From contig JAFUFD010000087.1 in NCBI GenBank assembly GCA_017470055.1, forward strand, positions 1-53,466: a stretch of 53,466 nt of DNA, given 5' to 3'. The notes beneath the pieces are model-generated. The model was not told the origin of the DNA. It made no database searches and saw only the letters and a list, made by a program, of their open reading frames with translations. Positions within the stretch are counted from its first letter, which is position 1, and every line of letters starts with the position of its first letter. Of this stretch, positions 1 to 53,466 are shown piece after piece. Both the position numbers and the translations under genes were made by a program. The stretch comes from Prevotella sp. (lineage in GTDB: Bacteria; Bacteroidota; Bacteroidia; Bacteroidales; Bacteroidaceae).

Positions 1-148
1 AAATGAGAGAAAAGCCAAATTTATTTGGACTTTTCCGAATGCTGAGTAAGTTCGGTGAAACCAAAGTTACGAAGAAATGAGAGAAAAGCCAAATTTATTT
101 GGACTTTTCCGAATGCTGAGTAAGTTCGGTGAAACCAAAGTCACAAAA
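1..148. repeat. Tandem 74-bp intergenic repeat, two copies
   Basis: Positions 1-67 recur almost exactly at 75-141, so the period is 74 bp; the first copy may extend left of the window. Each copy carries an imperfect inverted repeat (10-34 and 84-108): arms AAAAGCCAAAT and ATTTGGACTTTT with one bulged A. It is followed by CCGA and a GAAACCAAAGT segment. No reading frame is apparent. A hairpin of the same layout is seen at 21430-21454, so this is probably a dispersed intergenic element. Its function is not known to me. Confidence 0.85.
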
Positions 149-165
149 TAATTCATAATTAACAA

Positions 166-195
166 TTGATAATTGATAATTATTTTCTACCTTTG
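166..195 (+). promoter_or_regulatory. Promoter of the murF operon
   Basis: TACCTTTG at 188-195 matches the Bacteroidota -7 consensus TAnnTTTG. A TTG at 166-168 lies 19 bp upstream, where the -33 element belongs. The predicted start of transcription is near 201, giving a leader of about 15 nt before the murF ATG. The surrounding sequence is an AT-rich run of AATTGATAATT-like units. Confidence 0.75.
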
Positions 196-215
196 CACCA
201 TAAACATCAAAAACT

Positions 216-1559
216 ATGGATATCAAGGAACTCTATAAACTTTACCAGCAGCACCCTTGCATCACCACAGACTCAAGGAATTGTCCTGAGGGAAGTATCT
301 TCCTCGCACTGAAAGGAGCCTCTTTCAATGGTAACGACTATGCGCTCTCCGCCTTGGAGAAAGGATGCAGTTACGCCATCGTTGACGAAGCCCCTATAGA
401 CACTACAGGAACTATCATCAAAGTCGATGACTGTCTGCAGACCTATAAAGACCTTGCTCGTGAGCATCGTCGCCAGTTCGACATTCCCGTTATCGGCATC
501 ACAGGCACCAATGGCAAGACAACGACCAAGGAACTCATCCGTGCCGTCCTCTCTGAATGCTATAGCGTCATGGCGACAGAGGGAAACTTCAACAATGACG
601 TGGGAGTGCCCAAGACCTTGTTCCGACTGAGTGAGGAACACGACATCGCCGTAGTGGAGATGGGCGCCTCGCATCCCGGGGACATCAAGACACTGGTAGA
701 GACGGCAGAGCCGTCGTGTGGACTTATCACCAACGTGGGACGTGCCCACTTGTTGGGCTTCGGCTCTTTTGAGGGGGTGTGCCAGACGAAAGGGGAGTTA
801 TATGACTATCTTGTCAACCACGACTGCCCTATCTTCATCAATCGTGATAACGAGTACTTGATGGGGATGATTAACCAACGGCAGACGGCAAGTGGCAAAC
901 AGCCCGACATCTACTACTACGGACAAAGCGACAATCCCGATATCCTGATTCGTGGTGAGGTCGTCAGTTGCGCTCCCTTCCTGAAGTTCCGCTGGCGTGA
1001 GCAGGATATGGACACCGACTATCATAGCGAGTGGATGGAGGTGCAGACCCATTTGATTGGTGCCTATAATCTCGACAATATGCTTGCAGCCATCACCATC
1101 GGCTACGTGAATGACATTCCTTTCGAGATGATCAACCACGCACTGGAGAACTATGTCCCCCAGAACAATCGGTCACAGATGACGGTCACGGAGCATAACC
1201 ACCTCATCGTAGATGCCTATAACGCTAACCCTACGAGTATGAAGGCGGCACTCGATAACTTCAAACTGATGGAGGTATCGCCCAAGATGGCGATTATCGG
1301 TAAGATGGGGGAATTGGGTGATGTGGAACAAAAGGAACACCAGAAAGTGGTAGATATGCTTGCCGCAGCCCACTTCGACAAGGTATGGCTGGTGGGTGAC
1401 GAATATGCCAACACTGACTGCGCAACGCTAACCGCTAACCTCTTCCACAACGTGGAGGAAGTCAAGGCGGCGATAGCACAAGAGCAACCCCAAGGATATT
1501 ACATTCTCATCAAGGGAAGTAATAGTAACAAACTCTTTGAGTTACCAACATTACTATGA
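216..1559 (+). CDS. murF: UDP-N-acetylmuramoyl-tripeptide--D-alanyl-D-alanine ligase MurF
   Basis: Cytoplasmic Mur ligase that joins D-Ala-D-Ala to the UDP-MurNAc tripeptide, using ATP, in the last cytoplasmic step of the peptidoglycan precursor. The 447 residues match the usual family length. The N-terminal substrate domain contains TTDSRNCPEGSIFLALKG. The central ATPase domain has the P-loop GTNGKTTT at residues 97-104 followed by ATEGNFNNDVGVP and EMGASHPGDI. The C-terminal domain has DAYNANPTSM. The start at 216 lies about 15 nt after the predicted transcription start. The stop TGA overlaps the ATG of the next gene (ATGA, 1556-1559), so the two are probably translationally coupled. Unusually, the downstream neighbours are lipoproteins of unknown role rather than other mur genes. 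Confidence 0.97.
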   Translation: MDIKELYKLYQQHPCITTDSRNCPEGSIFLALKGASFNGNDYALSALEKGCSYAIVDEAPIDTTGTIIKVDDCLQTYKDLAREHRRQFDIPVIGITGTNGKTTTKELIRAVLSECYSVMATEGNFNNDVGVPKTLFRLSEEHDIAVVEMGASHPGDIKTLVETAEPSCGLITNVGRAHLLGFGSFEGVCQTKGELYDYLVNHDCPIFINRDNEYLMGMINQRQTASGKQPDIYYYGQSDNPDILIRGEVVSCAPFLKFRWREQDMDTDYHSEWMEVQTHLIGAYNLDNMLAAITIGYVNDIPFEMINHALENYVPQNNRSQMTVTEHNHLIVDAYNANPTSMKAALDNFKLMEVSPKMAIIGKMGELGDVEQKEHQKVVDMLAAAHFDKVWLVGDEYANTDCATLTANLFHNVEEVKAAIAQEQPQGYYILIKGSNSNKLFELPTLL

Positions 1560-2422
1560 TACACCGACTGCTGCTGATAGCCTGCGCCATCCTGATGGTT
1601 GCCTGCCACGACAAACCGTCGCCTATAGAGGAGGGAAATGCCGTCTACTACTGGCGTACGGATTTGCGGTTGGACACTACGGAGCGTGCTTTCCTGAAGC
1701 AGTATTATATTAATAAGGTGTATTGTCGTTATTTCGATGTGGTGATGGACGACTCCTTAGGACCGATGCCCAATGCCACTATTACGTTCAGTGACACGCT
1801 ACCAGAGGGTATCGAACTGATTCCCACCGTCTTTATCGTGGAGAACTGTATGCACCAGAAACCTGAGGGACTGGCAGAGAAGATTGTCCAAAGGATTCTC
1901 CAGATGAACGAGACAAACGACATCAAGGGTGTCAAGGAGATACAAATAGACTGTGACTACACCGCCAAGAGCCGTATGTTCTATTATCAGTTCTTAGAGG
2001 AGTTACGCTCACAACTATCCGCTATGAACTATAAACTATCCACCACCATCCGCCTGCATCAGTTATCGATGAAGGTGCCTCCTGTCGACTATGGCGTACT
2101 GATGCTCTACAACACAGGACATCCGATGAAGTTCATGGAGCGTAACCCCATCCTCGACATCCGTGACGTGGCACCCTATCTGCGATATTTGGAAGACTAC
2201 GACCTGCCCCTTGCCGCTGCCTATCCCGTATTCCTCTGGCATCGCATCATCCAAGGCGTGGATATTGAGCATGTTGCCACCGCTGAGGAGATTCTCAAGG
2301 TAAAGACTGCCGTGGAGAAAGAGCGTCCGGAACTGAGACGACTCATCCTCACTTATGACTTAGCAAATGATAATATTAACAGATATAAAACCGAAACCTA
2401 TGAAAAGATCTATTCTCATTAG
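1556..2422 (+). CDS. Predicted lipoprotein of unknown function, murF-coupled
   Basis: A 288-aa protein with a lipoprotein signal: a hydrophobic stretch ending in MVAC, with the acylated cysteine at residue 17. The mature part contains alternating strand and helix segments such as EIQIDCDYTAKSRMFYYQF and PVDYGVLMLYNTG. These give an impression of a TIM-barrel-like fold, but I do not recognise a named family and see no certain catalytic residues. It starts inside the murF stop codon (ATGA overlap), and its own 3' end overlaps the next lipoprotein by 23 bp, so the three genes form one operon. An envelope role is inferred only from the lipobox and the murF link. Confidence 0.8.
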   Translation: MIHRLLLIACAILMVACHDKPSPIEEGNAVYYWRTDLRLDTTERAFLKQYYINKVYCRYFDVVMDDSLGPMPNATITFSDTLPEGIELIPTVFIVENCMHQKPEGLAEKIVQRILQMNETNDIKGVKEIQIDCDYTAKSRMFYYQFLEELRSQLSAMNYKLSTTIRLHQLSMKVPPVDYGVLMLYNTGHPMKFMERNPILDIRDVAPYLRYLEDYDLPLAAAYPVFLWHRIIQGVDIEHVATAEEILKVKTAVEKERPELRRLILTYDLANDNINRYKTETYEKIYSH

Positions 2423-4406
2423 TCTTCTGGCACTACTCACCCTGCCGATGCTTGGCTGTGGCTGGTATGGCACAGACAACATCTACCTGTATCGTGTCTA
2501 CGACAGCAAGGAGTTCAGTGAGCGTGTCGACGAGATCACACGCGACAACTGGAAGGCGTATCTCGGCAATACTGACGAGTATTACTATTTCAATGCCGAC
2601 GAGGTCATCAAGGCGGCTCGTGCTAAGAACGACGCACTGATGGTCAGTTACGTGCAAAACTTGCAGAAGTACCTGAAGATATGCGACGAGGTGCGCTATG
2701 ACCAGTGGGACTATCCCACCAAGGAGAAACTTGCCCAACGTAACCAGGCACTGCGAGCCATTCAGGCGTATGCCCTCAGCAAGGTGAAGACGAAGTTACG
2801 CTCCCAACATGCCCTGCTGTATATGCGCTGTAACATGGTGCTGGGACTGAACAAAGATAACGTCACTTTCTGGGAGGGTACGGCAAGCCAGTTTATCGAG
2901 ACCGTCTACAAGGACATGATGAAGAACATCTATGCGGGTGCCCTCTATAAGACAGGACGTGATGCCGAGGCAGCGGAGATCTTCGCCGAACAAGGCGACT
3001 ACAATAGTCTGATGACCCAGTTCTATAAGCGTCGTTCTTTTGATGCCATTCGTCAGGAGTATCTTCGCAATCCCAATGCAGGGGCATTGCCCTTCCTGTT
3101 ACAGGATTTCGTGAACAATTCGCAGGAGGCGGTGGATGGAGCAGAAGGGGGAAAACTCTTCATCCGTGACATCAAACAGACAGAGGCGATGCAGATGGTA
3201 CAGTTTGCTGGTCAGGTTGTCAAGGAGGGAAAGACCAATAATCCCGCCATGTGGAAGGCGGCACAGGGCTGGCTGGAATATCTTTTTGGCAAAAAACAGC
3301 AGGGCTACCAGGACATCCTGCAGGCAACACACATGGTGGGGTCAGAGCATGCCCTGTTGACGGCACGTCTCATCCACTTCTATATCAAGTCTGACATTGA
3401 GCCTCTTAACAACCAGTTTGACGCATGGCTTGCCGAAGAGTTGAGATGGTTTAAGGAGCCAAGTAGACACCAATGGTTCAAGGATGGTGCCATGACACGT
3501 ACTGTGAATCAGATATTCGCAAAGAAATACGAGCGTCGCACCAGCACGCTATTAGGATTGTATAACGTTACTGGCAACGACAACTATCGCACACAGACCG
3601 AGACCATGAAGGTAGAGAATCTTGAGAAGTTCTTGCAATATGCCAAGGGGACCTCCGACAATCCATTAGATGCCTATCTCATTGCCAATATCCATTATGA
3701 CTCCACAGACATGGACGACCTCGTAGGCACCAAGCACCTGCGTGTTTGCCAATGGGAGCAGGCTATTCCCTGGCTGGAAAGAGTACCCGTGTCGTTCTAC
3801 AACAAGCAGCACTTCTCTATCTATGCCATCAACCGCAGCGTCGATGTCGCCCCTTGGATTACACGCCAATGGCTTAGCGATGCCGACTATGAGAAGACCG
3901 TCAATCTGAAATCAAACTACAAACTCGATTTCGCACGCAAGATGCTCGCCATGGAGAATGAGGCCGCCATCATGAAGGGCGATGCCCAATGTCAGCGTTA
4001 CTACGACCTTGCCGTTCGCTATGCCCAGGCATGCAACTCAGGAGACTGTTGGTTCTTGACCCACTATGGAAAGAGTACTGATGAGAATGTGGTAGGAGAG
4101 AACGAGAAAGACTTCAACGCCATTGCCCGCCAGTTACTGCAGAAGGCAAGTCAGGCAAAGGACCAGCGGCTGAAGGAGAAAGCACTCTTTGGACTCTGCT
4201 ACTGGTATCTCAATCCCCAGAAATGGATCACCAACGAGTGGAACGACACCACCTATCAGATGGATACCGTCGAGCATCCCGAGTCTTCCCAGTTCCAGGC
4301 GCTCCTCGCCTTGGAGAAGTTTGAGCAGTCCACGACGATGCCCACTGCCGATTTCATCTCTAATTGTGATGTCTACAAGACCTTTATGGATCGCAACAGG
4401 CATTAA
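2400..4406 (+). CDS. Predicted lipoprotein of unknown function, helical-repeat type
   Basis: The frame is open from 2367, but the start at 2400 is preferred because it gives a clean lipoprotein signal peptide, MKRSILISLLALLTLPMLGC, with the lipid-bearing cysteine at residue 20. The 668-aa mature protein is rich in helix-forming stretches with regularly placed aromatic and alanine residues (for example ALYKTGRDAEAAEIFAEQGDY), suggesting TPR-like or alpha-solenoid structure. That is an impression, not a domain match. It overlaps the previous gene by 23 bp and closes the murF operon. No terminator is visible directly after it; the hairpin beyond the tRNA could serve both. No function assigned. 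Confidence 0.8.
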   Translation: MKRSILISLLALLTLPMLGCGWYGTDNIYLYRVYDSKEFSERVDEITRDNWKAYLGNTDEYYYFNADEVIKAARAKNDALMVSYVQNLQKYLKICDEVRYDQWDYPTKEKLAQRNQALRAIQAYALSKVKTKLRSQHALLYMRCNMVLGLNKDNVTFWEGTASQFIETVYKDMMKNIYAGALYKTGRDAEAAEIFAEQGDYNSLMTQFYKRRSFDAIRQEYLRNPNAGALPFLLQDFVNNSQEAVDGAEGGKLFIRDIKQTEAMQMVQFAGQVVKEGKTNNPAMWKAAQGWLEYLFGKKQQGYQDILQATHMVGSEHALLTARLIHFYIKSDIEPLNNQFDAWLAEELRWFKEPSRHQWFKDGAMTRTVNQIFAKKYERRTSTLLGLYNVTGNDNYRTQTETMKVENLEKFLQYAKGTSDNPLDAYLIANIHYDSTDMDDLVGTKHLRVCQWEQAIPWLERVPVSFYNKQHFSIYAINRSVDVAPWITRQWLSDADYEKTVNLKSNYKLDFARKMLAMENEAAIMKGDAQCQRYYDLAVRYAQACNSGDCWFLTHYGKSTDENVVGENEKDFNAIARQLLQKASQAKDQRLKEKALFGLCYWYLNPQKWITNEWNDTTYQMDTVEHPESSQFQALLALEKFEQSTTMPTADFISNCDVYKTFMDRNRH

Positions 4407-4465
4407 GTAAATGTTAAAAACGGAAAAATATCTATCCCCCATGCCCCTTTCTCGATTTATTGTGT

Positions 4466-4473
4466 TACCTTTG
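4466..4473 (+). promoter_or_regulatory. Promoter -7 box of tRNA-Pro
   Basis: TACCTTTG fits TAnnTTTG and lies 11 bp before the mature tRNA 5' end. A clear TTG at the -33 position was not found. Confidence 0.6.
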
Positions 4474-4484
4474 CACCGCAAAAT

Positions 4485-4557
4485 CGGGATGTAGCGCAGT
4501 TGGTAGCGCACTACGTTCGGGACGTAGGGGTCGGGCGTTCGAGTCGCCTCATCCCGA
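4485..4557 (+). tRNA. tRNA-Pro (anticodon CGG)
   Basis: A full 73-nt cloverleaf can be drawn. The acceptor stem is CGGGATG/CATCCCG with discriminator A. The D arm is GCGC/GCGC, and the anticodon stem CTACG/CGTAG encloses the loop TTCGGGA, so the anticodon is CGG and reads CCG. The T arm is GGGCG-TTCGAGT-CGCCT. The C1-G72 pair is typical of bacterial tRNA-Pro. No CCA is encoded; the sequence continues CAG. Confidence 0.97.
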
Positions 4558-4560
4558 CAG

Positions 4561-4594
4561 AAAAGGCAGGACTATGAGGAGTTCTGCCTTTTTT
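4561..4594. terminator. Intrinsic terminator, probably bidirectional
   Basis: A 13-bp stem (AAAAGGCAGGACT against AGTTCTGCCTTTT, one G-T pair) with loop ATGAGG and a T run follows the tRNA. It lies between the tRNA and the convergent gene whose stop codon is at 4593-4595. The A-rich left side gives a T run on the minus strand too. Confidence 0.85.
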
Positions 4595-5453
4595 AATAGG
4601 CGATATAGGGTTCCAGTCGCTGGATATCCGCCTCCGTAAAGTCTGAAGAGAAGCGCAGGTCCTGCAGGCTTTTGATATTGCCATGCAGGCGACGGTAGTC
4701 TGTAATCGCCTTCGCCTGATAGTAGTTAATGTACGGATGTCTCCGCAGTTGCTGCAAGGTGAGTTGATTGACAGGCAGTTTCCGGGGATTCGGATGCTCA
4801 ATCACAAAGTACTTCTTCGCCTCTTGGGGGAAATTGTCAATCTCATCAAGTTGGTCGACACTCACATAGCCGCCTAACCACTGTCCATGGCGTACAATCT
4901 CCTTGGCATAATAGGAGCCAATGCCAGGTACCTGACGGAGCATGGCGGTATCAGCGATATTAAGGATGATGTGCTCGCCATGGGATAGTTTACGAGGATA
5001 GCGCAAACGATCCTTACTATTACTACTAAAGCGCCTATCCCTGTCCTCCCCCACCAGCGTAGCGGCAGGCAGATAGTCCTCCGAGATGCGGATATAAGGT
5101 TCCAACCGCCGATAGTCTTTCACCGTCAATCCATAGAGGCGGGCAAAGTCCTCTTTCTTCCGATAGACACCACCCTTAGCACGATACTTATAGATATTCC
5201 GCACCTGCCAGGGCTGCAGTCCAAGGCGTAGCAACTGGGTAGAGTCTGCGGTGTTAGGGTCGAAGTAAAATGTCTCTGTCTGCTGCGGCATAGTCGCAGC
5301 GAAGGGGACTCTATCACTCCTCGTATTTCCTGTTCTCCTATTTTCCTTAAAAACACGATCATTACCATCCCCTCCCAACAGGAAGATACCAATCAGCACC
5401 ATCACCCCCACTAAGGCAGTGGCTATCAGGACACGACGGTCGTTACGGTTCAT
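4593..5453 (-). CDS. Helix-hairpin-helix (ComEA-like) membrane-anchored protein
   Basis: Starting at MNRNDRRVLIATAL (5453) gives 286 aa with one N-terminal membrane segment and an outward-facing remainder; the frame stays open 13 codons upstream. Three ComEA-type helix-hairpin-helix units follow: FDPNTADSTQLLRLGL with its partner helices, NIADTAMLRQVPGIGSYYAKEI, and PVNQLTLQQLRRHPYINYYQAKAI. Such units usually bind DNA non-specifically, so a role in DNA uptake or surface DNA binding is possible, though three units is more than classical ComEA carries. The ATG overlaps the stop of the upstream transporter (ATGA, 5450-5453), so the two are translationally coupled for no obvious functional reason. 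Confidence 0.85.
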   Translation of the reverse strand: MNRNDRRVLIATALVGVMVLIGIFLLGGDGNDRVFKENRRTGNTRSDRVPFAATMPQQTETFYFDPNTADSTQLLRLGLQPWQVRNIYKYRAKGGVYRKKEDFARLYGLTVKDYRRLEPYIRISEDYLPAATLVGEDRDRRFSSNSKDRLRYPRKLSHGEHIILNIADTAMLRQVPGIGSYYAKEIVRHGQWLGGYVSVDQLDEIDNFPQEAKKYFVIEHPNPRKLPVNQLTLQQLRRHPYINYYQAKAITDYRRLHGNIKSLQDLRFSSDFTEADIQRLEPYIAY

Positions 5454-6799
5454 ACAACACCTAACTGATGGAGGAAGATGAGGGTGATACAAATAGGACA
5501 GACGATACGGACGGCAAAGAGGAAGACGCCAAATAACCTGCCTTTCAACGTTCCGCCATTGGTGAACTCATCCCGCACCACTTGCTTGGGGATATACCAC
5601 CCGACAAACAGACAGGCAAGCATGGCACCTAACGGCAATAGGAAGTTTGCTGTCAGATGGTCGCAGAAGTCCATCAGCGAGAATCCCATCAACGAGATAT
5701 CATAGGCTCCTACCGACAGGGCGCAGAACACACAGATGACAGAGGCTATGACAGTGATGACCCATGCCGACGAGCGACGCTTCAGCGCAAACTCCTCCGT
5801 GAAGAAGGCGGTACCTATCTCATGCATGGAGATAGTGGAGGTCAGTGCGGCAAACACCAACAGGGCGTAGAACATGACACTGACCACATAACCGACGGCA
5901 GGCATGGCACCGAAAGCCTGTTGGAACACATTCGGCAAAGTAATGAAAATCAAGGAAGGACCGCTGTCTGGATTCACGCCTACCGAGAAGGCGGCTGGGA
6001 ATATCATGAGTCCCGACAGGATGGCTATCAGGGTATCGATCAAGGCAATCTGCCCCGCCGACCTCAACAGGTTCGTGTCTTTCGAGAAATAACTGGCATA
6101 GGTACACAGGCATGCCGTTCCTAACGACAGGGAGAAGAACGCCTGCCCTAACGCCTCCAACAGCACACTGCTTGATAATTTCGAGAAATCGGGCTGCAAC
6201 AGGAACTTGATACCGCCCATGGCACCAGGCAACATACATGACGCAACCACCAAGAGCAGCAACAGGACAAAGAGGATGGGCATCAGCAGTTTCGAGGCTT
6301 TCTCGATTCCCCGCTGCACACCACGTACAATGACCAAGTGGGTAATCACGATAAAGAAGATTCCCCACAGCGTGGGCTTGACAGGATTACTGGAGAAGGT
6401 CACGAAATAGTTCTTCACATACTCCGCATCACCATTCACCTGACCTGCGATAGAGGCAAAGAGGTATTGCAGGCACCAGCCTGCCACCACCGCATAAAAG
6501 CCTAATATGATGGTAGAGGTGAGAATACCCAAATACCCCACGAACTTCCAAGGTCTTCCTTTCGACAGCACATCATACGCCTTGGCGGCATTCGCCTGGG
6601 CATGGCGACCTACGATGAACTCGCTCACCATCCCAGGAATTCCCAACACCAAGATACAAGCAATATAAATAAGGATAAAGGCTGCGCCACCGTTCTCGCC
6701 TGCCGTATAGGGGAAACGCCATACGTTACCCAATCCGACAGCCGAACCCGCTGTGGCAAGCACAATGCCTATCTTACTTCCAAAATTACCTCTGTCCAT
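5450..6799 (-). CDS. Sodium-dependent transporter, neurotransmitter:sodium symporter family
   Basis: A 449-aa polytopic membrane protein of the NSS (LeuT-like) family, which couples sodium entry to import of amino acids or related solutes. The first membrane segment carries the signature GSAVGLGNVWRFPY, followed by ENGGAAF and GIPGMVSEFIVGRH. The segment NPDSGPSLIFITLPNVF fits the sodium/substrate region of the later helices. The length suits an 11-helix bacterial form. Its paralogue lies 43 bp upstream on the same strand and they probably share a transcript. The substrate cannot be told from sequence. Confidence 0.95.
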   Translation of the reverse strand: MDRGNFGSKIGIVLATAGSAVGLGNVWRFPYTAGENGGAAFILIYIACILVLGIPGMVSEFIVGRHAQANAAKAYDVLSKGRPWKFVGYLGILTSTIILGFYAVVAGWCLQYLFASIAGQVNGDAEYVKNYFVTFSSNPVKPTLWGIFFIVITHLVIVRGVQRGIEKASKLLMPILFVLLLLLVVASCMLPGAMGGIKFLLQPDFSKLSSSVLLEALGQAFFSLSLGTACLCTYASYFSKDTNLLRSAGQIALIDTLIAILSGLMIFPAAFSVGVNPDSGPSLIFITLPNVFQQAFGAMPAVGYVVSVMFYALLVFAALTSTISMHEIGTAFFTEEFALKRRSSAWVITVIASVICVFCALSVGAYDISLMGFSLMDFCDHLTANFLLPLGAMLACLFVGWYIPKQVVRDEFTNGGTLKGRLFGVFLFAVRIVCPICITLIFLHQLGVV

Positions 6800-6850
6800 A
6801 TATATAATTAATAATTAGAAATTAGTAATTAGTAATCACTAATTACTTTA
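6800..6850. repeat. AT-rich array of TTAGTAA-like units
   Basis: The 43-bp gap between the two transporter genes is almost entirely A+T and built from units such as ATTAGTA and ATTAGAA. A related tract lies at 9717-9750 after the 3126-aa gene. Similar AATTGATAATT units occur before murF (151-183). Confidence 0.6.
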
Positions 6851-8213
6851 ATAGTCCGAATTGATGCAAGAAGATGAGGAGGATGGCAAGCGGACAGACG
6901 TACTTCACCAAGAAGAGGAAGACATGGAAGAGACGGATATACCCGATACTCTTCAACTCCCCTCCGTTGGTAAACTCTTTCCGTACGATATGATGCGGCA
7001 CAAACCAACCGATAAAGATACAAGTCAGGAATCCCACCACAGGCAGGAATATTTGCCCGGTGATGAAGTCGAACCAGTCGAACAGCGACTTCCCGAAGAA
7101 CGTCAACCCATCAACCGCTCCCATCGACAACGAGCAGAACGCACCGATAATCGCCGTGCTAATGGTGACAAGCAACGCCGCCCGCTTACGACTCATGCGC
7201 ATCTCCTCATGGATAAACGCCGTACTCACCTCATGCAGTGACATCAACGAGGTCAAGGCGGCAAGCGACAACAGGACGAAGAACAGCAGGGAGATGCAAT
7301 AGCCAACCACCGGCATCGAGGCAAACGCCTGCTGGAACACGTTCGGTAACGTGATAAAGATGAGTGAGGGACCACTATCGGGATTCACACCTACCGAGAA
7401 AGCGGCAGGGAATATCATGAGTCCTGCAAGGATTGCCACCATACAGTCTATCAATGCTATCTGTGATGCCGACTTCGTCAAGTTGGTATAGTCAGAGAAA
7501 TAACTGGCGTAGGTACACAGACATCCCATAGCGATACTCAGCGAATAGAAACTCTGTCCCAAGGCACCGAGGAACACATCGCCCGTAAACTTCGACATAT
7601 CGGGCTTAAACAGGAACTCAATCCCCTTGTCGGCATTCGGCAACATACAGGAGGCACCCACAATAATCAGTAATAATATAAATAAGGTGGGCATCAACAG
7701 TTTCGAGGCGCGCTCAATACCGTCCCTCACTCCATGCTCGATAATCAGATAGGTGATGCCCAAGATGATCACTGTCCACAACACTGGCTTCACAGGATCA
7801 CTGGCAAGTTCCGTGAAATAGGTCTTGAAATACGTCGGGTCCCCCTGCAGATGTCCTATCAGCGAGGCGAAGATATATTGCAGACACCATCCGCTGACCA
7901 CCGCATAATAGCCAGTAATCAGGAATCCAGTCAACACGCCCATATAGCCAATCAACGCCCAGGGGGTACCACCTGCAAGGTTACGATAGGCTCGTGCCGT
8001 GTTCGCCTTGCCATGCCTGCCAACGATAAACTCGCTTACCATACAGGGAATACCTAACAGCACCACGCACACCACATAAATCATGATGAAGACGGCACCG
8101 CCATTCTCGCCTGCCATATAAGGGAAGCGCCATACATTACCCAGTCCGACAGCAGAGCCTGCCGTGGCAAGGATGACACCTAACTTGCTCCCGAAATTTG
8201 CTCTTTCTCCCAT
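6843..8213 (-). CDS. Sodium-dependent transporter, neurotransmitter:sodium symporter family (paralogue)
   Basis: A 456-aa NSS protein closely related to the gene at 5450-6799: both share GSAVGLGNVWRFPY, SEFIVGRH, FPAAFSVGVNPDSGPSL and the same spacing throughout, so they come from a tandem duplication. Differences concentrate in loops and in the middle helices (for example CMLPNADKGIEF here against CMLPGAMGGIKF), which could mean different substrates. It is the first gene of the minus-strand unit. AGAAAGA lies 5 bp before the ATG as a plausible weak ribosome site. A promoter box lies at 8234-8241. Confidence 0.95.
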   Translation of the reverse strand: MGERANFGSKLGVILATAGSAVGLGNVWRFPYMAGENGGAVFIMIYVVCVVLLGIPCMVSEFIVGRHGKANTARAYRNLAGGTPWALIGYMGVLTGFLITGYYAVVSGWCLQYIFASLIGHLQGDPTYFKTYFTELASDPVKPVLWTVIILGITYLIIEHGVRDGIERASKLLMPTLFILLLIIVGASCMLPNADKGIEFLFKPDMSKFTGDVFLGALGQSFYSLSIAMGCLCTYASYFSDYTNLTKSASQIALIDCMVAILAGLMIFPAAFSVGVNPDSGPSLIFITLPNVFQQAFASMPVVGYCISLLFFVLLSLAALTSLMSLHEVSTAFIHEEMRMSRKRAALLVTISTAIIGAFCSLSMGAVDGLTFFGKSLFDWFDFITGQIFLPVVGFLTCIFIGWFVPHHIVRKEFTNGGELKSIGYIRLFHVFLFLVKYVCPLAILLIFLHQFGLLK

Positions 8214-8233
8214 AATATCTTTCTTTCCGCTTG

Positions 8234-8261
8234 CAAAAGTATAAAATATTTCTTACTTTTG
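8234..8261. promoter_or_regulatory. Divergent promoters for the NSS and VanZ-like genes
   Basis: Minus strand: TACTTTTG at 8241-8234. Plus strand: TACTTTTG at 8254-8261 with TTG at 8231-8233, spacing 20. The two -7 boxes are only 12 bp apart and point away from each other, so polymerases at the two would interfere. Confidence 0.7.
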
Positions 8262-8281
8262 CACCTAAATAATAAGTAATT

Positions 8282-8701
8282 ATGCGGAAATTGATTCAAT
8301 TTGTAAGGAAATACCCTTTTTCCATTCTCTGCTTCCTTACGATATGGTACCTTTCCTTCTTCACGCCCCCTGAGACGGAACTGGAGGAAGTGCCCTTCAT
8401 CGACAAGTGGGTACACATCATCATGTATGGGGGCTCCTGCACGGTATTATGGATAGAATACCTGCGCAAGCATACCTTATTAAATAAAAGCAAACTCTTC
8501 CTGCTTGCCTTCCTCGCCCCGATCCTCATGAGCGGAATCATCGAACTGCTGCAAGAGTATTGCACCAACCACCGTCGTAGTGGCGACTGGCTCGACCTTG
8601 CCGCCAACTCCACAGGAGTGACCCTTGCCGTCGGCATAGGGCTCCTACTCGCCTACCTCAAAGTTTTCAATAAGCACCCTCGTCACGATTCCCTGCGCTG
8701 A
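8282..8701 (+). CDS. VanZ-like family membrane protein
   Basis: A 139-aa protein with four predicted membrane helices (about residues 12-27, 43-61, 72-92 and 107-126). The family pattern is visible: a DKWVHIIMY segment in helix 2, SGIIELLQEY at the end of helix 3, then HRRSGDWLDLAANSTGV. VanZ relatives are linked to low-level teicoplanin resistance and envelope processes, but most chromosomal members have no defined reaction. The last 57 bp overlap the 3' end of the convergent thioredoxin-like gene, so the transcripts are complementary at their ends. Confidence 0.88.
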   Translation: MRKLIQFVRKYPFSILCFLTIWYLSFFTPPETELEEVPFIDKWVHIIMYGGSCTVLWIEYLRKHTLLNKSKLFLLAFLAPILMSGIIELLQEYCTNHRRSGDWLDLAANSTGVTLAVGIGLLLAYLKVFNKHPRHDSLR

Positions 8702-9142
8702 CACAAAATAGACACGGGGAATAATCGACGAGGCGAAGAGGTCAAACACGCTGCGGTCCTCTTGTGCCGAATAGGGAATCTGCAATCCGTATTCCTCCCA
8801 GAAAGGAGCCACTACGTCCTCACCTTCCCCACGGCTGATGGCAATCATCTGGAAACCAGCCTCATCCTTATGTTGCAGGTAATAAGCATTCAGTTCCGGC
8901 AATTCCCGCTGACAGTCAGGACACCACGTGTTGAAGAACACGATGACGGTCTCTCCCGCCAGACTACTGGTAGAGAACGTCGAATGACTCCCGTCCTTCA
9001 CCACGTCCACCGTAAAGGCAGGCACTCTGTCTCCCACCTTCACCCGCTCTACCACGTCATCATCCTCATGGATACTGCTGCACCCCATCATCATGAGGCA
9101 CAATAACAGAAAATAAAACCTTGAATATATTTTTGTGTACAT
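8645..9142 (-). CDS. TlpA-like thioredoxin-fold lipoprotein
   Basis: A 165-aa lipoprotein: the signal ends LMMMGC with the lipid cysteine at residue 21. An AhpC/TSA-Redoxin fold follows, with the redox motif WCPDC at residues 73-77 inside VIVFFNTWCPDCQRELPEL. The cis-proline region is SSIIPRVYFV. Proteins of this kind act outside the inner membrane in thiol-disulfide exchange or peroxide reduction. WCPDC in place of the common WCPPC suggests an altered redox potential. The start has no visible ribosome site and lies 15 bp after the VapD-like stop, so it may be transcribed with that pair. No promoter of its own was found. Confidence 0.9.
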   Translation of the reverse strand: MYTKIYSRFYFLLLCLMMMGCSSIHEDDDVVERVKVGDRVPAFTVDVVKDGSHSTFSTSSLAGETVIVFFNTWCPDCQRELPELNAYYLQHKDEAGFQMIAISRGEGEDVVAPFWEEYGLQIPYSAQEDRSVFDLFASSIIPRVYFVSAQGIVTRVLIENFEVGE

Positions 9143-9157
9143 AGAAAAATTATCTTA

Positions 9158-9439
9158 TTATTCTTCTTTCACAAAAGAAGTAAAGTCAGACCAGTCCTCA
9201 ACTCTAAATGCTCTAATATCACGTACTGACTCTTTAAACCAATTAATGTCTTTCAGTGCGGTTATTGCTCGAAAAAGAGTTGCCATGTCATTCTTTTCCG
9301 TAAGATACACACTACCTTGGGTATTATAAAAATCATATTTGCGCAATATGGTTTTAATTTCATAATACGCATTATTATAAGGCTCTCCGTATGTTGCCTT
9401 CAAATCACTAATATTCAAATCAAACGCTATAGCAAACAT
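9158..9439 (-). CDS. vapD: VapD-like protein (Cas2-fold endoribonuclease family)
   Basis: A 93-aa protein with the family's opening [18 protein letters not shown], the segment [25 protein letters not shown], and the closing [20 protein letters not shown]. These match VapD, whose characterised members are small ferredoxin-fold (Cas2-like) ribonucleases thought to act as toxins or persistence factors. The ATG shares one base with the stop of the 61-aa gene upstream (TAATG), a typical toxin-antitoxin arrangement. Base composition is clearly more AT-rich than the flanking giant gene, fitting acquisition by transfer. Toxicity is not shown by sequence alone. Confidence 0.85.
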
Positions 9440-9624
9440 TACAATGCAATGAAATATTTACTTTTTCCAAAAAAGATTCTTCCCAAATGGTCTTTGACGG
9501 AAATGACTAAACCAGTAAAAGGATTATGCTCAACATCAATAACCTCTCCTGCCACCCAATCACTCTGATTTGTGAGTTGAGGGCTTACCTTCATCTTATC
9601 TCCAATTTTTGGTTCCATAATCAT
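9439..9624 (-). CDS. Small protein upstream of vapD, candidate antitoxin
   Basis: A 61-aa protein (59 if the second ATG at 9618 is used). The pattern [44 protein letters not shown] alternates hydrophobic residues and glycines as in a small SH3-like or beta-barrel fold; no DNA-binding helix is visible. It lies immediately after a near-perfect promoter and its stop overlaps the vapD start by one base, so vapD translation probably depends on it. An antitoxin role is inferred from that arrangement. VapX, the partner in Haemophilus, is named only by analogy; I do not claim homology. Confidence 0.72.
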
Positions 9625-9644
9625 ATACTTAACTATTTCTGTTG

Positions 9645-9675
9645 CAAAGATAGTGTTTTCTGTGGAAATGACAAA
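9645..9675 (-). promoter_or_regulatory. Promoter of the vapD pair
   Basis: Reading the minus strand, TTTG (9675-9672), 19 bp, then TATCTTTG (9652-9645): a full match to the Bacteroidota consensus. Transcription should begin near 9639, about 15 nt before the first ATG. The -33 box abuts the terminator of the 3126-aa gene. Confidence 0.85.
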
Positions 9676-9677
9676 GA

Positions 9678-9713
9678 AAAAGCGGCAGATAATATATCCA
9701 CCGCCTTTTATCT
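9678..9713 (-). terminator. Terminator of the 3126-aa gene
   Basis: On the minus strand AAAGGCGG pairs with CCGCTTTTT across a 15-nt loop, followed by a T run, about 40 bp after the stop codon at 9751. Confidence 0.75.
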
Positions 9714-9750
9714 AATCATAATTACTAATTTCTAATTACTAATTACTAAT

Positions 9751-12700
9751 TTATTTATACACGACTTTCTTACCATTGACAATATACACGCCCTTACCCG
9801 GGTAGATGACACGGCGACCCTGCAAGTCGAAGATCACTTTCTCGCCCTCAGTACCATCCTGCTTGGGCAAGGTAGTCTCAATTCCCGTCGTATTGGCGAA
9901 GAGGAGGAAGTAACGACCATAGTCATTCGGCTCCACAGAGAAGGTATCACCCTCACTGATGGACTGCATCTGACCGCTGACAGCATCCACTACCGTGACC
10001 TCACCATCCGTCAGTTGCTCGATGTCCGAGAAGGTCACCTCCACCATGTCATTGCTGCTGCAAGTGACACCAAAGGCTATTGGCTTCGAGAGTTCCTTCA
10101 CCTGATTGACGCTAACCGCATAGCCATTAGCGACGGTGTACACCATCGGCACGTCAGCGAGGTTCGAGTCAAACAACGTCTCCACGCTCTTCTCCTCCTC
10201 GCCTACCGAGATACTTGCCGCTGACTGTCCACGCTCGTTGATGGCGGTGAGGGTGAACTCACGAGAGGGAGCAACACTATGTCCGTCTACCATCATAGAA
10301 GGTTTAAACACGACACCCTCGGCACCTGACTTTACTTTCACGAAGAACGACTGCATTGGAGCGATATAACCCATTGTCACTGGACTACCCGTGTTATTAT
10401 CTGAATAGGTCCAATAGCCCTGTGCTGCGTCATCCAGATTAGCAGTATTCTCACTTATAAAGGTTTCCATGTTGATGGAACACAAGTATGGATTACCTAC
10501 CAACTGATAGTCTGATGGTGACGACTGCACGTTGGAAACCAGAGCCTTGAAATCGCCTGTACCCGAATGACGACTCGTTGAACCATAATCCGTTCCGTAT
10601 GTCACCCCATCGATATTGGCATCACCATCCGTCAGGAGTTTGCCAAAGGTTTCCTTGCTGACTGTCTCTGTCAGTTTTCCTTCCTCTGGTGAAGTATTAT
10701 CCCACTGATAGTAGTCGAAGGAAGTATCATCCTTCGGCAAACGAATCAGCGTCTTTGCCGTCTGGTCCTTCTTATGCGGACGGATAGCGAATGCGGTCCA
10801 TGTGCTATAAGGCACTGTCACGTCATTATACTCATGGCTCCACTGCGTCAGATAGTTACTTACACCGCCAGGAATATTCGCACTATACTCCGTCTCACGT
10901 ATGTCATTGGTCTTTGTCTTTACATAGACCCCCTGCTGCGTCCATCCCTTCTGATAGATAGGATACTTCGTACGGCTGTACGTAAATCCTGCGGCATTAG
11001 CAGTCGTCGAGAATTTAATCGGCTGGAACGCCTCAGAGATCTGGCGACCGTTCTTGTCTGCGTCTGTACTATTATACGGCACATACATATCGCCTGCATA
11101 GGTGTTCTGCAATGGCGTAGACATCAGTGTCCAGGTGTTTGCATTCAGTTCCTTCTCCACCCATACCTTCTCGTAGGTCAGGTACTGCTGGTTCAGCAAC
11201 TCCGCATTCGGTTTCATATACAGTTCCTTCGCCCAGTTGCCATAGAACTTCTCGCAGTCGTAGACTTCACCTTCCTTACTATGATCCTGACAGGTCTTCT
11301 CCGTATAGCGCACCATCAGGTCATACTGGATATTCGTAGTTGCGTCAGCACCCAGATTACCATATATCTTTGTAGTAGTATAAGTCAATTTCACTAAGTC
11401 GGGGGCACGTAAATTAGAAGGTATGGTGACATAGGTGAATTTCATCGGCACGTAAGAAGCAGGCGTAGTTGCCACGCTCATCTCCGAATTATCCTTATAG
11501 CCCGCAGGATGACCTGTCGTTGCGTGGTTGTTATCCGTTGGGGCATCTGTTACTTCACCTTTATACAATTCTGCACGCTCAGAGCGTTTCCAGTTAGCGT
11601 CACTGTTCCACTCTGTGCTTCCTCCTTGCCAGGTCACGAACTCTGGCACCACCTTCAGCAGGAACTCCACGTTACCCTCACATGCCGTATCATCTGCCGC
11701 ATTCTTTACTTGGAAGAACATACGATAGGCAAAGCCCTCATAGAAGGTAGGCTTTGTGACACCTTCACCATGGAAGTTTACAGCAATATACATATTGTCG
11801 CTATTGATGGTAAGAGACTCAAAGGTGGCAACCTTGCTGACATTTTCAGAAACTTTCGAGTCTGTGGTCTGGTCTGTACCTCCCTGATACTTTAGCAAGT
11901 CGAGAGCACCTTGGATAGTCAAGGCTCCTTTCTTCGATATGGCAGATTCAGAGACCTTGAAGTCATGCACGGGGATATGTAGGATGAAATTACCGTCCTG
12001 CATGTCCTTTAACTGCTCCAGTCCCACACGAACGACACGGATTGCATCGGGATAGCCTGTCACATCCTCGAAGCCAAGGGTCAATTGCGGTCCACTGCCC
12101 GAGATGTCGATATTAAAGACGTACTCCAATGGCGAACAGATATTGAAGTCCTTTGTACCATTGTTCACCTTATCCTCAATAGGTAAGGCTGAGATATATG
12201 CCTTATTATCATCATTGCCTTTTACATCGTGACTAAACGTAGAAGCATAATCCAGGAACAGAAGTTTGTCATTTTTCCATGCCTTTTCGATGACTGCATA
12301 GTAATTAGCGTTAACACTCTTATAGCCATCATCAAGTGTCGTTGCTGTCTGATAAGTAGTGGCAGCATCGTTTTTTCCACGATAGTCTGCCAAGGCATCC
12401 TTCAAATAGTAATCTGTCACGCCGACAGTGATCTTGTAGTCATTAAACTCTGCCAGCGTACCCAAGAAGAAGTCGAAATGAACATTATCGTATGCCTTAA
12501 AGCCCGATACCTCTGCGTCGTCTGGCATCTGCAGTACGATGTTTAGTGCTACGTTAGCCGTCTTTTCCGAACAATTACCTGAGACGGATGTAACAGCATC
12601 ACCTGATCCGTTATTCATCTCCAAGTACATCATCTTCGGCACGAAGATAGGACTGTAGATATCACAGGCATCTGTATTCTTACCCCAGAGCGCCTCATCT

Positions 12701-15700
12701 GTAACAGCCGTCTCACTCAAGGAGTAGACAGACACATAATACTGCTTACCCTGCTCCAGAGCGAAATACTTACTTGCCAGTGAGAAATAGGTATTACCGT
12801 CAGTACCGATAAAGTAACCTGAATTAGGCTCCGTGGCAACAAAGGTAGCCTCTGGATCTATGGTTGCAGGTGCTGTAGCAGGAACCTCTGTCGTACCATA
12901 TGCCAGCGTACCGGCAGCATCATAGAGTTTCATATCAGCACTCATCGGATTACCATTCTCATCGCAGATGCGCCAGAAGATGCTCGAACCAGCCTTACTC
13001 TGGATAGCCTCTGCATCGACATAGATATTCATCTTCACCTTCTCGTCACCGCAACTCACATCTTCCTGCTTCACTTTCAACTTGGCATTGCTGGTGTAGA
13101 ACTGCAACTGGTCAACGGCATAGTCAGCACCGTCAGTCTGCGTTGCGTAGTTATCAATATCCACGACATAACTCTCAATACCTGTAAGGTTCACCGTATT
13201 AGGAATGGCAACACGACCATACACCTGATACCAGGTTGACTTCCAGCCAGACGTGTTAGATCCTGCTACCGTCATAGTACTCAGATTTGAGGAGTGGAAC
13301 GACACCACCCTCACACGGTCGCCATTTGCCTTCACACCATATACGGTAGCCATCATCTGCGGGAACTCCGCTCCACTCGTCATATCTGCTATATAACCTG
13401 TGAAACATAACTCAGAACCCGCACATAGTTTGGCATTGAACTTCATCTGGGCGATGGTACGCGACTCGTCAGAGGCATCCACATAGAGGAAGGAGCCATA
13501 CTTACCCTTATTGGTCAGACCGTTATAATAGGTATAGTCAAGCAACTCGTCTTCTTCCCACCAGTGGTATTTATAATAGGTACCTTGTCCGTCCTTAGAG
13601 ATTCCCGTTTTATTCATAGACTTGAGCAACATATAGTCACCATGTAGCGGTGAGATACCCATCAGGTCATCGTTACTGGTATGTATGCGTCTGACATCAG
13701 GATAGCAGAAACCGTACTGTGCCTCATCCCAAGGCAGGGGTTCGGTGGAATGGTTGTCTAACTGAGAAGTCAGGTCGTCTGACAGTGTCAGTCCTCCCAA
13801 ATTATCAAAATCCACTGTCGCCTGCAGCGTCATGTGTTCTGTCAAATAGGCCTCTGTACGCTCTAAGGGCAACTCATCAATCTTGTAGGCAGGAGCATCC
13901 ACTAATATCATCTCGTAATGGATGGCTGGAGCCATCGTTGTACCATTACCTACATAGCCGACAATATGGAAGCGTCCGCCCTTCGCCGCCGTCACTGATT
14001 TCGTAGTACCACTTGACACAGCAGTATAACTACCAGTTAAATCACCAACTTTAATCTCCACAATACGCTTCGTCTGCTCCTTATAGCCAGATTCCATGTC
14101 ATCCTTGCGATAGACACCTGTCTCATCCTCGTAATAAGCCCACCATGTAATCTTGCTGCAATTCTGTTGCGAGCCACCATTATTGATATAGTAGTAACCC
14201 AGCATTGGTAATTGGGCACGGACAGAGAACTTAGTGCTCTCATCCTTGATGGCGACACTGACACGTCCGTTGTCCTCGGCAAGTTGGAACATGTCAGAGC
14301 CTGCTGCCTCAAACTTAGTCTTTCCAGTGTTGATGTCAGTGGCTATGACCGAGGCTGGTCTAACATGGAAGATATAGCGAGTGCTCAGTGTCGGCTCGTG
14401 CATCAGGTATTCCCCGGCAGTACCGGAATAGATACCATCGTAGAACTTGCTGACATCACAGGCGATGCTGACCATTCCTTCAAGTCCTAATGGGTTGAAG
14501 GTCACACCTACGTTATTTTGTATAGGCTTCACACCTATCTCGTCATTATTGAGCATGAAGAAGCCACGACTAACAGTAGCACCTTGATTGGTCTCTATCT
14601 TGTCTGAAAGTTTATTACCCACAATGGCAAGACGGCTGTTGTTGATATCGGTATTCCAGTCGTACCAGCGGATATAGGCAGCAGGCTCAAGGGCATCACC
14701 TGTACCTGTGTAGTTCTGGAACGGCAGTTGCAGGATAACAGGGGTACTGCTCGTCGGATCGACATATACGTCATATTCCACCGTATGCACGCCCTGTCGG
14801 ATATCACCCGTTACAGGTTCGATAGTACTTACGCTGTTGTTCCACGAATACTGCTGCACAGTGGCTTGCAACTCACTATTAGAAGACGGAGTGATATAGT
14901 CACGCTCACTGGCACCCTTGTCATGCACAAACTGGAAGGTACTCTCTGTGAAGAAACTATAGGTATGCACCATGGTAAGATTGTCTGGCTCGTGGGTCAA
15001 CTCCAGATCTGTATAATCATTACCTTTTGTAGTCTGCCCTGATAAATCAGTGGTCAACACCACATACACCTTATAGTCTTCCCAATTGCCAGTCAACTCG
15101 GGTACAGCGCCTCCAGGATTCCTATTGAACGTCACGTCAAGTATATCTTCAGCATCAGTTGGGGTCCAGTTTATCTTTTTAGTAACACTGTTCCAGTAGA
15201 GACCCTGATCTGGTTCTGTCTGATGACCTTTATCTGCCGCAGGCTTGAAGTATTTCTCTGAGTTTGGTATCTTCTCAAAGTCGCCGTCATCATTCTTCTT
15301 GGTAATATACCAACGGATGTGGAACTTCTGTGCAAGTTCATTGAAACTTGCCTTCTCAAACTCCGTCAATATCTTCGACTCACGTTGTTCTGCCAAATTG
15401 AGTAAAGCCGTTGTCTTGCTCTCATCCTCCACCAACACCTCATTAGAGTGTGTGAAGGCTGTGCTGGTCACCGTGCCGGGGAACGTGGAGGTCTCCTTGA
15501 ACTTGATGGTGTAGACATAATCATAGTCCGGCTCATAGATGGATTCTATAGATGCACCACGATTAGTCAACTCACGAGCGAAAGCACCAGTATGCCCTTC
15601 CTCCCCAGTATCACCAGACATTGCTACTACTACATAATAGTAGTTAAACCTGTCGGCAGGCAATGTAAGCGTAGCCTCTGGCAGTGTCAAGCCACTTTCG

Positions 15701-18700
15701 TCCTGCAGGTAATAGCCATACTCCGCTGTTGTGAACCCTGTTGCACCCAAAATATTTGTCAGTTGTTCGTCACCCGTTGTCGGATCAAGTGGCGTTCCGT
15801 CACTCTTGGTCAAATAGATACGGGCATAGGTCGGTTTCTTCGTCATCTCTGCCTCAAAAGCATCCGAAGCATTTTCCAGACTGATGGTCGCCTCTGTCTG
15901 TCCTGCCGTGATGGTAGTGATGGTCTCACCGCCACGCTTGCCACCGCCTTTCAGTTTACCTAACTGCTCTTTTCTGTCAATATAGACCGTATAGGTCATG
16001 GACAACAAGCCTTCATTGAGGGAAGCAACATTGTCGTCCTCATAGAATTTGCAGACAAACTTGATACCATCATCGGTAATCTGCTTCATGGTCTTGTCGG
16101 CAGGCGCATAGAATACAGGTGCCGCCCAGTTATTCCAGTTCGCACTACTGAGGTTAGCGTCATTCGTCACAGTCAGTGATTTGTTATCAGCAGACAGGGT
16201 GAATGGATCAGCATTAACAGCAATAGTCCAGTAGTTATTGGCACGGTTAGTACCCTTGCGCAGAGGCTGAGCATTGCCGTCTTCATCCACTACAAGCCAT
16301 TGCATGGTATAGTGTGCCTTGTTTTTCGCTAAGTAACCAGCACCAAGGTTTTCCCCATTCTCGATATCAGGAGCAGGAATCTGCATAGACTGGGCACTCC
16401 ACTCCACGTTAGCCTCTAAACTCTTTGTTGCCTTGGCAGGATACTTAAACCAATAGGTGGTCTTGCTATCCCAGTCTGGCTCACTGCTGATATAGCCAGA
16501 AGTTACCACAGCAGCGTCCTTAGAGGTCACCACCACTACCTGATACTCATCCAACTTTGTGTCGTCAAGTGTCAGTGTCACAGCGGCAGGACTTGTCAAT
16601 GCACTGCCGCCATTATATAAGTAGAAGCCATACTTCACGGTATAAGCCTCTACAGATGAGGACACTGCTGTACCGTCCGTAATAGACAACTTACTGCTTG
16701 GATCAACTGGATTACCATTAGTGTCGGTCAAGTAAGCACGCAGATACTTCGTCCCTGCTGGTAAATCTATGCTAATCGTCTTTGACTTATCAGAAGCAGT
16801 CAACAACACACGCTCTGTAGCCTCTGTAGCCGTACTCTTCAGTGAACCCTCGAAACCTTTATGGATAGAGAAGGTATAGCGGGCATTGGGATTGCCTGTA
16901 CCGTCATTGTTCGTATATACCTCGCAGACAATCTTATAATCATCGACATCGGCGTAGGTCTTCCCATCAGGGGCATAGACATGAGTCTTCACCCATGACT
17001 CCAACTGACCCGCATCGACAGAGGTCATGCCAGAGAGTGTTGCCACATTGCCTGTAACAGTGAAACCCGTAGGCAGTCCGATAGTCCACTTATCCTCTTG
17101 GCGTGCTGTGCCAATCTCCAAAGCCTGTTTCTCGCCACTGCCATCCTGTACCCACCACTTGATGGTCTGTCCTGCGGCAAGTTCTGCCACAGAAGTCTTC
17201 CAGTTGGTGTCAATGTCGGTATTCGTTGCATCAGCCTCCATCGCTGTGGCATCCCACTCTACTTGTGGTGTCTGCTCATAGGTGGTGATAGTGTAGTAAA
17301 AGGTGTAGGTATGCTTGTTGTCATAGTCTGGCTCCTCTATCATGGCACCACCTGCGTAAGTCATCTTTGCCAAGGCTGTAGAATAAAGAGCCACCACCTT
17401 ATAAGTCGTATACAACTTGGGGGCTTTCAATGACACACTGATTTTGCTTTCATCGAAAGCGGTACCATCATTATAAATATAGAAACCACTATTTACGTTT
17501 GTACATGTCGTTGCATCTACACCATTATACTTTACTTCCAAGATAGAAGTAGGATCGACCGCCGTTCCTTGTGCGTCAGTAACATAGAAGCGAGCATACT
17601 TGGCACCCGTTGCCTGTGTAGTCACACCCACTGCCACACTCTCCGCAGCACGATCTACCTTCTGTGTACTCGTTGTCTCTGTTGCACCTGTATTTGCCTC
17701 TCCCTCGAACTCGCCAATCTCTGGGAATTGGAAAATGTAGCGAAGTTTCATAATTGGTGTTCCACCTGAGTACTCATCGGTACATTCAAAGACTATCTCG
17801 TAATCGGAGGCGTCAAGCATCTGTGTACCTATAGAAGTAGGAATATAAAACTTACTATAACCAAAGTGCGAGGTGTAGCCGTCAGTACCAGCGTTTCCTC
17901 TACCTGCGACATTGCCTGTTAACGTCCACCCCTGAGGGTTACTCTCCGTAACAAAGAAACTTGAGCCACTATCATTCGTACCCGTCTTGATGACCCAACT
18001 CGTTGCATCAGCGGCATCACTATTTGAGAATTTCAGAGGCTGACGTGCGCCTGTTTCCTTGCTTCTCACATACCACTGATTGTAATATGAAGAAACAGAG
18101 GCGGAACCTGATAGGCCTTTCAGTTTACTATCAGCAGTATCGTGATACTTGATGGTCAAATTATCAGTCAAAAGGTCATCAACACTTAGAGATACTTCTA
18201 TTTCCTCTACAGGATATGTAAACGCATAAGTATAAGTCAAGTTCCAGTCAGGCTCCTTGGTCAATGTCGGACCAGCCTCAGGAGTACCTTTACTTGTAGA
18301 AAGCAGACATTTAATCTGATAATTCGCAAAATTGCCTGCACCAGCATCTAAGGTGATGTTAACCTTAGACAAGTCTAAGTTGTTACCTGCATTGTAAACA
18401 TAGACACCATTCTTATCAGAAGAACCTGCTTTTACCGCATCACTGCCATTATAGGTTACCTGCAAAGGAGACTGGTCCGCCAAAGCATTACCATTAGCAT
18501 CGGCAAGATATATACGTGCATATTTTACTCCTGTGAGACTAACTCCTGTCAAGTCAAAACTTTGAGGAGTTGAAGTGTCTTTTGCTATTTCCTCAGAACC
18601 ACTGGCTGTTGTCGCACCTGCTGCAGCGGAGCCAAGGAATTCGTCAACGGCTGCAGTCGCAATTGTTACTTTCTTAATTCCAGAAGTTTTCGCCTCCAAT

Positions 18701-19131
18701 ACAAGACCATTCGCTTTTAATTCTGAAACAACATCAGTTAGAGGAAACTCAAAATAGCCTTCACTATCATAAAAAGATGACGATTGATATATATCCGTTT
18801 CACTCCCAAAAATGGCTTTCCAACTATTATTTACTGCATAAATATATTTATCACTACCTTTCTCTATAACATAAACTCGTAATACATTACTGCTGGTGAT
18901 ATCGTTAAACGCAGAAGAAGAAATTGTAAAATAAGAAGAGTTTACTGCATGTTCACCTCCGCCTATGTCATCCGATTCTGCTCCCCACGCACTTCCCACA
19001 CTCATCATGAGGATAGAGAATAGGAGGAGGGCACGGCGGGCGAGGCTCGTCGTGGCAAAGGTTATTATGTTACTATGTCTTAACCCTGTGTTACTATGTC
19101 TTGACTTCATCAGTTTCATTGACTTCATCAT
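9751..19131 (-). CDS. Giant secreted repeat protein with T9SS-type C-terminal domain
   Basis: A 3126-aa protein. A long basic leader (MMKSMKLMKSRHSNTG...) precedes a hydrophobic segment ending near SAWG-AES (about residue 50), so it should be exported by Sec. The first half holds at least four diverged repeats of about 300 aa, recognised by the blocks at residues about 204, 510, 794 and 1099 (KYARIYLADANG, KYARFYVTDAQG, KYLRAYLTDTNG, TYARIYLTKSDG). Each is followed by a GxYxY block and by EPDW/EPDY before an aromatic strand. Two weaker copies (HEPDNLT, HEPTLST) follow. Near the end lies GYIAPMQSFFVKV, and the C-terminus is VIFDLQGRRV...GKGVYIVNGKKVVYK, typical of type A T9SS sorting domains in Prevotella. 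No catalytic motif was seen, so a surface or adhesin-like role is inferred. No consensus promoter was found upstream. Confidence 0.88.
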   Translation of the reverse strand: MMKSMKLMKSRHSNTGLRHSNIITFATTSLARRALLLFSILMMSVGSAWGAESDDIGGGEHAVNSSYFTISSSAFNDITSSNVLRVYVIEKGSDKYIYAVNNSWKAIFGSETDIYQSSSFYDSEGYFEFPLTDVVSELKANGLVLEAKTSGIKKVTIATAAVDEFLGSAAAGATTASGSEEIAKDTSTPQSFDLTGVSLTGVKYARIYLADANGNALADQSPLQVTYNGSDAVKAGSSDKNGVYVYNAGNNLDLSKVNITLDAGAGNFANYQIKCLLSTSKGTPEAGPTLTKEPDWNLTYTYAFTYPVEEIEVSLSVDDLLTDNLTIKYHDTADSKLKGLSGSASVSSYYNQWYVRSKETGARQPLKFSNSDAADATSWVIKTGTNDSGSSFFVTESNPQGWTLTGNVAGRGNAGTDGYTSHFGYSKFYIPTSIGTQMLDASDYEIVFECTDEYSGGTPIMKLRYIFQFPEIGEFEGEANTGATETTSTQKVDRAAESVAVGVTTQATGAKYARFYVTDAQGTAVDPTSILEVKYNGVDATTCTNVNSGFYIYNDGTAFDESKISVSLKAPKLYTTYKVVALYSTALAKMTYAGGAMIEEPDYDNKHTYTFYYTITTYEQTPQVEWDATAMEADATNTDIDTNWKTSVAELAAGQTIKWWVQDGSGEKQALEIGTARQEDKWTIGLPTGFTVTGNVATLSGMTSVDAGQLESWVKTHVYAPDGKTYADVDDYKIVCEVYTNNDGTGNPNARYTFSIHKGFEGSLKSTATEATERVLLTASDKSKTISIDLPAGTKYLRAYLTDTNGNPVDPSSKLSITDGTAVSSSVEAYTVKYGFYLYNGGSALTSPAAVTLTLDDTKLDEYQVVVVTSKDAAVVTSGYISSEPDWDSKTTYWFKYPAKATKSLEANVEWSAQSMQIPAPDIENGENLGAGYLAKNKAHYTMQWLVVDEDGNAQPLRKGTNRANNYWTIAVNADPFTLSADNKSLTVTNDANLSSANWNNWAAPVFYAPADKTMKQITDDGIKFVCKFYEDDNVASLNEGLLSMTYTVYIDRKEQLGKLKGGGKRGGETITTITAGQTEATISLENASDAFEAEMTKKPTYARIYLTKSDGTPLDPTTGDEQLTNILGATGFTTAEYGYYLQDESGLTLPEATLTLPADRFNYYYVVVAMSGDTGEEGHTGAFARELTNRGASIESIYEPDYDYVYTIKFKETSTFPGTVTSTAFTHSNEVLVEDESKTTALLNLAEQRESKILTEFEKASFNELAQKFHIRWYITKKNDDGDFEKIPNSEKYFKPAADKGHQTEPDQGLYWNSVTKKINWTPTDAEDILDVTFNRNPGGAVPELTGNWEDYKVYVVLTTDLSGQTTKGNDYTDLELTHEPDNLTMVHTYSFFTESTFQFVHDKGASERDYITPSSNSELQATVQQYSWNNSVSTIEPVTGDIRQGVHTVEYDVYVDPTSSTPVILQLPFQNYTGTGDALEPAAYIRWYDWNTDINNSRLAIVGNKLSDKIETNQGATVSRGFFMLNNDEIGVKPIQNNVGVTFNPLGLEGMVSIACDVSKFYDGIYSGTAGEYLMHEPTLSTRYIFHVRPASVIATDINTGKTKFEAAGSDMFQLAEDNGRVSVAIKDESTKFSVRAQLPMLGYYYINNGGSQQNCSKITWWAYYEDETGVYRKDDMESGYKEQTKRIVEIKVGDLTGSYTAVSSGTTKSVTAAKGGRFHIVGYVGNGTTMAPAIHYEMILVDAPAYKIDELPLERTEAYLTEHMTLQATVDFDNLGGLTLSDDLTSQLDNHSTEPLPWDEAQYGFCYPDVRRIHTSNDDLMGISPLHGDYMLLKSMNKTGISKDGQGTYYKYHWWEEDELLDYTYYNGLTNKGKYGSFLYVDASDESRTIAQMKFNAKLCAGSELCFTGYIADMTSGAEFPQMMATVYGVKANGDRVRVVSFHSSNLSTMTVAGSNTSGWKSTWYQVYGRVAIPNTVNLTGIESYVVDIDNYATQTDGADYAVDQLQFYTSNAKLKVKQEDVSCGDEKVKMNIYVDAEAIQSKAGSSIFWRICDENGNPMSADMKLYDAAGTLAYGTTEVPATAPATIDPEATFVATEPNSGYFIGTDGNTYFSLASKYFALEQGKQYYVSVYSLSETAVTDEALWGKNTDACDIYSPIFVPKMMYLEMNNGSGDAVTSVSGNCSEKTANVALNIVLQMPDDAEVSGFKAYDNVHFDFFLGTLAEFNDYKITVGVTDYYLKDALADYRGKNDAATTYQTATTLDDGYKSVNANYYAVIEKAWKNDKLLFLDYASTFSHDVKGNDDNKAYISALPIEDKVNNGTKDFNICSPLEYVFNIDISGSGPQLTLGFEDVTGYPDAIRVVRVGLEQLKDMQDGNFILHIPVHDFKVSESAISKKGALTIQGALDLLKYQGGTDQTTDSKVSENVSKVATFESLTINSDNMYIAVNFHGEGVTKPTFYEGFAYRMFFQVKNAADDTACEGNVEFLLKVVPEFVTWQGGSTEWNSDANWKRSERAELYKGEVTDAPTDNNHATTGHPAGYKDNSEMSVATTPASYVPMKFTYVTIPSNLRAPDLVKLTYTTTKIYGNLGADATTNIQYDLMVRYTEKTCQDHSKEGEVYDCEKFYGNWAKELYMKPNAELLNQQYLTYEKVWVEKELNANTWTLMSTPLQNTYAGDMYVPYNSTDADKNGRQISEAFQPIKFSTTANAAGFTYSRTKYPIYQKGWTQQGVYVKTKTNDIRETEYSANIPGGVSNYLTQWSHEYNDVTVPYSTWTAFAIRPHKKDQTAKTLIRLPKDDTSFDYYQWDNTSPEEGKLTETVSKETFGKLLTDGDANIDGVTYGTDYGSTSRHSGTGDFKALVSNVQSSPSDYQLVGNPYLCSINMETFISENTANLDDAAQGYWTYSDNNTGSPVTMGYIAPMQSFFVKVKSGAEGVVFKPSMMVDGHSVAPSREFTLTAINERGQSAASISVGEEEKSVETLFDSNLADVPMVYTVANGYAVSVNQVKELSKPIAFGVTCSSNDMVEVTFSDIEQLTDGEVTVVDAVSGQMQSISEGDTFSVEPNDYGRYFLLFANTTGIETTLPKQDGTEGEKVIFDLQGRRVIYPGKGVYIVNGKKVVYK

Positions 19132-19156
19132 GGTTTTTATTTCGTTTTTAGTTCTA

Positions 19157-19196
19157 CTTCAATATCGTGAAGCCCCGGCAGTTCTCACCACCGAGG
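19157..19196 (-). promoter_or_regulatory. Structured leader of the 3126-aa gene
   Basis: In the minus-strand transcript two hairpins lie next to each other: CCTCGG/CCGGGG (19196-19191 with 19178-19173, 12-nt loop) and CTTCA/TGAAG (19172-19168 with 19161-19157). They end 25 bp before the ATG. No known riboswitch was recognised. Confidence 0.45.
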
Positions 19197-19238
19197 TCAT
19201 TATTTCATTTCGTCACACAATCCAGAAAGTGAAGATTG

Positions 19239-19724
19239 TCAGATAACAATCTCAAATGGGTCCTGCTTCATCAAATCATAGAAAGCATCCCTTAGTTGAT
19301 TGCCAAATGGATTATTTTGCAAGAAATATATTGAGGCAAATAAATGATAATCACCTTTATGGGCAGCAGCGTCATATTTGGTTATTGACTCATCGGCATA
19401 TTGCTCATACCATCGGTCAAACAAATTTCGACGTTTTTTCTCTTTACCATCTGTGTTATCGCATACCATTATCATGGCATTTTCATCGTTTTGGAAGAAA
19501 TTCCTCAGAATCTTAATTACAGTAAGCACTATTCTCACATCCATCGGATGAGGACGTTTCTCTTCTGGCTCGATATTAAGTGAATAGGTGATGGCGTACT
19601 GAGGGCAAAAGTCAGGTAGAGGTAGAAAATATATATTATAGACTATACCATCTCTATTGACAAACGTATAAAACGTATCGTCAACTTTCGAATACTCATA
19701 GGGGAGTAGCGAGTTTGAATCCAT
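19239..19724 (-). CDS. DUF6169-like protein
   Basis: A 161-aa soluble protein. FYTFVNRDGIVYNIYFLPLP near the start, MDVRIVLTVIKILRNFF in the middle and MIMVCDNTDGKEKKRRNLFDRWY resemble what I remember as DUF6169, a small Bacteroidota family without known activity; the assignment is from memory. Basic KEKKRR followed by a tryptophan-bearing helix stands out, but no catalytic site is evident. It overlaps the preceding 50-aa gene by 29 bp, so the two must be made together. Its AT-richness contrasts with the giant gene downstream. A toxin-antitoxin-like role is speculation based on gene order. Confidence 0.65.
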   Translation of the reverse strand: MDSNSLLPYEYSKVDDTFYTFVNRDGIVYNIYFLPLPDFCPQYAITYSLNIEPEEKRPHPMDVRIVLTVIKILRNFFQNDENAMIMVCDNTDGKEKKRRNLFDRWYEQYADESITKYDAAAHKGDYHLFASIYFLQNNPFGNQLRDAFYDLMKQDPFEIVI

Positions 19725-19848
19725 AATACTCTGCCGTTTTCTTCATATCCTCACTGGTGCCTCCATTCTGGATGCACTCACGCATTCCCTGCTTACAGTC
19801 CAAAATTTGGCGAAGCATGTTCTTAGGCCGCTTATATTCTTTCTCCAT
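19696..19848 (-). CDS. 50-aa protein paired with the DUF6169-like gene
   Basis: The frame is open to 20049, but the true start is taken as ATG 19848: GGAG lies 4 bp before it, a strong ribosome site for this phylum, and a consensus promoter lies just upstream at 19877-19908. The product, starting MEKEYKRPKNMLRQI and ending KKTAEYYGFKLATPL, is basic and probably two or three helices. I do not recognise the family. Its last 29 bp overlap the DUF6169-like gene in another frame, so the downstream gene's start lies within it. Confidence 0.7.
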   Translation of the reverse strand: MEKEYKRPKNMLRQILDCKQGMRECIQNGGTSEDMKKTAEYYGFKLATPL

Positions 19849-19876
19849 AACTCCTTTGCTTTTCAAATTCACGCTG

Positions 19877-19908
19877 CAAATATACGAAGGAATATTGAAT
19901 GTGCCAAA
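19877..19908 (-). promoter_or_regulatory. Promoter of the 50-aa/DUF6169-like pair
   Basis: Minus strand: TTTG (19908-19905), 20 bp, TATATTTG (19884-19877). This matches the Bacteroidota consensus and predicts transcription from about 19870. Confidence 0.8.
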
Positions 19909-19948
19909 TTTTTTGGGGGAAGATTCACGCTCAATAGCGGAAGAAATG

Positions 19949-20080
19949 CTATTCCCTATATGGAAACAAGGAGTTTCCTGCGTGGGAACTGGGAGTTTCC
20001 TACGTGGGAACTGAGAGTTTCCTACGTGGGAACTGGGAGTTTCCTGCATGGGAACTGATAGTTCCCTACGTGGGAATTCT
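19949..20080. repeat. Six tandem 22-bp palindromic units
   Basis: Units begin at 19949 (degenerate), 19971, 19993, 20015, 20037 and 20059. The core reads GTTTCCTACGTGGGAAC, with arms GTTYCC/GGGAAC around TACGT. Units 2-5 differ at only a few positions. The array begins at the stop codon of the Fic gene and ends about 40 bp before the promoter of the next pair. It could form up to six small hairpins in RNA, or be a variable-number repeat. Confidence 0.9.
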
Positions 20081-21161
20081 ATCCTTGTGCGTTGGTAATG
20101 GTCACATGCCAGCGACCAATAGACCCTTTATCACGCATGATATAGCCTTTCTCCACCAGAGAGTTTATCGTCTTCTGCACAGAGACACGGCTGATGCCTG
20201 CTCTCTCCGCCAACTGCGTCACTGGAATGTCGGGATCCTCCTTCATGGCATGAAGGATGACGCTGACAGTAGGACTCTGGAATGTGATATGCTCACCATC
20301 AAACCACCAAGAATCAGTATCGTGGTCATTTAGGAAATCGATGTCACCCTGTACCTCACTGATTATCATCTTCGTGAAGTACTCATGGAATGGCTTGATA
20401 GCCTCTAACGAGGCATGAGCCCCCAAATGAGGTGCTGCACCCACACGAAGGTCTGCCTGATGCAGTGCCTCCAAGTAATCCTTCTTTTTCCGAGCACGCA
20501 CCACTATCATCGGGTAGTCATGGCGTGACAGGATATAGTTTACCAAGAGGCGGGCTATGCGTCCATTACCATCCTCAAAGGGGTGGATGCGGATATAGCG
20601 GTAGTGGAACAAGATGGCAAGATCGACAGGGTGCATCTCTCCACGCTGCTCCTCCTCGTTATACCATCTGATGAGGTCAGCCATCAAGGCTGGTGTCTCC
20701 TCAGGGAAGGCATAGTCGAAGCGATCACCATAACGGGTGATGACGGAGTTAGGACGAGTCTTATACTGTCCGGCATGGATGGTAAAGGAGGTGTAAGCAC
20801 CGCCTTTCAACTTGCGATACTCCTCATAGTCCTCACGCAGCAACGTCTTATGGAGTTGGCGGATGAAAGTCTCTGTCAGAGGATAGTCCTCGACTTTCGC
20901 CTCCTCCTGCATCATCATCATTCCCACGTTCGAGGCTTTCATCTCCTCAAAGTCACGTATAGGAGCCTCACCAACCACATGTCCGAAGAGCAACAACAAC
21001 TCTGTCTGTCCATACGTCAAGGTATTACCCTCGATATGGTTGGAGTTGTAGTTGAAGTCGATGGTGAACTTGCGGCTAAGCCGCTCTGTGTCTCGCTGAC
21101 TGAGTGGCTGTAATGCCTTCCACAGGTCATAGACAGCCTGCAATTTGTTCTTTGTTGCCAT
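20079..21161 (-). CDS. Fic-domain protein with N-terminal inhibitory motif and C-terminal winged helix
   Basis: A 360-aa Fic protein, probably adding AMP to a target protein hydroxyl. The catalytic loop HPFEDGNGRIAR is intact at residues 193-204. The motif SNHIEG at residues 40-45 fits the (S/T)xxxE(G/N) inhibitory helix placed N-terminally, so it is a self-inhibited (class II) member: Glu44 would contact the second arginine of the active loop. The last 80 residues (VTQLAERAGISRVSVQKTINSLVEKGYI) form a winged helix-turn-helix, so it may bind DNA, perhaps near its own promoter. This architecture is common in Bacteroidota; the targets are usually unknown. Confidence 0.93.
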   Translation of the reverse strand: MATKNKLQAVYDLWKALQPLSQRDTERLSRKFTIDFNYNSNHIEGNTLTYGQTELLLLFGHVVGEAPIRDFEEMKASNVGMMMMQEEAKVEDYPLTETFIRQLHKTLLREDYEEYRKLKGGAYTSFTIHAGQYKTRPNSVITRYGDRFDYAFPEETPALMADLIRWYNEEEQRGEMHPVDLAILFHYRYIRIHPFEDGNGRIARLLVNYILSRHDYPMIVVRARKKKDYLEALHQADLRVGAAPHLGAHASLEAIKPFHEYFTKMIISEVQGDIDFLNDHDTDSWWFDGEHITFQSPTVSVILHAMKEDPDIPVTQLAERAGISRVSVQKTINSLVEKGYIMRDKGSIGRWHVTITNAQG

Positions 21162-21196
21162 TGTAGTTTCCTTTCTGCATTTTTACTAATGCGCTG

Positions 21197-21228
21197 CAAA
21201 GGTAACAAAAATTAACGAAACTGCCAAA
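21197..21228 (-). promoter_or_regulatory. Promoter of the Fic gene
   Basis: Minus strand: TTTG (21228-21225), 20 bp, TACCTTTG (21204-21197). Full consensus; transcription would start near 21191, about 30 nt before the ATG. Confidence 0.85.
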
Positions 21229-21244
21229 TATTTAACCCAAAAAA

Positions 21245-21261
21245 GGTTATCAGTGATAACC
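21245..21261. promoter_or_regulatory. Perfect 17-bp palindrome, possible operator of the Fic gene
   Basis: GGTTATCA-G-TGATAACC is a perfect inverted repeat ending 16 bp upstream of the Fic promoter's -33 box. A second arm pair (AACCC/GGGTT) follows at 21258-21275. The Fic protein has a DNA-binding domain, so self-regulation is possible but unproved. Confidence 0.5.
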
Positions 21262-21329
21262 CCCTCGCAAGGGTTACATTTGCCAAATGACCAGCCTCTA
21301 TGCAGTTCTGGATTGTGTATCAGTATTTC

Positions 21330-21535
21330 AAAGATCGCGCAAGCCGAATGCAAAGGCGAAAACTTGTTTTCAGACTTTGCTGAGGCGAAGCCGATTTTCG
21401 AGTCGTAGGCTCAAAGATCGCAGCGAGTGAAGAGTCAAACCTGTTTGAACTCTTCCGAGCGCCACAGTTTTTCGAGCCGTAGGCTCAGAGAGCGCGCGAG
21501 CCGTAGGCTCAGAGAGCGCAGCGAGGCGAAGCCTC
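21330..21535. repeat. Hairpin-rich intergenic repeat block
   Basis: This gene-free stretch contains a 24-bp unit, GAGCCGTAGGCTC plus AGAGAGCGC, at 21474 and 21498, with a diverged copy at 21400 (GAGTCGTAGGCTC). It also has the short palindrome GAGGCGAAGCCTC (21523-21535) and a hairpin AAGAGTCAAAC/GTTTGAACTCTT (21430-21454) with the same bulged-A layout as the repeat at 1-148. GAGGCGAAGCCTC lies 2 bp after the stop of fimbrial operon I and might help end its transcript, although no T run follows. Confidence 0.75.
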
Positions 21536-21537
21536 TA

Positions 21538-23415
21538 TCAATAGCCATGGGTATGGCGCACACGGGGTGTGCCTTCCAAACCACGGCTGTATAGCATCTG
21601 GTCTGTATCGAGAATCATATAGAGTCGATAGGTCATCTGTCGGGCAGCACTCATCTCCTCCTTGTAGAGGTAGATGGAGAACTCATGGTAAACCTTGCGG
21701 TCTGCTGACAAAGCACTTCCTGGGTCAGCCACATAGCCAAGGATAAAGGGATAGTAATGTGCTGACGCTGTAGGATCCCATAACGGGCGGTCAGTATAGT
21801 TGTTGGTATACCACTTGGGTTCACCACCAACCTCATCACCATCAATCGGATCCCATGCGGCATAGCCTTTACGATAGAAAGCAGGATCCTCACTCTCGTT
21901 GACATACGCTGTTGCCTTCGTGGCATCCATCCAAGAGCCCCAAGAGTCTGTGAAACTGTCATTAACCAGTCCCCAAGAAGTGCTGGCATATGTACCTGTA
22001 GGTGCAGTTGCTGTAAATGGCACTACAGAAGAGTCACTGATCTTTTTCACCACAGGCAACAGATGGAAGTGTCCGTAGTCATGGAAGTTGATGGTATAGA
22101 TACCATCCTCCTCCTTCACACTTGCCGGATAAACACCAATGGCAGGGAAGTCGTATGGAATCATGTCGAGTTTATAGTCATCGAGCACGATAGGAATGAT
22201 GCGATAGTCGTTGCGGGCGATATAGTCCCACTTATTATCATCAGGTTCCGTACTACCTTTATCGTCAATCAGCACATAACGCTCCTCTGTCTCACCAGTC
22301 AACTTAATCTTCAAGAAGAAATGGTTGAAAGCATTCGTGGGCTTCACACTCTCGTTGACATAGAAGGTGAACGTCTTTGGCTTTGGAGTTTCTGCCGTAG
22401 TGCTATTTTTGATGGCACTAACAGTCTCATTAGGATAAAGTGTCAGTTCGCCTGTAGCAGGAGTTCCATTCAAGTTCGGCTGGATATCACCATGTGCATA
22501 GACGTTCATGGTATTATGTCCTGTCAGATTTGGCAACAACTTCAAGTTACCATCTGTGTTCTTCGTCAGGTCACTCAAAGTGAATGACTCTATAGTCACA
22601 TCAGCCCCCTTGTCGTTATACACCTGTAACTCTATCTTCGCCATCAGACGAACCACCACAAGTTCCACATTGTCATTGTCATTGACAGTGATGGTCTGTA
22701 CGTTGCTCATGGGAATACCTGTTGCCCCAAAACCATTATGCGTAGTCAGATTAAAATTATTGCCTGCCACGTTGACAGCAACGGCATTGGCTGCACCCTC
22801 TGTAACGGTGCTTTCGTTGAATGCAATATCAGCCAACTTATTCGGCGCATAATTATTGCCATCGGTAATGAATTCATCAATACCGCCTGCACGTCCGTTA
22901 TTAGTCACATTACCTAAAGCAGAGTTATTGTCATTATCATTGCCACCACCTGTGGCTGGTGTAGTACCATAAGAAGTTCCTGCTCCACGCAAATTACTTG
23001 CAGCACCAGTACCAGCGATACCAAGCAAGTTCATCACCACCTTAGGTGACATGTTCGCAAACGAGTAGAAGCGATAGGAGCCTGCGGCAGGCAGTTCTGC
23101 GATTTGGTCAACTTCCTGGTCTGGATCGCCACTGGGTTTGCAGGCATAAATCTTAGCAACCTTATTGTCAGAGGCATTCACGGCAACTACCGTCCATACA
23201 TTCATCATCTCTGCGTCATCGGCATTAGCAGCATCTTGCCAAGCACCACGCATGGTACCCGTGCCTGCCTGTGACACACGGAGATGTACCTGTATCTTCC
23301 CATCCGTCGGAACAGGAGTTTCCCCATTCACCGCATCGTCAGAGGAGCATGCCATCATCATAGGCAGTGCCACGGCGAGCAGGAGGGCGTATATGAGTTT
23401 GCTTCGTTTCATCAT
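21538..23415 (-). CDS. Large fimbrillin-like lipoprotein, last gene of fimbrial operon I (possible tip subunit)
   Basis: A 625-aa lipoprotein (signal ending MMMAC, lipid cysteine at 23). After the cysteine comes the fimbrillin-type first strand region GKIQVHLRVSQAGTGTMRGAW, then MNVWTVVAVNASDNKVAKIY and YRFYSFANMS, the core pattern of Mfa/FimA-like transthyretin-type domains. The rest carries threonine/asparagine-rich loops and ends with an aromatic C-terminal segment. In type V fimbriae of this phylum, large lipoproteins encoded after the anchor gene are minor or tip subunits, so that role is inferred from position and size. It starts 13 bp after the previous stop. Confidence 0.8.
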   Translation of the reverse strand: MMKRSKLIYALLLAVALPMMMACSSDDAVNGETPVPTDGKIQVHLRVSQAGTGTMRGAWQDAANADDAEMMNVWTVVAVNASDNKVAKIYACKPSGDPDQEVDQIAELPAAGSYRFYSFANMSPKVVMNLLGIAGTGAASNLRGAGTSYGTTPATGGGNDNDNNSALGNVTNNGRAGGIDEFITDGNNYAPNKLADIAFNESTVTEGAANAVAVNVAGNNFNLTTHNGFGATGIPMSNVQTITVNDNDNVELVVVRLMAKIELQVYNDKGADVTIESFTLSDLTKNTDGNLKLLPNLTGHNTMNVYAHGDIQPNLNGTPATGELTLYPNETVSAIKNSTTAETPKPKTFTFYVNESVKPTNAFNHFFLKIKLTGETEERYVLIDDKGSTEPDDNKWDYIARNDYRIIPIVLDDYKLDMIPYDFPAIGVYPASVKEEDGIYTINFHDYGHFHLLPVVKKISDSSVVPFTATAPTGTYASTSWGLVNDSFTDSWGSWMDATKATAYVNESEDPAFYRKGYAAWDPIDGDEVGGEPKWYTNNYTDRPLWDPTASAHYYPFILGYVADPGSALSADRKVYHEFSIYLYKEEMSAARQMTYRLYMILDTDQMLYSRGLEGTPRVRHTHGY

Positions 23416-23428
23416 CGTTACTTATGAT

Positions 23429-24754
23429 TTACATATATATCCAGGAGTGGGTAAACTTATCCCACACCTTCACTTTAATCGTCAAAGAAGGAGAACCGCC
23501 TTTAACAGGTGGCACCAATGTCACACGATAGATATTGTTGCGCACGATGGAGTGTGCCATCGGGTCTGTCACAGCAGGTGAAGCAGCACCAGCATTATGT
23601 TTCAAATAATAGTGGTCGTAATGGTCGACAGCAGGACTGGCACCTTCTTGCGTCTGATAATGGATGGCAAGGACGGTACCATACTTTGGTAATATCGTCT
23701 TACTCTCCGTCTCAGTCATCGGGGGAAGGGTGTTCTCCTGCAAATATGTCAGAATCATGTATTTGTGACCGTTATCTGTACCTCCTACAACCGTCTTATC
23801 CGCAGTCAGTGTGGGTGTGGTCCATCCAGTATAAGTTGGCAAATCTGTCACTGCCTCAAAAGACTTGGGGTAATAGGTCGGTGTGCCTGAGGTCGTCTTA
23901 TCAACCGTATGCGGGTCAAGCACATACTGTGACTGTGTGGGTGAAGTGCCCTCACTGCCAAAGAAGTTCAGTCCTGCCGTTGTGCCATCTGTGGAATAGT
24001 GCTTCAACAGATAAGTACCATCATTGAGCAGGTTGAAAGCCTGGATATCTTTTATGGTAACAGTACCTATCGTAGTGTTAGACTCATTCTTATAGTCATA
24101 TACAAAATTAGTAGAACCGCCCTCTGAGTCGATATCAATACGTGCAGCAAGACGCTCTACAGTAATATCGGTGGTAAAAGGATTGTCTTTTGAGCCCCTA
24201 CCGCTCGTCTTGCTTACCTCCAAGGTGGCGACACTGGTAGAGGTCATCACGAAGTGGTCAGCCTCAGCAACTGTTTTTCCTGCCCAAGGATTCTTCACCA
24301 CCATGTCAGCAATCTCAGAGAATTTCTTGCCGGTATAGTCATACGTATCGTTGACCACGGCAAGTACATAATAAGTAAGGTAATCGGTTGTCAGGCGATA
24401 AGGCTCTCTCAACTCATAAGTATTATCGCCATTATCCTTCAACTCATAGTCGTTGAAGTACAGCACTTTCTTCACTACAGCGTCCTTGTTGGCAGCAGCG
24501 GATATATCCTTGTCGAAGAGAAGCAGGGTGACACTATACACCTTGTTCTCTTTATTGATGCCGACTTCTCGTCCATCACCATCCTCACCTCCTGCTGGTG
24601 TGCCACGCATCCCAGAAGGATTGGTCGAGATACCAATACGCACTTGGACAAACGCCTGATCGCTGTCCACTCTCTGTCCATCGTCATCGGAGCAGGAGAA
24701 GAGCATCAGGCAGAAGCCTGTGAGAAGTAAAAATGTCAGTCGGCGAAGTGTCAT
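23429..24754 (-). CDS. Mfa1-like fimbrillin lipoprotein (minor subunit)
   Basis: A 441-aa lipoprotein (LMLFSC, lipid cysteine at 21). Fimbrillin hallmarks are AFVQVRIGISTNPSGMRG after the signal, VYSVTLLLFDKD, YYVLAVVNDT, ITVERLAARIDI in the middle and IVRNNIYRVTL near the end, followed by the last strand LTIKVKVWDKFTHSWIYM. This is the two-domain layout of Mfa1-type subunits, processed by a gingipain-like protease in Porphyromonas so that the freed groove accepts the next subunit's strand. Position after the anchor suggests a minor subunit. The start follows the anchor stop by 33 bp. Confidence 0.85.
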   Translation of the reverse strand: MTLRRLTFLLLTGFCLMLFSCSDDDGQRVDSDQAFVQVRIGISTNPSGMRGTPAGGEDGDGREVGINKENKVYSVTLLLFDKDISAAANKDAVVKKVLYFNDYELKDNGDNTYELREPYRLTTDYLTYYVLAVVNDTYDYTGKKFSEIADMVVKNPWAGKTVAEADHFVMTSTSVATLEVSKTSGRGSKDNPFTTDITVERLAARIDIDSEGGSTNFVYDYKNESNTTIGTVTIKDIQAFNLLNDGTYLLKHYSTDGTTAGLNFFGSEGTSPTQSQYVLDPHTVDKTTSGTPTYYPKSFEAVTDLPTYTGWTTPTLTADKTVVGGTDNGHKYMILTYLQENTLPPMTETESKTILPKYGTVLAIHYQTQEGASPAVDHYDHYYLKHNAGAASPAVTDPMAHSIVRNNIYRVTLVPPVKGGSPSLTIKVKVWDKFTHSWIYM

Positions 24755-24787
24755 GCTTCTATATATATTAATAAGGTGTATGTTTTC

Positions 24788-25867
24788 TTATTTCAGGTTC
24801 ACGTTCTGGATACGATGCGTCCATGAGAGCACGTTGATGCGCACCTCGGCATACTGCCAGACATCATTCTTGATGAAGAAGTCCAGATAGTAGTCGTACG
24901 AACGGTCAAGATATTCCTGACGGCTATAGGCATAAGCGTCATAGGCGTTACGCCCTTGCGCCAGTGCGTCAGTCAGGTTGATAGCAGCCACCTCGTCACC
25001 CGTCTCTTTGTTACGGATAATCAGTGTGGCGTTCTTGTCGGGATCCTCCGACCATATCAGTCGGTTGAAGGTCAGTCCTGCATGAGCCGTAGCCTCCGTC
25101 ACTGTCCCGGCGGAATTAGTGGCATAAGTGTTCCATTTGTGGAACGGGGTATATACGAGGTCGTCGTCTGGCAACAGATTGTTGTTATAGGCGAGACGAC
25201 CGTTATTGTCCACGATAAAGTAGTCGAAGTCGCCCGTGTCTATATCGGCACGTTTGTCCTCGTCAAGGTTATGCAGCGATACGGTGAGCATCTTGGTGTC
25301 ACGAACCATGGAGATATGGGCGACAGACTTTCCGTTATTTCTTACCTGAATAGGCTCGGCACCCGTCATTCCATGCCATAGGGTATCAAGTGGAGCCACA
25401 TTGCTGACCATCGGGTTAGCACCTCCCACAGGGTCCTCACGGTCGAGGGTGACCTTCAGGTTCTGGTTGTCGTCACCAGTGGCAAGTGTCGCACGGCGAT
25501 ATTTTGCGCCAGGGGTGGTCAGTGTCTCGTCATAACTCTTCTGATTGGCGAGCGCAATGAGACGATAATTACCGTCTGGCAGGTCGAGAATCTGCATGGC
25601 ATGCACATACTCGCCGTCCAGCATACGTCCCATGGCAGGGATGTCGTTGTCTTCGTAACTACGTACGAAGCGACCATTGCTGTCGAATACATACAGCGTC
25701 ACCCCTCCGACGTGGTCACCAAACATATCGGAGCGCTGCAGGTTATAGTCGTACTTGAAGGTGACGAAGAGACCGCAGTTCGTCAAATCCTCGTCCTCTT
25801 TCATCATGTCGCAACTGGAAAGCATTGCGAGTGATACAAGTGCCAAAAACAGATTTCTAAGTTTCAT
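24788..25867 (-). CDS. FimB/Mfa2-family fimbrial anchor lipoprotein
   Basis: A 359-aa lipoprotein (AMLSSC, lipid cysteine at 19). The opening LTNCGLFVTFKYDYNLQR, then GGVTLYVFDSNGRFVRSYED and LPDGNYRLIALAN, is characteristic of the FimB/Mfa2 family. These stay lipid-bound in the outer membrane, anchor the fimbria and limit its length. The protein ends VRINVLSWTHRIQNVNLK, very like the end of the major subunit upstream. It lies 94 bp after the major fimbrillin gene, behind a strong hairpin (25912-25940) that probably reduces its expression relative to that subunit. Confidence 0.92.
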   Translation of the reverse strand: MKLRNLFLALVSLAMLSSCDMMKEDEDLTNCGLFVTFKYDYNLQRSDMFGDHVGGVTLYVFDSNGRFVRSYEDNDIPAMGRMLDGEYVHAMQILDLPDGNYRLIALANQKSYDETLTTPGAKYRRATLATGDDNQNLKVTLDREDPVGGANPMVSNVAPLDTLWHGMTGAEPIQVRNNGKSVAHISMVRDTKMLTVSLHNLDEDKRADIDTGDFDYFIVDNNGRLAYNNNLLPDDDLVYTPFHKWNTYATNSAGTVTEATAHAGLTFNRLIWSEDPDKNATLIIRNKETGDEVAAINLTDALAQGRNAYDAYAYSRQEYLDRSYDYYLDFFIKNDVWQYAEVRINVLSWTHRIQNVNLK

Positions 25868-25911
25868 ACGTTGTTGTTATTCGTCAGCAAATTATTATTT
25901 TGTTTTGTAAA

Positions 25912-25940
25912 GCGACCGCCCCGCCTTTCGAGGCGGTCGC
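25912..25940 (-). terminator. Hairpin between fimbrillin and anchor genes (partial terminator)
   Basis: A 9-bp perfect stem GCGACCGCC/GGCGGTCGC with an 11-nt loop; on the minus strand it is followed only by TTTACAAAACAAA, a weak T tract. It lies 22 bp after the major subunit's stop. Probably attenuates or protects mRNA ends so that anchor output is lower than that of the major subunit. Confidence 0.8.
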
Positions 25941-25961
25941 TGAATATAGGAATAAGTGTTA

Positions 25962-27890
25962 TTATTTCAAATCCCAAGACTGGAGACGCTTAGCCCATGA
26001 CAGGATATTAATCTTAGCCATGATGTAGAGACCGAGTTCGTCGTCTGGATGACCAGGATCGTCTGGGTCTGGAGGTGTCGTGCCATCGCCGCCACCGTTC
26101 AGAGAAGGAGGAGTGGAATAGCCTATCTTCAGGATCTTACCGATCTGCAGGTCGTACCAGTTGTTACGTACCATACCGTAACGACCGAGGTAGTTTGCGT
26201 CACGGTTATCACCCGTAGGATAGATAGCGTCAACGTCACCCTCAGCAGGCTTCGTGCCAGTACCATACTCATCCGTATTCCATGGAGTCAGGTTGTCACC
26301 GAAGTGCTTGACACGAATCACATAATAAGCCTCACCGTCTACGAAACGCTCAACAGACTTCAAGGAGTTGTTTAGCACTGCGATAGCGTCGGCACCGTCA
26401 ATACCATCAGGAGTTTCCTCAAGTTTGGACACCTCCACGTCAGCAGATTTGGCGGGAGAGAACTTATCCTTTGGAATTTTCACCTCTGTCACCTTCACCT
26501 TGCCAGCACCAGTCTCTAATGTTACCTCGACATCACTGCCCTTAAGGGTTGTGATAGTTGTATTATTTTTATTCCAGTAGTTAATGAAAGCGCTCTGATT
26601 AAAGAGGGCACTAACCACTTTGTCTTTCACGTCACCCTCTGTATAGAGCGTAGTACGGTCATCGCCAATGGTATAGAAAGGATCGGTACCAGAAGTCAGT
26701 TTCACCTTTAAGATGGCGCGAGTGGTATTGTTGGTCTTCATCTGAGCCACTGTAAAAGTATTCTCAAAGGCATACAATATTGCATCCTTGTCGTTCGTAT
26801 AGGTTGTTGCGCTATTGAATACGTCAGAAGCCCAGCCTGTATTATAGTTGGGGTCCTTTGCCCAATAAGTTCTGTAGAGGTCAACACCATTAATCTTATT
26901 AAGACCAATGAAACGATAAGCATCTGTAACGGGAATCTCTGTCGCATTGCTCTTCAGGTTCCACTTGAAATCCTCAGGTACCTGACGGGCAATATAAGAA
27001 GAGGCGTTAGTACCATCGAGTGACCATCCTGACAATACGGCACTTAAGGTAATTCCTGTCTTAGCGGTCAGTTTATCTGTGTTCAGATAATTTCCGTCGG
27101 TGGTATTGAGCGTCACCTTTGCCACGCCACGCTCTACATAAATCTCTGTGGCAGCAACTGCTGAAGTAGCACTGGCAGCCTCCTCTGTGTCATAAATATA
27201 AGTCGCATTCACAGGAGCGAGAACCTGCAGGGCTGGAGTTGCACCAGGATCGGCAGAACCTCCCTGAACCTTGCTCAGCACGGCATTGGTCATGAAGATA
27301 TATGTATTGGAACCCTTTTTGTAGACAAATGGATTGGAGTCCACAGCAGTAGACTTTGCCGTAGCCGCCTGAATGTCAGACAATTTGATGCCAGTTTTAT
27401 CGGCACTTCCAGCGAGACGCAGGCTATTAGCCGTACTTCCATGCTCAATCACACCAGCACCATTGACAACGGCAAGGGCAAAGAAACTCTTATTTGTGGA
27501 AGGACGCTTGCTAATCTTAGCCACATACTTACCCTGAGTAGTAATCTGGTTGGGAGTATCCGTAAAATCATCCTGTGTACTGTTAAGGTCAATCACCTGA
27601 AACAAAGTAGCGTCAGACTCCTGGGTTCCCTCGAACAGGAGCAACAGGATATTGTCCACCGCATACTCATAGGTCTCACCATCATTATCTTTCAGACCCT
27701 CTTCAGTCTCCCACGCAGCAGCACGGTTGGTTGTCACCACTTGCGAAGGCAGGTTCACATTCACCTTGAAATAGCCCTCAGCAGCAGTTTCCAAAGGATT
27801 CTGTGGCACTTCTGCCACGTCCTTGTCAGACGAGCAAGCAGCGAATAGCATTCCTGCTACTGCCATTGCTAAAAAACTAAGTTTTTTCAT
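25962..27890 (-). CDS. Mfa1-family major fimbrillin, operon I
   Basis: A 642-aa lipoprotein (LFAAC, lipid cysteine at 19). Typical Mfa1 order: EGYFKVNVNLPSQ, the strand VDNILLLLFEGTQESDATLF, SFFALAVVNGAGV, then ATEIYVERGVAKVTL at the domain boundary, and MVRNNWYDLQIGKILKIG before a proline/aspartate-rich linker and the last strand INILSWAKRLQSWDLK. Arginines near TTNRAAAW could be the maturation cleavage region. It is the first fimbrillin of operon I and has its own hairpin after it, so it should be the most abundant subunit. Length slightly exceeds P. gingivalis Mfa1 (about 560 aa). Confidence 0.92.
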   Translation of the reverse strand: MKKLSFLAMAVAGMLFAACSSDKDVAEVPQNPLETAAEGYFKVNVNLPSQVVTTNRAAAWETEEGLKDNDGETYEYAVDNILLLLFEGTQESDATLFQVIDLNSTQDDFTDTPNQITTQGKYVAKISKRPSTNKSFFALAVVNGAGVIEHGSTANSLRLAGSADKTGIKLSDIQAATAKSTAVDSNPFVYKKGSNTYIFMTNAVLSKVQGGSADPGATPALQVLAPVNATYIYDTEEAASATSAVAATEIYVERGVAKVTLNTTDGNYLNTDKLTAKTGITLSAVLSGWSLDGTNASSYIARQVPEDFKWNLKSNATEIPVTDAYRFIGLNKINGVDLYRTYWAKDPNYNTGWASDVFNSATTYTNDKDAILYAFENTFTVAQMKTNNTTRAILKVKLTSGTDPFYTIGDDRTTLYTEGDVKDKVVSALFNQSAFINYWNKNNTTITTLKGSDVEVTLETGAGKVKVTEVKIPKDKFSPAKSADVEVSKLEETPDGIDGADAIAVLNNSLKSVERFVDGEAYYVIRVKHFGDNLTPWNTDEYGTGTKPAEGDVDAIYPTGDNRDANYLGRYGMVRNNWYDLQIGKILKIGYSTPPSLNGGGDGTTPPDPDDPGHPDDELGLYIMAKINILSWAKRLQSWDLK

Positions 27891-27932
27891 AATTGATTAG
27901 AATTAATTGTTTGTTATTATGTTATTTTTCTC

Positions 27933-29399
27933 TTATTTCTTCAAACTCTCAAGGATCTGCATGTTCGCACTGATATCCATACCCTTTGCCTCTGCACGAC
28001 GGAGGGCTGCCTCAGCATCGTCATAACGCTTCTGCTGTATGTAGAGGATGGCACGGGCATTCTCCGCCTCGGCACTGTCGCCAGCATGCTCCAGCAGGGT
28101 CTCTGCCTTCAGCGTGTCCTCCTGACGAAGGGCGATATTGGCGAGGTTGATGGCTGCCTCTGTGCTCTCGGGATAGACGTTGAGGGCGGTCTGCATCACC
28201 TTATTATATTCAGCACTACCCCTCGGATAGGTCTGGGCGACATCCCACAACTCACGCAAGGAGAGTTGGTAAGGCTTGGTCTTATAGATCTCCTTTGCCT
28301 CCTCCAAAGTGAACTCACGGTACTCGAAGGTGATCTCGTAGTCGGAGCGACGGAGTCCAGGATATATGTTCTTCAGCAGGTATTTATACTCTGCGGGATA
28401 GAGACGCTTGATCTTCTGCTCCTTGGGGTCGGGCTTGATACTATTGTCGTCGATAATCCTCAGGATCTCCGCACGGTGTGGGAGTGTGGCGGTGGACATC
28501 TGCTCGACAGCCTCACGCAGTCCTATCCAGTTCTCAGGAGTAGCCTCGGCGGGAGCGAAGACGCTTGCGGGCAGGTTATAGGTCTGGCGCACATAGTCGG
28601 TGAGCGACTTGGCACGGTTGGTGGCAAGCATCTCGTTATGCGAGTAAGGACTCTCTGGCGATGCCCAGCCATGAATCTTAATCTTCTGGATAGAGATGTT
28701 CGGATCGGCATTCATCACGTCGAGCGTATCGGTGATCTTACGCAACTCACGACGGTTGTCCATATAGTCGGGCTTCATCTCCCAACGGTCTACGACGAAG
28801 GTGATATAGGCAGTTCCATGCAGGTTGCGCACCTTCTTGGAGGGAGCAGGCACTACGTCGACGTAATTAGGCTTGATGTCGATGGTGGCGGCCTCCGGGA
28901 GCAACGGACCTAAGAAAGCCTGCTCTGACTTCAGCGTGTCGCCACAGCCGCAGAGGTCGCACTCCAGCCACACCTCAGCGCCCTGATGCCAGGGAGCCAT
29001 GTCGACCACATCGGTATAACTGACACGCTGGGCCTCGTTCTTCTCACGGCGCACCGACTGGTAGTTATCGACATAGAGGGGGTCGATGCCGTCACGCTCA
29101 AAGAGGATGTCCTGCACACGACCCGTCACCAGCAACGACTTCAGACGCTGCTTCTGGCTGCCGTCCTTCGTGCGGAGCACGGGGGTAAAGGCACGATAGC
29201 GTGCCGACTTCACCTTCAGGGAGTCGAGGATAAAGTCCATGGAGACTAATGTTTTCTGGTCGACCTGCGACACCTTATAGTTATCAACAGAGACCTGTGT
29301 GTCCTGCTTTGCCTTCTTGCCTGTCAGTTTGATAGGTCCTTGTGCCATGACGAGGCAGGAGACCAACAGGGATATGCTGAGAATGATATTTCGTTTCAT
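27933..29399 (-). CDS. DUF3868/OmpA-like fimbrial accessory protein with TPR tail
   Basis: A 488-aa exported protein (signal peptide cut near VMA-QGP). The N-terminal 180 residues fit DUF3868 and contain a cysteine cluster ECDLCGCGD (Cys147, 150, 152). Residues about 195-290 form an OmpA-like peptidoglycan-binding domain (KIHGWASPE, NRAKSLTDYV). The last 100 residues carry TPR-like helices (AINLANIALRQEDTLKAETLLEHAGD). Such proteins regularly accompany Mfa-type loci and probably link the assembly site to peptidoglycan. It starts 17 bp after the DUF3575 gene. In operon II the OmpA-like part is instead fused to DUF3575. Confidence 0.87.
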   Translation of the reverse strand: MKRNIILSISLLVSCLVMAQGPIKLTGKKAKQDTQVSVDNYKVSQVDQKTLVSMDFILDSLKVKSARYRAFTPVLRTKDGSQKQRLKSLLVTGRVQDILFERDGIDPLYVDNYQSVRREKNEAQRVSYTDVVDMAPWHQGAEVWLECDLCGCGDTLKSEQAFLGPLLPEAATIDIKPNYVDVVPAPSKKVRNLHGTAYITFVVDRWEMKPDYMDNRRELRKITDTLDVMNADPNISIQKIKIHGWASPESPYSHNEMLATNRAKSLTDYVRQTYNLPASVFAPAEATPENWIGLREAVEQMSTATLPHRAEILRIIDDNSIKPDPKEQKIKRLYPAEYKYLLKNIYPGLRRSDYEITFEYREFTLEEAKEIYKTKPYQLSLRELWDVAQTYPRGSAEYNKVMQTALNVYPESTEAAINLANIALRQEDTLKAETLLEHAGDSAEAENARAILYIQQKRYDDAEAALRRAEAKGMDISANMQILESLKK

Positions 29400-29416
29400 C
29401 TTGATTCAGTTTTTAA

Positions 29417-30007
29417 TTAGAACATATAAAGGAATGAAAGTACCGCCTTCGTCGGACCGATATAGGTCTTGTGACCGTCGGTATACTGTCTGCCACACTC
29501 GCCACACTCAAAGCCCTTATACTTGGCATACACCACGCCAACACCTGCCGATGCCTCGAAGTTCCAATGGCGAGACAATACCCACTGGTAACCGTAACTC
29601 ACGCCACCTCCAATGTACCAGCCCTCGTAGCGATGGTCACGCAGCCCCTTATACATGCCGAGGGGCAACTTCACATTCGCCGCGTCGAACTCACCGCCCA
29701 AAGCGTGGATTCCCACGAACGAGCCTTGGAAGCGATGGCAGAACCAGTAACGGTACTCCGGGGCAAGCATCCAGTGCTTGAAGTACTTCTGACCATTGTC
29801 GGTGTTAAACTTCCAAGGGTTCAGCCCATAGTACAACTGCATGGTGTGTTTCTTACCAAGTCCCACTTCCATACCAATGTTGGGGGTTGTCGTCGCATCA
29901 TACAGAAGATTGGTCTTCAACGCCACCTGTTGGGCGGATGCCTTCTCAATACCGCTTGCCGTACAAAATAATACAACAAGCATCAGCGCTTTCACTCTAA
30001 AGTCCAT
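29417..30007 (-). CDS. DUF3575 outer-membrane protein, first gene of operon I
   Basis: A 196-aa protein with a signal peptide (cut near KASA-QQ) and an opening VALKTNLLYDATTTPNIGMEVGL typical of DUF3575, a predicted small outer-membrane beta-barrel. Alternating aromatic strands (HWMLAPEYRYWF, YIGGGVSYGYQW, WNFEASAGVGVVYAKY) follow. Near the end is CGECG (Cys168, Cys171), conserved in the operon II homologue. The ATG is about 70 nt after the predicted transcription start at about 30076. It heads the fimbrial operon and is probably part of the outer-membrane assembly site. Confidence 0.9.
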   Translation of the reverse strand: MDFRVKALMLVVLFCTASGIEKASAQQVALKTNLLYDATTTPNIGMEVGLGKKHTMQLYYGLNPWKFNTDNGQKYFKHWMLAPEYRYWFCHRFQGSFVGIHALGGEFDAANVKLPLGMYKGLRDHRYEGWYIGGGVSYGYQWVLSRHWNFEASAGVGVVYAKYKGFECGECGRQYTDGHKTYIGPTKAVLSFLYMF

Positions 30008-30082
30008 TTTCTTTATTTAGGTTATATACTTATACTTTAAAATAGTAGTTAGATTTCCCTTATCGCTTTCGCAAAACAGATA

Positions 30083-30125
30083 CAAAATTAGATAAAAAAT
30101 GTAAAAGTTCTTCTTTTACCCCCCC
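30083..30125 (-). promoter_or_regulatory. Promoter region of fimbrial operon I with G7 tract
   Basis: Minus strand: a run of seven G (30125-30119), 28 bp, then TAATTTTG (30090-30083), a match to TAnnTTTG. No TTTG is seen at -33; ACTTTTACATT occupies that region. Operon II has the same order with C6 and 30 bp. The untranslated leader would be about 70 nt. Confidence 0.65.
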
Positions 30126-30175
30126 TAAATCACGGAAATATAACTTTTCTTAACAATGTGTGCGCTATCAAAAAG

Positions 30176-30202
30176 AGAACGCCCCTTAAAAAGAGGCGTT
30201 CT
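30176..30202 (-). terminator. Intrinsic terminator of fimbrial operon II
   Basis: Minus strand: AGAACGCC/GGCGTTCT with an 11-nt loop followed by CTTTTTG, beginning 25 bp after the stop of the 4428-aa gene. It separates operon II from the operon I promoter. Confidence 0.9.
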
Positions 30203-30227
30203 GTGTGGGCTTTACACTATTAAAAGC

Positions 30228-33200
30228 CTATTTGCTCAATACTTTCTTTGTATAGTCGTTGACACGCACGACATAGATACCCTGATTGACTTGTCGTGAG
30301 TAGTCGCTGAACATCGCCGTCACCCGATCGACCAGTTGACCGCCCACCGTATAGACTGCCACACGGTCGCCCTCCGTCAGTCCCTCGACATACAGGATGC
30401 GGTTGCGCACATAGATGCGGTAGTTGGCACCAGCCTCCTCGTTGCCCTGCGGGTCTACCTCCGGGCGTACCCCACCGAAGCGGACGGAGAGGCGGTTGGC
30501 ATAGGTGCCCTTGTCGCCGATAGTCATGGTGTAGCCCGCCGTCAGCAGATCGGTCACGTCGCCTGTCTCACTATCGCTCAGCCATACATGGTCGACATCA
30601 GCGTAGGCGTCAGGCTCCGGCAGACTGATCACATAGCGACCGGCACGTGGAGCCACCACACCTAACGTGATATCGGTATTGAACGGTGCGGCATCGACCA
30701 ACGACAGGGGAACACCTGCCATCGACGACACATAAAGTTGCGGTGTCTCCTCGTTGAAGCCAAACCACTTCACGCCATCTGCGCCGAAGCGATAGGCAAG
30801 CGAGCCGCCTTGCTTGGGCTGCACGGTCACCACATCGTCCACACGCAGGCTGTCCGTGCTGTCAGTATCCGCCCAAGAGATACCCACATACTGACGTGCC
30901 GCCGACTCAGTAGCGCCTGTGTAGACAGGCATCCTGAAGGTCAGCGTCTCCTCATCGCCCAAGACAGCGGTCTGGGTGAAGAAGCCGTCGCCTATCGACA
31001 AGGCTGTGCCATCCGCCCATGACTGCATGGAGTATATCTGTCCGTCGGCACGCAGATAGTCGCCATTGCCGTCCATCGTGTATAGCACATGAGGCACGTT
31101 CATGGCGTAGTTGCCGTCAAGGTCCCTTGCCGAGGTGCTGTAACTGGTCACGAGGTAAGGCATACCCGTCAGGTTCCATCCCATGTTCTCCTGTTTGGTG
31201 AACGAGGCGTCGCCCTCCTCTGAGGTACGGTCGTCATATTGCTTGAGCGCAACGGTCTTCGGTCCGTCCTCGGTATAGATATAGTCCGTGCTGGCACCAC
31301 TCATACCGTTGAAGCGATAGGTGCCCGCTCCTGCGGCGAGCAGCCATCCCTCGTTGGGCTGGAAGTCCCTCGTCACACGGTTCCACATCGCAGAATTCTC
31401 CTCTCTGAAGACAAAGCCCCCATGCCATGTGGCACGCCGCTCGCTGTCGTAGGTATATGCCCCGCTCAGGTCTGCCGACTTGGTAGGATCGGTCGTCGTA
31501 GTATGGGCGGGATTGAAGCGGTAGGGCAGTGACAGGAGGCGGTAGCGTCCCGTGAGTGTCTTCTCCACGGCGACATCCGTCAGTTGCAGCACATTCCCTG
31601 TATGGTCCTCCGCCCCATTGACATAGAACGAGGCGCCCTCCTTGAGCAATAGGAAGCCAGGGCGCAATGGTGTGGTGAAGTCACCCGTCTTCATGGTCAT
31701 GGAGCAGTTGCCCATCAGATAGACCACACTCGCCTGGTGCGGATAGTAATTGCCGTTATAGGTCCCAGAGGTGTTCACCTCCGTAGCGACAGCGGGGTCG
31801 CTCACCCTCCATGTCTCGAAGCAGCCGTTGTCGACCGTCGTCATCAGCACACGGGGATTGCCTAACAGGTCGAAGTCGGAGGTATAGTCCACCGCCTTGT
31901 GCGTATGGCTGTTCAGTTGGTAGGTATATCCCGCCACTTTGTCCGCATGGCTATTGTCGCCGGCGTTGATGTCGGCACTCTCCTCCTGCAACTGATACCA
32001 AAGCGCCTGATTGGTGTTATAGTGGTTGCTGTTATAGGCGGTGCCTCCCCGACGCAGATAGGGTGCGAAGCCACGGAAGCGGCTGCCGTAGTCGCTGACA
32101 TTGATACTGTTCAGCACATGGTCGGCAGGTCCGCTGAAGACGGTCTGCCCCGTCAAGGCAGGCACACCCGTACAGTTGAGGATATAAGCGTCACCGCTGA
32201 CACTTGCCACCGGCTGTCCGTTATCTGTCGTGTTGTTATGCAGCAGCATATTATACAGCAGTCCGTTCGTCATCCTCACCACAGGGGCACCTGTCATCGC
32301 ACAATCCTGTATGATACTATTGCGCAACGCCAGGTTCTGCTTGGTGATCTCCACCACTGGAGCCGTAGCGTCAGGGTTGCTGATCTCGAAACCGTCAAAG
32401 AGGGCGCCGACCGTGTACTCCTGCTCGCCGGTAACCAGTCCGTTGATGGTGGTACGGGTCTCACTCAGCGCCATGGGGGTGCGGTAGTCGGGCGTATTGC
32501 TCTTGACTTTCAGCAGGTATGCCTCGATATCGGCATCCTGCTCACTGAGGTTGCCGTTGGCATCCTCCACCTGCTCCAGCCCCGAGATACTGCCATACAC
32601 CTGCACACCGTCACGGAAGATAAGGGTCTCTCCGACACTGGTGCTGTTCGGACGGCTACGCATCAGCACGTAGGCGGTCTGGTTGTTCTGCGAGGCATAG
32701 ACGGCGGCGGCATCGACGGCATCCTGCATCTTGCCACGCCCGTAGGCGGTCTGCCACATATCACCCTTCGGCGCACTATTGTTCACGGCGGGGTCGGCAT
32801 AGATGACCCTGCGCAACGTCGCCTGGCACTCGTAAGCGCCACGGTCCATGCCTAAGTCGACAAAACGGGGATTATTCGCCATGTCCACATGGTCAGAGAG
32901 GTCGAAGGTGTAGTCCTTGTCTTCCAGGTCCTCGTAGAAACAGTTCGCTTTCAGGATGGCACCGTTCTCGTCCAATACGTTGAAGACGTTCCTTCCCTCG
33001 TTATCCTCTTTAATCCATTCCCAGTACTCACGGTTGACGTAGACGGGGCGTGCCGCCTTCTCACGGGCGGTCTTACCCTCCTCGTCCAAGGCATAGTCAC
33101 CGGTCTCATTGTAGTTGATCCATGCACGGTCGCTACCGACAGACGCAGGTTTCTCCTTACCGATGACCCACTGCTCGTAGGCGGCAGGCGATGCCTTGCT

Positions 33201-36200
33201 CAGGATGGAGATGCTGGGACTGATGCGGAAGTTACGGTTGAAGACGACCTCCTCGTCAGTAGCGTCGGCATCGGGCTGCTCGAAGTTAGGACCGTTGACG
33301 ATATCCTCATTGGCATCCGAAAGCGGGTCATTGCTGTTGACCGCATCCTTGGTGAGGCCGGTGATGGCGTTATGGGTGGTATGACTGTCTAAGACAATAC
33401 CCTCATACTGCGTCGCCTGCCCGTTGTTCTGGTCGTCCCGCCAGATGATATTGTTATGGAACTCAAAATCTGTCCCCGTGCTTGCCATCTTCACATGGCC
33501 GCCGTTCAGGGCAAAAGTGTTATTGACCATCACGGTCCGCTCCGCAGCCTCTATGGGATTGCCCGCATTAGAGTGGAACACGGAGTTGTATATCAAAGTC
33601 TTTCCACCGCCCTTGCCAATGCTTACGGCAGGTACCTCGGTGGCTTTCTTATTGCCGGAGACACCATTCTGCACGAACTTACACTTGCGGATGGTGATCT
33701 TAGGGAGTTCGCCATCAGGGTCGTCCAGCAACTCACTGGGGCTCTCCAACTTATACTGGTCACGGTAGTAGATGGCGGCTCCACCCGCACAAGCGGTACC
33801 TGGCGTTTTCTCTGTCGCCCCCTCTTGATGACCGTTCAGGGCAAGTTGGTTGCGGAACGTGATACCCTCGATAATGACAGGCACTGCCTTACCTGTAGGC
33901 GTAGAATAGGGGCTGTCCCCGAATCTTGACTCCATCTGCTCGGCATTCAGGACCTCTAACAGGTGCTGCACCTGATCGTCACTGGAATTACCCGCATAGC
34001 CCATCTCGAAGACAACAGGGTTATCGTCGGGGGCGTAGGTCTCCCAGTCTTGGCTATAGCCACCCTTGATGGTCAGGCTCTTGATGCCATAGCCCTTAGT
34101 CGTCACATAGTTCAACGGGGTCACGATTCCCTCATTAGTGGTGGGGATATCGATGGTGAAAGCAAGGTTGTTCTGACTATTGAACGGCAGCATGGGCGAG
34201 TAGTTACCCTTAATGATGCGCACCTCCTTGTCGTGTCCGTTACGGTTGGCAAGCAGGGTGTTGATCGCCCATTGCAGTTTGGTCGTCGGACTGCGCCAGT
34301 GGTGTCCGTCATTACCGTATTGGCGGTTCTCCGTCTCAGCCACCCAGATGACATCCACCTCCGAGCCGGCGGAGTTGTCCACCACCAACTGGATATGCTG
34401 GTACTCATACACGCCGATGTCGATATAGGCATACGCCTCACGCATATCGGGGTCGGACGACACACGGAACATATCCTGTCCCGAATAGACACCGCTGGCA
34501 TAACCCATGTACTTGTGGGGACCATAAGGCATCAGGGTCAGCCCGTAAGCGTCCCTGACCTTGTCGGCGACGGTCTTATAGATACCCTGACCCGCATATT
34601 TGTCCGTGTCCACCTTGGTGAACTCCGCAGAGGAGAGTCCGTTAGTCTTCGTGATGGTCTGCTCGATGCCCGTCCATCCCTGGTCGCAAAGACCGTTGAA
34701 GCGGTAGATGAACCAGTCGGCACTGGGCACATACTCATCATAGCCGGCACCCTGTGCGGGGAAGGTGAAGCGTGGACCGTTCAGGGCGTTGTCATTATCC
34801 TCGTTGATAATCAGGTTATGGTTATAGCCACCCAGGTCAAACGAGCCCGACGGGTTGCCCTGGTAGTCGCCCTCAAAGGGATTGCTGCGATAGTCATGAC
34901 GGTCACTGCGTGGCTGTACCGTGGCGGCAGGTCCCCTGCCCTCCTCGTAGGCGCTGAACAGCAGTGCCTCGACATCGCCAAAGCCTGTAGTAGTACCGAA
35001 GTTCATGACATGCGCTGTATTTCCTTCCTCTACCTTATTGCCCCAGTAGATGGTGTTCACCGCATAGTGGCGCAGGTCGTCGGTCGTATTCACCTTGGTA
35101 TTATAGACGGCAGGATACGCCGTTGCCTTGTTACATACGATATCACAATTGATGAGTCGGACATGTGCGTTGTCGCCTGCCCAGATGACACCGCCATAGC
35201 CCGCCGTGGGATGGCTGCTCGCCCAAGTATGGGGATGCAGTGTCGCATTATCGGAGATACGGGTCTTATAGACTCTCGACTCGTTATTGGCGAAGATGGT
35301 GTTCACCGCCAAGAGGTTGGCATTGCAGGCGATGGCGCCACCACCACAGTTCTTGATATAGGCGACCGCATCGGCAGTGTTGGAGGCGGCATCCGACGGG
35401 CTCTCCGCCAGGTTCTGCGCAAAGGAGCAACTGAACACGCTCAGGTCGCCATTGGTATAGATAGCACCTCCCTGCACCGCCGTGTTACCCTGGAAGAAAC
35501 AGTTGGCAAGCACCATCGGGATGTTACGCGCAGCCACCTCATTGGTCTCTGCCCGCTCGTTCTGCTCATCATCGGCGGCATCCGTCCAGTTACCGTCCAC
35601 CAAGATACCTGCGCCACGGTAGTACATACTCTTGTCGAGTGCTGACTCACTATAGCGGCGGGCACTACCGTTGTTGACGGTCACACCATCGATGATGATG
35701 GTACGCTTCGCTTTCGACTCCTCGGTCTCCTCGCCGTCCGCTGGCTCTATGGAAGGCAGCGCACCCGTCTGCTTCGGGTCAGCGAAACAGGTGATGACAT
35801 GATAGAGGTTGAACTCGTCGGCACTGGTGTTCTGTCCCGTAAAAATGGTCTGCTTCGCCATCTCCCACGGCTCACTGACACTGTTTTGGTTCAGGTCGTA
35901 ATGCTCCCGCTCGTCACGGATGTCATTCGTGGACTTACCCAGCAAGGTGTAACCACTGACAGATACGGTCGTTGCCTCATCCCTCTCCTGACAATAGAAA
36001 TGGTTGGCACCACCGTTAAAGCCTGTCAAGGGGTCGATACCACCAATGATGGTCACACCCTCCGGCACCACAAAAGTGTTGTTACGTGCCGAGCCTTGCG
36101 TGTTGTTGGCATCGTGGTAGGGATAATAGGTACCGCCCGATACGAACACCTCGAAACGCTGGTCCTTATACTCGTCTGCCTTTTCCGTGCGCACCTCCTG

Positions 36201-39200
36201 GATATAGTCGAAGGCATCGCCCAGTCGCATCATGGGGTTACCGAAGGAACTGCCCTTCTGATGGTACATCGGGTCACCGCTGTTGGCAAGGCTGTTGGCG
36301 GCATCGGTATTGACATTCTCGGTATGGGCGACAAAGAGGCGGGTCATGATATAGCCCTCCACGAAAAGGGAGAGATTGGCATTGATGGCACGGGCTCCTA
36401 TCTCGATGAACTTATTGTTCTTCCTCACGGTTGTCACCTGCTGACCGCTTACCCATAGTTGGCGACCAGCCTCCTCCTCGGTCTCCTGCATACGGTGCAG
36501 ACCCGCCATATCGAAATCGATAAGGGTGGCGAAGAAGTCCGAGGCGGTCTCATAGGTCTTGTCCAGTGTCTGGAACATGTGGTAAGCCATTCCCGTACGG
36601 GCAAGGTCGGAAGCCTGTGTGATGCCATAGTAGTTGTAGTCACGCTGTCCTGCGTCGGGCTGCAGGCGAATACCCTTGTCCTCGTCACCCGCCACGGAGA
36701 TATTGTTGACACCCGACACACGCAGTGCCTCCACAGCACAGTAACTGAGCGGATAGTTCTCCACACGCTGCTCCTTATTGGTGTCAGTCTGTCCTGCCAC
36801 ATTACCTTGGTCGTCACTGCTGTTCTGCCAGAACAGACTGGAGTTGGCACGCACGTTGCTGCGGAAGTACAAGCCACCGCCCTGCGTGACGGAGGTGTTT
36901 TTCACCACCGTACAGGAGATGATGTAGGCATAGGTGTCGGGCGAGGAGGTCAACTGTCCCTCCGCATCCTCATCAGGCTCCTCCACGGCGATACCGCCAC
37001 CGTATTTCGCCCCGTTGCCCTGCACCACGGTACCGCTCACCAGTCCTTGGCTCTTCAGGTAGAGACCACCGCCATATTCGTCGGCATTGTTGTTCTGTAC
37101 GATACAGTTGCGGACATGGGCGTAGGCGGGCACGATGGCGCCACCACCCCGCTGGTCATCCTCCAGGGCACCGTCTGCCTGACCGTCCTCGATAAAGAGT
37201 CCGTCAAGCACAGCACGGTTAAATGCGCCCATTTCATTCTCCTTCTCACTCAACCGCCTGCTGGTGGGTCTTCCTTCCTCATCGAACACCACATCGGTGA
37301 ACGTGATGGTATGGTAGCAGCGCACGTCCTGCTCGTCGCTCTGATAGATACCGCTCATGATGGTCTTGTTCTTGATCACATCACGGTTGCTGTCGACGAA
37401 CGTACCCTTGCTGTCTTCTGTTGTCTTATAGCCGCCCCACAGTTCCACACCGTATGGCACGATGATGGAGTAGGTACGGGGGTTATCAGCCTGTGGACTG
37501 GTAGGATCGGTCACGCTACTGCGGGTCGCCATGTATTTGAAGTAGTTACCACCGCCCAAGTCCTCCGCAGCCACCTTGACGATGACCTGCATACCAGGGT
37601 TGTCGTACTTATAGCGTCCCGCTGCGTCGAGAACCTTCTGCAGTTTCTCCCAGCAGGCAGGGTTGTTCACATCCGAGGAGGACGCCGTGCCCGCACCGTT
37701 CTGCGTGACGTAGTAGTTGGCGACGCCGTCCACCACGTTAGGCACGATGTCTGCGGCGCCGTTATACTCATAGGCGCCGATGTCTATCTGGCAGTCCTGA
37801 ATGCGTTGCTCGAAATCGACATCCGTCTTCGGGAAAGTACTCGCTTGATTTGCAGGAATCACACCCGCATTGATACATAGTGATTTGGGGTCTAAGCGGA
37901 AATTGTCCAAAGCCGATGCGCTATCGCCTTGCTCAAAAGGATTGGGGAAGGGGTTATTAGCATTCCAGACTGTCGATCCACTCTTATTCTTTCCCGCATC
38001 ACTAAGGATACAGTCAACCATCTTACCTCTAATAGTCCCACCCATCTCTTGCTCAGACTGGATATAACAATTCTGGAATGAGTTAAGTTTACTCGCATTC
38101 TGTGAGCCAATGGCTCTTCCTGTATTGCCATAGAAAATCGTGTTAAAGACATTCAACGATCCACCACCATCCGCTCCTTCATACTGATGTACACCATGCC
38201 CCGTTCCAGCATTAGTACTCGTATTATTCGCCAATACATTCCTATCTCGTTTACGACAGGTATTATATGCCACCGTATTATTATAAAAGACAGCCTGCTC
38301 AATGTAAATGCCTGCGCCACGTGAGTCATTGCCCCAACATATATTGTTAGCAAGGAGAGAATTATAACAGGTACCTACAATCATGTAGATACCACCACCA
38401 TTCGTGTCCTTGTCATTACCCGCCGTACGAATACCTGAGTTAATATTATGGACAAAGAAGCAACCAACAGCCTTTGATGTCTTACCATCACAATAGCCAC
38501 CGCCACCACGGGAACGAACAGCCCCCATATTGGCATTATCCACTATGACGCAGTTCTCCAAAGTACCCCCCTCATACATACGGACTCCCGCACCACCGTC
38601 ACGGTTGGCAAAGTAGTCGTACAAAAAGCCATGACGAATGGTGAAACCATCCCAGTGGGAGTCCTCGTAAGGCACATAGTTCATACCACTCTTTGATGTT
38701 ATAGTGACATTTCCTGCTGCGTCAGTACTCCATGTATAACGTCGAGCATTGCTTTTATCATCGCTATTACTATTAATTGAACCCGGCCACTGGGTAGATA
38801 TACATACATCTGGCATAAAGAGTACCGGTTTACGGAAGGTAGAATAGGTCTTATCTGCCGATACCTTCTTATTTTCCCATTCTTCTCTCACAGAGGTAGA
38901 TGCCTCTATTGCGCCGTCAGCCAGTCGCTCCAAACGGAAATTGTCGAAGACTGTCCAGCCTGTCCCCGTATAGGTGCCTTTCAATCCTAACCGCAAGTGG
39001 CCACCCTCACCGACATAGACCTCAACCCAGTTGTCGTCATAGTGTCCTGACCCCAACAGGTTCGTCACTGCCTTGGCCAGATCGGTCTCCGTTGCATCCG
39101 CCGTACTGACGGTCAGCAGCACTCGCTCCTCGCTGTTCGCAAAGAGTTTGATGTTACCGACAGCATTGCCTTTATTAAACCCTTGGCAAGACACCCGGTA

Positions 39201-42200
39201 GTAGCCCGCCGCCAGTCCGTCAATGTCCTGATAGAAGTCAACCGTATGTGCTTCGGTCTTATCGAACTTTATCTCTGCGCCATGTACGGTAGCATTGCCA
39301 CTCAACGCAAAACCCGTGATATCCGTCCAACCCCATTTTGCCTTGGTAGCATCCCAATTACCCGTTCCACGATTCTGCTCGAAACTCGGGTTCACCAATT
39401 GGGTGGTGCAATCCTCTGCGACACCACTGCCTCTCACTTGCTCATAGTCCGTATAACCACCTTCGCCATTTGCTTTCCGCTGGTAATAGACGGGAATGGT
39501 GACCGCAGTGGTTGTGGTGACGGTCTTGTTGCCCTCCACATTGATATCCTTGTCAGAGAACAGCATGACACTATCTTTAAACGCCCATGTGCCACGGTCC
39601 CAAGGACTCTTGTCGATCACTTGCAGGATGGTCTCGTAGTCCTTCTCATCGAGCGACTCATTCTGTTTGGAGGTTGGCACATACTGCGAGATAAGTGCCC
39701 GACGCTCGTTCTTGCCCGGTGCAGACATCTTGTCAGTGGGGAAACCGCCGACCACCTCCACCTTGTCACGCATGACAAAGCCCTTATAGTCCTCGTAGGT
39801 GCCATGCCCGACCCATACCTGCACACGGTCAGCAGCATCCTTGTTTTTATTCCACACCGCCGCTTTTTCTACAGCAAACTGCAAACCGCTCACATAGTCC
39901 TCATCACGGTTGTTGCTAATAAAAAGGCTATTATCTATATCTGTGCTTTGATAACCAGTAGTGCCTTGGGATACTTTTGGTATCTGGCTGTCTCTTAGGT
40001 TCGTGCGATAGAAGTTACGAGAGGCGCCCGACTTCTCACCATAGATATAGGTGTCGTTCTTGACACGGGTCAGTTCGCTGGCCTTATGGTCGATGGTGTA
40101 GGAGGAAGACTTAGAGCCCTCCAAAGGAACGGTCTCCTCTGTCGTCGTCACACTGCCATCCGCCTCGATGGTCTGGTAGATGCGCTTCTCCGTGACGGTC
40201 TGCTCCTCTTTATAGGTGACCTTACCCTTGTGCATGACATAGTCGATGGCGAAGCCGCCACGATAACGGTCGTCACGGGTCGTCACACGCTTGCCGTCCT
40301 TGTCGGTGACATAACTTTCGCCCACCCGATAGACGAGGTTGCCCGCAATGGCATTGCCCCAACTGGAGCCGTCCATCTTGCCCGCACCGTTCTGTGTGAC
40401 ATAGATCACCGCACCATCGACAGGCAGGTTGGGACACTCCAAGGCGCCCACATCGGCGGCGCCACCTCGGTTACGGGGCATCTGGGTAGTGAGGTCGGTC
40501 TCACTGCTGGTGTCGTTAGCGGCATTGACCACAGGACTGATATTCGAGGGGGTCCAGTCGGGCTCGCCGCCAAACTTGGTGATATCGCCCGCCTCAGAGA
40601 GTCCGACATTGGTCGTCGGGTTGGCGGTGAGCGGATAGCGGTATCTGGTATTGTTGTTCTGGTCGTAAGTGAGGAAGCCGTAACTGTCGGTGAAGGCATC
40701 ACCCGTAGGCATGACACCATTGTCGAACAGGCAGTAACTACCCGTGATATGAGGACCTGTGGCACAGAGAATATCATTGGCGGTGAGCGTCGTCAGGTCA
40801 TCCGTGGTATTCTTGGCATTGGCATAGATGATACTGTTGTCGCAGGTGATGGAGACATTATCCTCCACTCCTTTGGTACGGAAGGCATAGCCCTGGTTCC
40901 TCATGATGTTACAGTGGTTAAGGCGAATCGTCGCCTTGCCGACGCCACCATTGGCGGTCACGGTGCCTCGATACTCTCTGGTCACTCCATCCACTGCCTG
41001 GTTGTTATGGAAGATGCAGTTCTCCAAGGTCAGGTCGCTCTCGGTATTGGCACCGTTGACATAGATGGCGGAGCCGTCACCGTCGGTCACACAGTTGGCG
41101 ATGACGCAGTTGCGCATCAGGTTATTGGTCTGGGGTATCTTCTTCTCACCCTTATCCACCCACACCGGGGTGTTGTTCGACACGATGACGCCACCGCCCG
41201 AGCCCACCTGCGTCACGTCGCCAGAGGTCGTGGCGGCGCCATAGTAGAGTTGCAAGCCGTCGAAGATGGTGTTCTGCACATTGGTGAGTGAGATGACATG
41301 GGTAGCCCACGTGCTGTAGTTGCTGTTGATCAGATTGGAGTTCAGACGGGAGGGATAGGTCTTCGGATCACGCTCGCTGACATCGGTACCCGTCAACGTG
41401 GCGGGGAAACCGCCATAGACATGGATATCGTTAATCGGACGGATACAGCCCGAGCGCAGGTCGTTCGACTGGAACGACGAGGGTCCGCCCGTCGACTGCT
41501 CGCCCTGCTTGACAAAGATCTGGACAGGGAGCCAGTCGCCGTCGCCCTCATCATTACGACTGGGCGTGGAGGTATGATAGTCATAGCCGCCGCTATATGC
41601 CTCACCATCGTAGGCAAGCCAGCCATAGCCATCGTTATGCCCTGCGTTCCTGCGCTGCTCGGCTCGCCAGTCAAAGGCAATCTGGATTGCCTTGGAGAGC
41701 GTACCGACGGGATGGTCCCAACTGTCGCCCACGCCCTCCTCGATATCAGAGGTGGAATACTGATGGGTGGGGTCGACGAAGATGGTCAGCAACTTGTCGG
41801 AGGTCTTTGCCTTGGCAAGTCGGACGCTGCCGTCGGAGCCTTTGAAGTCGTCATAATACACCGGGACTTCCGTAGTACCCTTCATGGACTCCTGCTCATT
41901 GACCAACGCGCCCAATACGGACACTGGCGAGAAGTCGTTACCCATATAGTCCTGGTCCACATGGGCATTCTTCAGCACCTCGTTATCGCTATAGTCTGTC
42001 ACCTGCACACCTTTGGCGATGAGCGAGGAGTTAGAGGAGGGAATCCAGTTGATGCCATCGGTGACACTGGTCTCCACACCCGCCCCCTCAGACGGTTTCC
42101 CGAAAGAGGGTTTGTTGACGGTGAGCCCCTCCGCTGCCTCGTTCTCCTTATAGAGCGAATGGACATTGGTCTTCGATGTGCCCGACCAGTCGGTGATGTC

Positions 42201-43514
42201 GTGGTGCCCGAAAGCGCTATACAGCACCTGAGGTTTCAGGACATCGGTGCTTCCTGTGGTATAGGCGGCATACTCCACGTCGTGGTTGTAGTCGCAGGTG
42301 TTACCCCATACCACGGAGTTGTAGCACTCTCCACCATTATTGATAAAAAGACCGCCCGACCGTCCATAGCGACGACCGCCGTAGGTCACATCGTAACCGA
42401 AGTTACGGTTGCGCACAATGGTCAGGTGGTTGAGCGTTCCGCCATTGTTAAGAAAGACGCCACCCGCATCGGCTGTCGCCGAGTTGTTGCTCACGACAGC
42501 GGCAATGGCGTTAAGGGCATAGCGGCTGACAGCGGCGTCACCTGTGGAATGGTTGCGACCCTCCTCATAGCACAGTGCGAGTCCTCCTCCCACACGGGCG
42601 GAACACTGGGTAATCACACTATGCCGCACCGTACCGTTATAGTCGGCGCAGACACCACCGCCATAGCCGTCGGTGATACCGATACCTGTCGCCTGACACA
42701 CCTCAATACGGCAATGGTCGACCAGTCCGCCACCATCCATATAGACACCACCGCCACGCAGCGTCGCCGCGCATTTGGTGATGATACAGTTACGCAACGT
42801 ACTGTTGCCCACCATATAGGCGCCACCCCCATAGCCCGTATGGTCACGGGTGTCGGTGACACGGCTGTTGGCATAGCCTCCCTTGATGGTACAGCCGTCT
42901 ATCGCCGCCTCACGGTTAAGGGCGGCATACTGGTTGGTCTCGTTGGTGGCGAACCATACCACATGAGTCGCCGAGCCGATGACAGGCACATTATAGGAAC
43001 CTGTCGTGGTATTATAGACAAAGTTCGGGTTCTTGTTGGACGACAGGCAGCCGCTCAGCACGGTCTCGTTCGTGAAGTCCCAGGCATTAGTGCCCTTCTC
43101 ACGCTTGGCAGGGTCTGTCACCTCATTGCCATGGGCGTCTTTTCCCGAGGCGGGGAAGCCGCCATAGATGGTGATACCCTCATAGACGATGAACGCCATA
43201 TCGTTCGTGGAATGGCTGCCCTCGCTGAAATAGTCGTCAAGATTCAAGGTCGGATAATATTCGCCTGCCGCCACATAGATGGCACCCGTCTCGCCAGAGC
43301 CTAACGTCTGGTTCAGGCGGTTGATGGCTATCTGCAAATCGCTGATCGCCTTGTCCCAACTCTCCCCGGAGGCGGTATAGACACCGCCATGAGCCGCTGT
43401 CTTCACATACAGCACCTTGTCCGCCGCCATCACTTGCTGGCAGAGCATCAGGAGCCATATCAACAGGCTGTTGGCAACAAACTTTCCTATCTTTATTTCC
43501 TTCCTGCAAATCAT
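30228..43514 (-). CDS. Giant multi-module beta-helix surface protein with T9SS-type C-terminus
   Basis: A 4428-aa exported protein (signal peptide cut near QQVMA-AD). It is built of about seven right-handed beta-helix modules, each opening with a strand plus W...AI helix (residues about 34, 580, 1030, 1935, 2388, 3055, 3570; for example VLYVKTAAHGG, VIYVTQNGAG, VIYADPAVNN). Most close with DIGAYE-like ends (DVGALE about 1025, DIGAYE about 1916, DIGVYE about 3035, DRGAYE about 3557, DNGCFE about 3898). Between lie GGG-type Pmp/choice-of-anchor repeats (RGGGVYMDGG, GNTAVQGGAIY). A jelly-roll, carbohydrate-binding-like segment (NPSFE ... VFDNFRLERL) sits at about 1375-1530. The tail YVEGLTEGDRVAVYTVGGQLV...YVVRVNDYTKKVLSK is a T9SS sorting domain. 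It starts 15 bp after a fimbrillin-like gene; an adhesin role is inferred. Confidence 0.9.
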   Translation of the reverse strand: MICRKEIKIGKFVANSLLIWLLMLCQQVMAADKVLYVKTAAHGGVYTASGESWDKAISDLQIAINRLNQTLGSGETGAIYVAAGEYYPTLNLDDYFSEGSHSTNDMAFIVYEGITIYGGFPASGKDAHGNEVTDPAKREKGTNAWDFTNETVLSGCLSSNKNPNFVYNTTTGSYNVPVIGSATHVVWFATNETNQYAALNREAAIDGCTIKGGYANSRVTDTRDHTGYGGGAYMVGNSTLRNCIITKCAATLRGGGVYMDGGGLVDHCRIEVCQATGIGITDGYGGGVCADYNGTVRHSVITQCSARVGGGLALCYEEGRNHSTGDAAVSRYALNAIAAVVSNNSATADAGGVFLNNGGTLNHLTIVRNRNFGYDVTYGGRRYGRSGGLFINNGGECYNSVVWGNTCDYNHDVEYAAYTTGSTDVLKPQVLYSAFGHHDITDWSGTSKTNVHSLYKENEAAEGLTVNKPSFGKPSEGAGVETSVTDGINWIPSSNSSLIAKGVQVTDYSDNEVLKNAHVDQDYMGNDFSPVSVLGALVNEQESMKGTTEVPVYYDDFKGSDGSVRLAKAKTSDKLLTIFVDPTHQYSTSDIEEGVGDSWDHPVGTLSKAIQIAFDWRAEQRRNAGHNDGYGWLAYDGEAYSGGYDYHTSTPSRNDEGDGDWLPVQIFVKQGEQSTGGPSSFQSNDLRSGCIRPINDIHVYGGFPATLTGTDVSERDPKTYPSRLNSNLINSNYSTWATHVISLTNVQNTIFDGLQLYYGAATTSGDVTQVGSGGGVIVSNNTPVWVDKGEKKIPQTNNLMRNCVIANCVTDGDGSAIYVNGANTESDLTLENCIFHNNQAVDGVTREYRGTVTANGGVGKATIRLNHCNIMRNQGYAFRTKGVEDNVSITCDNSIIYANAKNTTDDLTTLTANDILCATGPHITGSYCLFDNGVMPTGDAFTDSYGFLTYDQNNNTRYRYPLTANPTTNVGLSEAGDITKFGGEPDWTPSNISPVVNAANDTSSETDLTTQMPRNRGGAADVGALECPNLPVDGAVIYVTQNGAGKMDGSSWGNAIAGNLVYRVGESYVTDKDGKRVTTRDDRYRGGFAIDYVMHKGKVTYKEEQTVTEKRIYQTIEADGSVTTTEETVPLEGSKSSSYTIDHKASELTRVKNDTYIYGEKSGASRNFYRTNLRDSQIPKVSQGTTGYQSTDIDNSLFISNNRDEDYVSGLQFAVEKAAVWNKNKDAADRVQVWVGHGTYEDYKGFVMRDKVEVVGGFPTDKMSAPGKNERRALISQYVPTSKQNESLDEKDYETILQVIDKSPWDRGTWAFKDSVMLFSDKDINVEGNKTVTTTTAVTIPVYYQRKANGEGGYTDYEQVRGSGVAEDCTTQLVNPSFEQNRGTGNWDATKAKWGWTDITGFALSGNATVHGAEIKFDKTEAHTVDFYQDIDGLAAGYYRVSCQGFNKGNAVGNIKLFANSEERVLLTVSTADATETDLAKAVTNLLGSGHYDDNWVEVYVGEGGHLRLGLKGTYTGTGWTVFDNFRLERLADGAIEASTSVREEWENKKVSADKTYSTFRKPVLFMPDVCISTQWPGSINSNSDDKSNARRYTWSTDAAGNVTITSKSGMNYVPYEDSHWDGFTIRHGFLYDYFANRDGGAGVRMYEGGTLENCVIVDNANMGAVRSRGGGGYCDGKTSKAVGCFFVHNINSGIRTAGNDKDTNGGGIYMIVGTCYNSLLANNICWGNDSRGAGIYIEQAVFYNNTVAYNTCRKRDRNVLANNTSTNAGTGHGVHQYEGADGGGSLNVFNTIFYGNTGRAIGSQNASKLNSFQNCYIQSEQEMGGTIRGKMVDCILSDAGKNKSGSTVWNANNPFPNPFEQGDSASALDNFRLDPKSLCINAGVIPANQASTFPKTDVDFEQRIQDCQIDIGAYEYNGAADIVPNVVDGVANYYVTQNGAGTASSSDVNNPACWEKLQKVLDAAGRYKYDNPGMQVIVKVAAEDLGGGNYFKYMATRSSVTDPTSPQADNPRTYSIIVPYGVELWGGYKTTEDSKGTFVDSNRDVIKNKTIMSGIYQSDEQDVRCYHTITFTDVVFDEEGRPTSRRLSEKENEMGAFNRAVLDGLFIEDGQADGALEDDQRGGGAIVPAYAHVRNCIVQNNNADEYGGGLYLKSQGLVSGTVVQGNGAKYGGGIAVEEPDEDAEGQLTSSPDTYAYIISCTVVKNTSVTQGGGLYFRSNVRANSSLFWQNSSDDQGNVAGQTDTNKEQRVENYPLSYCAVEALRVSGVNNISVAGDEDKGIRLQPDAGQRDYNYYGITQASDLARTGMAYHMFQTLDKTYETASDFFATLIDFDMAGLHRMQETEEEAGRQLWVSGQQVTTVRKNNKFIEIGARAINANLSLFVEGYIMTRLFVAHTENVNTDAANSLANSGDPMYHQKGSSFGNPMMRLGDAFDYIQEVRTEKADEYKDQRFEVFVSGGTYYPYHDANNTQGSARNNTFVVPEGVTIIGGIDPLTGFNGGANHFYCQERDEATTVSVSGYTLLGKSTNDIRDEREHYDLNQNSVSEPWEMAKQTIFTGQNTSADEFNLYHVITCFADPKQTGALPSIEPADGEETEESKAKRTIIIDGVTVNNGSARRYSESALDKSMYYRGAGILVDGNWTDAADDEQNERAETNEVAARNIPMVLANCFFQGNTAVQGGAIYTNGDLSVFSCSFAQNLAESPSDAASNTADAVAYIKNCGGGAIACNANLLAVNTIFANNESRVYKTRISDNATLHPHTWASSHPTAGYGGVIWAGDNAHVRLINCDIVCNKATAYPAVYNTKVNTTDDLRHYAVNTIYWGNKVEEGNTAHVMNFGTTTGFGDVEALLFSAYEEGRGPAATVQPRSDRHDYRSNPFEGDYQGNPSGSFDLGGYNHNLIINEDNDNALNGPRFTFPAQGAGYDEYVPSADWFIYRFNGLCDQGWTGIEQTITKTNGLSSAEFTKVDTDKYAGQGIYKTVADKVRDAYGLTLMPYGPHKYMGYASGVYSGQDMFRVSSDPDMREAYAYIDIGVYEYQHIQLVVDNSAGSEVDVIWVAETENRQYGNDGHHWRSPTTKLQWAINTLLANRNGHDKEVRIIKGNYSPMLPFNSQNNLAFTIDIPTTNEGIVTPLNYVTTKGYGIKSLTIKGGYSQDWETYAPDDNPVVFEMGYAGNSSDDQVQHLLEVLNAEQMESRFGDSPYSTPTGKAVPVIIEGITFRNQLALNGHQEGATEKTPGTACAGGAAIYYRDQYKLESPSELLDDPDGELPKITIRKCKFVQNGVSGNKKATEVPAVSIGKGGGKTLIYNSVFHSNAGNPIEAAERTVMVNNTFALNGGHVKMASTGTDFEFHNNIIWRDDQNNGQATQYEGIVLDSHTTHNAITGLTKDAVNSNDPLSDANEDIVNGPNFEQPDADATDEEVVFNRNFRISPSISILSKASPAAYEQWVIGKEKPASVGSDRAWINYNETGDYALDEEGKTAREKAARPVYVNREYWEWIKEDNEGRNVFNVLDENGAILKANCFYEDLEDKDYTFDLSDHVDMANNPRFVDLGMDRGAYECQATLRRVIYADPAVNNSAPKGDMWQTAYGRGKMQDAVDAAAVYASQNNQTAYVLMRSRPNSTSVGETLIFRDGVQVYGSISGLEQVEDANGNLSEQDADIEAYLLKVKSNTPDYRTPMALSETRTTINGLVTGEQEYTVGALFDGFEISNPDATAPVVEITKQNLALRNSIIQDCAMTGAPVVRMTNGLLYNMLLHNNTTDNGQPVASVSGDAYILNCTGVPALTGQTVFSGPADHVLNSINVSDYGSRFRGFAPYLRRGGTAYNSNHYNTNQALWYQLQEESADINAGDNSHADKVAGYTYQLNSHTHKAVDYTSDFDLLGNPRVLMTTVDNGCFETWRVSDPAVATEVNTSGTYNGNYYPHQASVVYLMGNCSMTMKTGDFTTPLRPGFLLLKEGASFYVNGAEDHTGNVLQLTDVAVEKTLTGRYRLLSLPYRFNPAHTTTTDPTKSADLSGAYTYDSERRATWHGGFVFREENSAMWNRVTRDFQPNEGWLLAAGAGTYRFNGMSGASTDYIYTEDGPKTVALKQYDDRTSEEGDASFTKQENMGWNLTGMPYLVTSYSTSARDLDGNYAMNVPHVLYTMDGNGDYLRADGQIYSMQSWADGTALSIGDGFFTQTAVLGDEETLTFRMPVYTGATESAARQYVGISWADTDSTDSLRVDDVVTVQPKQGGSLAYRFGADGVKWFGFNEETPQLYVSSMAGVPLSLVDAAPFNTDITLGVVAPRAGRYVISLPEPDAYADVDHVWLSDSETGDVTDLLTAGYTMTIGDKGTYANRLSVRFGGVRPEVDPQGNEEAGANYRIYVRNRILYVEGLTEGDRVAVYTVGGQLVDRVTAMFSDYSRQVNQGIYVVRVNDYTKKVLSK

Positions 43515-43529
43515 CTTTTCTTATCTTCT

Positions 43530-44642
43530 TTACATGGGCACCTCCACAGGGGTGTCGCTACCGTCTGGAATATTATTAAGCGACAAGTTGAGCCGAATCC
43601 ACGGCACAAAGATATCGCTGGTTGAAGCCACTGTGAAGACGGGGACATAATCCTTGAGCCCGCCTTCCTTCCGCATCCGCATGGGGATAAAGTACTTGCC
43701 ATTACCTAACCGGAAGGGGATGGCATAGGTATAGCCCCTGCCATAGTATTGCATTCCGACATCCCCATCGCACAACGTTACCGCATAGCCTGTGGGCAGA
43801 CTGGTAACGGACTTGGTGCAATAGTTCTGGGTGGGCTTGAACAGGTATGCCTTCCCATAGTCGCTGTTGAACAGTTTCTCAAACTGTACGAAAGTCACTT
43901 TTAGCCCTGGCTGCCGCTCCGCTGTCACATTCCATGTCACGTCCATCTTCGCCGCCACATGGTAGAGCATCAGGTTGACGGAGGGCACCGTGGAGTTGAA
44001 GTTCTGCAAGGTGCCGTAATAGGTACCGCCCTCGCTGCCCATATCCTTACCCGCTGTATTCATGTTACAGGGGGTCGTGTAGATATCCCGCAGGTAGGTG
44101 TAGCCACCGTCTTTCTCCGCAATGGTGAAGGAGAAGTCCTTGACTGCCTCCTCTGTCGGGGTGGCGGTCTTGTTCTCCAAGTCGCTGTCCAACCGCTTTG
44201 CCGACAGGACGGCATACGCCTTGGCGTTTCTCGAACGGTCGAGGTCCTCCTCGTCAATCTCCAAGGAGACAGTGCCGGTATAGCGATAGACAGAGTCACC
44301 CGGCACGGGATAGCCGTTCTGCACGTTGACCGTCTTCTCCCACAGGTTCTCATCGAGTTCCTGCATATTGGTACCTCCCTCGAAAGTCAGCATCGTGGGA
44401 CTTCCGTCTCCGTTCTTGTAAGCGATAATGTAGAGATAGAGATAGCGGGGGAGTTCAAAGACCTCATAGGTCCCGGGGTCGCCCAGCGCACGCATCCCCA
44501 TGCCGTCATCGGCTGGGATGCTCAGATAGACAGGTATCTGCGTGACGGTATGCCGTGGCGACTCCTCGCCACTCCCTGAGGAGCAGGAGGCGCATAGCCA
44601 TACTATCAAGCCCATCATACCTATATATATATATCGTCTCAT
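43530..44642 (-). CDS. Fimbrillin-like lipoprotein, fifth gene of operon II
   Basis: A 370-aa lipoprotein (WLCASC, lipid cysteine at 20). After the signal come a strand TQIPVYLSIPADD, an arginine-containing MGMRALG, and FELPRYLYLYIIAYKNGDG, the order seen in fimbrillin-like proteins. VNLMLYHVAAKMDVTWNV corresponds to the domain boundary, and the end is WIRLNLSLNNIPDG...VEVPM. It lacks the usual NNIY/NNWY block. Stop to start distance to the giant gene is 15 bp, so both are on one message; it might couple the giant protein to the fimbria, an inference from position only. Confidence 0.75.
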   Translation of the reverse strand: MRRYIYIGMMGLIVWLCASCSSGSGEESPRHTVTQIPVYLSIPADDGMGMRALGDPGTYEVFELPRYLYLYIIAYKNGDGSPTMLTFEGGTNMQELDENLWEKTVNVQNGYPVPGDSVYRYTGTVSLEIDEEDLDRSRNAKAYAVLSAKRLDSDLENKTATPTEEAVKDFSFTIAEKDGGYTYLRDIYTTPCNMNTAGKDMGSEGGTYYGTLQNFNSTVPSVNLMLYHVAAKMDVTWNVTAERQPGLKVTFVQFEKLFNSDYGKAYLFKPTQNYCTKSVTSLPTGYAVTLCDGDVGMQYYGRGYTYAIPFRLGNGKYFIPMRMRKEGGLKDYVPVFTVASTSDIFVPWIRLNLSLNNIPDGSDTPVEVPM

Positions 44643-44658
44643 CGTTGCTTCTATGTCT

Positions 44659-46557
44659 TTAATTGATCAGGTGGTCTTTGCTGATACCTGTCTGCCAGTC
44701 GGTATTGGCACGTAGTCCGACCTGCAGCCCGGCATTGCGCAGGTCAGGGATATTCAGGTAGGCGTTCTCCAGGCTCTCCACCGTGAATTTGACCGTCGTC
44801 ACATGGTCCTGTGTGAACACGGAGCCGTTCTTCACGCCGTTTCCATTCGCATCCTTTCCCTCCGCCGGGTCGAGTTTCGCCAACAGGTAGAACATCCCGT
44901 CTTTCGGCACGATCCGTGAGTTGATACCACGGAAATCCTTACCTGTCGTATTCTTAAACTCCACCGCAATCCATATCGGATCGTTCGGATAGGTCTCCAA
45001 CACCAAGGTGCGCATGACCTCGGAAGGGGTCGTTTTGGCGAGGTAGTCCTGGTCGTCCATCTTGCTATAGATGGTCTGTGCGACGACACCTCCTCTGCTG
45101 TCGGGCTTGAACTCCCAATTGACATCCTGCTGTCCGCCGATATAGATCGCCGTGACAGGCAGCCCTGCGCTGACATCACACAATACCGCCGCATGGTCAG
45201 GTAAAGTACTCTTCGACAGTTGCACTGTCATATCGAGACGACCGACAGCATACTGCAAGGGGGTCTTCAAGGCGATCGACCTGGTCTCACGGCGCACCCA
45301 CTGGTCGGTGCCCGCACGGTCGAAATGGCTGAGTACCGTACCTGTTTCCTCTCCGTCCCATTTCTTCTCGCTGTCATAATAGGTGTCGAGTTGCTGCTCT
45401 GACACCTGCACAGGGCTGTTTGCCCGATAGTATAGCGAAGGCGGATAGACGAAGTTGTTCAATTGATAGCCATTGGCGAAGTTATCATCGCTGACCAAGG
45501 CGCCCAATCCTGCGGTAAAGGTCTCAGTGACCTGATCGTACGTCACATACGCCGCACCGTCGGGCATGTTCAGACTGGCAGGATAGCCTTGGCACTTCTC
45601 GCCCAATGTCAGTTCGGAGTCGTTCAGCACCAGATAGCCGTCGCTTGCCAGCAGATGGAATCTGTCAATAATATTGCTGTATAGGTCATCCTCCAAATAG
45701 TAGTCCTCGTCGGCAGAGGCGTAGAACTTTGTCTTGTCCGTTTCCGTCATGAGCGTATGGTACATCTGCGCCAATACCGTCTGCACGGCATAGGAGGAGC
45801 CTGCCGTTGTATGGGACAACTGACTATACATCGCTCCCACTCGCGTTCCGCTCTCTGCCTTTCCCCATGACTTCATCGGCTCGATGACCTCCCTGTAGAT
45901 GGGATTGCCATCATAGTCCAACTGCCCGGTGTCTTCCCTTCGTATGCCGATATAGGTCACCTGTGCCAACTGGCTCAGGACGTAGGCAAGGTTCTGCCCC
46001 GCCGCATCAGGCTCGGTTGCCTGGGAGATCGGCACCAGACGGAAGGTGATGGCAGAGGGTTGCCCTGCCAATGCCCAGCCGTTATCGAGGTTGGTGGCTT
46101 GTAGGATACCATAGTGGAAACGCCCTGCGGCATCGCTCTCCTGCGCCAAGGTGTTCACCTTGCCGTAAGCGAGGAAGGACTTCGTCCCGGTCAGGTTACT
46201 CCCGATATAATCGTAGTATTGCGAGTTGTTCTTCTTCAGCGAGGTGATATGGGTCTTGAAGATGACTCTTGCACCCCCCACATGGGCATCGTCATCGCCG
46301 GTGACGGGACGGGACATATCGTGGTTGACGGTGAAAGGAATCAACAGCAGGCTATCAATGCCACGCCAGTCCGCCATGTCCTCACTTGCCTGTACCACCT
46401 GAGCCGCCATGCGCATCGTCGACTGACGCTGCCCCACGCTGAACGCCAGGTCGTAATGCTGCTGGTCGTCCTCACAGGACACACCATCCTGGTCGATGCA
46501 GGCGCCAAGCGTCATGCATAACGCAACGGATATAAAGATGGTGTTATAGCGACTCAT
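44659..46557 (-). CDS. Fimbrillin-like lipoprotein, fourth gene of operon II
   Basis: A 632-aa lipoprotein (TLGAC, lipid cysteine at 20). Its C-terminal half parallels the major subunit at 47685-50069: VYPPSLYYRANSPVQVS against TYPAELCYFGNSPLRVS, IWIAVEFKNTTGKDFRG against VYIALEFKNNSGRDFWG, and the ends YLNIPDLRNAGLQVGLR against YVTVPDLRATQVSLGLS. The two are therefore paralogues within one operon. The early part has SMRMAAQVV-type and LLIPFTVNHDMSRP segments as in fimbrillins. It lies 64 bp after the anchor gene and is probably a minor or tip subunit. Confidence 0.8.
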   Translation of the reverse strand: MSRYNTIFISVALCMTLGACIDQDGVSCEDDQQHYDLAFSVGQRQSTMRMAAQVVQASEDMADWRGIDSLLLIPFTVNHDMSRPVTGDDDAHVGGARVIFKTHITSLKKNNSQYYDYIGSNLTGTKSFLAYGKVNTLAQESDAAGRFHYGILQATNLDNGWALAGQPSAITFRLVPISQATEPDAAGQNLAYVLSQLAQVTYIGIRREDTGQLDYDGNPIYREVIEPMKSWGKAESGTRVGAMYSQLSHTTAGSSYAVQTVLAQMYHTLMTETDKTKFYASADEDYYLEDDLYSNIIDRFHLLASDGYLVLNDSELTLGEKCQGYPASLNMPDGAAYVTYDQVTETFTAGLGALVSDDNFANGYQLNNFVYPPSLYYRANSPVQVSEQQLDTYYDSEKKWDGEETGTVLSHFDRAGTDQWVRRETRSIALKTPLQYAVGRLDMTVQLSKSTLPDHAAVLCDVSAGLPVTAIYIGGQQDVNWEFKPDSRGGVVAQTIYSKMDDQDYLAKTTPSEVMRTLVLETYPNDPIWIAVEFKNTTGKDFRGINSRIVPKDGMFYLLAKLDPAEGKDANGNGVKNGSVFTQDHVTTVKFTVESLENAYLNIPDLRNAGLQVGLRANTDWQTGISKDHLIN

Positions 46558-46621
46558 GATCTCGTTATCTTGATTACTGATCTATATTATATATTAAGGT
46601 ACGCGCGTAAGGCTCTCATGC

Positions 46622-47674
46622 TCAAAGCGGCACCTCATGCTGTCCGCCGTCGTTCCAGTTCAGGGTGACGCTGACACCTACAGTGGTGTCGTCCACCCAT
46701 ACCGAGCCGTCGTCACCCAACCGTGCGGTGAGGACTCGCAACTGCCCCGCACGTAATGGCTCGTTCATGTCGAGGAGGGTCTCTGTCACTGAGCCGTCAG
46801 GCATTGTCACATAGACCTTATACTGCCACAGCCCCTCCGCTGTGCCCACCGACACGAAAGGATCGGTGGTCTCGATAACGGTGCGCATCACCTCCCGAGA
46901 TGGGAAGTTGACGGAGCAATAGCAGGCGAGTTTACTGTCGTCTACGGCGACATGGTGGGCACGGATGCTGGCTGGCGTTCCTGCGGAGAAATGGTAGACA
47001 CTGTCACAGATGCTGAAGCCATCGGCGAAACCTGTGGTCTCGACGGCAATACCGCTCACCTGCACACCTGTCGTGTCGATGACGATCGCCGCCGCACAGT
47101 TTGCCATGTAGAGGCGGACATCAAAGGTCTGGTCGACACCCTCCAGCACATGCATGGGCTGGCGTGCCGTGAAGATACCCGTGCTATGTGAGTCCACAGT
47201 CTCACCAGACACCTGCGCCAACTGGGCAGGGTGGCAATAGTCGTCACCCCGTAAGCCCACCAAGGCGTTGTCCACCACATTGGCAACGGCAAGATGCATA
47301 TACTCCTGCATCGGCAGGTTCAGCGTGTACACTTTCTGCGACTCATCGATGATGTCCTCCTGCTGGTGCTGCCGCACCGAGTCACCCGTCGTATCATAGA
47401 ACGAGAGGTTGACGTCATGCGCCTGGTCGCTGAACACATTCCGCAGATGCTGCCTCAAGGCATCGGCAACCTTCTGTTCCGCCGCCGTCGCAGACAGTTG
47501 CGTCGTGAGTTCGGTGCTGATATTCGTCACCAACCGCATCTCATAGCGCAAGTCATAGTCATAGCCACTGTCCGTATCACAGTCGCTCAGGTCATCATCG
47601 ATGGTCGAGCAACTAACGGGCAGCCATGCGGTCAGGCACAGGAGCAGATAGCCGATGACATTCTTTTGACTCAT
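46622..47674 (-). CDS. FimB/Mfa2-like anchor lipoprotein, operon II
   Basis: Start 47674 is preferred over the open frame's 47710: it gives the lipoprotein signal MSQKNVIGYLLLCLTAWLPVSC (lipid cysteine at 22), follows AGGG at 5 bp, and avoids overlap with the upstream gene. The 350-aa product has DYDLRYEMRLV after the cysteine, a block LPMQEYMHLAVANVVDN comparable to the FimB/Mfa2 ALAN region, FDVRLYMANCAAAIVID, and an ending GVSVTLNWNDGGQHEVPL. Position after the major fimbrillin matches anchor genes. Resemblance to operon I's anchor is weak, so the family call is moderate. Confidence 0.75.
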   Translation of the reverse strand: MSQKNVIGYLLLCLTAWLPVSCSTIDDDLSDCDTDSGYDYDLRYEMRLVTNISTELTTQLSATAAEQKVADALRQHLRNVFSDQAHDVNLSFYDTTGDSVRQHQQEDIIDESQKVYTLNLPMQEYMHLAVANVVDNALVGLRGDDYCHPAQLAQVSGETVDSHSTGIFTARQPMHVLEGVDQTFDVRLYMANCAAAIVIDTTGVQVSGIAVETTGFADGFSICDSVYHFSAGTPASIRAHHVAVDDSKLACYCSVNFPSREVMRTVIETTDPFVSVGTAEGLWQYKVYVTMPDGSVTETLLDMNEPLRAGQLRVLTARLGDDGSVWVDDTTVGVSVTLNWNDGGQHEVPL

Positions 47675-47684
47675 CCCTGATGAT

Positions 47685-50069
47685 TTATTCACCCAATATG
47701 ATATCGTCAAAGGTCAGACCTGTCTCCCATTTGATGTCCACTGACAGACCTAATGAGACCTGAGTGGCACGAAGGTCGGGCACGGTCACATAGGCGCTTT
47801 GCAAGGAGTTCGGACCAATGAGGAAATTAGCGGTGGTCATGAAGTCCTGAATGAACACACGGACTTTCTCGTCAGTAGTCCCGTCAGCCTTATAGGGAGG
47901 CAGGACATAATTCTTGGCGGTGCGAGTGGGGAACTTTGACTCAGAGGAGTCGAGTTCTTTGGGGTCGGGGTCGAGTTTACCAATCAGGTAGAACGTACCG
48001 CCCTCACGCACCAAGTTGGCGTTGCCCCAGAAGTCACGACCAGAGTTGTTCTTGAACTCCAAGGCGATGTATACGGGCTGCTTCTCATGCTTAGCGTCAT
48101 AGTTGTCCCACAATAGGGTGTATGAGGTGGCTGTGGACGCTGTGGCGGAAGGCGAGACGGCAACGTTCTTGGTTTCGATAGCCTTGTCGTAGACCATATA
48201 GGTATACGTACTGCCTTTGTTAACGAAGTTCCATCCTACTTTATTCACCATTCCACCAACAATGACACCTGTCAATTGGAAGGAGCCATCACTGACGGCA
48301 ATCTTGTTGTCAGGCTCATCAGCGCCTCGTTGCGCTTTCTGAATGGCACGGTTGTTGTCGTTCAGTTCGCTGGCTGAGCAACGGACTGTCGATTTCAACA
48401 GTGCCGTACCATAATTGATGTCATACTGCATTGCCACGCTACGAGTGGTTGACTTTACAGCACCACCCTTAGTCCAGCCAGTTGCACCCTTCAGCGCCGT
48501 GCTGGCAGCCTGGTTGCCTTCGTCTTTACCATCCCAGAAATCATCATTATCCCACTGAGCCACCGATGCTGGATACTCATTCGTAGTATGGGTGTCATCC
48601 GACACACGCAGCGGGCTGTTGCCGAAATAGCACAACTCGGCAGGATAGGTATAGTGATCGATTGTAGTGGTGGTGTTATCAACACCCGTCATGCCATAAG
48701 TGGGCAAATCTGTTACATAACTGAACTCATTGACCCTTTTGCCACCCTTTGTCGACGTAAAGGTCATCTGGGCAGCACCCATCGGGAGATTCAGGTTGAT
48801 GGGGAATTTATCGATGGAGTTCACTGCAACATAGGCATCTTTCTTGCCATAAACATACTGTTCAAGAGCCGTCTTCAAAGCATCGATTGATTTATAACTT
48901 AACACCCCTGCGTCACTTCTTGTAAAATAAGTACCAAAACGGGTAGAGATACGATCTGCCATCAATTTGGCAATCTGCTCCTCAACACTGGTTGGCTTTG
49001 CATTTGCCACTTTGTCGGTGACTGTCCAGAGGTCTTTCACCAGACGTAACACTGCCTCGGCAGAGCCGGCACGGATCTCAGTGTGACTGCCGACGGTCGA
49101 GATGGTCGTAAAGGTATTATAAGCCTCACCGAGAATCTCCTCCAACGGTTTCATCGCATTTCGCCTGGTCTCATCGGCATAGTCATCACCATACTCATAC
49201 CACTCCTTACTGCCAGTGTAGAAGGTGTAACCTGCCTGGTCACCCGTTCCCGCCGTATTCTCCTCATAAAGCGGAGAGCCATCTTCTTTATTACGGGTAG
49301 CAAAGTCTTCGGACACATTGTCGATCGGCCACCAGAAAGCATAGCGCAGGTCACGTGCTTCGTTATTGCCGTTATCATCGTTGATCGCCTCTTGGTGCAG
49401 TCCGTTCTTGGCGATACGGGTCATGATGGTGGCAAGCATATCGGCAGACTGGGTGAACACGGTGCCATTGGAGCCGATACGGGAAGTCAAGGTGAAGGAA
49501 CTCTCCGTGGCTTTGTCCTTAGGATCGAAGGTGATAGAACCCTGCTGGTCCTCTTTCTTCAAGTTGTCACCAGAAGTCTGGTCTGTAGCGGTCATCGGCG
49601 CCTTACCATAAAACAGCAGCGTGTTGGCACCCACTGGCAGCGACAACTCAATGACACGACGCGACAGGTCTTTTGTCACAACCTCACTGGGCAACAGCGA
49701 GGCAAGGTCGTAGTTGCGGCTTGCCGAGTCTTTGGCGGGTGTAGACACATCATAGAGATGCTTACCGTTGAGAGGACTTTCGTCTTCATTCTTCTGCAAA
49801 TAAGCCATGATATGCACATTATCCATACCACGGAACTTCTCATCAACCGTCGACTGGGTGTTTGCAGAGGTCATACGCATGGTCCCTGTCTCTGTATTAC
49901 CCGTGGAGATATTGAACACAAACTGGGTGTTCACCGTATTGGTCCCCGGGTCATAGTTAGGATTTGTAATCTCTTCCACTACCATATCGTCGCTCGACGA
50001 ACAAGCGGACAAGCCCACGCCAAACAGGGCTATCGCCCCTGCATAGGCAAAATTCAATAATTTCTTCAT
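47685..50069 (-). CDS. Major fimbrillin-like lipoprotein, operon II
   Basis: A 794-aa lipoprotein (VGLSAC, lipid cysteine at 23). TQFVFNISTGNTETGTMRMTS follows the signal, then DNVHIMAYLQKNED and ANTLLFYGKAP, a fimbrillin-like order. The NSPLRVSDD region and the final IPDL-type block (YVTVPDLRATQVSLGLSVDIKW) are shared with the 632-aa gene in the same operon. It is placed where the major subunit lies in operon I, right after the DUF3575/OmpA gene. At nearly 800 aa it is long for a shaft subunit, so it may form an unusual fimbria or a different filament. Confidence 0.78.
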   Translation of the reverse strand: MKKLLNFAYAGAIALFGVGLSACSSSDDMVVEEITNPNYDPGTNTVNTQFVFNISTGNTETGTMRMTSANTQSTVDEKFRGMDNVHIMAYLQKNEDESPLNGKHLYDVSTPAKDSASRNYDLASLLPSEVVTKDLSRRVIELSLPVGANTLLFYGKAPMTATDQTSGDNLKKEDQQGSITFDPKDKATESSFTLTSRIGSNGTVFTQSADMLATIMTRIAKNGLHQEAINDDNGNNEARDLRYAFWWPIDNVSEDFATRNKEDGSPLYEENTAGTGDQAGYTFYTGSKEWYEYGDDYADETRRNAMKPLEEILGEAYNTFTTISTVGSHTEIRAGSAEAVLRLVKDLWTVTDKVANAKPTSVEEQIAKLMADRISTRFGTYFTRSDAGVLSYKSIDALKTALEQYVYGKKDAYVAVNSIDKFPINLNLPMGAAQMTFTSTKGGKRVNEFSYVTDLPTYGMTGVDNTTTTIDHYTYPAELCYFGNSPLRVSDDTHTTNEYPASVAQWDNDDFWDGKDEGNQAASTALKGATGWTKGGAVKSTTRSVAMQYDINYGTALLKSTVRCSASELNDNNRAIQKAQRGADEPDNKIAVSDGSFQLTGVIVGGMVNKVGWNFVNKGSTYTYMVYDKAIETKNVAVSPSATASTATSYTLLWDNYDAKHEKQPVYIALEFKNNSGRDFWGNANLVREGGTFYLIGKLDPDPKELDSSESKFPTRTAKNYVLPPYKADGTTDEKVRVFIQDFMTTANFLIGPNSLQSAYVTVPDLRATQVSLGLSVDIKWETGLTFDDIILGE

Positions 50070-50108
50070 AATCGATTATGTTTATTTAACTTTTTCTATC
50101 TCGATAAC

Positions 50109-51443
50109 TTATTGGTTCTCCACATAGTCATAGTACACCCGCAGGTAACCAGAGTTACGCTGGTCGTCCAAGTGATGCTCCTTGATATACTGGTAGGTAC
50201 GACCGCCACGCAGTCTACGGATCTTCTGCTCACGACGGGGCAGGCTCTCCTCCGTGTCGATAATCTCCAACACTTTCCGGAGTTCGGCGGCATGCTCGGA
50301 GCCATTGGCTATCTCCTCCTCCAACTGGTCACGGAAATCTGCCCATCCCTCGCCACCATAGGCAACGTCAAACTGGTCGTCACTGACAGCGAGACGGTCT
50401 TGGACATATTTCTTCAATGCCTCGGCACGAGCCGCAGCAATACGCTCATTGAGTTTCATGCCGCCATCGAAGGAGGCAAGTCCTACTATCTGTATCTTGC
50501 ATATCTTAGTGTCCTTGTCACTTAGCAACTGACGAGTGACATCGATGATACGATCGAGTGTCTGCTGGTTGTCACGCCATGTCGGGTCGATCTCTGTCTT
50601 CGCTTGGGAGAAATAGACAAACAGGGCACGCTTGTCACGACGCAGCACCTGACTACGGTCGTAGGGCTTATACTCAGAGATGTGGGCAAGAACTGGCTCC
50701 TCACGAAGCAACTTGTCAATCAAACGCTCCTCGGGTTCCTTGACAGCCACCGTAGATACCGTATCAACAGGAGTAATGACAGAGGGGATGACGGGCGGCT
50801 CAATAGGCTCATTGGTCTCAATGGGCAGGATAGGTTTCTTAGGACGACCGGGGATGTTGAATACGATGTTCAAGGCTGCCTGTGGCATGGCGAAGAACTT
50901 CTTGTCATCACCAATCTTGGTACCACACTCACCACACTGATAACGATCGTACTTTGTATAACCTACTGCCGCTCCTATCAATGCCTCGATATTCCAATGG
51001 CGACCCAAGGGCCAAGAATATCCATAAAACACACCAAGGGCACCAAGGTCTCCCTGGCGCCGCTCATCCCGTACACTCTTATAAAGTCCAAATGGGAATT
51101 TCACATCCGCAACGTTATAATGACTATAGATGAGGTTGACTCCAAAGAAATGATGTACATTGACGGAGTCTGTCCAATAGCGGACATCAGGGGACACCAG
51201 CAGGTGCTTCCACTTCTTAGACTGGTGATCATCGGACGGCCAAGGACGATAACCACCTGTCACTCCTACTGACCAATGGGGAGAAAGGCGCATACCAACT
51301 CTCAGGTTCGGAGTCAGCCATGCATCATATAAAAGATTGTTGCTGATAGTCACTTGTTGAGCATGCAAATCAACCGACATCAACAGCATCAGTATGAAGC
51401 AAACTATCTTGTAAATTCTTTTCTTTTCGTTCATTTCGTTCAT
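50109..51443 (-). CDS. DUF3575-OmpA fusion protein, first gene of operon II
   Basis: A 444-aa exported protein (cut near LHA-QQ, residue 28). Residues about 30-195 are DUF3575 (VTISNNLLYDAWLTPNLRVGM; CGECG with Cys170 and Cys173). A proline-rich linker at 198-240 (PKKPILPIETNEPIEPP) leads to an OmpA-like peptidoglycan-binding domain at about 272-350 (FVYFSQAKTEIDP, IVGLASFDGGMKLNERIAAARAEALKKYV). Operon I encodes these as two separate genes, so this fusion predicts that those two proteins touch. No TPR tail is present. The promoter is at 51501-51508. Confidence 0.9.
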   Translation of the reverse strand: MNEMNEKKRIYKIVCFILMLLMSVDLHAQQVTISNNLLYDAWLTPNLRVGMRLSPHWSVGVTGGYRPWPSDDHQSKKWKHLLVSPDVRYWTDSVNVHHFFGVNLIYSHYNVADVKFPFGLYKSVRDERRQGDLGALGVFYGYSWPLGRHWNIEALIGAAVGYTKYDRYQCGECGTKIGDDKKFFAMPQAALNIVFNIPGRPKKPILPIETNEPIEPPVIPSVITPVDTVSTVAVKEPEERLIDKLLREEPVLAHISEYKPYDRSQVLRRDKRALFVYFSQAKTEIDPTWRDNQQTLDRIIDVTRQLLSDKDTKICKIQIVGLASFDGGMKLNERIAAARAEALKKYVQDRLAVSDDQFDVAYGGEGWADFRDQLEEEIANGSEHAAELRKVLEIIDTEESLPRREQKIRRLRGGRTYQYIKEHHLDDQRNSGYLRVYYDYVENQ

Positions 51444-51500
51444 CCTTACAACAACACTTTTATGGTTGCCCTCAACATCGCATGTTGCACAAATTTTCTA

Positions 51501-51544
51501 CAAAGTTATATAATAATGTGAAAGATGAGTATATTTTAGGGGGG
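51501..51544 (-). promoter_or_regulatory. Promoter region of fimbrial operon II with C6 tract
   Basis: Minus strand: CCCCCC (51544-51539), 30 bp, then TAACTTTG (51508-51501). The segment CTTTCACATT-ATTATATAACTTTGTA aligns with CTTTTACATTTTTTATCTAATTTTGTA of operon I. The leader would be about 50 nt. Confidence 0.65.
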
Positions 51545-51662
51545 TATTAACCTCTTTTAACTGATTTAACTTAAGTTTGGTTAATTATTAATGAAAACAT
51601 CCCTTTTGAAGTTGACTTTTAATAAAATAGCCCCGACACCATGATTGTAATAAAATGTAAAG

Positions 51663-51695
51663 AAAAAATGCCGCTACTCATCAACGAGCAGCGAC
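51663..51695 (-). terminator. Terminator of the candidate RNA
   Basis: Minus strand: GTCGCTGCTC-GTTGAT-GAGTAGCGGC, a 10-bp stem including G-U pairs, then A and six T. Confidence 0.9.
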
Positions 51696-51967
51696 ACCCA
51701 AAGCCTATGTTTAACTAAAAATCCTTTTCAACATGAATCCAGCCTTTGGGGCTGGAAGGACTCGCCTTTCGGCAAGTTATCTAAACTAATACTAACCTTT
51801 CCATTTAAAAAGAAAGTTATGACCGCCTCACGGTGCCCACTGTTATCCTAACACATTTAAAACTTTCTTAATTACCAATAACTAAAAACCTAAAACTATA
51901 AATATTACTACTAACCTAAAACAATCTATTAACCGAATGTCAATTAAAGACCTCTTGTCTTTTGACA
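51663..51967 (-). ncRNA. Candidate structured non-coding RNA of about 300 nt
   Basis: Bounded by its own promoter (TACCTTTG, 51978-51971, with TTG 19 bp upstream) and an intrinsic terminator (51663-51695), with no open frame of note on this strand. Internal structure, minus strand: a 5' hairpin TGTCAA...TTGACA enclosing AAGAC/GTCTT (51967-51938); a 9-bp stem AAGAAAGTT/AACTTTCTT (51869-51861 with 51818-51810) around ACCG-TGAGG-CGGT; CTTGCC-GAAA-GGCGAG (51776-51761), a GNRA tetraloop; and CCAGCC/GGCTGG (51755-51739). G-U pairs appear in the GAAA and terminator stems only when the minus strand is read, which fixes the strand. I could not match it to tmRNA, RNase P, SRP RNA or 6S RNA. Confidence 0.72.
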
Positions 51968-51970
51968 CTG

Positions 51971-52000
51971 CAAAGGTACGACGATTTTCAAGACCCACAA
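51971..52000 (-). promoter_or_regulatory. Promoter of the candidate RNA
   Basis: Minus strand: TTG about 52000-51998, 19 bp, TACCTTTG (51978-51971). Transcription predicted near 51966. Confidence 0.75.
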
Positions 52001-52116
52001 TAATTTTTCTGTCTTTTATGCGAAAAAAATACGCATTCTTGACCTAAATCAACACTTTGTGTACGCAAACAGCGCAAAAAACTCCATTTTCTCCCCTCTT
52101 TTACTGCTAATTTGTT

Positions 52117-52124
52117 TACCTTTG
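52117..52124 (+). promoter_or_regulatory. Promoter -7 box of the glycosyltransferase genes
   Basis: TACCTTTG matches TAnnTTTG, 22 bp before the ATG. The -33 region is T-rich without a clear TTG. It is divergent from the candidate RNA's promoter, 140 bp away. Confidence 0.65.
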
Positions 52125-52146
52125 CATTATATATATAAATTAAGGT

Positions 52147-53394
52147 ATGCGAGTACTGATAGTCAATACAAGTGAGCGGACTGGAGGAGCAGCAGTTGCC
52201 GCACACCGCCTGATGGAGGCGCTGAACAACAACGGGGTCAAGGCGAAGATGCTGGTGCGTGACAAGGAGAGCGACCAATTGACGGTAGTTGCCCTACCCC
52301 CGTCATGGAGACTGCAAGGGCATTTCCTTTGGGAACGCTTCTGCGTCTGGTGCCGACTGCACCTGCGCCGACAACACCTCTTCGACGTGGATATCGCCAA
52401 TAGCGGGACTGACATCACCCGGCTGCGTGAGTTCCAAGAGGCGGATGTCATCCACCTGCACTGGATCAACCAAGGGATGCTCTCGCTCAAGGACATCCGC
52501 AAGATACTGACCAGCGGGAAACGGGTGGTATGGACGATGCACGACATCTGGGCAGCCACCGCTATCTGCCACCTGACCCTTGACTGCAGAAAGTTCGAGA
52601 CGCAGTGCCAGCAATGTCGCCTGCTGCCAGGAGGCGGGTCGAGGAACGACCTGTCGACAAAGGTCTGGAGACAGAAGCAGCGGATGCTGGAGGGCTCCCG
52701 TATCTCTTTCGTCGCCTGTAGTGAGTGGCTCGCCAGCGAGGCACAGAAGAGTGCGCTGCTGAAAGGACAGCGCATCATGAGTATTCCCAACCCTATCGAC
52801 ACCCGTATCTATCGTCCCCTCGCCAAGCAAGCGGCACGACAGGAGTTAGGGCTGCCCGCCGACCAACACCTGATCCTCTTCGTGTCGCAACGCGCCACCA
52901 ATCCCTATAAGGGGATGCAGTACCTGACAGAGGCTTGTCGACTGCTTGCCCAGCAGCATCCTGAGATGCGGGGCAACACCGCAGTCGTCATCCTTGGCGG
53001 ACATGCGGAGGAGGTGACCGCCCAGTTGCCTTTCAAGAGTTACCCGCTCGGCTATGTCAACGACGAGCAACAGATCGTGAAAGTCTATAATGCCGCTGAT
53101 GTCTTCGTGCTCCCCTCCCTCTCCGAGAACCTGCCCAACACCATCATGGAGGCGATGGCATGCGGAGTACCCTGTGTGGGATTCCAGATAGGTGGCATCC
53201 CTGAGGAGATTACCCATCAGGAGAATGGCTATGTTGCCGCCTATCGGGATGCCGCTGACCTTGCCAAAGGCATCCGTTGGACCCTCTTCGAGGCGAATCG
53301 TGAGGAGGTGAGCAAGTCGTGCCTACGCCATGTGACCCAGCATTACTCGCAGCAGAGTGTGGCAAGAGAATATATCCGTGTCTATGAAGATTAG
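52147..53394 (+). CDS. Family 4 glycosyltransferase
   Basis: A 415-aa GT-B enzyme that should move a sugar from a nucleotide-sugar donor to a growing cell-surface glycan. The N-terminal acceptor domain begins MRVLIVNTSERTGGAAVAAHRL and holds ADVIHLHWINQGMLSLKDI and VVWTMHDIWA. The C-terminal donor domain has IPNPIDTRIYRP, LFVSQRATNPYKGMQYL, GYVNDEQQIVKVYNAADVFVLPSLSENLPNTIMEAMACG and GIPEEI: the EX7E-type motif SENLPNTIMEAMACG is intact. A cysteine-rich insert (CHLTLDCRKFETQCQQC) may bind metal, as in relatives. The end overlaps the next glycosyltransferase by 11 bp, so a polysaccharide locus starts here. Confidence 0.93.
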   Translation: MRVLIVNTSERTGGAAVAAHRLMEALNNNGVKAKMLVRDKESDQLTVVALPPSWRLQGHFLWERFCVWCRLHLRRQHLFDVDIANSGTDITRLREFQEADVIHLHWINQGMLSLKDIRKILTSGKRVVWTMHDIWAATAICHLTLDCRKFETQCQQCRLLPGGGSRNDLSTKVWRQKQRMLEGSRISFVACSEWLASEAQKSALLKGQRIMSIPNPIDTRIYRPLAKQAARQELGLPADQHLILFVSQRATNPYKGMQYLTEACRLLAQQHPEMRGNTAVVILGGHAEEVTAQLPFKSYPLGYVNDEQQIVKVYNAADVFVLPSLSENLPNTIMEAMACGVPCVGFQIGGIPEEITHQENGYVAAYRDAADLAKGIRWTLFEANREEVSKSCLRHVTQHYSQQSVAREYIRVYED

Positions 53395-53466
53395 TATTAT
53401 TACCGTTACCTATAACGCTGAGAAGTTTCTGCAGCGCACCTTAGACAGTGTGAGTTGCCAGACGCA
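53384..53466 (+). CDS. Family 2 glycosyltransferase, 5' end only
   Basis: Truncated by the window end. ATG 53384 lies inside the last codons of the preceding gene. The 27 visible residues, MKISIITVTYNAEKFLQRTL and DSVSCQT, are the typical opening of GT-A family 2 enzymes (first beta strand, TVTYN, then the DSVxxQ helix). Frame shift relative to the upstream gene with an 11-bp overlap indicates translational coupling. Confidence 0.85.
   Translation, partial: MKISIITVTYNAEKFLQRTLDSVSCQT

Follow-up and report, generated by a model that had tools for sequence, protein, structure and literature searches.

A probable type V-like pilus operon of Prevotella ending in a giant protein with a putative T9SS sorting tail, which may dock at the pilus tip

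In the excerpts of PMC7835359 and PMC8313007 consulted, Mfa5 of P. gingivalis is described as a T9SS-exported protein of the pilus tip that exceeds the pilins in size and is encoded at the end of the mfa1 cluster, and type V pilins as lipoproteins that are cut after an arginine near the N-terminus. The same excerpts describe Mfa5 as variable by strain: the C-terminal half is common, whereas the N-terminal halves of some genotypes are unrelated. The structure of Mfa5 has been solved for residues 99–664, and how the protein joins the pilus is left open in the Discussion of PMC7835359, as excerpted. SprB and RemA, likewise large T9SS-exported surface proteins, function in gliding according to the excerpt of PMC10202324. 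The sources used, which are mostly outside subscription journals and are represented by excerpts (among them PMC10434189, PMC9409006, PMC10897501 and PMC10202324), report no giant protein in a Prevotella pilus operon.

The DNA analysed here (the window) is a whole stretch of 53,466 nucleotides from Prevotella sp. (contig JAFUFD010000087.1 of assembly GCA_017470055.1), and its ORF list contains six minus-strand ORFs in the order A-B-C-D-E-giant over ∼21 kb. The gaps are 39 bp (A/B), 10 bp (B/C), 64 bp (C/D), 16 bp (D/E) and 15 bp (E/giant), so that the coordinates confirm six tightly packed same-strand genes with the giant starting 15 bp after the fifth, as an earlier note on this DNA had claimed. 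That note had also placed a promoter at 51501 and a terminator at 30176. At these places lie the motif TAACTTTG (51501..51508, minus strand, 5′ of A), which we take to be Bacteroidetes −7-like, and an intrinsic-terminator-like hairpin of 12 pairs with a T-run (30176..30202, minus strand, 3′ of the giant). Judged by eye, a motif of the −7-like type is also present 5′ of A in G202, G037 and G035. A TAnnTTTG occurs 100 bp 5′ of the giant start, inside E, and was considered as an internal promoter, which the note had held to speak against a single unit. Related loci fall into type II, with E and a giant of the window family, and type I, with a YGGG-repeat giant; within 250 bp 5′ of the giant, TAnnTTTG occurs in 1 of 12 type II and 2 of 31 type I loci, in none of them near the window position. 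As the motif is not conserved and lies within a conserved IFxPW stretch of E, we treat it as a chance occurrence and reject it as a promoter.

The first gene, A (50109..51443, minus strand, as are all genes and gene parts below), encodes a putative DUF3575-OmpA outer-membrane protein of 444 aa, the Pfam profiles giving 177 bits for DUF3575 and, for the OmpA domain, 26.5 bits, just below the cut-off of 27.2. It shares 91% identity with its counterpart in G202 and 70–75% with those of G207, G035, G397 and G372. B (47685..50069) is a lipoprotein of 794 aa and a probable pilus shaft subunit; it is homologous to D (44659..46557), a lipoprotein of 632 aa and probable pilus subunit. C (46622..47674, 350 aa) appears to be an Mfa2-like anchor lipoprotein, with 19.9 bits against PF08842 (cut-off 21.2), a family matched by 4 of the 14 proteins in the C alignment at E 0.01. 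We start C at the ATG of position 47674; in the ORF list it begins with a TTG (47710). E (43530..44642) is a lipoprotein of 370 aa that partners window-type giants and is proposed to be the tip adaptor for the giant; its structure prediction was of too low confidence to be used (pLDDT 37.7). Profile searches gave no convincing Pfam match and no fimbrillin family for B, D or the window E, and one type I E passes P_gingi_FimA (26.5 bits, cut-off 21.4) and is linked to the window E by hhalign. From A to the giant, the Pfam search did not match DUF3868. The likeness to Bacteroidales type V operons (DUF3575, DUF3868, Mfa1, Mfa2 and tip pilins) consists of DUF3575 in first place, lipoprotein subunits and an Mfa2-type anchor, whereas the DUF3575-OmpA fusion, the lack of a Pfam fimbrillin match in the subunits and the giant next to them are distinct.

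A lipobox Cys and a downstream Arg are invariant in all 19 rows of the B/D alignment and in the two E alignments (13/13 and 16/16 rows, the window row in both), the Arg being residue 65 in D and residue 51 in E. In the anchor alignment no Arg is invariant ahead of residue 171. Type V maturation would lead one to expect this distribution, with Cys and Arg in B, D and E and no early invariant Arg in the anchor, and the three subunits are thus predicted to be lipoproteins processed at an Arg near the N-terminus.

The last gene (30228..43514) encodes a secreted protein of 4428 aa in which a chain of ∼7 related modules closes in a T9SS tail. The choice_anch_Q family (NF041518) accounts for two stretches (E 3e-10) in 2 of the 7 modules and a POMP repeat for one in 1 of the 7. 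Module 1 (residues 30–575, 41790..43427) is the one that was modelled; its core is predicted as a right-handed β-helix, and the first row returned for the model by Foldseek is PfbA, an adhesin (E 5.7e-3). Among the first 12 type II loci and the window the giants measure 3786–4991 aa with 7–9 module starts each, counted by a profile trained on those very 13 loci. Module matches are common to the giant and to choice-of-anchor Q/POMP-type β-helix surface proteins; the giant differs from these in having ∼7 modules per chain, a T9SS tail and a place in a pilus operon.

The sorting tail lies inside the last 110 aa (30231..30560). Por_Secre_tail (TIGR04183) matches it weakly, at 14.7 bits in the whole giant and 20.5 bits in the tail alone (cut-off 23), and matches 10 of 13 type II tails at E 0.1. 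A tail profile of 13 relatives matches the solved T9SS cargo proteins RemA (E 1.1e-5) and RemZ (E 1.7e-5), which bears out the proposal that the giant is of T9SS type and indicates a probable type A C-terminal sorting domain. The search for the T9SS covered SprA, which is present in the genome of the window at 2593.7 bits, and the host is accordingly predicted to possess the T9SS translocon. The tail match to RemA extends the likeness to SprB and RemA, but no feature here suggests gliding.

The layout resembles that of the Mfa1 fimbria and Mfa5, with lipoprotein pilins and an anchor followed by a larger T9SS-type protein in the last gene. However, Mfa5 has 1228 aa with VWA and Ig-like domains, whereas the giant has choice_anch_Q/β-helix modules. 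No relation to Mfa5 was found by sequence, since the giant has no match among PDB sequences at E 0.01 and the domain profile search lists no VWA domain for it; we therefore regard the giant as Mfa5-like in role and not as a member of the Mfa5 family.

The linkage of E and the giant was followed in 398 genomes of the same genus. The last 1400 residues of the giant match in 23 genomes, that of the window included, and an E profile gives 29 matches at E 1e-5, with 22 places, again including the window, at 150 bits or more. At each of these 22 strong places a giant of the window type, or a contig-cut beginning of one, lies 3′ of E, so the giant is not found beside unrelated genes in most relatives, which the earlier note had named as an outcome that would refute the unit. 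The giant is the next same-strand ORF after E in 20 of the 22, a 558-aa gene intervening in G127 and G170; in G313 the contig holds a 33-bit stub of the giant after E, and in G129 a reverse-strand ORF lies within the gap. In G163, G230 and G363 a giant is matched without E, each contig starting inside the giant. Counted by genome, 20 have both, two E only and three the giant only (Fisher p 1.6e-28, a value that ignores relatedness and assumes that both draws of 398 are the same genomes, as the handles suggest). The E profile also gives 10 weak places of 25–31 bits, of which two were read: one (28.4 bits) is in the gene directly before a 2552-aa giant elsewhere in the window's genome, and the other in a D-type gene of G434. 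A search with the single E sequence matched 2 of 100 relatives, including its own genome.

Across the order E is found in 4 of 344 genomes, the window's own included. In the three others, which belong to other families, a giant stands 3′ of E, with lengths of 3812 aa, 3818 aa and, split over two frames, 126 + 4545 aa, and one of these genomes (G690:C1) has a second, weak E-like ORF of 68 bits without a giant. Ten distant loci inspected by eye have lipoproteins of 758–1172 aa where T9SS giants would be. Of the 12 type II loci read first, some of which are cut short by contig ends, all have E, 10 have C, 9 a B/D protein and 7 A; the E-giant gap is 6–40 bp in nine, an overlap in one, and 251 and 505 bp in two. 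C is also found in three further loci having upstream sequence and in 5 of 6 of another set. The E-giant pair is thus more constant than the whole unit, and because the operon is conserved in relatives we consider it more than a chance coincidence.

A search with B gave matches in 102 of 398 genomes, and 40 of these loci, picked by score and by how far the contig ran and hence biased towards front genes like those of the window, were extended. In 38 of the 40 the locus ends not in a window-type giant but in a YGGG-repeat giant, following B-C-D and one or two E-like lipoproteins, most having one E-like gene more than the window; the remaining two (G041 and G337) have no giant. The order of DUF3575-OmpA, 794-aa protein, anchor, 632-aa protein, 370-aa protein and giant, proposed for a conservation check in other Prevotella genomes, is therefore not the usual one, as most relatives read through B carry the YGGG giant. 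The 18 complete YGGG copies measure 3378–4170 aa, and a search with the first 1000 residues of this giant gave matches in 79 of 299 genomes and none in the genome of the window. Of the 16 tails taken from the 18 copies, 15 match TIGR04183 at E 0.1.

No full-length blastp match at 1e-5 was obtained between the type I giants and that of the window. Profile comparison, which covered the first 600 and last 700 residues, gave an hhalign probability of 93.6 over ∼73 shared tail columns and found nothing in the first 600 residues (probability 3.3). As far as compared, the ends being compared by profile, the T9SS tail is all that the two giants have in common, whereas Mfa5 strains share the C-terminal half. 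The E-type lipoproteins ahead of both giants are homologous by their profiles, with hhalign probabilities for E(II), E(I) and E2(I) of 95.2 and 98.1, and of 96.4 for E2(I)/E(II) over 51 columns only.

The window itself combines traits of both types. In G035 and G207 the order A, a second pilus operon (o2), the G2 giant (3126 aa in the window), thioredoxin and two SNF transporters is that of the window, and the giant between A and o2 is of YGGG type. A and the thioredoxin/SNF genes also flank a YGGG giant in G397 and G372, and the downstream SNF genes of these four genomes are 83–92% identical to those of the window; G202 is without the downstream flank. Since A upstream and thioredoxin/SNF downstream are common to YGGG loci, different giants occupy one and the same slot. 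For the glycosyltransferase gene that precedes A in the window, none of the five relatives compared shows a match close to its A. Trees place the window B and C with type I loci, unlike E and the giant, which belong to type II. AU tests did not reject a grouping with type II for C (p 0.275, G225 and four type I rows being left out) or for B (p 0.224, with 23 of 39 type I rows used), four type I anchors sit among type II in the C tree, and the D tree does not separate a type I from a type II origin. Phylogenetic proof of an exchange was accordingly dropped, and the case for exchange rests on gene order. Third-position GC is alike across C, D, E and the giant (0.68–0.72), so that no break in composition marks an exchange, and a foreign origin by composition finds no support.

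Taken together, we think it somewhat more likely than not that the locus is a type V-like pilus operon closing with a gene for a giant, Mfa5-like tip that is delivered by the T9SS and docked through E. In this reading B and D would be the pilins of the shaft, C would anchor it, E would be a pilin at the tip or an adaptor, and A would add an outer-membrane/OmpA component. B, C, D and E would be exported as lipoproteins, B, D and E probably being cut after the conserved Arg. A signal peptide would take the giant across the inner membrane and, in view of its tail and the SprA gene, the T9SS would take it across the outer membrane, after which it would be attached to the pilus end through E. Its modules, as suggested by the one that was modelled, may form a long β-helical rod that binds surfaces, probably glycans. 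The dock would be kept while the giant exchanges, relatives holding the other giant between the same A and downstream genes. A single message feeding two export routes, as the earlier note proposed, has a precedent in Mfa5 in the excerpts cited above, so that the novelty of dual export was put too strongly. What is new is the size, the β-helix body, the breadth of occurrence and the exchange of the giant as a whole. More tentatively, E-family lipoproteins could be a generic dock at which two export machines meet and on which giants of ∼4000 residues, from at least two families, are exchangeable whole.

A less likely reading, which nevertheless deserves serious weight, is that the giant stands apart from the pilus, as a T9SS adhesin that is cut and linked to LPS at the cell surface, and that the operon serves only its joint production with the pilus. 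In favour of this, the giant has an ordinary sorting tail of type A, the accepted view is that T9SS cargo is cleaved and attached to LPS (excerpt of PMC10897501), and operon linkage by itself would fit co-regulation too. However, E pairs with a single giant family wherever it is strongly matched, related E-type genes precede the other giant, and Mfa5, in the equivalent gene position, sits at the pilus tip (PMC7835359, as excerpted). A matched neighbour is not required by co-regulation alone.

That the giant is instead a glycan-active enzyme, with lyase- or epimerase-like β-helix modules delivered with the pilus, seems improbable, as the β-helix fold is common to adhesins and tailspikes, the leading Foldseek row is an adhesin, and no enzyme family of Pfam or NCBIfam is matched in the giant. 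It is more improbable still that a type I-like front and a type II-like rear were falsely joined in assembly. The assembly is in 125 contigs with 6.84% contamination, and the gene 5′ of A is not common to the five relatives, but the C-E-giant order also occurs in type II loci elsewhere. Such an artefact would need two false joins, because A, the o2 operon, the 3126-aa giant and thioredoxin/SNF are ordered as in G035 and G207.

If the docking of the giant on the pilus is correct, many Bacteroidales, rumen Prevotella included, would show proteins of ∼4000 residues on pili, a type of surface structure for which the literature consulted offers a single, smaller example, Mfa5. The giants would probably set what these bacteria adhere to. 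With matched E-giant pairs, one-slot exchange and two giant types, how T9SS cargo joins a lipoprotein pilus becomes testable.

The genome of the window contains further pilus genes. A fourth Mfa2 match (54.5 bits) lies on contig C102, with no recognisable operon around it. The o2 operon (21538-30007), an example of the Bacteroidales type V operons, comprises DUF3575, DUF3868, an Mfa1 family member and Mfa2, and is upstream of the 3126-aa giant. Three genes separate the two, and G035 and G207 leave no room for these. No family was matched by profile in the 3126-aa giant, and a further search lists neither it nor the 2552-aa giant. The terminal motif of both is presumably a Prevotella T9SS-like tail. 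The 2552-aa giant is the last gene of a third pilus operon, on contig C1, where it follows the final pilin-like gene by 40 bp.

Pilus operon 2 (window 21538-30007) is of the canonical Mfa type, comprising DUF3575, DUF3868, Mfa1-family and Mfa2 genes, and lies upstream of the 3126-aa giant (window 9751-19131). Both are kept in G035 and G207, two relatives in which the YGGG giant, the other giant type, is situated between gene A and operon 2. In the window, the stretch that separates the 3126-aa giant from operon 2 contains three genes (window 19239-21161): one of the Fic family, an ORF of 117 aa and one of the DUF6169 family. GC content is 0.44 for the 117-aa ORF and 0.37 for the DUF6169 gene; the intervals in G035 and G207 leave no room for these three genes. 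Two tandem genes of the sodium:neurotransmitter-symporter family (window 5450-8213), which resemble each other at the DNA level, are kept as a pair adjoining the locus in four relatives. The genome also carries a third pilus operon (G000:C1, locus L216), which ends in a 2552-aa giant, separated by a 40 bp gap from the last pilin-like gene.

Within E, the gene for the 370-aa lipoprotein of the main operon, the -7-like motif TATCTTTG (window 43607-43614) is located 100 bp upstream of the giant's start and is not conserved. Two relatives (L200 in G170, L203 in G127) have an inserted 558-aa gene that separates E from the giant.

At L090, L091, L094 and other loci, another large protein follows 3' of the YGGG giant, either directly or with other ORFs between. 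This protein (1730-4192 aa, 12 loci) exhibits a conserved C-terminal end of the NVTIGKK type, and no T9SS tail was seen in it by eye. In distant Bacteroidales with related pilin genes (L037, L039, L054, L059-L062, L065-L067), lipoproteins of 758-1172 aa replace the T9SS giants, and several of these end in an RWRLPT-type motif, which we label FISUMP.
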